DNA of 64,000 nt, taken from Ascidia mentula (lineage: Eukaryota; Chordata; Ascidiacea; Phlebobranchia; Ascidiidae). Shown piece by piece: positions 1 to 64,000 of the stretch. Position numbers and translations under genes: made by a program. Where the stretch lies: positions 620,001 through 684,000 of the forward strand of contig OX387198.1 in assembly GCA_947561715.1 (NCBI GenBank), written 5' to 3'. Every line of letters starts with the position of its first letter. Within the stretch, counting starts at the first letter, position 1. The notes below the pieces were generated by a model. It was not told where the DNA came from. It saw only the letters and a program-made list of their open reading frames with translations, and did not search any database.

Positions 1-321
1 GTTGTTCTTGACCATTGTTTCTATTCACCCAAGCAGCAGCGTTCCAGACGGGCAATGTGTTAGATGCAATAGAATATCTCTAGCGACTACAAGTGGCATT
101 CAAGCTGACGATTTGTAACCGCATGGGGGACAATGTATATATTCAACATATCAGCTCATGGTAAAGGTTGGGGGGTCGATTGGAAGCATCGGTCAAAAAT
201 AAGTAAAGGTTTATGCCACTTGTCCCCCAGTCGCTAGAGATATTCAAAAATAAGTAAAGGTTCACAAAGTGGAAGTCTTTGCTTGGCCGTTTGGTCAGCA
301 AAGTCGTCTGATAGTCACACC

Positions 322-374
322 AGCTGCACTGATGACACCTCATAGGTAGAAACAGTGGCCATCTGTATGCAGCT
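322..374 (+). ncRNA. type I hammerhead ribozyme candidate
   Basis: Seen in order: stem I 5' strand AGCTGCA (322-328), core CTGATGA (329-335), stem II ACCT-cat-AGGT, core GAAA (349-352), stem III CAG..CTG closed by the A-U pair next to the cleavage site, site UA (366-367), and stem I 3' strand TGCAGCT (368-374), which pairs perfectly with the 5' strand. Cleavage would fall after A367. The 10.1/11.1 pair of stem II is C/A, a weakness. An AAAGTGG remnant precedes it at about 260, as in the other copies. Family knowledge: stem I open-ended hammerheads occur in animal retroelements and retrozymes. Activity is inferred. Confidence 0.65.
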
Positions 375-1118
375 CACATCATTAAATGTTTCTTTTCCAA
401 TTCCTTCATGTGCATCAGAATAAAAATCTGCACAAAACCATTAACTGCGAGTAATTTCATTGGTTTGGAAACTATTACATTCCCGCATTTTTTAGTCTTC
501 TGGCCGCTCTTTGTATAATTGTGAGGTCATCCAAACATATGGAGTGACTTTGCAAAGGTGATTTTAAGGTCACGACGCCGGCAAATCACTCTATTTAGTC
601 CCACGGTTGACTGAACATACAAACCGCAACGCCAAACGCCGACACCGATCGCCACGATCTTACGGAAATGGCGCAATTGTAAACCATCCAATCGTAAGAC
701 GTTTTGCATCACACGAACTGGTATTCAATCTTGTTATCTTCACGCATTACCGAGCATGACTAAACGTTGCGTTATCTTGGTGAAAACAAGTGCATTCGAC
801 CGTTACATAAGAAGGACACGGGACAAAATGTTATCTTGCACCAACCTCAGTAAATTTGGATTGACAAATTTTCAAAATTATTTGCGGGATATTATTTATT
901 TTTACCGATGGTTTTGCTCAAGGCGATGCCTACAAAATTGATTTCTTTTTTCCATCGAACGAACTTCTGTTCTGAACAGTTACATCACCTCTAAACGGCT
1001 CACGACTTTAGAGTGACGTAAGAGTCTCATCTAAAAATTGGTGCCCGGGTTGCATTGTTTCGTTATTTTCTCCTCGATTCCGCAGTTCTGATGCTGGGTT
1101 GTGTGCTGTAACATTATC

Positions 1119-1153
1119 CTGATGAAGCCTAGCTGAACAGCAGGCGAAACGTC
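1119..1153 (+). ncRNA. hammerhead-like core with palindromic stem III
   Basis: CTGATGA (1119-1125) and GAAA (1146-1149) flank a GCCT/AGGC stem II, followed by CGTC. The stem III would be only the self-complementary ACGU, which can pair only between two molecules, as reported for dimeric hammerheads of Penelope-like elements. Stem I may be TTATC with GGTAA. One extra A lies between the CTGATGA box and stem II, which lowers confidence. The same sequence recurs at 10819-10853 and, with core changes, at 11738, 30115 and 39295. Confidence 0.35.
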
Positions 1154-1894
1154 GGTAAAAAAAGGAGGAAAGATTATTAAAATACAAGACGTAACTGCAT
1201 GCGAACAAAATGAAACGCCTTGGTGATAGTTTGAGGCCTAATTGGGCGTCGTCATAAACTCCACATATTGGTGGAAAACAAGTGCATTCGACCGTGGCCT
1301 CTGCCGACTTTGCCCAGACGATCTCACCTCTCTCAAACTTTTCAATTGTCAGACTTACGTATGACGTCACAAGTGAGATGTGATGCTTGACGTTTGTTGG
1401 TCTGCAACATGGATGCCAACCTTTCCCAACCACAAGTCAAAATATCCAAGAGACCACACAATATCTGGCAATTTTGTTCCATTCACCGTCCATGTTGTGG
1501 ATTATCGTTTTTTTTTTGTACTGTGATGCATATGGTTACAGGAAAAAGCAGCCCCTGGTCAAATGCATTAGCCTGAGAGGTCAGATATGTCCCAAAAACG
1601 TACCACAAAAAAATATTTTTGATAATTTTGGTGTGTTTTGCAATTCATGACTAAATCGATTGAAATCGTAAATTATTTTGAAATGAAATGCAACGCAGTA
1701 GTAATGGATGCTCCAGTGTTGTACAATGGCATTGCGGTTAACCTGAGTCTGTCTCTGCCACGTGAATAAAATTACGGCAAAACCTGACTACAATTATCAC
1801 AACAAAAAAGTTTTCTACTGCCTTTTATTGAATGTAACTTTATCTGTTCCAACCTGAGAAGCTGCCAGAAAAGAAAAGTTTAAACTGGAAACTG

Positions 1895-3057
1895 TTAGAT
1901 GACAAGATGAAGGGCTGCAACAGCAAGCAATGCCAACTTAAACGGATCAAATCTGACGAAACCACATGAACCAGTTGTAGTGGTTGGGATGGTTGTAGTG
2001 GTTGGTATGGTTGTAGTAGGTGGGATGGTTGTAGTAGTTGGGATGGTTGTAGTGGTTTTGATGGTTGTAGTGGTTGTTGTAGTGGTTGGAATGACTATAT
2101 TGGTTGGGTACGTTGCTGTGTTGCACCCATCTGTAGGTATTTACACAAAGAAGACGTTAGTCTTAAACATAATTCGACCTGAAAATAGTAGCCAAAAATC
2201 TGCTGTGAATCTAGATCAACCCACAACGAAAAATTAGATATCAACTCTAAAATGAACAATTTCTTATGCATCTCTTCCACGAGCATGTGGCCATTACTGC
2301 ATGCAAGTTGGGCTTCACGTCCTAACTGCAAATCAGTCATGTGGGATGTTTTCGAACAAAAGCGTTAAAAAAACAATTCTGTGGACCTGTGCTGCAAACG
2401 GATGTACAGACGCTGAAGAGACAACCTGTCGGTATTAGCGACGATCCACACGATCTGGCGATACTTCCTGTATCTGTAACACACAGGAACAAATTTGTAT
2501 ATAAAAGTACTTGATTTCGTCATTAATAGAAAAAAAATTATTTTGCATTTATTGATGATCTGCGTATAAGGACAATTACCTTCGTGTAAAACGGTCACAC
2601 AAGCATCAAGCAACCAGAAGCATGAGACCAAATGATCTTCAGACACTTGTGGACCCAAACAACCAGATCCAGGTGTTAGAAACGAGTTGTGCAAACAAAC
2701 ATAACAGTCGATGGCTTCACCTGCAATATTTAATATTTCAGATTAACCACGTTTCATCATTTCCATGTTGAACCCGAACATTTGAAGCCGACGGGCAAAG
2801 GAGTTATGGCGAAATGCAAAATTGCATTTTAATAGTTTATGTTGTCATGAATTTATCAAAGTTATTTAGGTGACTTTCTAAATCACGATCATTTCCATAA
2901 AATAAGGGAGCGATACAAGAACAAATAAAACAAATTTGAAGCTATCTGTACGGCGCCCTTGAGAAGCATTTACACACAGTGTTTGTTGTGTTTTATAATG
3001 CAACGACTTACATTTTGTAAACATAGACAAGACGATGGCCAAAATAACAATCTTCAT
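1895..3057 (-). CDS. Ly6/uPAR-like GPI-anchored protein, type B, gene 1 (intact)
   Basis: Four exons on the minus strand: E1 3012-3057, E2 2580-2720, E3 2387-2473, E4 1895-2130; 169 aa. All introns are phase 1. E1 begins MKIVILAIVLSMFTK, a signal peptide. E2 opens EAIDCYVC, the typical Ly6 start. E3 reads TGSIARSCG..TGC..VCTSVCST, and splicing restores D-GCN, the closing Ly6 signature; the LU domain has ten cysteines. E4 then gives a Thr-rich stalk and GSCGFVRFDPFKLALLAVAALHLVI-type tail (hydrophobic end = GPI signal). AATAAA (tttatt at 1824-1829) follows the stop. The E3 acceptor was chosen because it aligns with the 52 and 55 kb paralogs; another AG 36 bp upstream is possible. The intron-3 donor GTCCAC is weak in all B genes. 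Role: cell-surface protein, ligand unknown. Confidence 0.85.
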
Positions 3058-3816
3058 GTTTCGAGTTATTTAAACCACTGTGTATTCCTCCAATGCAAAA
3101 TAAATCCTAACACTGAATCACACGGAAATCAAACTACAAACCGCAAGCATCAAACAAGCAACCTCTCAGATAAACGCATTTACTTAAACCAGTTGTAATG
3201 AACTCCAACCTCCATCCCCTTTTTTCTAGCGGACGAAACTTCTGTTTCTACCAATGACGTCACATCCAATTTGTGAACATGTGACATTCTCACCTCTTTC
3301 CGTTAACTTTTAGGCCGTGTCTAAAATATCTAGTTCTTAACTACAACTTGTGGCAATGAATTCTCCAGTAAATATTCAGTATATTTATTTGTATAATTTG
3401 TTTCACTGAAGTTTATTGCATGGAAGTCATGAGAAATGCTCGTTGTTTGTCGATATTATATTATGTGTTGGCATAAATCCGCGATACATTTGGCAGATGG
3501 GAATGAATACAAATTCGAATTAATGAATCAATGATAAGTTGACAGAGTTATTGTCACGCATGGAAACGTTCGTAGTATTGATGATGGAGCTAAGCGCATC
3601 CGACCATGTTCGCAGACTTGGTTCAGACTGTGTCGTCATGCTCCAACGCAGCATTGGCTAGTCTCTGCCTTGGCTAAAATTCCGGCAAAATCTGACCACA
3701 ATTTTCACAACATAAGTTTTCTACAGAGTTTTATTGAACGTAACGTCAAGTGTTCCAATGTTACAATCAGCCAGTTAAAAAATCTTCTTGTGCCTTCGTG
3801 TTGAAAGTAGGAATGA
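3058..3816. other. intergenic spacer / promoter region of gene 1
   Basis: No gene. This is the standard spacer of the array: the GGACGAAACTTCTGTT..TGACGTCAC module about 200 bp upstream of the gene 1 ATG, then an AT-rich stretch containing AATATTCAGTATATTT, the recurrent TTGTCACGCATGG near 3550, and the 3' flank with AATAAA (tttatt 3730-3735) of the next locus. Confidence 0.6.
3255..3262. promoter_or_regulatory. TGACGTCA (CRE-type) palindrome in a conserved upstream module
   Basis: The palindrome is the ATF/CREB consensus and lies 198 bp upstream of the gene 1 start codon, preceded by CGAAACTTCTGTT. The same module in the same orientation lies upstream of other B genes at 8109, 19411, 23268, 26079, 32200, 34513, 42095 and 44475, and in changed form upstream of the 46 kb A gene (TGACGTAT at 47195). 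Because related motifs also occur in X blocks, it may be part of an old repeat rather than a selected promoter. Confidence 0.45.
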
Positions 3817-4717
3817 TTACAACACAAGGAGAAGAGATGCTACAGCAAGCAATGCCAACTTGTATGGATCAAATCTGGAGGAATTGGCTGCGTTGCATCC
3901 GTCTGTAGGGGTTAATACGACAAAATAATTTATTGGAAAAAACATATTGGAAAAATGATTTTATCACTAAAATTAAACCGAACTGAAATAATTGTTTAAC
4001 AAATAAAGAAACAATTTGCAAAGAAAATCCTTAGAAAGAGAAATCAAAAGTTTGACAACCCGTTAAAAAAATGCGGATTTTTAAAAATAGTTTTTTTTGT
4101 AGAGTTTTATTCCCAAAAATTCATATCCATGAGCATCAGCGAGCTTGAATTGTACGAAAGAAGTTTGCTACGCACACTGTGCTTAGCTGTTTACCACCCT
4201 ACATTCCATAACCCTTACGAATACTTTCTTGGTGTTTCCCTTCAACTCATGGAGGCACAAAACCGCACGCGATGTAATTCAACCCCCTCCCCCCCCCCAG
4301 TAGGGCGGGAAATTCCACTCAGCCGTGAAAATTCTTAGAAACGAGTTTGTGCAAACAAACATAACAGTCGATGGCTTCAACTGCAATATTTAATATTTCA
4401 GATTAACCATGTTTCATCATTTCCATATTAAACCCGAACATTTGATGCCGACGGGCAAAGGAGTTATGGCGAGATGCAAAACTGAATTTTAGTAGTTTAT
4501 GTTGTCATGAATTTATCAAAGTTATTCAGGCGACTTTCTAAATCATGAACAATTCCATAAAATAAGGAAGCGATACAAGAACAAATAAAATCAATTTGAT
4601 TTGAAGCAATTTGTGCGACGCCCTTGGGAAACATTTACTCACAGTTTTAGTTGTGTTTTATAACTACTTACATTTCGTGAAGATAGACAGGACGGTGGTC
4701 AAAATAACAATCTTCAT
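3817..4717 (-). pseudogene. A/B chimeric Ly6 locus missing exon 3
   Basis: An intact type A exon 4 (3817-3902: DGCNAANSSRFDPYKL.. then a hydrophobic tail) and type A intron 3 run into the 5' part of a type B exon 2 (4335-4380), followed by an intact B exon 1 (4672-4717, MKIVILTTVLSIFTK). Exon 3 and most of exon 2 are gone, and the remaining exon 2 piece has one extra T (GAGTTTGTG for GAGTTGTG), a frameshift. The same junction occurs at 26641-27544. A C-rich tract sits just before the breakpoint near 4286-4300. Confidence 0.75.
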
Positions 4718-5248
4718 GATTTGAGCTGTTTCTCACCTCTTTCCGTTAACTTCTAAAATATCTAGTTCTTAACTATAATTTGTAGAAATGAATTCTCCAG
4801 TAAATATTCAGTATATTTATTTGTATAATTTGTTTCACTAAAGTTTATTGCGTGAAAGTCATGAGAAATGATCGTAGTTTGTCGATATTATATTATGTGT
4901 TGGCATAAATCCGCGATACATTTGGCAGATTGGAATGAATACAAATTCGAATTAATGAATCAATGATAAGGTGACAGAGTTATTGTCACGCATGGAAACG
5001 TTCGTAGTATTGATGATGGAGCTAAGCGCATCCGACCATGTTCGCAGACTTGGTTCAGACTGTGTCGTCATGCTCCAACGCAGCATTGGCTAGTCTCTGC
5101 CTTGGCTAAAATTCCGGCAAAATCTGACCACAATTTTCACAACATAAGTTTTCTACAGAGTTTTATTGAACGTAACGTCAAGTGTTCCAATGTTACAATC
5201 AGCCAGTTATAAAATCTTCTTGTGCCTTCGTGTTGAAAGTACGAATGA
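4718..5248. other. intergenic spacer lacking the TGACGTCA module
   Basis: This shortened spacer retains CTCACCTCTTTCCGTTAAC and the AT-rich and GTCACGCATGG parts, but the GAAACTTCTG..TGACGTCAC module present between most other genes is deleted near 4733. No gene seen. It ends in the 3' flank (AATAAA) of the following type A locus. Confidence 0.55.
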
Positions 5249-6350
5249 TTACAACACAAGGAGAAGAGCTGCTACAGCAAGCAATGCCAACTTGTATGGA
5301 TCAAATCTGGAGGAATTGGCTGCGAGCTTGAATTGTACGAAGGAAGTTTGCTACGCACACTGTGCTTAGCTGTTTACCACCCTACATTCCATAACCCTTA
5401 CGAATACTTTCTTGGTGTTTCCCTTCAACTCATGGAGGCACAAAACCGCACGCGATGTAATTCAACCCCCTCCCCCCCCCTAGCAGAGCGGGAAATTCCA
5501 CCCAGCCGTGAAAATTCTTCCGCGCCACTTAAACTAGTTTTATTTGGAATATTGCATTAAGTATCGACTCTATATAAAATGGACAGACACGTGGTCACAA
5601 AAACTTTTATGTTGAACAAAATGCTGACATAGGTCTAAGGACAAATTTGCTTGTAAACCTAATTGTAATTTTAATCACAACTAACCGGTGGTACAGATGG
5701 ATGTGCAAACGTTGTTCACGCCTGATGCCCTGCAACCTGACTGTGAGCTTGAATAGTCACAGAGTCGATAGACTGAAGTAAGTCTGTCTGAAATGGTTTA
5801 ATTTTTGTTACAAGAACTTTAAACCAACTCGCCTAATTTTATTTAGTGTTTTATTCATATAAAACTTTTTAAATATTTACAATTACAAAAAATTCATCAA
5901 TAGGAATGGCTCTTCTGGCACTTAAGTTACGAAAGTGTTTATTGTAACCAACGTTTCGTCCACCATCCGGCGAGACTTTCTCAGGTTATGTCCAAAAAAA
6001 AGCAGAACAAAAAATTAGTTGGTAATTTTTAACTTACGTTGGTAGGTTGTAACTTTCAAACATGCATCCTCATCATTTGGGCATGGGTTCAAGTTCAGGC
6101 CTTCTTCAACTTGGAAACCCGGTGAATTGAGGTTATCAGAAGAGAAGAAGTACTGGTAACAATCAAGAGCATGACCGGCAAAAAACAAACATGAAACATC
6201 AACAAATAGAATAGACTTGGTTTCAAGCAACAGTTACACCATAACTGTACTGACGAGACATATCTGAAACTCTTCTTGCTGCATAATCCACAAAGTCAAC
6301 TTACATTGCATCAAAGTGGACAGAAGTGTGACCACAAAAATAATCTTCAT
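5249..6350 (-). pseudogene. type A Ly6 locus with truncated exon 4 and broken exon 2 acceptor
   Basis: E1 6305-6350 (MKIIFVVTLLSTLMQ), E2 6038-6175 (HALDCYQYFFSSDNLNSPGF..), E3 5686-5772 (RLCDYSSSQSGC..VCTSICTT) are in frame and match the intact A genes. Two lesions are visible. The exon 2 acceptor reads gccg instead of gcag, so the AG is lost. Exon 4 (5249-5324) keeps the stop and hydrophobic tail, but a deletion at 5324 joins it to the middle of intron 3, removing the acceptor and the DGCN codons. Expression of a normal protein is unlikely. Upstream, the sequence is cut about 130 bp before the ATG and joined to the 3' flank of the next B gene. Confidence 0.8.
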
Positions 6351-6706
6351 GTTTTCAGCAGCTCAACAAATGTCAGTAGCGCGAATTTAAGTTGTCTTCC
6401 AGCAATACCGGTTCCAATTTCAGCCCTTCAATCCTAAAGAACTAAAAAAAACTAAAATATTGTTGTCAAAAATCTCGCCAAACAAATTTTTGAAATGAAA
6501 TGCAACGCAGAAGAAATGGATGCTCCAGTGTTGTACAATGGCATTGCGGTTAACCTAAGTCTGTCTCTGCCTCGTGACTAAAATTTAGGCAAAATCTGAC
6601 TATAATTATCACAACAAAAAAGTTTCCCACTGCCTTTTATTGAATGCAACTTTATCTGTTCCAACGTGAGAGGCTGCCAGAATAGAAAAGTTTAAACTGG
6701 AAACTG

Positions 6707-7873
6707 TTAGATGACAAGGTGAAGGGCTGCAACAGCAAGCAATGCCAACTTAAACAGATCAAATCTGACAAAACCACATGAACCAGTTGTAGTGGTTGGG
6801 ATGGTTGTAGTGGTTGGGATGGTTGTAGTGGTTGTTGTGGTTGTAGTAGTTGTGGTAGTTGAGATGGTTGTAGTAGGTGGGATGGTTGTAGTAGTTGGGA
6901 TAGTTATAGTGCTAGGGTATGTTGCTGTGTTGCACCCATCTGTAGGGATTTACACAAAGAAGACGTTAGTCTTAAACATAATTCGAACTGAAAATAGTAG
7001 CCAGAAATCTGCTGTGAATCTAGATCAACCCACAATGAAACACTAGATATAAACTCTAAAATGAAACAATTTCTTATGCATCTCTTCCACGAGCATGTGG
7101 CCATTACTGCATGCAAGTTGGGCTTCACGTCCTAACTGCAAATCAGTTATGTGGCATATTTTCGAAGAAAAACGTTAAAAAAACGATTCTGTGGACCTGT
7201 GCTGCAAACGGATGTACAGATGCTGAAGAGACAACCAGTCGGTATTAACGACGATCCACACGATCTGGCGATACTTCCTGTATCTGTAACACACAGGAAC
7301 AAATTTGTACATGAAAATACTTGATTTCGTCATCAATAGAAGAAATTTATTGTGTAATTATTGATGATCTGCGTATATGATATAAGGACAATTACCTTCG
7401 TGCAAAACGGTCACACAAGCATCAAACAACCCGAAGCATGACACCAAATAACCTTCCGACATTTGCGGTCCAAGACATCCAGATCCAGGTGTTAGAAACG
7501 AGTTGTGCAAACAAACATAACAGTCGATGGCTTCACCTGCAATATTAAATATTTCAGATTAACCATGTTTCATCATTTCCATATTGAACCTGAACATTTC
7601 ATACCGAGGGGCAAAGGAGTTATGGCGAGATGCAAAACTAAATTTTAATAGTTTATGTTGTCATGAATTCATCAAAGTTGTTCATGTGATTTTCTAAATC
7701 ATGAACAATTCCATAAAATAAGGAAGCGATACAAGAACAAATAAAACAAATTTGATTTGAAGTAATTTGTGCGACGCCCTTGGGAAGCATTTACTCACAG
7801 TTTTAGTTGTGTTTTATAACTACTTACATTTTGTGAAGATAGACAGGACGGTGGTCAAAATAACAATCTTCAT
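6707..7873 (-). CDS. Ly6/uPAR-like GPI-anchored protein, type B, gene 4 (intact)
   Basis: Exons E1 7828-7873, E2 7396-7536, E3 7197-7283, E4 6707-6939; 168 aa. The signal peptide is MKIVILTTVLSIFTK. The LU domain starts EAIDCYVC and keeps ten cysteines, ending in VCTSVCST-D-GCN after splicing. E2 differs from gene 1 in its second half (QMSEGYLVSCFGLFDAC). The E4 stalk alternates TTTTIP with longer Thr runs and begins TATYPSTITIP. The hydrophobic tail is conserved. AATAAA follows the stop. Its upstream spacer has the complete TGACGTCA module (8109-8116, 236 bp from the ATG). Probably a membrane-anchored surface protein; the partner cannot be read from sequence. Confidence 0.85.
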
Positions 7874-9079
7874 GTTTTAATCTGTTTGAATCACTGTGTA
7901 TTCCTCCAATGTAAAATAAATCCTAACACTGAATCACATGGAAATCAAACTACAAACCGCAAGCGTCAAACAAGTTACCTCTCAGATGAACGCTTTTACT
8001 TAAACCAGTTGTAATGAAACCCAACCTCCATCCCATTGTAAATTCGCCCCAATAGCTTTTTATCTGAGTTTCCTTTTTTCCAGCGGACGAAACTTTTGTT
8101 TCTACCAATGACGTCACATCCAATTTGTGAACATGTGACATTCTCACCTCTTTCCGTTAACTTTTAAGCCGTGTCTAATATATCTAATTCTTAACTATAA
8201 CTTGTGGCAATGAATTCTCCAGTAAATATTCAGTATATTTATTTGTACAATTTGTTTCACTGAAGTTTATTGCGTGGAAGTCATGAGAAATGCTCGTTGT
8301 TTGTCGATATTATATTATGTGTTGGCATAAATCCGCGATACACTTGGCAGATGGGAATGAATACAAATTCGAATTAATGAATCAATTATAAGTTGACAGA
8401 GTTATTGTCACGCATGGAAGCGTTTGTAGTATTGATGATAGGGCCAAGTGAATTCGACCATGTTTTCAGACTTGGTTCAGACTGTGTCGTCATGCTCCAA
8501 CGCACAGTGGCATTGGGGTTAATTTACGTTAGTCTCTGCCTTGGCTAAAATTGCGTCGAAATCTGACCACAATTTTCACAACATAAGTTTTCTACAGAGT
8601 TTTATTGAACGTAAAGTGTTCCAATGTTACAAGCAGCCAGTGTAAAAAGCTTATTGTCCCTTCGTGTTGAAAGTCCATGTTGTGGATTATCTTTTTTTGT
8701 ACTGTGATGCATATGTTTACTGGAAAAAGCAGCACTGGGCCAAATTCGTCGGCCTGAGAGGTCAGATATGTCCCAAAAATGTACCACAAATAAAAACATT
8801 TTTGGTAATTTTGGTGTGTTTGGCAATTCATGACTAAATCTAGTGAAGTAGAAATTATTTTGAAATGAAATGCAAAGCAGAAGAAATGGATGCTCCAGTG
8901 TTGTACAATGGCATTGCGGTTAACCTGAGTCTGTCTCTGCCTGGTGAATAAAATTACGGCAAAAAATCTAACTACAAATTATCACAACAAAAAAGTTTCC
9001 CACTGCCTTTTATTGAATGCAACTTTATCTGTTCCAACGTGAGAGGCTGCCAGAATAGAAAAGTTTAAACTGGAAACTG
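7874..9079. other. long-type intergenic spacer
   Basis: No gene. From gene 4 outward: TGACGTCA module (8109-8116), AT-rich stretch, GTCACGCATGG (about 8408), then a block found in several spacers (also about 13920-14200, 32700-32930, 35010-35240, 42570-42830). In this block the 3' flank of a type A locus changes abruptly after TTGAAAGT into sequence also found at the end of X blocks. The small open frames here recur only with the duplication. Confidence 0.55.
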
Positions 9080-9858
9080 TTAGATAACAAAGTGGAGGGC
9101 TGCAACAGCAAGCAATGCCAACTTAAACGGATCAAATCTGACAAAACCACATGAACCAGTTGTAGTGGTTGGGATGGTTGTAGTGGTTTTGATGGTTGTG
9201 GTGGTTGTTGAGGTGGTTGGAATGACTATATAAGTTGGGTACGTTGCTGTGTTGCACCCATCTGTAGGGATTTACACAAAGAAGACCTTAGTCTTAAACA
9301 TAATTCGACCTAAAATTTGTAGCCAAAAATCTGCTGTGAATCTAGATAACCCCACAACGAAACACTAGATATCAACTCTAAAATGAAACATTTTTTTATG
9401 CATCTCTTCCACGAGCATGTGGACATTACTGCATGCAAGTCGGGCTTCACGTCCTAACTGCAAATCAGTTATGTGGCATATTTTCGAAGAAAAGCGTTAA
9501 AAAAACGTTTCTGCGGACCTGTGCTGCAAACAGATGTACAGATGCTGAAGAGACAACCTGTCGGTATTAGCGACGATCCACATGATCTGGCGATACTTCC
9601 TGTATCTGTTACACACAGGAACAAATTTGTACAAGAAAATACTTGATTTCGTCATTAATAGAAAAAAATTATTGTGTAATTATTGATGATCTGCGTATAT
9701 GATATAAGGACAATTACCTTCGTGTAAAACGGTCACACAAGCATCAAACAACCCGAAGCATGACACCAAATAACCTTCAGACACTTGTGGTCCAAGACAT
9801 CCAGATCCAGGTGTTAGAAACGAGTTGTGCAAACAAACATAACAGTCGATGGCTTCAT
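9080..9858 (-). pseudogene. type B Ly6 locus lacking exon 1
   Basis: E2 9718-9858, E3 9519-9605 and E4 9080-9261 are intact and in frame, with a short stalk. Intron 1 runs upstream to about 10160 and then, where exon 1 should follow TACTTAC, changes into X-block sequence. No signal-peptide exon with the family start MK(I/A).. appears before the next locus. Without exon 1 the product could not be secreted unless a distant exon is used. The exon 2 first base differs (AT instead of GT after the acceptor). Confidence 0.7.
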
Positions 9859-12544
9859 CTGCAATATTTAATATTTCAGATTAACCATGTTTCATCATTT
9901 CCATATTGAACCTGAACATTTCATACCGACGGGCAAAGGAGTTATGGCGAGATGCAAAACTGAATTTTAATAGTTTATGTTGTCAAGAATTCATCAAAGT
10001 TGTTCATGTGATTTTCTAAATCATGAACAATTCCATAAAACAAGGAAGCGATACCAGAACAAATAAAATCAATTTGATTTGAAGCAATTTGTGCGACGCC
10101 CTTGGGAAGCATTTACTCACAGTTTTTGTTGCGTTTTATAACTACTTACACTTACTTGTGTTTTATAACTACTTACCGCTCTTTGTATAATTGTGAGGAG
10201 ATCCAAACATATGGAGTGACTTTGCAAAGGTGATTTTAAGGTCACGACGCCAGCAAATCACTCTATTTAGTCCCACGGTTGATTGAACATACAAAACGCA
10301 ACGCCCAACGCCGACACCGATCGCCACGATCTTACGGAAATGGCGCAATTGTAAACCATCCAATCGTAAGACGTTTTGCATCACACGAACTGGTATTCAA
10401 TCTTGTTATCTTCACGCATGACCGCGCATGTCTAAACGTTGCGTTATCTTGGTGAAAACAAGTGCATTCGACCGTTACATAAGAAGGACAAGGGACAAAA
10501 TGTTATCTTGCTCCAACCTCAGTAAATTTGGATTGACAAATTTTCAAAATTATTTGCGGGATATTATTTATTTTTACCGATGGTTTTGCTCAAGGCGATC
10601 CCTACAAAATTGATTTCTTTTTTCCGTGGAACGAAACTTCTGTTCTGAACAGTTACGTCGCCTCTAAACGGCTCACGACTTTAGAGTGACGTAAGAGTCT
10701 CATCTAAAAATTGGTTTCCAGGTTGCATCGTTTTGTTGTTTTCTCCTTGCGTATGCCAGTGAGACAGAAAGGACCGATTGCGCAGTTCTGATGCTTGATT
10801 GTGTGCTGTATCATTATCCTGATGAAGCCTAGCTGAACAGCAGGCGAAACGTCGGTAAAAAAAGGAGGAAAGGTTATTAATATAAAAGACATAACTGTAT
10901 ACGAACAAAATGAAACGCCTTGGTGATAGTTTGAGGCCTAATTGGGCGTCGTCATAAACGCCACGTTTTGGTGGAAAACAAATAAAATCAATTTGATTTG
11001 AAGCAATTTGTGCGACGCCCTTGGGAAGCATTTACTCACAGTTTTTGTTGCGTTTTATAACTACTTACACTTACTTGTGTTTTATAACTACTTACCGCTC
11101 TTTGTATAATTGTGAGGAGATCCAAACATATGGAGTGACTTTGCAAAGGTGATTTTAAGGTCACGACGCCAGCAAATCACTCTATTTAGTCCCACGGTTG
11201 ATTGAACATACAAAACGCAACGCCCAACGCCGACACCGATCGCCACGATCTTACGGAAATGGCGCAATTGTAAACCATCCAATCGTAAGACGTTTTGCAT
11301 CACACGAACTGGTATTCAATCTTGTTATCTTCACGCATGACCGCGCATGTCTAAACGTTGCGTTATCTTGGTGAAAACAAGTGCATTCGACCGTTACATA
11401 AGAAGGACAAGGGACAAAATGTTATCTTGCTCCAACCTCAGTAAATTTGGATTGACAAATTTTCAAAATTATTTGCGGGATATTATTTATTTTTACCGAT
11501 GGTTTTGCTCAAGGCGATCCCTACAAAATTGATTTCTTTTTTCCGTGGAACGAAACTTCTGTTCTGAACAGTTACGTCGCCTCTAAACGGCTCACGACTT
11601 TAGAGTGACGTAAGAGTCTCATCTAAAAATTGGTTTCCAGGTTGCATCGTTTTGTTGTTTTCTCCTTGCGTATGCCAGTGAGACAGAAAGGACCGATTGC
11701 GCAGTTCTGATGCTTGATTGTGTGCTGTATCATTATCCTGATGATTCCTAGCTGAACAGCAGGCGAAACGTCGGTCAAAAAAAGTTACGTTTAATTGTAC
11801 AAAGAGGAAAGGTTATTAAAATAAAAGACATAACTGTATACGAACAAAATGAAACGCCTTGGTGATAGTTTGAGGCCTAATTGGGCGTTGTCATAAACGC
11901 CACGTTTTGGTGGAAAACAAGTGCATTCGACCGTGACCTCTGCCGACTTTGCCCAAACGATCTCACCTCGCTCAAATTTTTCAATTGTCAGACTTACGTA
12001 TGACGTCACAAGTGAGATGTGATGCTTGACGTTTGTTGGTCTGCAACATGGATGCCAACCTTTTTCAACCACAAGTCAAAATATCCAAGAGACCACACAA
12101 TATCTGGCAATTTTGTTCCATTCACTGTCCATGTTGTGGATTATCGTTTTTTTTGTGCTGTGATGCATATGGTTACAGGAAAAAGCAGCACCGGGTCAAA
12201 TGCATTAGCCTGAGAGGTCAGATATGTCCCAAAATTGTACCACAAAAAATGTTTTTGATAATTTTGGTGTCTTTTGCAATTCATGACTAAATCGATTGAA
12301 ATCGAAAATTATTTTGAAATGAAATGCAAAGCAGAAGAATAGGATGCTCCAGTGTTGTACAATGGGATTGCGGTTAACCTGAGTCTGTCTCTGTCTCGTG
12401 AATAAAAATACGGCAAAACCTGACCACACTTTTCACAACAAAAAGTTTTCTTCTGCCTTTTATTGAATGCAACTTTATCTGTTCCAACGTTGAAAGCTAC
12501 CAGAATAAAAAACGTCTGATTCAGCACGTTTAAACTGGAAACTG
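9859..12544. repeat. intron-1 remnant plus X blocks 2 and 3, tandem 919-bp duplication
   Basis: 10061-10979 is repeated from 10980 with a period of 919 bp. Each copy starts with about 85 bp of type B intron 1 and continues into X-block sequence. The second copy goes on further, to about 12300, where it joins the usual 3' flank of a B gene. The copies agree over at least 760 bp, then diverge near 11745. No gene is supported. Hammerhead-like hairpins lie at 10819 and 11738. Confidence 0.75.
10819..10853 (+). ncRNA. hammerhead-like core with palindromic stem III (copy)
   Basis: Same arrangement as at 1119: CTGATGA, GCCT/AGGC stem, GAAA, then CGTC with predicted cleavage after C10853. It lies within the 919-bp duplication; the partner copy at 11738 has a mismatched stem II (TTCCT for AGCCT). 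Confidence 0.35.
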
Positions 12545-13213
12545 TTAGATGACAAGGTGAAGGGCTGCAACAGCAAGCAATGCCAACTTAAACAGATCAA
12601 ATCTGACAAAGCCACATGAACCAGTTGTAGTGGTTGTTGTGGTTGTAGTAGTTGTGGTAGTTGAGATGGTTGTAGTAGGTGGGATGGTTGTAGTAGTTGG
12701 GATGGTTAAAGTGCTAGGGTATGTTGCTGTGTTGCACCCATCTGTAGGGATTTACACAAAGAAGACGTTAGTCTGAAACATAATTCGATCTGAAATTAGT
12801 AGCCAGAAATCTGCTGTGAATCTTGATTACCCCACAACGAAACACTAGATATCAACTCTAAAATGAAACATTTTAAAAATGTGCAATTTTGTTTGCACCT
12901 CTTGCACGAGCATGTGGCCATTACTGCATACATGCATGTCTGTCGGGCTTCACGGCCTAACTGCAAATCAGTCATGTGTTAAATTTTGGAGAAAAACACG
13001 CTAAAAAAACGTTTTTGCGGACCTGTGCTGCAAACAGATGTACAGATGCTGAAGAGACAACCTGTCGGTATTAGTGACGATCCACACGATCTGTCGATAC
13101 TGCCTGTATCTGTAACACACAGGAACAAATTTGTATATAAAAGTACTTGATTTCGTCATAAACAGAAAAAAAATTATTGTGCAATTATATGTGGTCAAAA
13201 TAACAATCTTCAT
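12545..13213 (-). pseudogene. type B Ly6 locus with exon 2 deleted (first)
   Basis: E4 12545-12741 and E3 13023-13109 are intact, but a deletion joins intron 2 directly to the middle of exon 1, leaving only its first codons (13191-13213, MKIVILTT). Exon 2, which carries the first five LU cysteines, is missing along with intron 1. Reading through from the remaining ATG gives about 70 residues in the wrong frame for exon 3. Two further copies of the same lesion follow at exactly 1845 and 3690 bp. Confidence 0.8.
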
Positions 13214-14422
13214 GTTTTGAGCTGTTTAAACCACTGTGTATTCCTCCAATGGAAAATAAATCCTAACACTGAATCACATGGAAATCAAACTACAAACCGC
13301 AAGTGTCAAACAAGTTACCTCTCAGATGAACGCTTTTACTTAAACCAGTTGTAATAAACTCCACCCTCCATCCCATTGTAAATTCGCCCCAATAGCTTTT
13401 TATCTGAGTTTCCTTTTTTCCAGCGCACGAAACTTTTGTTTCTACCAATGACGTCACATCCAATTTGTGAACATGTGACATTCTCACCTCTTTCCGTTAA
13501 CTTTTAAGCCGTGTCTAAAATATCTAATTCTTAACTATAACTTGTGGCAATGAATTCTCCAGTAAATATTCAGTATATTTATTTGTACAATTTGTTTCAC
13601 TGAAGTTTATTGCGTGGAAGTCATGAGAAATGATCGTTGTTTGTCGATGTTTTAGTATGTGTTGGAAAAAATCCGCGATACATTTGGCAGATGGGAATGA
13701 ATACAAATTCGAATTAATGAATCAATTATAAGTTGACAGAGTTATTGTCACGCATGGAAGCGTTTGTAGTATTGATGATGGGGCCAAGTGAATTCGACCA
13801 TGTTCGCAGACTTGGTTCAGACTGTGTCGTCATGCTCCAACGCACAGTGGCATTGGGGTTAATTTACGTTAGTCTCTGCCTTGGCTAAAATTGCGTCGAA
13901 ATCTGACCACAATTTTCACAACATAAGTTTTCTACAGAGTTTTATTTTACGTAACCTCAAGTGTTCCAATTTTACAAGCAGCCAGTGTAAAAAGCTTATT
14001 GTAACTTCGTGTTGAAAGTCCATGTTGTGGATTATCTTTTTTTGTACTGTGATGCAAATGTTTACTGGAAAAAGCAGCACTGGGCCAAATTCGTCAGCCT
14101 GAGAGGTCAGATATGTCCCAAAAATGTACCACAAATAAAAATATTTTTGGTAATTTTGGTGTGTTTGGCAATTCATGACTAAATCGAGTGAAGTCGAAAT
14201 TATTTTGAAATGAAATGCAAAGCAGAAGAAATGGATGCTCCAGTGTTGTACAATGGCATTGCGGTTAACCTGAGTCTGTCTCTGCCTGGTGAATAAAATT
14301 ACGGCAAAATCTGACTACAAATTATCACAACATTAAAGTTTCCCACTGCCTTTTATTGAATGCAACTTTATCTTTTCCAACGTGAAAAGCTGCCAGAATA
14401 GAAAAGTTTAAACTGGAAACTG

Positions 14423-15058
14423 TTAGATGATAAGGTGAAAGGCTGCAACAGCAAGCAATGCCAACTTAAACGGATCAAATCTGACGAAACCACATGAACC
14501 AGTTGTAGTGGTTGGGATGGTAGTAGTGGTTGTTGTAGTGGTTGGAATGACTATATTGGTTGGGTATGTTGCCGTGTTGCACCCATCTGTAGGTATTTAC
14601 ACAAAGAAGACGTTATTCTTAAACATAATTCGACCTGAAATTAGTAGCTAGAAATCTGCTGTGAATCTAGATAACCCAACAATGTAACACTAGATAGCAA
14701 TTCTAAAATGAAACATTTTAAAAATGTGCAATTTTGTTAGCACCTCTTGCACGAGCATGTGGCCATTACTGCATACATGCATGTCTGTCGGGCTTCACGG
14801 CCTAACTGCAAATCAGTCATGTGTTAAATTTTGGAGAAAAACACGCTAAAAAAACGTTTTTGCGGACCTGTGCTGCAAACAGATGTACAGATGCTGAAGA
14901 GACAACCTGTCGGTATTAGTGACGATCCACACGATCTGTCGATACTGCCTGTATCTGTAACACACAGGAACAAATTTGTATATAAAAGTACTTGATTTCG
15001 TCATAAACAGAAAAAAAATTATTGTGCAATTATATGTGGTCAAAATAACAATCTTCAT
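14423..15058 (-). pseudogene. type B Ly6 locus with exon 2 deleted (second)
   Basis: E4 14423-14586, E3 14868-14954, E1 remnant 15036-15058. Same deletion as the locus at 12545, but with a shorter stalk (E4 164 nt), the shortest in the array. Part of the 1845-bp tandem repeat. Confidence 0.8.
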
Positions 15059-16267
15059 GTTTTGAGCTGTTTAAACCACTGTGTATTCCTCCAATGGAAA
15101 ATAAATCCTAACACTGAATCACATGGAAATCAAACTACAAACCGCAAGTGTCAAACAAGTTACCTCTCAGATGAACGCTTTTACTTAAACCAGTTGTAAT
15201 AAACTCCACCCTCCATCCCATTGTAAATTCGCCCCAATAGCTTTTTATCTGAGTTTCCTTTTTTCCAGCGCACGAAACTTTTGTTTCTACCAATGACGTC
15301 ACATCCAATTTGTGAACATGTGACATTCTCACCTCTTTCCGTTAACTTTTAAGCCGTGTCTAAAATATCTAATTCTTAACTATAACTTGTGGCAATGAAT
15401 TCTCCAGTAAATATTCAGTATATTTATTTGTACAATTTGTTTCACTGAAGTTTATTGCGTGGAAGTCATGAGAAATGATCGTTGTTTGTCGATGTTTTAG
15501 TATGTGTTGGAAAAAATCCGCGATACATTTGGCAGATGGGAATGAATACAAATTCGAATTAATGAATCAATTATAAGTTGACAGAGTTATTGTCACGCAT
15601 GGAAGCGTTTGTAGTATTGATGATGGGGCCAAGTGAATTCGACCATGTTCGCAGACTTGGTTCAGACTGTGTCGTCATGCTCCAACGCACAGTGGCATTG
15701 GGGTTAATTTACGTTAGTCTCTGCCTTGGCTAAAATTGCGTCGAAATCTGACCACAATTTTCACAACATAAGTTTTCTACAGAGTTTTATTTTACGTAAC
15801 CTCAAGTGTTCCAATTTTACAAGCAGCCAGTGTAAAAAGCTTATTGTAACTTCGTGTTGAAAGTCCATGTTGTGGATTATCTTTTTTTGTACTGTGATGC
15901 AAATGTTTACTGGAAAAAGCAGCACTGGGCCAAATTCGTCAGCCTGAGAGGTCAGATATGTCCCAAAAATGTACCACAAATAAAAATATTTTTGGTAATT
16001 TTGGTGTGTTTGGCAATTCATGACTAAATCGAGTGAAGTCGAAATTATTTTGAAATGAAATGCAAAGCAGAAGAAATGGATGCTCCAGTGTTGTACAATG
16101 GCATTGCGGTTAACCTGAGTCTGTCTCTGCCTGGTGAATAAAATTACGGCAAAATCTGACTACAAATTATCACAACATTAAAGTTTCCCACTGCCTTTTA
16201 TTGAATGCAACTTTATCTTTTCCAACGTGAAAAGCTGCCAGAATAGAAAAGTTTAAACTGGAAACTG

Positions 16268-16903
16268 TTAGATGATAAGGTGAAAGGCTGCAACAGCAAG
16301 CAATGCCAACTTAAACGGATCAAATCTGACGAAACCACATGAACCAGTTGTAGTGGTTGGGATGGTAGTAGTGGTTGTTGTAGTGGTTGGAATGACTATA
16401 TTGGTTGGGTATGTTGCCGTGTTGCACCCATCTGTAGGTATTTACACAAAGAAGACGTTATTCTTAAACATAATTCGACCTGAAATTAGTAGCTAGAAAT
16501 CTGCTGTGAATCTAGATAACCCAACAATGTAACACTAGATAGCAATTCTAAAATGAAACATTTTAAAAATGTGCAATTTTGTTAGCACCTCTTGCACGAG
16601 CATGTGGCCATTACTGCATACATGCATGTCTGTCGGGCTTCACGGCCTAACTGCAAATCAGTCATGTGTTAAATTTTGGAGAAAAACACGCTAAAAAAAC
16701 GTTTTTGCGGACCTGTGCTGCAAACAGATGTACAGATGCTGAAGAGACAACCTGTCGGTATTAGTGACGATCCACACGATCTGTCGATACTGCCTGTATC
16801 TGTAACACACAGGAACAAATTTGTATATAAAAGTACTTGATTTCGTCATAAACAGAAAAAAAATTATTGTGCAATTATATGTGGTCAAAATAACAATCTT
16901 CAT
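16268..16903 (-). pseudogene. type B Ly6 locus with exon 2 deleted (third)
   Basis: E4 16268-16431, E3 16713-16799, E1 remnant 16881-16903. Apparently identical to the second copy. Part of the 1845-bp tandem repeat. Confidence 0.8.
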
Positions 16904-18112
16904 GTTTTGAGCTGTTTAAACCACTGTGTATTCCTCCAATGGAAAATAAATCCTAACACTGAATCACATGGAAATCAAACTACAAACCGCAAGTGTCAAA
17001 CAAGTTACCTCTCAGATGAACGCTTTTACTTAAACCAGTTGTAATAAACTCCACCCTCCATCCCATTGTAAATTCGCCCCAATAGCTTTTTATCTGAGTT
17101 TCCTTTTTTCCAGCGCACGAAACTTTTGTTTCTACCAATGACGTCACATCCAATTTGTGAACATGTGACATTCTCACCTCTTTCCGTTAACTTTTAAGCC
17201 GTGTCTAAAATATCTAATTCTTAACTATAACTTGTGGCAATGAATTCTCCAGTAAATATTCAGTATATTTATTTGTACAATTTGTTTCACTGAAGTTTAT
17301 TGCGTGGAAGTCATGAGAAATGATCGTTGTTTGTCGATGTTTTAGTATGTGTTGGAAAAAATCCGCGATACATTTGGCAGATGGGAATGAATACAAATTC
17401 GAATTAATGAATCAATTATAAGTTGACAGAGTTATTGTCACGCATGGAAGCGTTTGTAGTATTGATGATGGGGCCAAGTGAATTCGACCATGTTCGCAGA
17501 CTTGGTTCAGACTGTGTCGTCATGCTCCAACGCACAGTGGCATTGGGGTTAATTTACGTTAGTCTCTGCCTTGGCTAAAATTGCGTCGAAATCTGACCAC
17601 AATTTTCACAACATAAGTTTTCTACAGAGTTTTATTTTACGTAACCTCAAGTGTTCCAATTTTACAAGCAGCCAGTGTAAAAAGCTTATTGTAACTTCGT
17701 GTTGAAAGTCCATGTTGTGGATTATCTTTTTTTGTACTGTGATGCAAATGTTTACTGGAAAAAGCAGCACTGGGCCAAATTCGTCAGCCTGAGAGGTCAG
17801 ATATGTCCCAAAAATGTACCACAAATAAAAATATTTTTGGTAATTTTGGTGTGTTTGGCAATTCATGACTAAATCGAGTGAAGTCGAAATTATTTTGAAA
17901 TGAAATGCAAAGCAGAAGAAATGGATGCTCCAGTGTTGTACAATGGCATTGCGGTTAACCTGAGTCTGTCTCTGCCTGGTGAATAAAATTACGGCAAAAT
18001 CTGACTACAAATTATCACAACATTAAAGTTTCCCACTGCCTTTTATTGAATGCAACTTTATCTTTTCCAACGTGAAAAGCTGCCAGAATAGAAAAGTTTA
18101 AACTGGAAACTG

Positions 18113-19213
18113 TTAGATGATAAGGTGAAAGGCTGCAACAGCAAGCAATGCCAACTTAAACGGATCAAATCTGACGAAACCACATGAACCAGTTGTAGTG
18201 GTTGGGATGGTAGTAGTGGTTGTTGTAGTGGTTGGAATGACTATATTGGTTGGGTATGTTGCCGTGTTGCACCCATCTGTAGGTATTTACACAAAGAAGA
18301 CGTTATTCTTAAACATAATTCGACCTGAAATTAGTAGCTAGAAATCTGCTGTGAATCTAGATAACCCAACAATGTAACACTAGATAGCAATTCTAAAATG
18401 AAACATGTTAAAAATGTGCAATTTTGTTTGCACCTCTTACACGAGCATGTGGCCATTACTGCATACATACATGTCTGTCGGGCTTCACGGCCTAACTGCA
18501 AATCAGTCATGTGGTAAATTTTGGAGAAACAAACGGTTTTGCGGACCTGTGCTGCAAACAGATGTACAGACGCTGAAGAGACAACCTGTCGGTATTAGCG
18601 ACGATCCACACGATCTGGCGATACTTCCTGTATCTGTAACACACAGGAACAAATTTGTATATAAAAGTACTTGATTTCGTCATTAAAAGAAAAAAATTAT
18701 TTTGCATTTATTGATGATCTGCGTATACGAACAATTACCTTCGTGTAAAACGGTCACACAAGCATTAAACAACCAGAAGCATGAGACCAAATGATCTTCA
18801 GACACTTGTGGACCCAAACAACCAGATCCAGGTGTTACAAACGAGTTGTGCAAACAAACATAACAGTCGATGGCTTCACCTGCAATATTTAATATTTCAG
18901 ATTAACCATGTTTCATCATTTCCATATTGAACCTGAACATTTGATGTCGACGGGCAAAGGAGTTATGGCGAAATGCAAAATTGCATTTTAATAGTTTATG
19001 CCATGAATTTATCAAAGTTATTTAGGTGACTTTCTAAATCACGATCATTTCCATAAAATAAGGGAGCGATACAAGAACAAATAAAACAAATTTGAAGCAA
19101 TCTGTACGGCGCCCTTGAGAAGCATTTACACACAGTGTTTGTTGTGTTTTATAATGCAACGACTTACATTTTGTAAACATAGAGAGGACGATGGCCAAAA
19201 TAACAATCTTCAT
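18113..19213 (-). CDS. Ly6/uPAR-like GPI-anchored protein, type B, gene 9 (intact, short stalk)
   Basis: E1 19168-19213, E2 18739-18879, E3 18547-18633, E4 18113-18276; 145 aa, the shortest intact B protein. The signal peptide is MKIVILAIVLSMFTK, as in gene 1, and E2 differs from gene 1 at few sites (NSFVTPGSGC, WLFNAC). The stalk is reduced to one TTTTIP-like unit plus a Thr run. E4 belongs to the last 1845-bp repeat copy while E1-E3 resemble genes 1, 11 and 13, so the gene itself spans a duplication border. TGACGTCA lies 198 bp upstream of the ATG (19411-19418). Confidence 0.85.
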
Positions 19214-19535
19214 GTTTCGAGTTATTTAAACCACTGTGTATTCCTCCAATGGAAAATAAATCCTAACACTGAATCACACGGAAATCAAACTACAAACCGC
19301 AAGCATCAAACAAGCAACCTCTCAGATAAACGCATTTACTTAAACCAGTTGTAATGAACTCCAACCTCCATCCCCTTTTTTCTAGCGGACGAAACTTTTG
19401 TTTCTACCAATGACGTCATATCCAATTTGTGAACATGTGACATTCTCACCTCTTTCCGTTAACTTTTAAGCCGTGTCTAAAATATCTAGTTCTTAACTAT
19501 AATTTGTAGAAATGAATTCTCCAGTAAATATTCAG

Positions 19536-19752
19536 TAAATATTAAATATTCTATTTGAATAAGTTTTGGTAAATGGAGAAACTGATGATGCCGTTTTAGG
19601 CGAAATATATTTTTCTCTAAATAAATCGATCTGAGCTGTCTGAAGATTGCTGTGTTTGGATTTTAATACATTATTATTGATACGGTGTGCGATCGACAGC
19701 CTGCCAGGGGCCTTTGGTTTTTTTGATCCAGATTTGATTTACTAATCACATT
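19536..19752. mobile_element. 217-bp insertion with 12-bp target duplication
   Basis: GTAAATATTCAG occurs at 19524-19535 and again at 19753-19764, flanking 217 bp absent from every sister spacer (compare 3365 or 23380, where CAGTAAATATTCAG continues directly into TATATTTA). The insert contains a hammerhead-like core (19582-19609). The long target duplication fits target-primed or similar retro-insertion, so a short non-autonomous retroelement is likely. No coding capacity. Confidence 0.75.
19575..19618 (+). ncRNA. hammerhead-like core in the inserted element
   Basis: GGAGAAA, CTGATGA (19582-19588), GCC/GGC stem II, GAAA (19602-19605), a self-complementary AUAU as stem III, and TTTTTCTCT able to pair with the first strand as stem I. 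One extra T precedes stem II. The short stem III would require dimer formation. Confidence 0.35.
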
Positions 19753-19764
19753 GTAAATATTCAG

Positions 19765-20218
19765 TATATTTTTTTGTATAATTTGTTTCACTGAAGTTTA
19801 TTGCATGGAAGTCATGAGAAATGCTCGTTGTTTGTCGATATTATATTATGTGTTGGCATAAATCCGCGATACATTTGGCAGATTGGAATGAATACAAATT
19901 CGAATTAATGAATCAATGATAAGTTGACAGAGTTATTGTCACGCATGGAAACGTTCGTAGTATTGATGATGGAGCTAAGCGCATCCGATCATGTTCGCAA
20001 ACTTGGTTCAGACTGTGTCGTCATGCTCCAACGCACAGTGACATTGGGGTAAATCTACGTTAGTCTCTGCCTTGGCTAAAATTCCGGCAAAATCTGACCA
20101 CAATTTTCACAACATAAGTTTTCTACAGAGTTTTATTGAACGTAACCTCAAGTGTTCCAATGTTACAATCAGCCAGTTTAAAAATCTTCTTGTGCCTTCG
20201 TGTTGAAAGTAGGAATGA
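19765..20218. other. spacer before type A gene 10
   Basis: Typical array spacer with GTCACGCATGG near 19940 and the 3' flank of the A gene (AATAAA as tttatt near 20131). No gene seen. Confidence 0.5.
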
Positions 20219-21579
20219 TTACAACACAAGGAGAAGAGCTGCTACAGCAAGCAATGCCAACTTGTATGGATCAAATCTGGAGGAATTTGCTGCGTTGCAT
20301 CCGTCTGTAGGGGTTAATACGACAGAATAATTTATTGGAAAAAACATATTCGAAAAAAGGTTTTATCACTAAAATTAAACCGAACTGAAATAATTGTTTA
20401 ACAAATAAAGAAACAATTTGCAAAGAAAATCCTTAGAAAGAGAAATCAAAAGTTTGACAACCCGTTTATAAAAATGCGGATTTTTAAAAATAGTTTTTTT
20501 TTGTAGAGTTTTATTCCCAAAAATTCATATCCATGAGCATCAGCGAGCTTGAATTGTACGAAGGAAGTTTGCTACGCACACTGTGCTTAGCTGTTTACCA
20601 CCCTATATTCCATAACCCTTACGAATACTTTCTTGGTGTTTCCCTTCAACTCATGGAGGCACAAAACCGCACGCGATGTAATTCAACCCCCTCCCCCCCC
20701 CCCCCCCCCAGCAGAGCGGGAAATTCCACCCAGCCGTGAAAATTCTTCCGCGCTACTTAAACTAGTTTTATTTGGAATATTGCATTAAGTATCGACTCTA
20801 TATAAAATGGACAGACACGTGGTCACATAAACTTTTATGTTGAACAAAATGCTGACATAGGTCTAAGAACAAATTTGCTTGTAAACCTAATTGTAATTTT
20901 AAACACAACTAACCGGTCGTACAGATGGATGTGCAAACGTTGTTGACGCCTGATGCCCTGCAACCTGACTGTGAGCTTGAATAGCCACAGAGTCGATAGA
21001 CTGAAGTAAGTCTGTCTGAAAAGGTTTAATTTTTGTTACAAGAACTTTAAACCAACTTGCCTAATTTTATTTAGTGTTTTATTCATATAAAACTTTTTAA
21101 ATATTTACAATTACAAAAAATTCATAAATGGGAATGGCTCTTCTGGCACTTAAGTTACGAAAGTGTTTATTGTAACCAACGTTTCGTCCACCATCCGGCG
21201 AGACTTTCTCAGGGTTATGTCCAAAAAAAAGCAGAACAAAAAATTAGTTGTTAATTTTTAACTTACGTTGGTAGGTTGTAACTTTCAAACATGCATCCTC
21301 ATCATTTGGGCATGGGTTCAAGTTCAGGCCTTCTTCAACTTGGAAACCCGGTGAATTGAGGTTATCAGAAGAGAAGAAGTACTGGTAACAATCAAGAGCA
21401 TGACCTGCAAAAAACAAACATAAAACATCAACAAATATAATCGACTTGGTTTCAAGCAACAGTTACACCATAACTGTACTGACGAGACATATCTGAAACT
21501 CTTCTTGCTACATAATCCACAAAGTCAACTTACATTGCATCAAAGTGGACAGAAGTGTGACCACAAAAATAATCTTCAT
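20219..21579 (-). CDS. Ly6/uPAR-like GPI-anchored protein, type A, gene 10 (intact)
   Basis: E1 21534-21579, E2 21267-21404, E3 20914-21000, E4 20219-20304; 118 aa. Signal peptide MKIIFVVTLLSTLMQ. The LU domain starts HALDCYQYFFSSDNLN and has eight cysteines: the second and third of the usual ten are replaced, matching loss of the C2-C3 disulfide. It ends VCTSICTT-D-GCN. There is no Thr stalk; exon 4 goes straight to NSSRFDPYKL and a hydrophobic tail, with an NSS glycosylation site near the likely GPI attachment site. Intron 3 contains a 17-base C tract (20693-20709). Only about 130 bp of A-type upstream sequence remain before the junction with the 3' flank of gene 11. Confidence 0.85.
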
Positions 21580-21936
21580 GTTTTCAGCAGCTCAACAAAT
21601 GTCAGTAGCGCGAAGTTAAGTTGTCTTCCAGCAATACCGGTTCCAATTTCAGCCCTTCAATCCTAAAGAACTAAAAAAAACTAAAATATTGTTGTCAAAA
21701 ATCTCGCCAAACAAATTTTTGAAATGAAATGCAACGCAGAAGAAATGGATGCTCCAGTGTTGTACAATGGCATTGCAGTTAACCTAAGTCTGTCTCTGCC
21801 TGGTGAATAAAATTACGGCAAAACCTGACTACAAATTGTCACAACAAAAAAGTTTCCCAATGCCTTTTATTGAATGCAACTTTATCTGTTCCAGCCTGAG
21901 AAGCTGCCAGAATAGAAAAGTTTAAACTGGAAACTG

Positions 21937-23070
21937 TTAGATGACAAGGTGAAGGGCTGCAACAGCAAGCAATGCCAACTTAAACGGATCGAATCTGACA
22001 AAACCACATGAACCAGTTTTAGTGGATGGTATAGTTGTAGTGGTTGGTATGGTTGTAGTGGTTTTGATGGTTGTAGTGGTTGTTGTAGTGGTTGGAATGA
22101 CTATATTGGTTGGGTATGTTGCCGTGTTGCACCCATCTGTAGGTATTTACACAAAGAAGACGTTAGTCTTAAACATAATTCGACCTGAAAATAGTAACCA
22201 GAAATCTGCTGTGAATCTAGATAACCCCACAACGAAAAATTAGATATCAACTCTAAAATGAACAATTTTTTATGCATCTCTTCCACGAGCATGTGGACAT
22301 TACTGCATGCAAGTCGGGCTTCACGTCCTAACTGCAAATCAGTCATGTGGGATATTTTGGAAGAAAAACGTTAAAAAAACGATTCTGTGGACCTGTGCTG
22401 CAAACAGATGTACAGACGCTGAAGAGACAACCTGTCGGTATTAGCGACGATCCACACGATCTGGCGATACTTCCTGTATCTGTAACACACAGGAACAAAT
22501 TTGTATATAAAAGTACTTGATTTCGTCATTAATAGAAAAAAAATTATTGTGTAATTATTGATGATCTGCGTATATGATATAAGGACAATTACCTTCGTGT
22601 AAAACGGTCACACAAGCATTAAGCAACCAGAAGCATGAGACCAAATGATCTTCAGACACTTGTGGACCCAAACAACCAGATCCAGGTGTTACAAACGAGT
22701 TGTGCAAACAAACATAACAGTCGATGGCTTCACCTGCAATATTTAATATTTCAAATTAACCACGTTTCATCATTTCCATATTGAACCCGAACATTTGATG
22801 CCGACGGGCAAAGGAGTTATGGCGAAATGCAAAATTGCATTTTAATAGTTTATGTTGTCATGAATTTATCAAAGTTATTTAGGCGAATTTCTAAATCACG
22901 ATCATTTCCATAAAATAAGGAAGCGATACAAGAACAAATAAAACAAATTTGAAGCAATCTGTACGGCGCCCTTGAGAAGCATTTACACACAGTGTTTGTT
23001 GTGTTTTATAATGCAACGACTTACATTTTGTAAACATAGACAGGACGATGGCCAAAATGACAATCTTCAT
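21937..23070 (-). CDS. Ly6/uPAR-like GPI-anchored protein, type B, gene 11 (intact)
   Basis: E1 23025-23070, E2 22593-22733, E3 22393-22479, E4 21937-22136; 157 aa. Ten-cysteine LU domain starting EAIDCYVC and ending VCTSVCST-D-GCN. The stalk is of middle length, with one unit changed so that PTTTT gives way to IPSTKTGSCG near the tail. Signal peptide MKIVILAIVLSMFTK. TGACGTCA at 23268-23275 is 198 bp upstream of the ATG. E2 and E3 are close to genes 1 and 13. Confidence 0.85.
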
Positions 23071-23846
23071 GTTTCGAGTTATTTAAACCACTGTGTATTC
23101 CTCTAATGCAAAATAAATCCTAACACTGAATCACACGGAAATCAAACTACAAACCGCAAGCATCAAACAAGCAACCTCTCAGATAAACGCATTTACTTAA
23201 ACCAGTTGTAATGAACTCCAACCTCCATCCCCTTTTTTCTAGCGGACGAAACTTTTGTTTCTACCAATGACGTCACATCCAATTTGTGAACATGTGACAT
23301 TCTCACCTCTTTCCGTTAACTTTTAAGCCGTGTCTAAAATATCTAGTTCTTAACTATAATTTGTAGAAATGAATTCTCCAGTAAATATTCAGTATATTTA
23401 TTTCTATAATTTGTTTCACTGAAGTTTATTGCGTGAAAGTCATGAGAAATGATCGTAGTTTGTCGATATTATATTATGTGTTGGCATAAAGTCGCGATAC
23501 ATTTGGCAGATGGGAATGAATACAAATTCGAATTAATGAATCAATGATAAGTTGACAGAGTTATTGTCACGCATGGAAACGTTCGTAGTATTGATGATGG
23601 AGCTAGGCGCATCCGACCATGTTCGCAGACTTGGTTCAGACTGTGTCGTCATGCTCCAACGCACAGTGGCATTGGGGTTAATCTACGTTAGTCTCTGCCT
23701 TGGCTAAAATTCCGGCAAAATCTGACCACAATTTTCACAACATAAGTTTTCTACAGAGTTTTATTGAACGTAACGTCAAGTGTTCCAATGTTACAATCAG
23801 CCAGTTTAAAAATCTTCTTGTGCCTTCGTGTTGAAAGTAGGAATGA
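23071..23846. other. intergenic spacer upstream of gene 11
   Basis: Contains the GAAACTTTTGTT..TGACGTCAC module, the AT-rich segment, GTCACGCATGG near 23568, and the 3' flank of the next type A exon 4. No gene. Confidence 0.55.
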
Positions 23847-24392
23847 TTACAACACAAGGAGAAGAGCTGCTACAGCAAGCAATGCCAACTTGTATGGATC
23901 AAATCTGGAGGAATTTGCTGCGTTGCATCCGTCTGTAGGGGTTAATACGACAAAATAATTTATTGGAAAAAACATATTGGATAAATGATTTTATCACTAA
24001 AATTAAACCGAACTGAAACAATTGTTTAACAAATAAAGAAACAATTTGCAAAGAAAATCCTTAGAAAGAGAAATCAAAAGTTTGACAACCCGTTTATAAA
24101 AATGCGGATTTTTAAAATATAGTTTTATTTTGTGGAGTTTTATTCCCAAAAATTCATATCCATGAGCATCAGCGAGCTTGAATTGTACGAAAAAAGTTTG
24201 CTACGCACACTGTGCTTAGCTGTTTACCACCCTACATTCCATAACCCTTACGAATACTTTCTTGGTGTTTCCCTTCAACTCATGGAGGCACAAAACCGCA
24301 CGCGATGTAATTCAACCCCCTCCCCCCCCCCCCCAGTAGGGCGGGAAATTCCACCCAGCCGTGAAAATTCTTAGAAACGAGTTTGTGCAAAC
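23847..24392 (-). pseudogene. orphan type A exon 4 with intron 3
   Basis: Exon 4 (23847-23932) is intact and intron 3 follows with its C tract. A 22-base fragment of B exon 2 (24371-24392) comes next, then the sequence jumps to the region upstream of a type A exon 1 (AGCAATACCGGTTCC). Exons 1-3 are missing. This looks like the A/B chimera of 3817 and 26641 with a further deletion. Confidence 0.75.
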
Positions 24393-24700
24393 CAGCAATA
24401 CCGGTTCCAATTTCAGCCCTTCAATCCTAAAGAACTAAAAAAAACTAAAACATTAATGTCAAAAATCTCGCCAAACAAATTTTTGAAATGAAATGCAACG
24501 CAGAAGAAATGGATGCTCCAGTGTTGTACAATGGCATTGCAGTTAACCTGAGTCTGTCTCTGCCTCGTGACTAAAATTACGGCAAAACCTGACTACAAAT
24601 TATCACAACAAAAAAGTTTCCCACTGCCTTTTATTGAATGCAACTTTATCTGTTCCAGCCTGAGAAGCTGCCAGAATAGAAAAGTTTAAACTGGAAACTG

Positions 24701-25881
24701 TTAGATGACAAGGTGAAGGGCTGCAACAGCAAGCAATGCCAACTTAAACGGATCGAATCTGACAAAACCACATGAACCAGTTGTAGTGGATGGTATAGTT
24801 GTAGTGGTTGGGATGGTTGTAGTGGTTGGTATGATTGTAGTAGGTGGGATGGTTGTAGTGGTTGGGATGGTTGTAGTGGTTTTGATGGTTGTGGTGGTTG
24901 TTGTAGTGGTTGGAATGACTATATTGGTTGGGTATGTTGCCGTGTTGCACCCATCTGTAGGTATTTACACAAAGAAGACGTTAGTCTTAAACATAATTCG
25001 ACCTGAAAATAGTAACCAGAAATCTGCTGTGAATCTAGATAACCCCACAACGAAAAATTAGATATCAACTCTAAAATGAACAATTTTTTATGCATCTCTT
25101 CCACGAGCATGTGGACATTACTGCATGCCAGCCGGGCTTCACGTCCTAACTGCAAATCAGTCATGTGGGATATTTTGGAAGAAAAACGTTAAAAAAACGA
25201 TTCTGTGGACCTGTGCTGCAAACAGATGTACAGACGCTGAAGAGACAACCTGTCGGTATTAGCGACGATCCACACGATCTGGCGATACTTCCTGTATCTG
25301 TAACACACAGGAACAAATTTGTATATAAAAGTACTTGATTTCGTCATTACTAGAAAAAAAATTATTGTGCATTTATTGATGATCTGCGTATAAGGACAAT
25401 TACCTTCGTGTAAAACGGTCACACAGGCATCAAGCAACCAGAAGCATGAGACCAAATGATCTTCAGACACTTGTGGACCCAAACAACCAGATCCAGGTGT
25501 TAGAAACGAGTTGTGCAAACAAACATAACAGTCGATGGCTTCACCTGCAATATTTAATATTTCAGATTAACCACGTTTCATCATTTCCATATTGAACCCG
25601 AACATTTGAAGCCGACGGGCAAAGGAGTTATGGCGAAATGCAAAATTGCATTTTAATAGTTTATGTTGTCATGAATTTATCAAAGTTATTTAGGTGACTT
25701 TCTAAATCACGATCATTTCCATAAAATAAGGGAGCGATACAAGAACAAATAAAACAAATTTGAAGCAATCTGTACGGCGCCCTTGAGAAGCATTTACGCA
25801 CAGTGTTTGTTGTGTTTTATAATGCAACGACTTACATTTTGTAAACATAGACAGGACGATGGCCAAAATAACAATCTTCAT
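24701..25881 (-). CDS. Ly6/uPAR-like GPI-anchored protein, type B, gene 13 (intact, longest stalk)
   Basis: E1 25836-25881, E2 25404-25544, E3 25211-25297, E4 24701-24954; 175 aa, the longest protein of the array because exon 4 is 254 nt. The stalk has the most 18-bp TTTTIP units seen, with variants such as TTTIIP and IPPT. LU domain and signal peptide are nearly those of gene 1. All four exons are open and every junction keeps phase 1. TGACGTCA at 26079-26086 is 198 bp upstream of the ATG. Confidence 0.85.
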
Positions 25882-26640
25882 GTTTCGAGTTATTTAAACC
25901 ACTGTGTATTCCTCCAATGTAAAATAAATCCTAACACTGAATCACACGGAAATCAAACTACAAACCGCAAGCATCAAACAAGCAACCTCTCAGATAAACG
26001 CATTTACTTAAACCAGTTGTAATGAACTCCAACCTCCATCCCCTTTTTTCTAGCGGACGAAACTTCTGTTTCTACCAATGACGTCACATCCAATTTGTGA
26101 ACATGTGACATTCTCACCTCTTTCCGTTAACTTTTAAGCCGTGTCTAAAATATCTAGTTCTTAACTACAACTTGTGGCAATGAATTCTCCAGTAAATATT
26201 CAGTATATTTATTTGTATAATTTGTTTCACTGAAGTTTATTGCATGGAAGTCATGAGAAATGCTCGTTGTTTGTCGATATTATATTATGTGTTGGCATAA
26301 ATCCGCGATACATTTGGCAGATGGGAATGAATACAAATTCGAATTAATGAATCAATGATAAGTTGACAGAGTTATTGTCACGCATGGAAACGTTCGTAGT
26401 ATTGATGATGGAGCTAAGCGCATCCGACCATGTTCGCAGACTTGGTTCAGACTGTGTCGTCATGCTCCAACGCAGCATTGGCTAGTCTCTGCCTTGGCTA
26501 AAATTCCGGCAAAATCTGACCACAATTTTCACAACATAAGTTTTCTACAGAGTTTTATTGAACGTAACGTCAAGTGTTCCAATGTTACAATCAGCCAGTT
26601 AAAAAATCTTCTTGTGCCTTCGTGTTGAAAGTAGGAATGA
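25882..26640. other. intergenic spacer upstream of gene 13
   Basis: Near-copy of the 3058-3816 spacer, with TGACGTCA module, GTCACGCATGG and the 3' flank of a type A exon 4. No gene. Confidence 0.55.
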
Positions 26641-27544
26641 TTACAACACAAGGAGAAGAGATGCTACAGCAAGCAATGCCAACTTGTATGGATCAAATCT
26701 GGAGGAATTTGCTGCGTTGCATCCGTCTGTAGGGGTTAATACGACAAAATAATTTATTGGAAAAAACATATTGGATAAATGATTTTATCACCAAAAATTA
26801 AACCGAACTGAAATAATTGTTTAACAAATAAAGAAACAATTTGCAAAGAAAATCCTTAGAAAGAGAAATCAAAAGTTTGACAACCCGTTTATAAAAATGC
26901 GCATTTTTAAAAAAAGTATTTTTTTGTAGAGTTTTATTCCCAAAAATTCATATCCATGAGCATCAGCGAGCTTGAATTGTACGAAAGAAGTTTGCTACGC
27001 ACACTGTGCTTAGCTGTTTACCACCCTACATTCCATAACCCTTACGAATACTTTCTTGGTGTTTCCCTTCAACTCATGGAGGCACAAAACCGCACGCGAT
27101 GTAATTCAACCCCCTCCCCCCCCCCAGTAGGGCGGGAAATTCCACCCAGCCGTGAAAATTCTTAGAAACGAGTTTGTGCAAACAAACATAACAGTCGATG
27201 GCTTCACCTGCAATATTAAATATTTCAGATTAACCATGTTTCATCATTTCCATATTGAACCTGAACATTTGATGCCGACGGGCAAAGGAGTTATGGCGAG
27301 ATGCAAAACTAAATTTTAATAGTTTATGTTGTCATGAATTTATCAAAGTTATTCAGGCGACTTTCTAAATCATGAACAATTCCATAAAATAAGGAAGCGA
27401 TACAAGAACAAATAAAATCAATTTGATTTGAAGCAATTTGTGCGACGCCCTTGGGAAACATTTACTCACAGTTTTAGTTGTGTTTTATAACTACTTACAT
27501 TTCGTGAAGATAGACAGGACGGTGGTCAAAATAACAATCTTCAT
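26641..27544 (-). pseudogene. A/B chimeric Ly6 locus missing exon 3 (second copy)
   Basis: E4 of type A 26641-26726, exon 2 fragment of type B 27162-27207 with the same extra T, and B exon 1 27499-27544. The junction after the C tract is the same as at 3817-4717, so the chimera formed once and was then duplicated together with its neighbour B gene (24.7-27.8 kb corresponds to 1.9-5.0 kb). Confidence 0.75.
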
Positions 27545-28180
27545 GATTTGAGCTGTTTCTCACCTCTTTCCGTTAACTTCTAAAATATCTAGTTCTTAAC
27601 TATAATTTGTAGAAATGAATTCTCCAGTAAATATTCAGTATATTTATTTGTATAATTTGTTTCACTGAAGTTTATTGCGTGAAAGCCATGAGAAATGCTT
27701 GTTGTTTGTTGATATTATATTATGATATATTATGTGTTGGCATAAATCCGCGATACATTTGGCAGATGGGAATGAATACAAATTCGAATTAATGAATCAA
27801 TGATAAGTTGACAGAGTTATTGTCAAGCATGAAAGTTATGTAGTGATTTTGACGTAATAATAAAAAAAAAGAATCACCAAATACCGAAACTATTACTGGA
27901 AACTGAGAATAGGTTTTGACTACCAGGTAAACTGATGGATGTTAAACTGTTCGTTCTTCTGGTGAAAAATAACAAACATCAACCATTAGTTAAAAAAGAT
28001 TGTATTTCGCTGGAGTTTCGTCTGTGTATCCCGCTGTACTTTAGGTGTTGCGACCTTTTTTACGTTTCTCGTCGCGAAATTTCCTAAGACAAGAAATAAC
28101 TTATGTGCGGCCTGTTAACACCATCGTCAAGGTTCTATGCGATGCAGAAACAACACCGTGGGCCTTTGGTAGACAAATGT

Positions 28181-28354
28181 TCACTTCTTCTTGGACACAC
28201 CAACAGTACGACCATCCTCACGGAGCTTGTTATCGAGCTGGCTAGACAAGACCTCGCTGAACTTGCCATCGCGGGCATCCTTCTGTGGATTGAGAAACCA
28301 ATCAGGAATCTTGTGCGGGCTCTGCATGATGATAACAACACGATCAAGTTCAGT
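28181..28354 (-). pseudogene. ribosomal protein S18 fragment with internal in-frame deletion
   Basis: Reads [31 protein letters not shown] and then jumps to [10 protein letters not shown] and stop. This is the C-terminal part of eukaryotic S18 (uS13), a small-subunit head protein, with about 32 residues missing compared with the copy at 37171-37440. The conserved NRQKD is changed to NPQKD. The lack of the N-terminal half and the deletion mark it as non-functional. Confidence 0.8.
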
Positions 28355-29130
28355 TTAATGTTCCTAGCTACTTATTTTTCTTGACCATTGTTTCTATTCA
28401 CCCAAGTAGCAGCGTTCCAGACGGGCAATGTGTTAGATGCAATAGAATATCTCTAGCGACTACAAGTGGCATTCAAGCTGCAGATTTGTAACCGCATGGG
28501 GGACAATGTATATATTCAACATATCAGTGTTAGGGGGGATTGGTAGCATCGGTCAAAAATAAATAAAGATTTCTTCGACTTCAGCTTGTACAACTTATAC
28601 AAGTATTATTACCCAATTCTTTCCTGTCAGTACTTTCGGCATCGGTCTTTTCTTGGTCGAATCGTCGTTTCTCTTTCGCATTATTTTTACAGGACTTTAC
28701 AAACGTTTACCGCAATACTTGTTGGGATGAAGCGTTTTATTGAAGAACATGATTTCTACACATAAACCGCTTGTGATCCGGTAAAATAAAGTGGCAAGGT
28801 CACCGCGCCTTGTCACAATTAGGTCTTATGAGAAATTTTCAACGGATGACAGAGAGAACGCGGGATAAAAATCTTGCAAATTCGTATACAGAGAGTCGTC
28901 TTACCATCCTAAATCAACTATTCAATGCACGATTTATTCCCCATAGCTTTACTTCGCTTTGCAAGAAACATAATCCCCACGTTACTTCATCCAAACCCTC
29001 AAAAAGGTGGAAAAACAAAACTTATATTTTTTTAATATAGGGTACCCTGCAGATCAACGTTGACCGAAAGGTAACACAAAGTGGAGACTAGTGTGCCTGC
29101 TAGTTTAAAACCAGCACAGTGCTACTCAAC

Positions 29131-29190
29131 AGCTGCACTGATGAGACCTTACAGGTCGAAACAGTGCGTGTACACACCCTGTCTGCAGCT
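29131..29190 (+). ncRNA. type I hammerhead ribozyme candidate (best match)
   Basis: AGCTGCA (29131-29137), CTGATGA (29138-29144), a 5-bp stem II GACCT-tac-AGGTC, GAAA (29158-29161), stem III CAG..CTG extended by GTGTACAC, U-C cleavage site (29182-29183), and TGCAGCT (29184-29190) pairing perfectly with the first strand. Every core nucleotide of the hammerhead is present, including the A-U pair closing stem III. About 60 bp upstream is ACACAAAGTGG. A second, decayed copy ends at 29346. Confidence 0.75.
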
Positions 29191-29295
29191 TTGCAATAAT
29201 ATGGCTTTTTTTGCACATACAAAACTTATATATTTCCACAAAGTGGAAATCGTTGCTTGGCCGTTTGGTCAGCAAAGTCGTCTGATCGTCACACC

Positions 29296-29346
29296 AGCCG
29301 CTCTGAAGACCTCATAGGTAGAAACAGTGGCCATATGTATGCAGCT
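29296..29346 (+). ncRNA. decayed hammerhead, tandem partner of 29131
   Basis: CTGAAGA (within CUGANGA), CCT-cat-AGG stem II, GAAA, ACAG..ATGT with one stem III mismatch, then A and TGCAGCT. Stem I 5' strand is changed (AGCCGCT). It follows its own CCACAAAGTGG (from 29237). The expected cut points of the two ribozymes are 156 nt apart (29184-29339). Confidence 0.5.
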
Positions 29347-30823
29347 CACATCATTAAATGTTTCTTTTCCAATTCCTTCATGTGCATCAGAATAAAAATC
29401 TGCACAAAACCACTAACTGCGAGTAATTTCATTCGTTTGGCAACTCTTATATTCCCGCATTTTTTAGTCTTCTGGCCGCTCTTTGTATAATTGTGAGGAC
29501 ATCCAAACATATGGAGTGACTTTGCAAAGGTGATTTTAAGGCACGACGCCAGCAAATCACTCTATTTAGTCCAACGGTTGACTGAACATACAAACCGCAA
29601 CGCCGAACGCCGACACCGATCGCGACGATCTTACGGAAATGGCGCAATTGCAAACCATCCAATCGTAAGACGTTTTGCATCACACGAACTGGTATTCAAT
29701 CTTGTTATCTTCACGCATGACCGCGCATGTCTAAACGTTGCGTTATCTTGGTGAAAACAAGTGCATTCGACCGTTACATAAGAAGGACAAGGGAAAAAAT
29801 GTTATCTTGCACCAACCTCAGTAAATTTGGATTGACAAATTTTCAAAATTATTTGCGGGATATTATTTATTTTTACCGATGGTTTTGCTCAAGGCGATCC
29901 CTACAAAATTGATTTCTTTTTTCCATCGAACGAACTTCTGTTCTGAACAGTTACGTCACCTCTAATCGGCTCACGACTTTAGAGTGACGTAAGAGTCTCA
30001 TCTAAAAATTGGTGCCCAGGTTGCATCGTTTCGTTGTTTTCTCCTCGCGTATGCCAGTGAGACAGAAAGGACCGATTGCGCAGTTCTGATGCTTGGTTAT
30101 GTGCTGTACCATTATCATGATGATTCCAAGCTGAACAGCAGGCGAAACGTCGGTCAAAAAAAGGTTACGTTTAATTGTACAAAGAGGAAAGGTTATTAAA
30201 ATACAAGACGTAACTGCATGCGAACAAAATGAAACGCCTTGGTGATAGTTTGAGGCCTAATTGGGCGTCGTCATAAACGCCACGTTTTGGTGGAAAACAA
30301 GTGCATTCGACCGTGGCCTCTGCCGACTTTGCCCAGACGATCTCACCTCGCTCAAACTTTTCAATTGTCATACTTACATATGACGTCACAAGTGAGATGT
30401 GATGCTTGACGTTTGTTGGTCTGCAACATGGATGCCAACCTTTTCCAACCACAAGTCAAAATATCCAAGAGACCACACAATATCTGGCAATTTTGTTCCA
30501 TTCAATGTCCATGTTGTGGATTATCGTTTTTTTTTGTGCTGTGATGCATATGGTTACAGGAAAAAGCAGCCCCGGGTCAAATGCATCAGCCTGAGAGGTC
30601 AGATATGTCCCAAAAACGTACCACAAAAAAATATTTTTGATAATTTTGGTGTGTTTGGCAATTCATGACTAAATCGATTGCATTCGTAAATTATTTTGAA
30701 ATGAAATGCAAAGCAGAAGAAATGGATGTTCCAGTGTTTTACAATGGGATTCCTGAGTCTATCTCTGCCACGTGAATAAAATTACGGCAAAACCTGACTA
30801 CAATAATCACAAAAAAAAAGTTT

Positions 30824-31969
30824 TCAACCTCTTTTATTGAATGTAACTTTATCTGTTCCAACCTGAGAAGCTGCCAGAATAGAAAAGTTTAAACTGGAAA
30901 CTGTTAGATGACAAGGTGAAGGATCAAATCTGACGAAACCACATGAACCAGTTGTAGTGGTTGGGATGGTAGTAGTGGTTGTTGTAGTGGTTGGAATGAC
31001 TATATTGGTTGGGTACGTTGCCGTGTTGCACCCATCTGTAGGGATTTACACAAAGAAGACGTTAGTCTTAAACATAATTCGACCTGAAAATAGTAGCCAG
31101 AAATCTGCTGTGAATCTAGATCAACCCACAATGAAACACTAGATATCAACTCTAAAATGAACAATTTCTTATGCATCTCTTCCAGCAGCATGTGGCCATT
31201 ACTGCATGCAAGTTGGGCTTCACGTCCTAACTGCAAATCAGTTATGTGGCATATTTTCGAAGAAAAGCGTTAAAAAAACGTTTCTGCGGACCCGTGCTGC
31301 AAACGGATGTACAGATGCTGAAGAGACAACCAGTCGGTATTAACGACGATCCACACGATCTGGCGATACCTCCTGTATCTGTTACACACAGGAACAAATT
31401 TGTATATAAAAGTACTTGATTTCGTCATAAACAGAAAAAATTTTATTGTGTAATTATTGATGATCTGCGTATATGATATAAGGACAATTACCTTCGTGTA
31501 AAACGGTCACACAAGCATCAAACAACCCGAAGCATGAGACCAAATGATCTTCAGACACTTGTGGACCCAAACAACCAGATCCAGGTGTTAGAAACGAGTT
31601 GTGCAAACACATATAACAGTCGATGGCTTCACCTGCAATATTTAATATTTCAGATTAACCATGTTTCATCATTTCCATATTGAACCTGAACATTTGATGT
31701 CGACAGGCAAAGGAGTTATGGCGAGATGCAAAACTGAATTTTAATGGTTTATGTTGTCATGAATTTATCAAAGTTATTCAGGCGACTTTCTAAATCATGA
31801 ACAATTCCATAAAATAAGGAAGCGATACAAGAACAAATAAAATCAATTTGATTTAAAGCAATCTGTACGGCGCCCTTGAGAAGCATTTACTCACAGTTTT
31901 TGTTGTGTTTTATAACTACTTACATTTCGTGAAGACAGACAGGACGATGGTCAAAATAACAATCTTCAT
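30824..31969 (-). CDS. Ly6/uPAR-like protein, type B, gene 15, GPI tail lost by frameshift
   Basis: E1 31924-31969, E2 31492-31632, E3 31292-31378, E4 30824-31035; about 161 aa. Signal peptide, LU domain with ten cysteines (IDCYMC variant) and Thr stalk are intact. In exon 4 a 32-bp deletion near 30909 removes the codons between RFD and CHLVI, shifting the frame. The protein now ends in about 33 new, largely polar residues (PSPCHLTVSSLNFSILAASQ..) and a stop at 30824-30826, before which the old AATAAA lies. The hydrophobic GPI signal is gone, so the product should be secreted rather than anchored, or it is a decaying gene. TGACGTCA at 32200-32207. Confidence 0.75.
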
Positions 31970-33167
31970 GTTTTAATCTGTTTGAATCACTGTGTATTCC
32001 TCCTATGTAAAATAAATCCTAACGCTAAATGACATGGAAATCAAATTACGAAACGTAAGTATAATAAACCTCGGAGATAACCGGATTTACTAAAACCAGT
32101 TGTAATAAACTCCACCCTCCACCCCATTGTGAATTCGCCCCGAAATTTTTTTATCTGAGTTTCCTTTTTTCCAGCGGACGAAACTTCTGTTTCTACCAAT
32201 GACGTCACATCCAACGTGTGAACATGTGACATTCTCACCTTTTTCCGTTAAATTTTATGCCGTGTCAAAATGTCTAGTTTTCAACTATAATTTGTGGCAA
32301 TGAATTCTTCAGTAAATATTCAATATATTTATTTGTATAATTTGTTTCACTGAAGTTTATTGTGTGGAAGTCATGAGAAATGCTCGTTGTTTGCCGATAT
32401 TTTAGTATGTGTTGGAATAATGTCGCGATACATTTGGCAGATGGGGATGAACACAAATTCGAATTAATGAATCAATGATAAGTTGACAGTGTTATTGTCA
32501 CGCATGGAAGCGTTTGTAGTATTGATGATGGGGCCAAGTGAATTCGACCATTTTCGCAGACTTGGTTCAGACTGTGTCGTCATGCTCCAACGCACAGTGG
32601 CATTGGGGTTAATTTACGTTAGTCTCTGCCTTGGCTAAAATTGCGACGAAATCTGACCACAATTTTTACAACATAAGTTTTCTACAGAGTTTTATTGAAC
32701 GTAAAGTGTTCCAATTTTACAAGCATCCAGTGTTAAAAGCTTATTGTCCCTTCGTGTTGAAAGTCCATGTTGTGGATTATCTTTTTTTGTACTGTGATGC
32801 ATATGTTTACTGGAAAAAGCAGCACTGGGCCAAATTCGTCGGCCTGAGAGGTCAGATATGTCCCAAAAATGTACCACAAATAAAAATATTTTTGGTAATT
32901 TTGGTGTGTTTGGCAATTCATGACTAAATCGAGTGAAGTCGAAATTATTTTGAAATGAAATGCAAAGCAGAAGAAATGGATGCTCCAGTGTTGTACAATG
33001 GCATTGCGGTTAACCTGAGTCTGTCTCTGCCTGGTGAATAAAATTACGGCAAAATCTGACTACAAATTATCACAACAAAAAAGTTTCCCACTGCCTTTTA
33101 TTGAATGCAACTTTATCTGTTCCAACGTGAGAGGCTACCAGAATAGAAAAGTTTAAACTGGAAACTG
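31970..33167. other. long-type intergenic spacer
   Basis: TGACGTCA module, GTCACGCATGG near 32500, then the spacer block also found at 8600-9070 and 13920-14420. No gene supported. Confidence 0.55.
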
Positions 33168-34282
33168 TTAGATAACAAGATGAAGGGCTGCAACAGCAAG
33201 CAATGCCAACTTAAACGGATCGAATCTGACAAAACCACATGAACCAGTTGTAGTGGTTGGGATGGTTGTAGTGGTTTTGATGGTTGTGGTGGTTGTTGTA
33301 GTGGTTGGAATGACTATATAAGTTGGGTACGTTGCTGTGTTGCACCCATCTGTAGGGATTTACACAAAGAAGACGTTAGTCTTAAACATAATTCGACCTA
33401 AAATTTGTAGCCAAAAATCTGCTGTGAATCTAGATAACCCCACAACGAAACACTAGATATCAACTCTAAAATGAACAATTTCTTATGCATCTCTTCCACG
33501 AGCATGTGGCCATTACTACATGCAAGCCGGGCTTCACGTCCTAACTGCAAATCAGTTATGTGGCATATTTTAGAAGAAAAGCGTTAAAAAAACGTTTCTG
33601 CGGACCTGTGCTGCAAACAGATGTACAGATGCTGAAGAGACAACCTGTCGGTATTAGCGACGATCCACATGATCTGGCGATACTTCCTGTATCTGTTACA
33701 CACAGGAACAAATTTGTACAAGAAAATACTTGATTTCGTCATAAATAGAAAAAAAATATTGTGTAATTATTGATGATCTGCGTATATGATATAAGGACAA
33801 TTACCTTCGTGTAAAACGGTCACACAAGCATCAAACAACCCGAAGCATGAGACCAAATAACCTTCCGACACTTGCGGTCCAAGACATCCAGATCCAGGTG
33901 TTAGAAACGAGTTGTGCAAACAAACATAACAGTCGATGGCTTCACCTGCAATATTGAATATTTCAGATTAACCATGTTTCATCATTTCCATATTGAACCT
34001 GAACATTTCATACCGACGGGCAAAGGAGTTATGGCGAGATGCAAAACTGAATTTTAATGGTTTATGTTGTCATGAATTTATCAAAGTTATTCAGGCGACT
34101 TTCTAAATCATGAACAATTCCATAAAATAAGGAAGCGATACCAGAACAAATAAAATCAATTTGATTTAAAGCAATCTGTACGACGCCCTTGAGAAGCATT
34201 TACTCACAGTTTTTGTTGTGTTTTATAACTACTTACATTTCGTGAAGATAGACAGGACGATGATCAAAATAACAATCTTCAT
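33168..34282 (-). CDS. Ly6/uPAR-like GPI-anchored protein, type B, gene 16 (intact)
   Basis: E1 34237-34282, E2 33805-33945, E3 33606-33692, E4 33168-33349; 151 aa. Signal peptide MKIVILIIVLSIFTK. Ten-cysteine LU domain from EAIDCYVC to VCTSVCST-D-GCN. Short stalk (exon 4 of 182 nt, shared with loci at 9080, 35481 and 40749), beginning TATYPTYIVIP. Hydrophobic tail LALLAVAALHLVI. AATAAA follows. The module TGACGTCA is at 34513-34520. E2 resembles gene 4 in its second half (SEGYLVSCFGLFDAC). Confidence 0.85.
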
Positions 34283-35480
34283 GTTTTAATCTGTTTGAAT
34301 CACTGTGTATTCCTCCAATGTAAAATAAATCCTAACGCTAAATGACATGGAAATCAAATTACGAAACGTAAGTATAATAAACCTCCGAGATAACCGGATC
34401 TACTAAAACCAGTTGTAATAAACCCCACCCTCCACCTCATTGTGAATTCACCCCAAAAGTTTTTTATGTGATTTTCCTTTTTTCCTGCGGACGAAACTTC
34501 TGTTTCTACCAATGACGTCACATCCAACGTGTGAACATGTGACATTCTCACCTTTTTCCGTTAAATTTTATGCCGTGTCAAAATGTCTAGTTTTCAACTA
34601 TAATTTGTGGCAATGAATTCTTCAGTAAATATTCAATATATTTCTTTGTATAATTTGTTTCACTTAAGTTTATTGTGTGGAAGTCATGAGAAATGCTCGT
34701 TGTTTGCCGATATTTTAGTATGTGTTGGAATAATGTCGCGATACATTTGACAGATGGGGATGAACACAAATTCGAATTAATGAATTAATGATAAGTTGAC
34801 AGTGTTATTGTCACGCATGGAAGCGTTCGTAGTATTGATGATGGGGCCAAGTGAATTTGACCATTTTCGCAGACTTGGGTTAGACTGTGTCGTCATGCTC
34901 CAACGCACAGTGGCATTGGGGTTAATTTACGTTAGTCTCTGCCTTGGCTAAAATTGCGTCGAAATCTGACCACAATTTTCACAACATAAGTTTTCTACAG
35001 AGTTTTATTGGACGTAAAGTGTTCCAATTTTACAAGCATCCAGTGTTAAAAGCTTATTGTCCCTTCGTGTTGAAAGTCCATGTTGTGGATTATCTTTTTT
35101 TGTACTGTGATGCATATGTTTACTGGAAAAAGCAGCACTGGGCCAAATTCGTCGGCCTGAGAGGTCAGATATGTCCCAAAAATGTACCACAAATAAAAAT
35201 ATTTTTGGTAATTTTGGTGTGTTTGGCAATTCATGACTAAATAGAGTGAAGTCGAAATTATTTTGAAATGAAATGCAAAGCAGAAGAAATGGATGCTCCA
35301 GTGTTGTACAATGGCATTGCGGTTAACCTGAGTCTGTCTCTGCCTGGTGAATAAAATTACGGCAAAATCTGACTACAAATTATCACAACAAAAAAGTTTC
35401 CCACTGCCTTTTATTGAATGCAACTTTATCTGTTCCAACGTGAGAGGCTGCCAGAATAGAAAAGTTTCAACTGGAAACTG
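34283..35480. other. long-type intergenic spacer (copy)
   Basis: Copy of 31970-33167 with scattered substitutions, including TGACGTCA at 34513. No gene seen. Confidence 0.55.
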
Positions 35481-36245
35481 TTAGATAACAAGGTGAAGGG
35501 CTGCAACAGCAAGCAATGCCAACTTAAACGGATCAAATCTGACAAAACCACATGAACCAGTTGTAGTGGTTGGGATGGTTGTAGTGGTTTTGATGGTTGT
35601 GGTGGTTGTTGTAGTGGTTGGAATGACTATATAAGTTGGGTACGTTGCTGTGTTGCATCCATCTGTAGGGATTTACACAAAGAAGACGTTAGTCTTAAAC
35701 ATAATTCGACCTAAAATTTGTAGCCAAAAATCTGCTGTGAATCTAGATAACCCCACAACGAAACACTAGATATCAACTCTAAAATGAAACAATTTCTTAT
35801 GCATCTCTTCCACGAGCATGTGGCCATTACTGCATGCAAGTTGGGCTTCACGTCCTCACTGTAAATCAGTTATGTGGGATATTTTAGAAGAAAAGCGTTA
35901 AAAAACGTTTCTGCGAACCTGTGCTGCAAACAGATGTACAGATGCTGAAGAGACAACCTGTCGGTATTAGCGACGATCCACATGATCTGGCGATACTTCC
36001 TGTATCTGTAACACACAGGAACAAATTTGTACAAGAAAATACTTATAGAAAAAAATTATTGTGTAATTATTGATGATCTGCGTATATGATATCAGGACAA
36101 TTACCTTCGTGTAAAACGGTCACACAAGCATCAAGCAACCAGAAGCATGAGACCAAATAACCTTCCGACACTTGTGGTCCAAGACATCCAGATCCAGGTG
36201 TTAGAAACGAGTTGTGCAAACAAACATAACAGTCGATGGCTTCAC
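35481..36245 (-). pseudogene. type B Ly6 locus lacking exon 1 (second case)
   Basis: E2 36105-36245, E3 35919-36005, E4 35481-35662 are in frame. In intron 1 the sequence changes at about 36517 from CACAGTTTTAGTT directly to CGTCACATCCAATTTG. That deletes exon 1 and the first half of the promoter module. This breakpoint differs from that at 9858-10160, so exon 1 was lost twice independently. The intron 3 donor is GTTCGC here. Confidence 0.75.
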
Positions 36246-36829
36246 CTGCAATATTTAATATTTCAGATTAACCATGTTTCATCATTTCCATATTAAACCT
36301 GAACATTTGAAGCCGACGGGCAAAGGAGTTATGGCGAGATGCAAAACTAAATTTTAATAGTTTATGTTGTCATGAATTCATCAAAGTTGTTCATGTGATT
36401 TTCTAAATCATGAACAATTCCATAAAATAAGGAAGCGATACAAGAACAAATAAAACAAATTTGATTTAAAGCAATCTGTACGGCGCCCTTGGGAAGCATT
36501 TACTCACAGTTTTAGTTCGTCACATCCAATTTGTGAACATGTGACATTCTCACCTTTTTCCGTTAACTTTTAAGCCTTTTTCAAAATATCTAATTCTTAA
36601 CTATAACTTGTGGCAATGAATTCTCCAGTAAATATTCAGTATATTTATTTGTATAATTTGTTTCACTAAAGTTTATTGCGTGAAAGCCATGAGAAATGAT
36701 CGTAGTTTGTCGATATTATATTATGTGTTGGGATAAAGTCGCGATACATTTGGCAGAGGGGAATGAATTCAAATTCGGATTAATGAATCAATGATAAGTT
36801 GACAGAGTTATTGTCACGCATGAAAGTTA

Positions 36830-39815
36830 TGTAGTGATTTTGACGTAATAATAAAAAAAAGAATCACCAAATACCGAAACTATTACTGGAAACTGAGAAT
36901 TATTTTTGACTACCAGGTAAACTGATGGATGTTAAACTGTTCGTTCTTCTGGTGGAAAATAACAAACATCAACCATTAGTTAAAAAAGATTATATTTCGC
37001 TGACGTTTCGTCTGTGTGTCCCGCTGTACTTTAGGTGTTGCGACCTTTTGTACGTTTCTCGTCGCGAAATTTCCTGAGACAAGAAGTAACTTATGTGTGG
37101 CCTGTTAATACCATCGTCAAGGTTCTATGCAATGCTGAAACAACACCGTGGGCCTTTGGTAGACAAATGTTCACATCTTCTTGGACACACCAACAGTACG
37201 ACCACGTCTACCAGTGGTTTTAGTGTGTTGGCCGCGCACTCTGAGACCCCAGTAGTGTCGAAGACCTCTGTGGGCACGGATTTTCTTCATTCGTTCCAGA
37301 TCCTCACGGAGCTTGTTATCGAGCTGGTTAGACAAAACCTCGCTGAACTTGTCATCGCGGGCATCCTTCTGTCGATTGAGAAACCAATCAGGAATCTTGT
37401 GCGGGCTCTGCATGTTGATAACAACACGATCAAGTTCAGTTCAATGTTCCTACCTACTTATTTTTCTGGACCATTGTTTCTATTCACCAAAGCAGCAGCG
37501 TTCTGGACTGGAAAAGTGTTAGATGCAGTAGAATATCTCTAGCGCCTACAAGTGGCAGTCAAGCTGACGATTTGCAACCGCACGGGGGACAATGTATATA
37601 TTCAACATATCAGCGTTAGGGGGGCGATTGGCAACATCGGTCAAAAATAAATAAATATTTTCTTCGACTTCAGGTTGAACAACTTATACAAGTATTATTA
37701 CCCAATGCTTTCCCGTCAGTAATTTCGGCATCGGTCATTTCTTGGTCAAATCGTCGTTTTCCTTTCTCAGTATTTTTACAGGACTTTACAAACGTTTACC
37801 GCAATATTTGTTTGGATATAGTGTTTTATTGAAGAACATGATTTCTCCACATAATCCCCTTGGAATCCGCAGAAATAAAGGTGCGAGGTCACCGCGCCTT
37901 GTTACAATCTGGTTACATGAGAAATTTTTAACGCATGATGGAGTGAGACAGCGGGATAAAAATCTTACAAATTCGCATGCAGAGAGTCGTCTTACCATCC
38001 TAAATCAACTATTCAATACACGATTTATTCCCTACAGTTTACTTCACTTTGCAAGAAACATGATCCCCACGTGACTTAATTCAAACCCTCATAAAGGCGG
38101 AAAAACCAAGCATATACATTTCCACAAAGTGGAAGTCTTTGCTTGGGCGTTTTGTCGGCAAAGTCGTCTGATTGGCACACCAGCTGTACTGATGAGAACT
38201 TATAGGTCAAAACATGCAGCTTACATAATTAAATATTTATTTTTCAATTCCTCCATGTGCATCAGAGTGCAGTGAAAATCTGCACAAAAGCATTAACTGT
38301 GAGTAATTTCATTGGTTTGGGAAACTTTTACATTCCCGCATAAGTTATTGAGACCTCTGGCTCTTATTTTGTAATTATGAAGACACCCAACCACATGGAG
38401 TGACTTTGCAAAGATGATTTTAAGGTCACACGCTCTTCAACGCCAACAAACCACTCTATTTATTTCCACAGTTGACAGAACATATAAAGCGCAACGGCAA
38501 ACGCCCACCCCGCAGGTTGCCAGGCGTCCGATCGCGACGATCTTACGGAAATGGCGCAATTGTAAATCATCCAAACGTAAGACGTTTTGCATCACACGAA
38601 CTGGTATTCAATCTTGTTATCTTCATGCATGACCCGGTATGACTAAACGTTGCGTTATCTTGGTGAAAACAAGTGCATTCAAGCATTGCATAACAAGGAC
38701 AAAATATCATCTTGGAATGACAAATTTTCAAAATTATTTACGGCCTTTTTTTTCATTGTGGGTTTCTAGCCGTACCTGAGATGTAAAACCACTGGTGATG
38801 TATTTTTTGAACACTGTTTTTCTGTAAGTAAGAAACTACATGGGAGAAAGCAGTGTGTATCGTATTCCGACTTCTCTATACGTTTTCGCCAGCTTTATTG
38901 TTGTTGAAAAATCATGTTTTCTGGAAATTAAAAAATATTTTGTCATTTGTATTATCCGATTATGAAATGTATCGCTGTGATCAAACAAGATGATTATCGA
39001 CGTAAATGCCTTCAAAAATTTTATAAAATAAGACACATAAAGTTATTTTTACTGATGATTTCCCGCAAGGCGAATCCCTACAAAATTGATTTCTCTTTTC
39101 CGTCGGACGAAACTTCTGTTCTGAACAGTGACGTCACCTCTGATCGGCGCACGACTTTAGAGTGACGTAAGTGTCCCATCCAAAAATTTGTGCCCGGGTT
39201 GCATCGTTTCGTTGTTTTCTCCTCGCGTATGCCAGTGAGACAGAAAGGACCGATTGCGCAGTTCTGATGCTTGGTTGTGTGCTGTACCATTATCATAATG
39301 AAGCCTAGCAGAATAGCAGGCGAAACGTCGGTACAAAAAAGTTAAGTTTAATTGTACAAGGAGGAAAGGTTATTAAAATAAAACACATAACTGTATATAA
39401 GGTTCAAAATGAAACGCCTTGGTGATAGTTTGGGGCTTAATTGGACGTTGTGATGAACGGCACCTTTTAGTGGAAAACAAGTGCATTCGACCGTGACCTC
39501 TGTCGACTTTGCCCAGACAATCTCACCGTGCTCAAACTTTTCAATTGTCCCACTTACGTGTCACGTTACAAGTGAGATGCAATGCTTGATGTTTGTTAAC
39601 AACCTAATTGTTTTCGGTCTTTTTCGACTGTTCGTCTGCAACATGGTTCGCCAACCTTTCCCAACCACAAGTCAAAATATCCAGGAGACAATACGATATT
39701 TTCCTCAGGCAATTTTGTTCCCTTCACTGTCCATGTTGTGGATTATCGTTTTCTTTGTACGGTGATGCATATGGTAATGCAGAAAGCAGCACCGGGCCAA
39801 ATGCATTAGCCAGAA
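36830..39815. repeat. X block copy 5 (most complete)
   Basis: Begins in spacer sequence near 36830 (compare 27840), carries the longer S18 fragment, a hammerhead relic with deleted stem III near 38182-38225, the X-block core, and about 350 bp (38730-39080) not present in the other copies. It ends abruptly inside intron 3 of a B locus (39815, ..CATTAGCC joined to AGAAATCTGCTG). Open frames up to 110 codons (37742-38074) are not recognisable. Confidence 0.65.
37171..37440 (-). pseudogene. ribosomal protein S18 C-terminal fragment
   Basis: About 89 codons starting [20 protein letters not shown], with [20 protein letters not shown], then [20 protein letters not shown] and a stop after SKKM. This is the S18 (uS13) C-terminal half, highly conserved in eukaryotes. 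Just upstream in frame is a TGA (37441-37443), and the N-terminal half is not found nearby, so it is a fragment. No intron interrupts it. A processed copy or an exon copied with its flank are both possible. Confidence 0.85.
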
Positions 39816-40004
39816 ATCTGCTGTGAATCTAGATAACCCCACAACGAAAAATTAGATATCAACTCTAAAATGAACAATTTTTTATGAATCTCTTCCACGA
39901 GCATGTGGCCATTACTGCATGCAAGCCGGGCTTCACGTCCTAACTGCAAATCAGTCATGTGGGATATTTTAGAAGAAAAACGTTAAAAAAACGTTTCTGC
40001 GGAC

Positions 40005-40091
40005 CTGTGCTGCAAACAGATGTACACATGCTGAAGAGACAACCTGTCGGTATTAGTGACGATCCACACGATCTGGCGATACTTCCTGTAT
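40005..40091 (-). pseudogene. orphan type B exon 3
   Basis: A complete 87-nt exon 3 with normal acceptor and donor, but exon 4 is replaced by X-block sequence (junction about 39815) and intron 2 is cut at about 40134 and joined to spacer sequence. No exon 1, 2 or 4 belongs to it. Confidence 0.75.
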
Positions 40092-40748
40092 CTGTAACAC
40101 ACAGGAACAAATTTGTATATAAAAGTACTTGATTGACACAAATTTGGATTAATGAATCAATGATAAGTTGACAGAGTTATTGTCACGCAGGGAAGCGTTT
40201 GTAGTATTCATGATGGGGCCAAGTGAATTCGACCATGGCCGCATACTTGGTTCAGACTGTGTCGTCATGCTCCAACGCACAGTGGCATTGGGGTTAATCA
40301 ACGTTAGTCTCTGCCTTGGCTAAAATTGCGTCGAAATCTGACCACAATTTTCACAACACAACTTTTCTACTGAGTTTTATTTGAACGTAAAGTGTTCCAA
40401 TTTTACAAGCATCCAGTGTTAAAAGCTTCTTGTCCCTTCGTGTTGAAAGTCCATGTTATGGATTATCTTTTTTTGTACTGTGATGCATATGTTTACTGAA
40501 AAAAGCAGCACTGGGCCAAATTCGTCAGCCTGAGAGGTCAGATATGTCCCAAAAATGTACCACATAAAAATATTTTTGGTAATTTTGGTGTGTTTGACAA
40601 TTCATGACTGCCTCGTGACTAAAATTACGGCAAAACCTGACTACAAATTATCACAACAAAAAAGTTTCCCACTGCCTTTTATTGAATGCAACTTTATCTG
40701 TTCCAACGTGAGAGGCTGCCAGAATAGAAAAGTTTAAACTGGAAACTG

Positions 40749-41864
40749 TTAGATGACAAGGTGGAGGGCTGCAACAGCAAGCAATGCCAACTTAAACGGA
40801 TCAAATCGGACAAAACCACATGAACCAGTTGTAGTGGTTGGGATGGTTGTAGTGGTTTTGATGGTTGTGGTGGTTGTTGTAGTGGTTGGAATGACTATAT
40901 AAGTTGGGTACGTTGCTGTGTTGCACCCATCTGTAGGGATTTACACAAAGAAGACGTTAGTCTTAAACATAATTCGACCTGAAATTAGTAGCCAGAAATC
41001 TGCTGTGAATCTGGATAACCCCACAACGAAACACTAGATAGCAATTCTAAAATGAAACAATTTCTTATGCATCTCTTCCACGAGCATGTGGCCATTACTG
41101 CATGCAAGTTGGGCTTCACGTCCTAACTGCAAATCAGTTCTATGGCATATTTTAGAAGAAAAACGTTAAAAAACGTTTTTGCCGACCTGTGCTGCAAACA
41201 GATGTACAGACGCTGAAGAGACAACCTGTCGGTATTAACGACGATCCACACGATCTGGCGATACTGCCTGTATCTGTAACACACAGGAACAAATTTGTAC
41301 AAGAAAATACTTGAAGTCGTCATAAATAGAAAAATGTTTATTGTGTAATTATTGATGATCTGCGTATATGATATAAGGACAATTACCTTCGTGTAAAACG
41401 GTCACACAAGCATCAAACAACCCGAAGCATGACACCAAATAACCTTCAGACACTTGTGGTCCAAGACATCCAGATCCAGGTGTTAGAAACGAGTTGTGTA
41501 AACACATATAACAGTCGATGGCTTCACCTGCAATATTTAATATTTCAGATTAACCATGTTTCATCATTTCCATATTGAACCTGAACATTTCATACCGACG
41601 GGCAAAGGAGTTATGGCGAGATGCAAAACTGAATTTTAATGGTTTATGTTGTCATGAATTTATCAAAGTTATTCAGGCGACTTTCTAAATCATGAACAAT
41701 TCCATAAAATAAGGAAGCGATACCAGAACAAACAAAATCCATTTGATTTAAAGCAATCTGTACGGCGCCCTTGAGAAGCATTTACTCACAGTTTTAGTTG
41801 TGTTTTATAAATACTTACATTTCGTGAAGATAGACAGGACGATGGTCAAAATAACAATCTTCAT
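40749..41864 (-). CDS. Ly6/uPAR-like GPI-anchored protein, type B, gene 19 (intact)
   Basis: E1 41819-41864, E2 41387-41527, E3 41187-41273, E4 40749-40930; 151 aa. Signal peptide MKIVILTIVLSIFTK, LU domain starting EAIDCYMC (M for V between the first two cysteines), ending VCTSVCST-D-GCN. Stalk short, as in gene 16. The intron 3 donor is GTCGGC, weak like its paralogs. The 5' flank has TGACGTCA at 42095-42102. Confidence 0.85.
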
Positions 41865-43067
41865 GTTTTAATCTGTTTGAATCACTGTGTATTCCTCCAA
41901 TGTAAAGTAAATCCTAACGCTAAATGACATGGAAATCAAATTACGAAACGTAAGTATAATAAACTTCTGAGATAACCGGATTTACTAAAACCAGTTGTAA
42001 TAAACTCCACCCTCCACCCCATTGTAAATTCGCCCCGAAATTTTTTTATCTGAGTTTCCTTTTTTCCAGCGGACGAAACTTCTGTTTCTACCAATGACGT
42101 CACATCCAACGTGTGAACATGTGACATTCTCACCTTTTTCCGTTAAATTTTATGCCGTGTCAAAATGTCTAGTTTTCAACTATAATTTGTGGCAATGAAT
42201 TCTTCAGTAAATATTCAATATATTTATATGTACAATTTGTTTCACTAAAGTTTATTGTGTGGAAGTCATGAGAAATGCTCGTTGTTTGCCGATATTTTAG
42301 TATGTGTTGGAATAATGTCGCGATACATTTGACAGATAGGGATGAACACAAATTCGAATTAATGAATCAATGATAAGTTGACAGTGTTATTGTCACGCAT
42401 GGAAGCGTTTGTAGTATTGATGATGGGGCCAAGTGAATTCGACCATTTTCGCAGACTTGGTTCAGACTGTGTCGTCATGCTCCAACGCACAGTGGCATTG
42501 GGGTTAATTTACGTTAGTCTCTGCCTTGGCTAAAATTGCGTCGAAATCTGACCACAATTTTCACAACATAAGTTTTCTACAGAGTTTTATTGAACGTAAC
42601 TTTAAGTGTTCCAATGTTACAAGCAGCCAGTGTAAACAGCTTATTGTAACTTCGTGTTGAAAGTCCATGTTGTGGATTATCTTTTTTTGTACTGTGATGC
42701 ATATGTTTACTGGAAAAAGCAGCACTGGGCCAAATTCGTCAGCCTGAGAGGTCAGATATGTCCCAAAAATGTACCACAAATAAAAATATTTTTGGTAATT
42801 TTGGTGTGTTTGGCAATTCATGACTAAATCGAGTGAAGTCGAAATTATTTTGAAATGAAATGCAAAGCAGAAGAAATGGATGCTCCAGTGTTGTACAATG
42901 GGATTGCGGTTAACCTGAGTCTGTCTCTGCCTGGTGAATAAAATTACGGCAAAATCTGACTACAAATTATCACAACAAAAAAGTTTCCCACTGCCTTTTA
43001 TTGAATGCAACTTTATCTGTTCCAACGTGAGAGGCTGCCAGAATAGAAAAGTTTCAACTGGAAACTG
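41865..43067. other. long-type intergenic spacer (copy)
   Basis: Same layout as 31970-33167. TGACGTCA 42095-42102, GTCACGCATGG near 42396. No gene. Confidence 0.55.
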
Positions 43068-44239
43068 TTAGATAACAAGGTGAAGGGCTGCAACAGCAAG
43101 CAATGCCAACTTAAACGGATCAAATCTGACAAAACCACATGAACCAGTTGTAGTGGTTGGGATGGTTGTAGTGGTTGGGATGGTTGTAGTGGTTGTCGTA
43201 GTTGTGGTAGTTGAGATGGTTGTAGTAGGTGGGATGGTTGTAGTAGTTGGGATGGTTATAGTGCTTGGGTATGTTGCTGTGTTGCACCCATCTGTAGGGA
43301 TTTACACAAAGAAGACGTTAGTCTGAAACATAATTCGATCTGAAATTAGTAGCCAGAAATCTGCTGTGAATCTTGATAACCCCACAACGAAACACTAGAT
43401 ATCAACTCTAAAATGAAACATTTTAAAAATGTGCAATTTTGTTAGCACCTCTTGCACGAGCATGTGGCCATTACTGCATACATGCCTGTCTGTCGGGCTT
43501 CACGGCCTAACTGCAAATCAGTCATGTGGTAAATTTTGGAGAAAAAAACGTTTTTGCGGACCTGTGCTGCAAACAGATGTACAGATGCTGAAGAGACAAC
43601 CTGTCGGTATTAGTGACGATCCACACGATCTGGCGATACTGCCTGTATCTGTAACACACAGGAACAAATTTGTATATAAAAGTACTTGATTTCGTCATAA
43701 ACAGAAAAAAATTTATTGTGCATTTATTGATGATCTGCGTATATGATATAAGGACAATTACTTTCGTGTAAAACGGTCACACAAGCATTAAACAACCAGA
43801 AGCATGACACCAAATGATCTTCAGACACTTGTGGTCCAAGACATCCAGATCCAGGTGTTAGAAACGAGTTGTGCAAACACATATAACAGTCGATGGCTTC
43901 ACCTGCAATATTAAATATTTCAGATTAACCATGTTTCATCATTTCCATATTGAACCTGAACATTTGATGCCGACGGGCAAAGGAGTTATGGCGAGATGCA
44001 AAACTGAATTTTAATGGTTTATGTTGTCATGAATTTATCAAAGTTATTCAGGCGACTTTCTAAATCATGAACAATTCCATAAAATAAGGAAGCGATACAA
44101 GAACAAATAAAACAAATTTGATTTGAAGCAATTTGTGCGACGCCCTTGGGAAGCATTTACTCACAGTTTTAGTTGTGTTTTATAACTACTTACATTTTGT
44201 GAAGATAGACAAGATGATGGCCAAAAAAACAATCCTCAT
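43068..44239 (-). CDS. Ly6/uPAR-like GPI-anchored protein, type B, gene 20 (intact, divergent signal peptide)
   Basis: E1 44194-44239, E2 43762-43902, E3 43562-43648, E4 43068-43291; 165 aa. Signal peptide MRIVFLAIILSIFTK, the most diverged among B genes. E2 starts EAIDCYMC; its last base is A rather than G (donor A|GTAATT), so residue D after the splice becomes N. Long stalk with mixed TTTTIP, IPPT and Thr-run units, like gene 4. Tail and AATAAA conserved. TGACGTCA at 44475-44482, 236 bp upstream. Confidence 0.85.
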
Positions 44240-44782
44240 GATTTGAGCTGTTTAAACCACTGTGTATTCCTCTAATGTAAAATAAATCTTAACACTGAAT
44301 CACATGGAAATCAAACTTAGAAGCTCAAGCATCAAACAAGTTACCTCTCAGATGAACGCTTTTACTTAAACCAGTTGTAATAAACTCCACACTCCATCCC
44401 ATTGTAAATTCGCCCCAATAGCTTTTTATGTGAGTTTCCTTTTTTCCAGCGGACGAAACTTTTGTTTCTACCAATGACGTCACATCCAATTTGTGAACAT
44501 GTGACATTCTCACCTCTTTCCGTTAACTTTTAAGCCGTGTCTAAAATATATAATTCTTAGCTATAACTTGTGGCAATGAATTCTCCAGTAAATATTCAGT
44601 ATATTTATTTGTATAATTTGTTTCACTGAAGTTTATTGCGTGAAAGTCATGAGAAATGATCGTAGTTTGTCGATATTATATTATGTGTTGGCATAAATCC
44701 GCGATACATTTGGCAGATGGGAATGAATACAAATTCGAATTAATGAATCAATGATAAGTTGACAGAGTTATTGTCACGCATG

Positions 44783-45312
44783 TGTATCTGACGTCACATT
44801 TCTCGTATGTTATGTTGTGTTTACGTGGCATCTGTATTTTTATTATCGTCGAGTAATACGCCACGAACCCATTTCAACATACGGCGGATAACGCGCTGTT
44901 TATTGTATGCACGGAAGACAGCCTAATATCCGATCAGCCTATTTCGTGACACTTCGAGCAACAAGCTGTCTTTTTCAAATGAGTCACGGATCGGGCCGAA
45001 CCCAAACGACCCTGTATGCATTTTCTGTATAAGCCACACATCTTTGGGTAAAACATAGAGTCAGATATATAACTCAGTCTTTGAAGAGGACGATATTTCA
45101 GTCTATAACTCTATTCCATGATTTCTTTATAGACTCACAGACAGAGACTTTAGTACGCGTGGTTTGTAACGTTTTGTTGTAATATTCGTGCGACTGTTAT
45201 TTATGCATTAAACTGACAGATTAACTTTGGTTTAGATAGTAGCCTTTTTATCAGGAGTCAGATATACGGCAGTGTTAATATTTTGTGTAGACGTTTTAAA
45301 TAACGCCCTACA
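44783..45312. mobile_element. solo LTR, 530 bp, flanked by 4-bp duplication
   Basis: Sister spacers read GTCACGCATGGAAGCG without a break. Here CATG is duplicated (44779-44782 and 45313-45316) around 530 bp that start TGTATCTG and end CCCTACA. TG..CA ends, the TGTA/TACA terminal inverted repeat, and a 4-bp duplication are hallmarks of an LTR, most often of the Ty3/Gypsy type. No internal retrotransposon genes are present, so it is a solo LTR left by recombination. TATATAAC near 45070 could be a promoter element. Confidence 0.75.
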
Positions 45313-45587
45313 CATGGAAGCGTTTGTAGTATTGATGATGGGGCCAAATGCATTCGACCATGGTCGCAGACTAGGTTCAGACTGTGTCGTCATGCTCCAA
45401 CGCACAGTGGCATTGGGGTTAATCTACGTTAATCTCTGCCTTGGCTATAATTGCGTCGAAATCTGACCACAATTTTCACAACATAAGTTTTCTACAGAGT
45501 TTTATTGAACGTAACCTCAAGTGTTCCAATGTTACAAGCAGCCAGTTTAAAAATCTTCTTGTCCCTTCGTGTTGAAAGTAGGAATGG

Positions 45588-46936
45588 TTACAACACAAGG
45601 AGAAGAGCTGCTACAGCAAGCAATGCCAACTTGTATGGATCAAATCTGGAGGAATTGGCTGCGTTGCATCCGTCTGTAGGGGTTAACACGACAGAATGAT
45701 TTATTGGAAAAAACATATTGGAAAAAAGATTTTATCACTAAAATTAAACCGAACTGAAATAATTGTTTAAAAAATAAAGAAACAATTTGCAAAGAAAATC
45801 ATTAGAAAGAGAAATCAAAAGTTTGACAACCCGTTTATAAAAATGTGGATTTTTAAAAATATTTTTTTGTGGATTTTTATTCCCAAAAATTCATATCCAT
45901 GAGCATCACCGAGCGTGGCTTGTACGGAGGGAAGTTTGCCATGCACACTGTGCTTAGCTGTTTACTAGCCTACATTCCATAACCCTTACGAATACTTTCT
46001 TGGTGTTTCCCTTCAACTCATGGAGGCACAAAACCGCACGCGATGTAATTCAACCCCCTCCCTCCCTAGCAGGACGGGAAATTCCACCCAGCCGTGAAAA
46101 TTCTTCCGCGCCACTTAAACTAGTTTTATTTGGAATATTGCATTAAGTATCGACTCTATATAAAATGGACAGACACGTGGTCACAAAAACTTTTATTTTG
46201 AACAAAATGCTGACATAAGTCTAAGAACAAATTTGCTTGTAAACCTAATTGTAATTTTAAACACAACTAACCGGTGGTACAGATGGATGTGCAAACGTTG
46301 TTGACGCCTGATGCCCTGCAACCTGACTGTGAGCTTGAATAGCCACAGAGTCGATAGACTGAAGTAAGTCTGCCTGAAAAGGTTTAATTTTTGTTACAAG
46401 AACTTTAAACCAACTTGCCTAATTTTATTTAGTGTTTTATTCATATAAAACTTTTTTAATATTTGCAATTACAAAAAATTCATAAATAGGAATGGCTCTT
46501 CTGGCACTTAAGTTACAAAAGTGTTTATTGTAACCAACGTTTCGTCCACCATCTGGCGAGACTTTCTCAGGTTATGTCCAAAAAAAAGCAGAACAAAAAA
46601 TTAGTTGGTAATTTTTAACTTACGTTGGTAGGTTGTAACTTTCAAACATGCATCCTCATCATTTCGGCATGGGTTCAAGTTCAGGCCTTCTACAACTTGG
46701 AAACCCGGTGAATTGAGGTCATCAGAAGAAAAGAAGTACTGGTAACAATCAAGAGCATGACCTGCAAAAAACAAACATAAAACATCAACAAATAGAATCG
46801 ACTTGGTTTCAAGCAACAGTTACACCATAACCATACTGACGAGACATATCTGAAACTCTTCTTGCTACATAATCCACAAAGTCAACTTACATTGCATCAA
46901 AGTGGACAGAAGTGTGACCACAAAAATAATCTTCAT
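45588..46936 (-). CDS. Ly6/uPAR-like GPI-anchored protein, type A, gene 21 (intact, with own 5' flank)
   Basis: E1 46891-46936, E2 46624-46761, E3 46272-46358, E4 45588-45673; 118 aa. Signal peptide MKIIFVVTLLSTLMQ, LU domain HALDCYQYFFSSDDLN..NPCRNDEDAC with eight cysteines, then VCTSICTT-D-GCN and the short GPI tail. Unlike the A copies at 6 and 21 kb, its upstream region continues past GCCAAACAAA into unique sequence with a CGAACGAAAC..TGACGTAT module (47172-47202, 240-260 bp upstream). This is therefore the likely source copy of type A. Intron 3 lacks the long C tract and has CCCTCCCTCCC. Confidence 0.85.
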
Positions 46937-48807
46937 GTTTTCAGCAGCTCAACAAATGTCAGTAGCGCGAATTTAAGTTGTCTTCCAGCAATACCGGTTC
47001 CAATTTCAGCCCTTCAATCCTAAAGAACTAAAAAAAACTAAAATATTGTTGTCAAAAATCTCGCCAAACAAACAAGTTTACATCTAGGTGAGGGTACAGC
47101 TTTAAAACCTGCCTGCATACCATGGGGGTAGCGATAAGGAATTTTTTCTGTGCGCTGCGTTTTTTCCCATCGAACGAAACATCATTTTGACCAATGACGT
47201 ATTCTCGTATTGGAGACAAACTGGCCCTTGCATAGAGTTCGGCTGAGTTTGTTTGTTGTTGCAAAAAGTTTATTCTCACGAATACAATGTGAAACAAACA
47301 AAGTGAAAAAAGAATTTTGTCTGCCAGTTTACAATCTGGTCCAAAGCCACAGTCACCAACTGCACGGACGAGCCTAGGTTGTCACTACTGTCTGTAGCTC
47401 TCATTCCTATATATTTGAAGGTAAAATGGGTTGTTGTTACCGAAGTTGATATGTTTCAGAATATATACAGACCGTAATTACATTTATTATTTTACACTAA
47501 AACGTTTAGAAGATTTGATTCAATGCCATCTCATCTTCCAGGTAATGTTCAGGCGCTCAAAGCGTCATTGTCATGCATGGCTGCGTTGCAGTTAAACGCC
47601 ACTCCAGGTGCACTCAACCGTGGTATCTGCATGCTGGCAAAGACAAAATTTAATTTCGCAAAAATACAAGCTACTGTTGTGATTCTTGGTCTATTTATTT
47701 GCAACAATATTCATTAGAAAATGTGATGTATTAGAAGCAATAGATGAGAAAGTCTCAAAACTAAAACATCGATAACCTGCATTGCCTTACAAGGCGTCTG
47801 TTATTTTATTAAATGAATAATGGTGTGGGCGCACAACTGTTCTGCGCCCATTTATTGCGAGGAACCAAACAGAACGATGCCTGTCGCACACAGTTAAAGA
47901 AGCGTGTCGCATGTCGCGTGTAGTTTAATGAGTGGCGACAATGGCATGGGTTTTTCCTAAAATGTCGGAAACAAATAAAACATCTTTACGTTTTCGGTAA
48001 TACGTGCCAGTCTTTTTAGTTCTTAAAATCTAACAAAACTCTTTCTGTTACACATTTTTTAATTACCTTACGTCACTTTGCTGTGGGACGTCACTCATAA
48101 TTTGCCTGTAGTTTGCTATATCTGTGATAACGCTGTAACATTCCATGTTCATTTGCGAGACATCGATCTTTCTTGGATCGCTGTATTAAGCCAGCAATGG
48201 TTTGTTCAATTCAATCTCGTGCTTGTAACATTTTTAATGCTGGCCTGACCGAGGTGTTAACAATATCATACCAGGATTTTTGAACAATCTTAGCTCATCC
48301 CACTTGTTAACTGTATTTCCAATCGTTATTTGATTTGTGGAAAGTTTCGCACCAAACGACCCCCTGGAATTACGCCGCCAAAAACTACTTTCCACATGAA
48401 CAATGAGAAGTTTTCCCAACAAATGTTTTTGGTTCTCAGCCAAGTTTTTTTAAAGAATGGAAAAAAACGGCAATCTTCCACAAACAAAACCACTTTTAAA
48501 TTATTTGACAAGTTTATTAGCAACTTGTAATATTTACACAAGTATTTCTGGCAAATATGCCCGTTTTGGTCTTTTTCCCTGAATTTAATCATACGTTTTG
48601 TTTTCAGTAACTATGCATTACGGTTCACGATCGAAAATCTGTCAGTGTGGCTTGGTTCACTGATCCAGTAGAGTTTATAAAGTTTATATCCATGTACGTT
48701 TGAATAAATTGATATTCCTTGCATGAAATTTGATGCTATATAAAAAGTTACTATAATAAAGCAGTGAGCGACTCATTCTGGATCATCATGTACAAACGGA
48801 AGACGGT
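46937..48807. other. unique spacer upstream of type A gene 21
   Basis: Holds the promoter-like module (47172-47202), a strongly decayed hammerhead relic near 47370-47395 (CTGTCTGTAGCTC end retained), CATGCATGGCTGCG near 47573, and a perfect 7-bp hairpin GGGCGCA/TGCGCCC at 47827-47849. From 47850 to 48800 I see nothing recognisable; open frames near 48326-48592 lack any known motif. Confidence 0.45.
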
Positions 48808-50647
48808 TCAAAGGTTAAGGAGAAAAGCTACAATCACAAGCAATGACAATTTATGTGGAACAAATCTGATAGAACCGCATGAACCAGATGTGGTTGATGT
48901 GGTCGTCGTGATGGTCGTGATGGTCGTGGTGGTCGTGATGGTCGGGATGGTAGGGATAGTTGGGATGGTTGGGATGGTTGGGATGGTTGGGATGGTTGGG
49001 ATGGTTGCACTCCAAAACGTGTTGCATCCGTCTACAAATGAAATTTTAAATAAATTTCTTTTGGAAAAAGTGTTGTTTGCAATAACAGAACTGAACAAGA
49101 AAAATTGAAGTATACAATGTTGCTATCCCTAAACCGAGAAAGAACAATTTGTAGTGTTCAAGTGTGGATCCTGGACGCCGTTTACCAAACTTCCATCACC
49201 TGCTTGAGCCACAATTCCACGACCAATTTCCTTCTTTACTACCAAACATGCGACTCAAGCGTGACGTCACCCGATCCCCGAAAGGTGCCGAAAAACAAGC
49301 GCAAAGTTTCTTCGTGTTGCATTAAAATGTAGTTTCTTGTTTTACTTCCTTTAGTCCAATCGATGCTTGGAATGAATATTAACACGCCGCCAAAACACTT
49401 CTAACTACGAATGTTTTAGAAAAGTTCATTTAGAAAAGTTTAAAATTTTTTCCTAGCGCCAACTAAAGATGAATCAACATTTCTGATCATACAATGTTTT
49501 GTCGGCGAGCAAACATGCAGTAAGGTCGTCTGAAGGACAAGTAAATGACTACGTAAAAGTCGCATACCCGCCAATCACTACCTCCTATTTATTGCAATAG
49601 TTGATTGAACTTGAAAGGGCCTAACGACAAACTTTGACCTTGCCCAGCGTCTGTTTCGCAAAAGTCTCGCTTCAATGACGTCAAAGTAAATCATTCATGC
49701 GTGTCTCAATGGGATCCCAATTGAACGAATCCTGCTTCCTGATCAATATTTTTTAAGTGATCGAAAAATATTATAGAAATTTAAATTTTGTTTTGACATT
49801 TTCGGATTTTGTATGGAAAACTGATTAATGATGCGGGGTTTTTAACAAGCCACTGCTTACGGTGCAGTAAGGAACAGAAACCAGGCTCGTCGAAAGGTAA
49901 ATTTTACCGCAATTATTTAGATTATGTTTTACCTGAATCATAACTGGGGATTCCCCGTGTTTCAAAAATTACCTAATGCGCTGAACGACAGTGACTTAAT
50001 CAAATCACAGAAACCTTTTTCGGCAAAGGAAAACCAAAACCTGGTTGTTATTATAAAACCAATATACCTGTGGTACAGACTAATGTACAAATGGTTTCCC
50101 CGTCAGTTTCCACGCAACCTGGTGAGGTGAGTGAAGATCCACATTTTCTATGCAGCAAAATGGAGGAGCCTAAGGCAAGTACATTATTATTAAACCAAGT
50201 AGTTTCAGCTTGTCTAATTTCATTGTGATTTTAATTCATTTTAAACTTTGATATTTTGACTTACACGTGGGAAAATAATATTATGAGATTTTTAAAATAC
50301 CTTGGTAAGTAAAAACATCAACACATGCGTCCGCCTGAACTGGACACTGGGATACGGTGTGTTCTGAAACTTGGAAAGCCGGTAAATTGGGATCGCTGGA
50401 AGCGGTGAAATAACCGTAGCAACTAATAGCAGGACCTGCAAATAAAACTTTAATGTTCTCTGATCTGTAAAGTAAGGTTGGTAATTAATATCAACTTAGC
50501 TGCAAACCAAGGATGCACTCATGAGATCCATTAGGTCGGAACAATGGCCCAGTGTGCAGCTCACTTAAAATCGACCAAGTTGCATTATTAAAACGACTTA
50601 CATTGAATGAACAGAGATAGAAAGATGACAACAAAAATAATCTTCAT
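48808..50647 (-). CDS. Ly6/uPAR-like GPI-anchored protein, type C (single copy)
   Basis: E1 50602-50647, E2 50301-50435, E3 50068-50169, E4 48808-49031; 168 aa. Signal peptide MKIIFVVIFLSLFIQ. E2 begins GPAISCYGYFTASSDPN and, like type A, lacks cysteines 2 and 3; E3 (102 nt) reads KCGSSLTSPGC..ICTLVCTT, and the splice restores D-GCN. The stalk is built from a 9-bp unit (ATC CCA ACC, I-P-T, about seven copies), followed by a Thr-rich run and SGSCGSIRFVPHKLSLLVIV, a GPI-type tail. Intron 3 is 1036 bp, longer than in the relatives, so exon 4 might belong to a lost neighbour; phase and motif fit argue for one gene. Confidence 0.75.
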
Positions 50648-50784
50648 GTTTTCAGTGGAATTTTATGAAAGTTCTGACTTCCTAATATCTGAAATGAAGT
50701 TAAATCGACGTTGACCGAAAGGTACCACAAAGTGGAAATCTGTGCGTCTGCTGGTTTAAAAGCTAGCACAGTGTCACAGTCAAC

Positions 50785-50839
50785 AGCTTCACTGATGAGA
50801 CCACAGGGGTCGAAACAGTTCATACACCTGTCTGCAGCT
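50785..50839 (+). ncRNA. type I hammerhead ribozyme candidate
   Basis: AGCTTCA (50785-50791), CTGATGA (50792-50798), stem II GACC-acagg-GGTC, GAAA (50812-50815), stem III CAG..CTG, cleavage site U-C (50831-50832) and TGCAGCT (50833-50839; one mismatch in stem I). Preceded by GACCGAAAGG and CCACAAAGTGG (about 50713-50739), as at 29070. It lies 140 bp upstream of the type C start codon, on the opposite strand. Confidence 0.72.
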
Positions 50840-51050
50840 CTCAATGTTTATTATGGCTCTTTTGCACATATAACTTATGTCAGCCCTGTCTATAATTTCA
50901 AAAACTTGCAAAACAAGAAGGCTATTTCAATAATTTCAGTACACGGAAATTTCCACAAACCCAAGCAAGACAGATAAACTCCACGATCGCGATTCCTGTG
51001 AAATTTGCTGACTTCATTTTTTTCTCTTGCGAAACTTCTGTTTCGTCCAG

Positions 51051-51058
51051 TGACGTCA
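51051..51058. promoter_or_regulatory. TGACGTCA upstream of gene C
   Basis: Same CGAAACTTCTGTT..TGACGTCA module as in the B spacers, here beside a single-copy gene, about 400 bp upstream of its ATG. Its presence beside C, D (TGATGTCA at 53362) and E shows the module predates the amplification. Confidence 0.45.
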
Positions 51059-51772
51059 TTTGGATTCAGCGATAGAATGACACTGGCGCACATTACGCTA
51101 ATTATTATGTTTTATAATAAGTATTTCACAGACGAAATTGTTGCGATGAATTCTCCACCAAAAAATCAATGCTCAGACTCATTTATTACAGACATCATAA
51201 ATTGTTAGGCTCCATGGATATTGCAGAATGTATGTAATTTACAAGACTTATTTTCAGTGAAACGCTCTGCAAATGTGTTTTTTGAAACAAATTTATAATA
51301 CCAAATGTATGATGGCAAGCGCGTAGTGGGATGCTGTCACGCATGGCCAGGTTTTGAGTTAAATTCAACGTTTTCTTTGTAGATGCGCAGTCAACCATGG
51401 TATCATAGTATTAGCATGGGTAATTAGTGTTTCCCAAGAAATGTGATGCAATAAAATAACTCGAAAGTAATTCGATGTTCACGCTTCAGCTTAAAAACAA
51501 AACAATATTCAATATATCAACATTTATATGAAAAGTTAAACTGTTGTACTTCTCATGTGGCGATTTTGGTTAAAAAAGACGCATTTGTTGCGCAATGTAG
51601 AAAATATGTACAACATAAAACCCATACAAAGACGTACTTGTAACATACTCGCCATTTTACGTAGAAATAAAACATGTTAGCGTGACGTTAAGCTAATATT
51701 ATGACTAATACTTGGTGAAGAGATTGAGCAAAATTACACAAAAGAAGTTAGGTCTGCAATTTACTTGGATGC

Positions 51773-52847
51773 TTAAATGAAGACAGCATGAACCACCAAA
51801 CAAAAAAACATCAACCAATTAAATCTCATGAGTGCAGCGCAACCAGAGGTTGTTGTTGTTGTGTTACCATTGTTGGGGGTGGTGGTTGTGGTCTTACCAG
51901 AGTTGGGGGTGGTGGTGGTCATGCCACCAGAACCTCCATTGCATCCATCTGAAAAACAAGTTGAAAACGGTTTCACTCTCAGCTGTGGTTTTCTGCGATT
52001 TGCTTGAGAAGTTTCCCCACCGCAACGAAACCCCAGGAAAACGAAACACTGTTAAGTGTTATTTTTAGGAAGTTTCCGATAAGTTTTAGTTTCTAAACCA
52101 GTTTCAAATGCTTTATTATTAACATGTTTGTTAACAAACAAGAAAGGAATTAAACGAAAATATAAGGTTGCTATCACAAGACGTCATCACACTGCTGGAG
52201 TAATGATACTAAAGGGTTTATTCCAGAATTCAACGTTTCCTCATCGAGATGATGTGCGTGACGCAGGTGGAAACTCCGCATTTAAACTCACAACAATCTT
52301 ATGTACTTTGGAGGTTTGAATACTGTAATTTTACCTCAATTAAGTTGCACATGATTGCCGTTTGAACTTAAAACCAACACACCTGTGGTACAAACTGATG
52401 TACAAACATTTACCACAATAGAGCTAGCACAGCCTGTTGGTGTGTTTGCAATGCCACACGATCTTGCTATTGCAGTTGTTCCACCTGAAGCATATTTCGA
52501 CGATTATTAAACTTCAAGCATTGCTACCAGTTCAATTACACCTTTTTTGTTTATTCACGCTTTCTGATTTTTTTTTCATTTTTGATTGCTTACTGAAAGT
52601 GATTGTAACTGTCAAACATGCATCTGTTCCAGGTGCGCATGTTTGTAAGAACATACGGTCCACTGGACTTTGGCACCCCGATGACTGAGGTACGTCTGGA
52701 GTGTTGCCACAAATGTAACAATCAAGTGCAACACCTGTGAAAAAACATGTTATATTGAGATACTATGCTGTTATCTGTCAACACTATCGTTTACTCACAA
52801 CTTGAGGCAAAACTCAACAAAGCAAGGACGACACTGGTGGCCTTCAT
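51773..52847 (-). CDS. Ly6/uPAR-like GPI-anchored protein, type D (single copy)
   Basis: E1 52799-52847, E2 52594-52734, E3 52383-52484, E4 51773-51948; 155 aa. Signal peptide MKATSVVLALLSFASS. The LU domain has all ten cysteines: VALDCYICGNTPDVPQSSGC, TCAPGTDAC, IARSCG..TGC, NVCTSVCTT-D-GCN. The stalk is (TTTTPN..G)n rather than TTTTIP. The C-terminus MRFNWLMFFCLVVHAVFI is hydrophobic, as for GPI addition. Donors are better than in type B (GTAAGC, GTGTGT). This gene and E gave the alignment used to place the exon 3 acceptor. Probably closest to the ancestral form. Confidence 0.85.
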
Positions 52848-54138
52848 TCCTTTATGTGTGCGAACGTTTGAATCAAATAGTCTCGTCAAGAACAAGAAGA
52901 TTGAAAAATATCAAGTTCTGTGAGAATTTTTTAACACATTTATTGAAACAATATCATGAGTTATACTGGTATCGCAGCCACTCATCAACATCTGTGGCAT
53001 TTTCCTGTATTTATATCCACGTCTGCCTGCAGTGTGGATGCAGCCGATGCATCTACATTTAGTACAAGCACTTATGATTAACACAGCTTGTGCTTCAAGC
53101 ATTTGCTTAACACCACAAGCATTCTAGTATTCTATCCGAAAGCACTATAAATAATTTATATCCTAAAGCATTTACTAAATTAAATATGAGGCGAGGCGTT
53201 ATTTGGGACTAGGATGTCGACAAATACAAAAAATCTTCATTAAAACAAAACAGACACAGATTATTTCAGTTCGCATTCCAGCATGTATTCGAGTTGTTTT
53301 CTGTAAAAGTTGAGAACTAATTTCCCTTTTTTTAAGTCGAACAAAATTTTTGTTCCATCGATGATGTCACCTCTAATAGGCGAAGAATTGACAAAATTTC
53401 GGCCCTTTGTCTTGTTATGAAAATCTGGTCCTGGTCAAATATAATTAGTTTCAGTGTATTTTCCACTAAATGCACAAATATTCAACATATTTATGGGTAA
53501 AATAACCTGTGTTTCGGATTCTTGACTCAAAAAGTGTTCTAGATTTCATTTTTATTTTCCGGCATAATCTGACCACACTTTTCAGTGTTTTCACGTAACT
53601 TCAGCACAAAGTAAAAACGGGCACTGTTTGTTTAGTTTGCCAGCAAGCCAAAGCCACACTTACAGATGCACTGATGAAACCTCAGGGTTCGAAACTGTGT
53701 GTACCATGTTAGGTCGTTTCTGATGATAAATTGGTAGGTTTTGAATGTATAAATTGGTGTAGAATGTACAGAGAGTGCAATTACACATATTATTTTCAAC
53801 ATTCAGCAGGATTGATTTAAATGCCATCTTAAAAACAGGGTAATTGTTATTCTGTGGGTTATTGTCACGCATGGCCATGTTTTCGGTTAAAAGCCACATT
53901 TCGGTGGCGAAAATCAAGAGCACTCAACCATGGAATCTGCACACTGGAAAGACAACGTTTGACTTTTTTGCTCCTAAACCATTACAATTGCTGCGAGTCG
54001 TTTTAATCTAACCACTGTTTTCAACACACAAAGCTTTTTCACTTAGTTTTAATGCATGTGGTCTCAGTTATTACAATTCAGTTATAGCAGCTGTCGAAAT
54101 GAAAAGGTTCCCGACACATCCTGCTATACTGAGAATGA
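52848..54138. other. spacer upstream of gene D
   Basis: 52900-53290 is similar to 55470-55960 (GCCTGCAGTG.GGATGCAGCC shared), showing that D and E arose as a duplicated pair. A module with TGATGTCA is at 53362-53369, a half hammerhead (CTGATGA..GAAAC, 3' part missing) at about 53666-53695, and GTCACGCATGG near 53863. No gene. Confidence 0.5.
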
Positions 54139-55401
54139 TTACAACACAAGGAGAAGAGCTGCAACTGCAAGCAATGCCAACTTGTATGGATCAAATCTGG
54201 AGGAATTGGCTGCGTTGCATCCATCTGTAGGGGATAATACAAAATAAACAAATTTTTTGATGAAAAGGTTGTTTTTTTGAAAAAGCTTATCTCTAAAATT
54301 AAACTAACTGAAATAAAATTTTGCCTAATAAAAAAAACATACTCAAGGATATCATTTTGACCCACTTTCGAGAAAGTTTAAGAACAGAAAGCGCAGCAAA
54401 AAAGCTTTATTTAGCTACTGTTTTATAGAGCAAGAAACATGGCAAAGCTATAAACATCACCAAGCTTGGATTGTACGAAGGGAAGTTTGCCACGCAAACT
54501 GTGCTTAGCTGTTTACTAGCCTACATTCCATAGCCGTTACGAATATTTTCTTGGGGTTCCCCTTAAATTCATGGAGGGCGCAGAACCGCACGCAATGTAA
54601 TTCGATCCCCATTTCACCCAGCCGTGAAAATTCTTCCGCGTTGCTTAAACCTTACACTCAATTGATTTGGTCAAGTATTTTCGTAGGGAATGCATTGCTA
54701 CATGGCGAAGCCACATTTCAAAAATTGAAGATGCTTTTGGAAATACCAAAATGATTAAACCCTTTCTCCAATCGGTGTTTACAAGATTTTGTCGGCGAGT
54801 GTAAATAAAAAGTTACATTTAATAACGTCAATTAATTTTTGCTGAACGAACATTTACGTGCTCTTCTATGATAAAACATCAGCAATCTGTGTTAATTGCT
54901 TGAAATTCGCTGAACGGTCTCGCTTACAAATCGAACACACCTTTGTCACAGACTGACGTGCAAACACTTCCAACAGGGGAACTGACACAGCCTGACGGTG
55001 TTCCTACAATTCCGCACGATCTTGTTATGGTGGTGGTTTCGCCTGGAACATTCCAATTATTATTGGACTACAAACATTTGTATTTGGTCCACTACGGGTT
55101 TATGTGACTAACGTTCAATTGCCTTTGAGCTTACCCAAAGTTGTTGTAATCTTCAAACATCTAGTAAGTATTGATAAACAGGTTTGCAAGTGCATGCTGT
55201 CCACTGGAACTTGGCAACTCGTTGATTGGGACAGGACTGAACTGTAGTCGCAATTGTAGCAATCAATTGCAAGACCTTAAAAAAGTGGTTGTCTTATGTG
55301 ATTATCAGAGTCAGCAACTGAATTCGTCTTAGTAACAAAATATAACAAGACTTACATTGCATAGTAGAGAGCAGAAGTGTGGCAACAAATATAATTTTCA
55401 T
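54139..55401 (-). CDS. Ly6/uPAR-like GPI-anchored protein, type E (single copy)
   Basis: E1 55356-55401, E2 55135-55275, E3 54941-55042, E4 54139-54224; 124 aa. Signal peptide MKIIFVATLLLSTMQ. Ten cysteines: LAIDCYNCDYSSVLSQSTSC, TCLSILTRC, ITRSCGIVGTPSGC, SVCTSVCDK-D-GCN. Exon 4 and intron 3 are close to type A (NSSRFDPYKLALLAVAALLLVL, no stalk), while exons 2 and 3 resemble D. Thus A appears to combine an E-type exon 4 with an eight-cysteine exon 2. Flanked upstream by TGACGTCA (56040-56047). Confidence 0.85.
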
Positions 55402-55619
55402 GTTTTTCAGCAGCTTAAAAAATCTCTGTACTTCCCTAAAATTTAAATAAAATTTATGTCAAGTCATTCAATCACATCTTTGACATTTTCCTGTATTTCT
55501 CTCCACGCCTGCCTGCAGTGCGGATGCAGCCGATGCATCTACAGTTGTTATAAGCACTTATGATCAACATAGCTTGTGCTTAAAACATTTCCGTAACATG
55601 TCAAGCATTCTAGTATTAT

Positions 55620-55801
55620 TGCTTAATACTGCTCTTCTGGCAAACTTTATTGTATTTACGTTTCTCGATGTTTCGGCTATTATGCAACAGCCTTCATCAG
55701 GAGGAAGTATCTAAGTCTACCACAGTGGACGATTTGAGCCTCAAATTGCCAGAAGAGCAGTATTAAGCACTAAATATGCCTGGCAGCATCAGTAACAATT
55801 T
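55620..55801. mobile_element. 182-bp element with 24-bp inverted repeats and 13-bp target duplication
   Basis: ATTCTAGTATTAT flanks the insert (55607-55619 and 55802-55814); the related D spacer has one copy near 53124. Inside are 24-bp inverted repeats TGCTTAATACTGCTCTTCTG.. at 55620-55643 and 55746-55769. On the minus strand it holds CTGATGA (55694-55700), GGCT/AGCC and GAAAC, a hammerhead-like core. The long target duplication suggests retro-insertion rather than a cut-and-paste DNA transposon, despite the inverted repeats. Confidence 0.7.
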
Positions 55802-55814
55802 ATTCTAGTATTAT

Positions 55815-57228
55815 GTCCAAAACCATTATAAATAATTTCGATCCTAAAGCATTTACTAAATTAAATATGAAACGAGGCGTAATTTGGGATTAGGATATTG
55901 CCAAATACAAAAATATCTTCATTGACACAAAACAGACACAGCTTATTTCACATTCCAACATGCATTCGAGTTGTTTATTGCAAAAGTTGAGAACTAAGTT
56001 CCCCTTTTTTTCCGTCGAACGAAACTTTTGTTTCGCCAATGACGTCACCTCCAATCGGCGATAAATTGACAAAATCTCGCCCTTTTGTCTTGTTATGAAA
56101 ATTTGGACATTATCAGATGTGATTAGTTTTAGTGTATTCTCCATTACATGCACAAATATTCAACATATTCACAGGTAAAATAGCCGACCTGGTTTCTCGT
56201 AGTCACACGGGAACGTATTATGCAAAACAGAATATTATCGGACAGATTATATTTTCCATGAACTTAAGCAGATTTGATTTGATAACGTCACATAAGCGTT
56301 CGGGTGATGTAGATACGCGCTTAACGTGTAACCTGTCACGCATGGTCACGTGTCCGTTGCATGCCATAACATTACAGACAGCTTCGTCTCTGCTCTAGGG
56401 TCTGACAATCGCAGTAGTTTAGCAAAGGTTTATTTCAGGGTCGGCAACCGCTCGACCGCCGCGGTTCAAGCCCAGACCGTTCAAGTCTTAGTTGGCATTT
56501 TCCACTGAAATGTCATTCCCTTCACTGTTTGTTTCATGCGAACATTATACAGATGACATCTTTGCATTACAACAAAATACTCGGCAAGATTTATAGTGGA
56601 TACAAAATGTAAAGAGGCTGCATGTTATGACACGCCTTCTTGTTTTTGCCTTCTTTTTTTGTAAATATAAAACCAACCTTTAGCATCACGGGCATGTTCG
56701 TTGTATAACGAAGCTGTTGAAAACATTCAATGGCTGAGTTTTGGATTAGAAATACCACAAAATAATATTCTATAACTATATTCTCTTTGCAGCAACAAAA
56801 TTATAACTGGACGCAAATAAAACAACGTTGCCAACGTTCGAATTATCACTAGCATCCCGTATGTGGCACATATTTCACAACTAAACAAAATAGAATGAAG
56901 CTACTGGTAAAACTGCAAGAAGTGGTAACATAAAGTTTGATGGACGTGGTTTCTTGGCACATTGACTGTAGATATTTACATATATATGTGGCAAGTACAC
57001 CTAGCGTCAACATGTGCAAAATGTGAAAGATGATGTTGGATCACAGAAGAAAATAACATGCTGCTTGCAAATACTGCTGCCATGGATAAACCGTGTTTGT
57101 CACTAAATATGCAAAGTGGAGCTAAACGAATGCCCATACAGCGCATCAAATCCAAACAAATAAAGTCTTGTTCGTAGCAATTCGATCTCAGGCAAGATTG
57201 TTTCATCAACTTGAGACTGGAGAAGAAT
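55815..57228. other. intergenic region between the Ly6 array and the coiled-coil gene
   Basis: Contains TGACGTCA (56040-56047) in the CGAACGAAAC..CACCTCCAATCGG module and GTCACGCATGG near 56335, both part of gene E's 5' flank. 56400-57228 is unique sequence, probably including the 3' UTR of the coiled-coil gene (a minus-strand AATAAA occurs near 56430). No gene recognised. Confidence 0.45.
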
Positions 57229-60200
57229 TTAAACCAAACTGGAATGTTTCTTTCGGGTTCCGGTCGACTTCTGTGGGGTGAGAACTCCCAATTTCATGCT
57301 AGGTTGGGACTGAGGTCTCGGCGGAGGCGAATTATTCGCTTTGGGGGGTGACCTAGGTAACCTTAGTTCAGTGAAGGGGGATTTTACCAACTTTGGCGGG
57401 AAAGTTGACTCCGTATTCCCGTCGATCTCCTCAACTTCCTCTGACGACCCTGACGTGTCATCGTTTGATTCGTCACTAGCCGCTGTGATGTAAACTGGTA
57501 CAGAACGTGTTCTGAAAAACACGTGTTAGAGTTATGAACAATGGTTCGTTATAGTTTAGCCTGCCTAAGTTAAAATAAGCAAGCTTAACTTCCAACGTGT
57601 GCTAAGCATCTTGACAGCCAAAAAATGATTATTTGTGTCTTGCGACAAAGCCTTGCTGTGCGTTGTACGTTTAAACAAAATTTGACAATGGTCGTTTGTT
57701 TAGGAACTGGTCTGTAACCAAGACCACAAAACTTGAAAGGTATTTTTAAGAGTGTGAAGTTTGACCTTTTCCCTGTTCGAACCAAATTAGCTGTTGTACC
57801 TGGTTGAGGTTGGTGAAGGAAGCGATGGACTCGAAGTTGGACTCGGAAACTTTTCCGCTTCAGTGGGTTTCGGTTCCCCGTTCGGTCTCGGTGTCCCAGA
57901 TGATCTAAAGAATTGTTTTTTATACAACAACACCACTACCTAATTGACATTGTGCTAAAAATGAATCTGTGTTGGAATTCATTTTAGCATTTGTATTCAC
58001 ACATAACTTGTCAGTTACGTTTCAATTTAAACCGACTGACAACTTCCACACAATCTGTCTTCTATAGCAAATGATTTTTCCCTGTGCAAATAAGTGTCCG
58101 TTTCGTTTTTCCGCGCAAATTTTCTGTTACGTCAAAATGATCTTATCTTTTACACGCGTGTTCTTATCTACTACTGTACGTGTCCTTACACAACTGGTAG
58201 TTAGTTGTGAGAAGGGTTGTGTTGCAAACATAGCGTCCTTAAGACAGAGATGAGCTTTTAGTATAGGTGTGCTTTTACGTTGTTTCTACAGACAGTGAAG
58301 TCAACAAATTTTAACCCAGAAAACATAGTTTTCAATAATTTCGTCTTTTTCAGTAACATTGTTACGTCATATTCAACACTCGCCGACGTTTCCACGACAA
58401 CCGCTCTCACCTCCTGCTCGGACTCCGTTGTCTTGCGCTCATCATCTGATCCTCCGGCATGTAATCATCCGAGAGGAAGACCAAGTTATCTCCGTTTTCC
58501 TCCTCATCCCGATCCTCATCCCTCCCTGACGGTACTTCCCCGAATTCGACCGCCCCCGTTTCGGGGTCCGAACTCTCGTCAAAACTGACCCTCACCCCGG
58601 GGGAACCACCCCTGCTTCCGCTCTCGGGACTTCCCCTCTTTGGGGAGTACGCCCCGTCTGTGACGTCGTCGATTCCAGTGACGTATGTTAGGGTGGGTGA
58701 AACAGGGGGCATTGACCGCGAACTCTTACGGGAGCTCTGGGGTTTTGGCGAGTTACCCCGAATTCTAGGGTAATCCCCGAACGATGCAGGTCTGCGGGGA
58801 AAATATTTGATTGAAAACTGATTTTTGTGGCAAAATTTACAACAAGTCGAAAGATTTGTATTTTCTTTATCCGGTGGTGAAAATTTGTTTCGCGTAGTGA
58901 GTCCAAAGTACACAAAATAGCCAGCGTATTCGACACTACAATGTGTGCATGCAACCTCCTATTGAATCTATGCTGTAACGACCAACCTTGACTTCGGTGA
59001 GAGGGAAGCCGACCTCTTCTTCTTATTCCCAATCTCAGTCGAATATCCAGTGTCCATGGTCAGTGAAGCGGATCTGGTTGTCCACTGGGGGTCGCCATCC
59101 CTCATACTAGCCGTGTAAAATGGAATTGTGGGTTCCGTGTCACGGCTAAATTTAAGGTGGGGAGAGTTTAGGCTCCACAAGTTAAACAACGAACGTTGCA
59201 ATAAATGTTTTATTAAGAAATAGGTAGTGGTGAAGTTACACTGGAAAGGTTTCGTTATATAAGAATCCTCGACAATACGTGGTTCTGGTTGTCGCGCGTC
59301 CCAAACAGTCATGAGAAGCTTCAGATATAAGAAAATTATTCACTTATATAAGAATATTTTCCATTATTGGAAACTCCAAGTTTAAACAAAGAAAACCATC
59401 AAGAAATTTTCAAGGTAATAAGTGGAACAACATGTTTTCAACGAAAAATTCAACGGTTTCAGAGGAGTTTTTACCGGTTCAGTTTACATTGAAAATCCGA
59501 AATGATTTTTAACGAACAGTTTGTAATTAACAATAAAACTGTGAGTACCTCGAGGTTGTGGAATTGTTTCCTTTTAACTTTTTCATGAAACTTGAAATTT
59601 TCTTCTTGTCCGATTTCTTTTGTAGTGTCTCCATCTCTCGCGCCATCGCGTGGATAATTTGTTTCTTCTCGTTCAGTTGTCGCTCGAGGTCCATTATCTA
59701 CGTCATAATGTAAAAAGTCACCACACAGGAAACATATCCTGTTTCACTTCGACTAAATATCAGGTGTGATTTCTATGTGAATAAAACCCCAGTTCCAGTT
59801 GCAAAGGCTTTAATACCTTAGTACGCCTTCAACCAATTGCTATCGAAGCTAAAATTGAGACATGCAAGAAATTAAGATCACATTACGTTTGCAGGAAATA
59901 AAATAGAATGTTTTGAATATGTCCAGACACAGTTGAACAACAGATAAAGTCACTAATACGACCCAACCCACGAACCTGCTGGAGTTTCTCAGCGTTGCTG
60001 TGTTGAAGGTGGATTTGTTCGACTTCAGATTTTCGCCGACTTCCCTTAGTGTGAAGTTGAAGGTCCTGAAACGTGAACACAAGCATAGAAAATCTGCACG
60101 AATCATTCAAAAATCTAACTTCGCTTAGTTTTTGAAGCCGTTTAACTGCGTACAAAGAACATTCTATCGGATGTCGCCCCCGGAGATAACTCAACATAAC

Positions 60201-63200
60201 TGAGTCTTTATGGAGCAAGATACAACGAGTTGATGGAGACATTAAACCTAAACCCTATATCGACCCATTTCGTTGGTGATCTAGCACTTATTTTGTACAA
60301 ACCCACAACACGTGACATTGCCATGAGTGATAAAATATGCACAAAACATTATGTGTTAACTGAAGAATCTCCACCTTCATCTCCTCCCGGAGTTTGCTTG
60401 CTTCCCTCTCCGCCGAGTTCCTCTGCTCCTGGAGGAGAGAGTTTTGATCTCGGACAAGTTCAATCTCCCTCTGCAGGGAAGCGATTCTACTTTCCAACCA
60501 CTTATTCCGTTCACACACCGTCTCGTATTGTCTCTCGAGTTCCCTGAGGAATCAATGCATGAATATTATGCGCAAACATCTACGAAGATAACTGATGCGA
60601 AAAAAAATTAAATGGCATGAGCACCGATAAAACCATGAAGGTTATCGAGTCAGGCGCCCATGTGAAGGTGATTTGTTCACGGACAATCACCGTCTGCTGT
60701 AGGATCGCAGCCTGTCGCACTGGGAGGTGATGGGTTATGTCAGGTTGCAGACGTGAAAATTTTCATATTTTAAATAGTTTTTTGTTTTAATCCACGTCAT
60801 TGGAAGAAATCATCACTCCATAGTAAATTTTATAGCGTTGCGCAAGAAACTGTAATATGAGCTTCGGAAGACTGTGCTTTGTTTCGTAGGCAAAATTATT
60901 ACATTTTAAAATGTTTCTTTTCTGTCACGAGACCTGATATGTCGAAACATTGTGCACAACTAACTGGAACCCACTATAGTGTTTTTTGAATAAAATTGCA
61001 TGACAGTTATTCCACTAAACAGCTTCACCAGACCGGTGAAAGTCCATCGCTGTAACATGTGACAAACAAAAAACAACAAATATTTAGCACAAAAAGCAAC
61101 TTACTTGTCAAGATCTTCTCCCAATGAAAGAGATAAAGGAGGAGTTTGGCTCGTCTTGCTGGTGATGAAGATGCTCAGTTGTTTCTCAAGTGTGTCCTTC
61201 TCCTGTCGAACCTCATCCAACTCTTTGAGAAGATCCCGACTCGAATCACTTCTGTTAGGCAAAAGCAAAGAATCACAAGCGAACAAAAACAACGTGATTA
61301 TCGATAGCGATTATCTTTACGTAATATAGAACTAATGATGTTTTATAGTGAGTTGCAGACAGGGCCACTGTTCGACCTGATATGTCTCATCGGTGCATAA
61401 TTACCACAAAGTGAAAGTGTTGCTTTTAGCTGACAAGATCGTTGCAAGATCATCAAAGGGAACCGGCAACAGTGACCGTGTTTGCAGCTCAATAAAAATC
61501 ATTTATTTTGTTCAAAGAAAACCTTACAGTGATTCCATGATAATTGTTTTCCCCTGAAGTTCGTCTCTTTCCTGTCGAACTTTCTGCTCTAATTTCTGCG
61601 TTTCCACAAACCTTCGTTTTAACTCCGATATTTGTTTGTCTTTAACTGAAAGTTCTGGAAAATAAAATATATATTTTCAAGAAGATTTAAAGTAAGGTTT
61701 ACGACAAACTGTTTTATAAAAAAATCTCCGAGATTTTTGATCACGTTTTGCTCAATAGAACTTCAACAAATTTTCCAACTAAATCAAATCAACTAATTAG
61801 GCTTCAGACACCTAAATATCAACAACATAAACAGGTTCTTCACCTTCCTTGGCACGTGCAAGGTTTCGCTTCAATGAATTCAGGTCACGTGGCTCCTGTT
61901 CGGAATTTCGCGACGATCCATCGCTTTCGCTGTTTGACTGAAATTGACAATTAGGTTCACAAATTGTATTCAAGGCCCATTGTACTTTAACAGGTCATAC
62001 CAATTTACAAATTCTTGCCTTAATTGTTTGCTGTAGTCACAGACTATCTCAATTTCCAGTGATTAAATAACAATTAGTTGCACTTCTTTAATTAAATAAA
62101 TTACAAATACTGACAGTAGGTATCTCGAAGTGACAGCAATGCTTAAGAACTACGATCAAGCATTGGAAAATGTCTGACGTCACACAATCGGTCGCACCGC
62201 AAAACTTACGTTGGCCTCCAACTGTTGTTTAAGGGCATCAATGACGTCATCTTGTGACGAACGCATTTCATCAAATTCATCGATCCGTTTCCGCATGAGG
62301 ACGTTCTCTGCATTGACCGCTTCAAGCTTAAGATTTAGTCGCTTGAGGTCGCTAGAAAGTCGTTCAGTTTCAATTGCATAGGATGGGGATTTCCTAAAAC
62401 AAAACACAAACCAAGTTGAAAAACTGATTGAGATTCTTGCCTGGGATAACCGTGGCTCAAATTCCGGTGAAAAAGGAGATCTAACGGAAATGCTACAATA
62501 ATTACTGCAGTCAAATATATATACGAATGTGTATGTGGTCAAGCTGGTTAAATAGATACTGTGCAATCAAAGTCAATCCGTTTGGTACCAGACTATGGGG
62601 TACAAATCTACTCATGGTAAATAGGCCATAATGAACAGGGGAGTTTGAGACCGTTTCCACATATCAAGACTATCCGGTCAAGTTCCTACACATAGTCTGC
62701 CCCGTGGTGATTCGTATCAAGTTGTTTGTATCCCATACTCAGGTTCCAAACTACACTGGTGAAACCTCAGGTCGGGAAACTGTGGAATGTCTACTGCTCC
62801 AAGACAATTTATTTGGAATATTTAAGACCAACCCTCGCGCGTTGTCCAACATCTTTTCCCTCCTAAGATCTTCCAGCTGTGACTCAAGTGTGTCCGCTCT
62901 ATCCTTCAACCTCCTCCTCCCGTTCTCCAGGATCACCTTCTCTCCCTCCATCACCATCACCTGTTGACTTTTCTCCTCAACATCTTGTTTCAATCGGATG
63001 ACGTCAGCTGTATTTTCAAACGCGTCATTGAATTTAAAATAGACTCCGGAAGTCTGGCAGTGCGGCAGACGAAACGTAGGAAGAATAAATTGAAAGTAAT
63101 TCGCATATTACTTCTGTAAATTAAGCTTCTTGTGTTAATTTGTCTCAAATAAAAGTTTTTTGTTGAATATTGAAGATACATTTATTTTTGTTATGAAAGT

Positions 63201-64000
63201 CATGAACACGTTCCGGGTGCTTAGATTATATTCTGGCATTTCTTTGTGATATTTTTCTTAAGATATTGCTTTCTGTGACGTAACAATAGCGAAAGAAACA
63301 GCACAACAATGGTCATTTTTCACCTCTCAGATTCCTCATCTCGGTGCTCCCCTCGAGCGATTTTAAGGACTGACTGCTCTTTAGCGCCATCAACTCGTCA
63401 CCCATGCTGGCCATCCTTAACTCCAGCTGTTGCTTGTCACGGTCCAGTTGTCTCGTCACGCTCTCGTGGTTCCTGTTCTTCTCTTCAATGATGTTTTGCA
63501 AGGTTTCAGCCTCCTAGGAAATAAACAGTTTATTAAAATCTAACCAACAATATAAGGTAAATAAGGTCCGTGTAAACCGTGTCAATTCTCATGCATTTAA
63601 TTAAGTCATTCAAAATCTCTACTACGTCAGTTGGTTTTTCGCCTTTGTTCAATTCCGTATCACGACCCCTCTTTCTATGACGTTTTTTTACCTGTCTGAC
63701 TTTGCTCAGTTGTTCCGCAAGAAGTTGATTCATTCCCTGCAAGCGAGTGACGTCATTGCTTGCATTATTCTACAAAAAAGTTTGTAAAAAACACAAGCTC
63801 AACAGCTTTGAAGAACTCGACAGATAAAGTCAATCTTACAAAACGTCCATGTGTCTCGTTGACCTTGACGCGTTGTTCAAGGTCGTTGCGTTCGTCCTCG
63901 ACTTGTTTCAGTTTAGTTTTCAGAAGAGAAGTTTCAGCCTGAAGTTTCTCAACCTGAGCTTTCAACACTGAGTCTTGTGCTGTTGTTTTCGACGGCTGAA
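57229..64000 (-). CDS. large coiled-coil protein with Ser/Pro-rich tail, 3' part (runs off the window)
   Basis: Exons on the minus strand, 5' to 3': 63840-63995 (start uncertain, near window edge), 63692-63769, 63324-63513, 62833-63007, 62210-62393, 61844-61937, 61528-61654, 61105-61251, 60375-60543, 59976-60065, 59549-59697, 58987-59145, 58411-58791, 57800-57904, 57229-57511. Phases agree at every junction and the sum is 829 codons including stop. Residues 1 to about 515 of this part are heptad-rich and charged (e.g. LERQLNEKKQIIHAM, RDQNSLLQEQRNSAERE). The remaining 310 are Ser/Pro-rich with acidic clusters (ASDESNDDTSGSSEEVEEID) and basic patches. It could be a cytoskeletal or centrosomal scaffold, but I recognise no family signature. 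The donor at 60375 (AAG|GTGGAG) is weak and chosen for phase. Confidence 0.8.

Follow-up and report, generated by a model that had tools for sequence, protein, structure and literature searches.

A tandem array of predicted four-exon Ly6/uPAR genes on chromosome 2 in the ascidian Ascidia mentula

The window analysed here, 64,000 nucleotides of Ascidia mentula chromosome 2 (positions 620001-684000), very probably contains Ly6/uPAR genes with one LU domain each, arranged in tandem, of which the intact ones are predicted to encode small GPI-type surface proteins. Exon searches and explicit splicing place 24 loci in it, all on the minus strand, from position 1895, the stop of g01, to position 55401, the ATG of g24. 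A first-pass annotation had proposed a tandem array of about 24 four-exon genes on this strand; both the array and its orientation are borne out, and the tally of 13 intact, one altered and 10 broken loci was the same on recount. The genes had also been described as hidden from ORF calling, and their short exons do have this effect, but it is ordinary for any short-exon gene. Judged from the 20 repeat families listed of at least 60, 300-nt blocks occur 13-15 times with 60-100% identity to the reference copy, far beyond chance.

In all 13 intact models, four exons joined at GT-AG sites in phase 1 give a predicted signal peptide, one LU domain and a hydrophobic GPI-type tail. Because GT, AG and phase 1 were requirements of the splicing rule, the conformity of all 39 introns holds by construction; what the rule did not force is that suitable sites exist in every one of the 13 genes and yield a single open frame with the cysteine pattern. 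Transcripts spliced in the animal would be expected to use these junctions. The closing motif VCTSxCxxDGCN, said to be restored in every complete locus, does arise when exon 3 is joined to exon 4, but VCTS itself is present in only 9 of the 13 genes, being replaced by ICTS in g04, g16 and g20 and by ICTL in g22. The donor of intron 3 is weak in type A (GTCC or GTCG). Exon 4 ranges from 164 to 254 nt in the eight intact type-A genes, and this variation is accompanied by repeats of 9 and 18 nt. AATAAA lies 65 or 81 nt past the stop in 10 of the 13 intact genes and was not found within 160 nt after the stops of g22, g23 and g24. Judged by eye, all 13 products start with a signal-type segment, with C-x-A ahead of [IL][DS]CY, and finish in a hydrophobic C-terminal stretch; it is this appearance of the protein ends that suggests a signal peptide and GPI anchoring.

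Eight intact genes belong to type A. The exons of g01 (1895-3057), which has 10 cysteines, a Thr-rich stalk and a GPI-type tail, lie at 3057-3012, 2720-2580, 2473-2387 and 2130-1895; the other seven are g04 (6707-7873), g09 (18113-19213), g11 (21937-23070), g13 (24701-25881), g16 (33168-34282), g19 (40749-41864) and g20 (43068-44239). Intact type-B genes are g10 (20219-21579), which is without the Thr stalk, and g21 (45588-46936). The diverged g22 (48808-50647) has eight cysteines as in type B, but a Thr/Ile/Pro stalk matching type-A DNA. The diverged g23 (51773-52847) has 10 cysteines, as does g24 (54139-55401), in which exons 2-3 match g23 DNA and exon 4 matches type B. In the altered type-A gene g15 (30824-31969) the LU domain is whole, while the tail differs after FDP and is without the hydrophobic end.

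The broken loci have decayed in several ways. Exons 2-4 are open and exon 1 was not found in the type-A copies g05 (9080-9858) and g17 (35481-36245), while g18 (39998-40096) is a lone type-A exon 3 and g12 (23839-23939) a lone type-B exon 4. The type-B copy g03 (5243-6350) has lost the acceptor AG of exon 2, and its exon 4 acceptor and DGCN are missing. In g02 (3809-4718), type-A exon 1 and the first third of exon 2 are followed by type-B exon 4, and g14 (26633-27545) is a similar A/B chimera. In the type-A copy g06 (12540-13214), exon 1 breaks off after 23 matching nt and continues directly into intron 2, with exon 2 missing; g07 (14418-15059) and g08 (16263-16904) are type-A copies with the same deletion, and the three follow one another at 1845 nt. 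The broken copies, the A/B chimeras and the mosaic of exon 4 support the birth-and-death process with chimeras that the first-pass annotation had envisaged.

Membership of the LU family is recognized by ten cysteines ending in CN, or by the same pattern minus one bonded pair, and these are the patterns found. The LU part contains 10 cysteines in g01, g23 and g24, and the cysteine total of the seven other intact type-A genes equals that of g01. The LU parts of g10, g21 and g22 have eight, missing exactly Cys2 and Cys3, which form a disulfide with one another in that fold. The LU-domain profile search that had been proposed as a check gave a divided answer over the 13 intact products: Pfam QVR (PF17064, cut-off 27.3) was passed by three, g10 (27.8), g23 (28.2) and g24 (28.4), and narrowly missed by g21 (26.1) and g22 (26.5), while the eight type-A products passed no Pfam cut-off and had no QVR match. 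Below cut-off, the type-A products matched DUF753 (E 0.0019-0.016) and g23 matched PF00021. A profile built from g10, g21, g22, g23 and g24 matches the LU parts of all eight intact type-A genes at 50.8-55.3 bits; among shuffled versions of g01 the best of 2000 reached 9.0 bits, and the best of 2000 with the cysteines fixed 16.1 bits. By their sequences, the type-A genes are tied to the other five through this profile. The Ly6/uPAR identity is supported by the splice models, the QVR matches and these scores together, and the models likewise support the earlier reading of four exons separated by phase-1 introns, as expected around and within LU exons. A whole-genome search for the QVR family gave five weak places, none of them in the window because the exon pieces are too short. 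No Pfam match above cut-off came from four of the window's reading frames, of which two lie in the right flank and two within the array, and in the PDB the best hit of the A1 profile, at E 1.6, was not significant.

Each intact gene would yield a small protein of the secretory pathway, from which the signal peptide would be cut after C-x-A. The LU domain, predicted to adopt the three-finger fold, would be exposed, lifted off the membrane in most of the genes by a Thr-rich stalk of variable length, and the hydrophobic C-terminal stretch would be exchanged for a GPI anchor. Through its fingers, the protein may act as a surface ligand-binder or receptor partner.

Over the LU codons of the eight intact type-A genes, pN is 0.031 and pS 0.116, giving a dN/dS of 0.25 (95% interval 0.11-0.51). 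Type-A intron distances are 0.064-0.076 (11 genes; nine for intron 1), and the synonymous distance is above them. Since dN/dS is 0.25 alongside these intron distances, purifying selection acts within type A, and the diversifying pressure suggested earlier is not supported there. The stretch between Cys3 and Cys5, which was picked after seeing the data, is looser, its dN/dS of 0.57 having an interval of 0.15-2.87 that is compatible with either kind of selection. The array may have been kept for gene dosage, near-identical type-A copies being maintained by conversion and selection so that a single surface protein, for instance one that coats epithelia or haemocytes, is made in large amounts and the copies vary mainly in stalk length. 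This has a real chance of being correct, somewhat short of even: it accords with the purifying selection, with the variation in length and repeats of type-A exon 4, and with three 300-nt stretches that are 100% identical and lie 1845 nt apart, although these stretches sit at the broken copies g06-g08.

It is rather unlikely that diversifying selection acts on the genes as a recognition family, for gametes, allorecognition or immunity, whose copies differ so that their fingers bind different partners. A place among the Bouncer/SPACA4 gamete proteins, which are recognized by gamete expression and a role in fertilization, would likewise be putative. The types do differ strongly, sharing 38-58% identity with the first row of A1 when the signal is counted in, and chimeras and decay would suit such a family. 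By a hand count over 11 type-A genes, six of the 11 codons with amino-acid changes fall within codons 24-40, whereas among silent codons the share is three of 16 (Fisher p 0.097, the stretch having been chosen after the fact). Set against this are the dN/dS of type A, its synonymous distance in excess of the intron distance, and the near identity of the eight intact LU parts.

That the products are secreted toxin-like three-finger proteins and not membrane proteins is very improbable. The one relative that database searching brought up, P0001 of Clavelina lepadiformis (32% identity across 61% of the query, E 6.4e-5), has been named cardiotoxin 7''-like automatically, g21, g23 and g24 show weak matches to snake toxins that stay below cut-off, and g15 has lost its hydrophobic end; however, toxin names are frequent among the automatic names of LU proteins, and a hydrophobic stretch ends all 13 intact products. 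P0001 resembles the array products in its small size, its QVR domain and its ending in CTTDGCN and a part-hydrophobic tail. A second protein search, from P0001, returned only P0001; its matches in the Ascidia mentula genome have 34-46% identity (best E 0.005), and the sequences give no sign of orthology to the array genes. Clavelina was rejected as the source of the DNA on this low identity and on COX1, which is nearest to that of Phallusia at 90%, with 77% for Clavelina. Its predicted structure (pLDDT 46.5) is too poor for use. A dying cluster, with the intact copies as young pseudogenes, is scarcely credible, for although 10 of 24 loci are broken and one is altered, 13 four-exon frames are open, the diverged g22-g24 among them, and the upper bound of dN/dS is 0.51.

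The single-LU surface-protein array resembles the vertebrate Ly6/uPAR clusters of human 8q24 and mouse chromosome 15, which are described in PMC4839075 and PMC6600238 as tandem, small, GPI-type, mostly single-LU and with phase-1 introns. In Drosophila, PMC6600238 reports 45 LU genes, clustered. The insect quiver/sleepless proteins are represented by QVR, the best Pfam model for the array, which type A nevertheless does not match; any channel or receptor action is putative here. Eight-cysteine LU domains also occur in mammalian multi-LU proteins (uPAR domain 1, C4.4A) and, like those of g10, g21 and g22, are one disulfide short of the ten-cysteine pattern (PMC6337849), although it is the 7-8 bond that they lack, and not Cys2 and Cys3.

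A vertebrate gene typically consists of three exons, the third of which encodes the GPI signal, a plan that PMC4839075 and PMC6600238 present as typical, not defining, for LU genes. The array genes depart from it by an additional phase-1 intron just before DGCN, which splits off DGCN, stalk and anchor as exon 4, and this anchor exon is common to genes with differing LU exons. The intron is present in six of nine diverged chromosome-2 relatives tested and absent from four chromosome-9 readings; about 39 further exon-2-like places lie on chromosome 2 beyond the 24-locus array. A tentative and doubtful extension is that chromosome 2 carries a large four-exon LU family in which the extra intron sets apart an anchor/stalk cassette, heads and anchors being reassorted by recombination into a surface repertoire that changes fast and is peculiar to tunicates.

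Ly6 clusters have long been known and are common in animals, and no title naming a tunicate Ly6 gene array was among the matches listed in literature searches. The new points here are the extra intron, the paired loss of Cys2 and Cys3, and an exon 4 common to differing LU heads. Among living animals, tunicates are those most closely related to vertebrates, as stated in the abstract of PMC5465252, and the mapped array, with its extra intron, paired cysteine loss and common anchor exons, provides a concrete case of the spread and change of LU genes in chordates.

The window holds 24 Ly6/uPAR (LU) loci, called by an exon search with four model genes and inspection of splice borders. It contains 300-nt blocks repeated 13–15 times, at 60–100% identity to the reference copy (20 of at least 60 families listed), and 22 DGCN readings, found on the minus strand only. 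A single splicing rule requiring GT, AG and phase 1 was applied to 16 loci and yielded 13 open four-exon genes, the altered-tail locus g15, and g05 and g17, which are open on splicing and lack exon 1. The latter two and eight other, visibly incomplete loci make up the ten broken ones. AATAAA lies 65 or 81 nt past the stop in 10 of the 13 intact genes, and was not found within 160 nt past the stop in the remaining g22, g23 and g24. Upstream of g05, at 9850–10260, another ATG frame ends at a GTAAGT-like site.

In the spliced models, exon 1 encodes the signal peptide, exon 2 Cys1–Cys5 and exon 3 Cys6–Cys9, and exon 4 supplies DGCN (Cys10), then the stalk where present, and the hydrophobic end. 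Type A comprises eight intact genes with 10 Cys and a Thr-rich stalk, its exon 4 containing 9- and 18-nt repeats and ranging from 164 to 254 nt. The two intact type-B genes, g10 and g21, have no stalk, and g22, g23 and g24 are each distinct. Cys2 and Cys3 are jointly missing in g10, g21 and g22, the remaining eight being kept. In the LU fold these two cysteines are disulfide-bonded together, so an entire bond would have been lost in the three genes, as expected of a true LU domain.

A Pfam scan covered all 13 intact products. The cut-off for QVR, the quiver-type u-PAR/Ly-6 family, was passed by g10, g23 and g24 and just missed by g21 and g22, and UPAR_LY6 (PF00021) matched g23 below its cut-off. 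None of the eight type-A products passed a Pfam cut-off, DUF753 being seen under its own. A profile of g10, g21, g22, g23 and g24 matched all eight type-A LU parts at 50.8–55.3 bits; 2000 shuffles of the g01 (type A) LU part reached at most 9.0, and another 2000 with Cys fixed at most 16.1. Since the matches lie far above the shuffles, type A groups with the other genes of the array. A six-row profile retrieved a single protein at E ≤ 0.001 from a database of size 5.8 billion, a QVR-domain protein of Clavelina lepadiformis (E 6.4e-5), and nothing significant among PDB chains. A structure model of the Clavelina protein, built without an alignment, was not usable.

The assembly searched comprises 195.8 Mb (195.84 Mb) in 79 contigs, the window being positions 620001–684000 of contig C2, taken to be Ascidia mentula chromosome 2. 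The mitochondrial COX1 of the assembly, on the 19,461-bp contig C79, was translated under five genetic codes; with the ascidian one, 16 AGR codons become glycine at the protein's conserved glycine positions, and the nearest relative is Phallusia (90%), other ascidians reaching 76–81%. The genome note of Ascidia mentula, PMC11109543, gives a slightly larger 197.0 Mb, 95 scaffolds, nine chromosomes (chromosome 2, 19.88 Mb; chromosome 9, 15.45 Mb) and a 19.46-kb mitochondrial genome. Close copies of the array genes were found within the array alone. A hand count gave at least 39 distant exon-2-like places on chromosome 2 beyond the window (E up to 0.52), of which one has an internal stop and the weakest may be chance matches, and five places on chromosome 9 match the Clavelina protein (E 0.017–0.54). 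The acceptor-then-DGCN motif occurs 79 times in the genome versus 33 for the reversed pattern, with 36 of the 79 on chromosome 2, including 22 in the window. On a different chromosome, eight near-identical 16-base matches to this motif lie within 32 kb (contig C52, 4623359–4655756), perhaps a further LU array or an unrelated repeat; four identical matches spread across 257 kb of contig C70 (4341909–4598928).

Ten diverged chromosome-2 stretches were checked for a phase-1 exon 3 ending directly before D-G/L-CN. It is present in six of the nine that were scored, one of the six without a located exon 2; exon 4 of the tenth, L031, was not within reach. Exon 3 was not found with the pattern used in three stretches of L034. 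Four readings on chromosome 9 (one in L043, two in L044, one in L046), in contrast, run uninterrupted into DGCN or DLCN, and thus the fourth exon seems to be a trait of the chromosome-2 family. The LU-like genes of L034, at 2481, 3840 and 5652 (7.1 Mb), carry very long Thr/Ser/Asn-rich runs past DGCN.

Immediately left of the window and adjoining the array, L032:7806–8567 (C2:617806–618567) contains a fibrinogen-C start over the Pfam cut-off, and its reading resembles intelectin. The minus strand of 56000–64000 in the window and of the stretch L033 shows what look like exons of a long coiled-coil protein, perhaps TSGA10/CEP135-like; none of the four frames tried reached a Pfam cut-off. Four minus-strand copies of an intergenic repeat reading ECTCFHQDNATF, at 10335–10502, 11254–11421, 29634–29801 and 38570–38737, are perhaps a mobile element.

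At the DNA level, two segments of g24 resemble type B, namely exon 1 (81%) and late intron 3 plus exon 4 (72%), whereas its exons 2–3 resemble those of g23 (66%). The similarity of type A (g01) to type B is confined to the end of exon 4 and beyond (71%), and in the broken g02 and g14 a type-A start is fused to a type-B exon 4. These comparisons show the array DNA to be a patchwork.

The first-pass annotation had proposed diversifying pressure, which is not borne out within type A. For the LU codons of its eight intact genes, pS is 0.116, pN 0.031 and dN/dS 0.25 (95% interval 0.11–0.51, codon bootstrap), the kind of estimate that gene conversion, likely in this array, distorts; the value is unchanged after adding g05, g15 and g17 and indicates purifying selection. 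Type-A intron distances are 0.064 (nine genes), and 0.072 and 0.076 (eleven genes). Codons 24–40 (Cys3–Cys5), a stretch chosen post hoc with the data already seen, gave 0.57 (0.15–2.87) versus 0.15 (0.03–0.37) elsewhere; as the intervals overlap and the changed-codon count has p 0.097, relaxed constraint there is a lead only. The sole type-B pair gave 0.59 from few changes.

LU genes usually have three exons and phase-1 introns and occur in clusters (PMC6600238, PMC4839075). The array has phase-1 introns and clustering in common with these, and adds the extra intron. Mammalian multi-LU proteins lack bond 7–8, whereas g10, g21 and g22 lack Cys2 and Cys3. Ciona is listed among animals having three-finger proteins in PMC3737499. 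Among the matches listed from a literature search that mostly excludes subscription journals, no title names a tunicate Ly6 array.

The array is thus an addition to a known kind, clustered LU genes, and has an extra intron and the Cys2/Cys3 loss. A product that begins with a signal peptide and carries an LU head, a stalk and a tail would be a GPI-held surface protein, given the predicted splicing, anchor and fold, and the fingers of the head would bind a partner. The reading that best suits type A is that of a gene-dosage array evolving under purifying selection, and the distinct genes at 48.8–55.4 kb may have separate roles.
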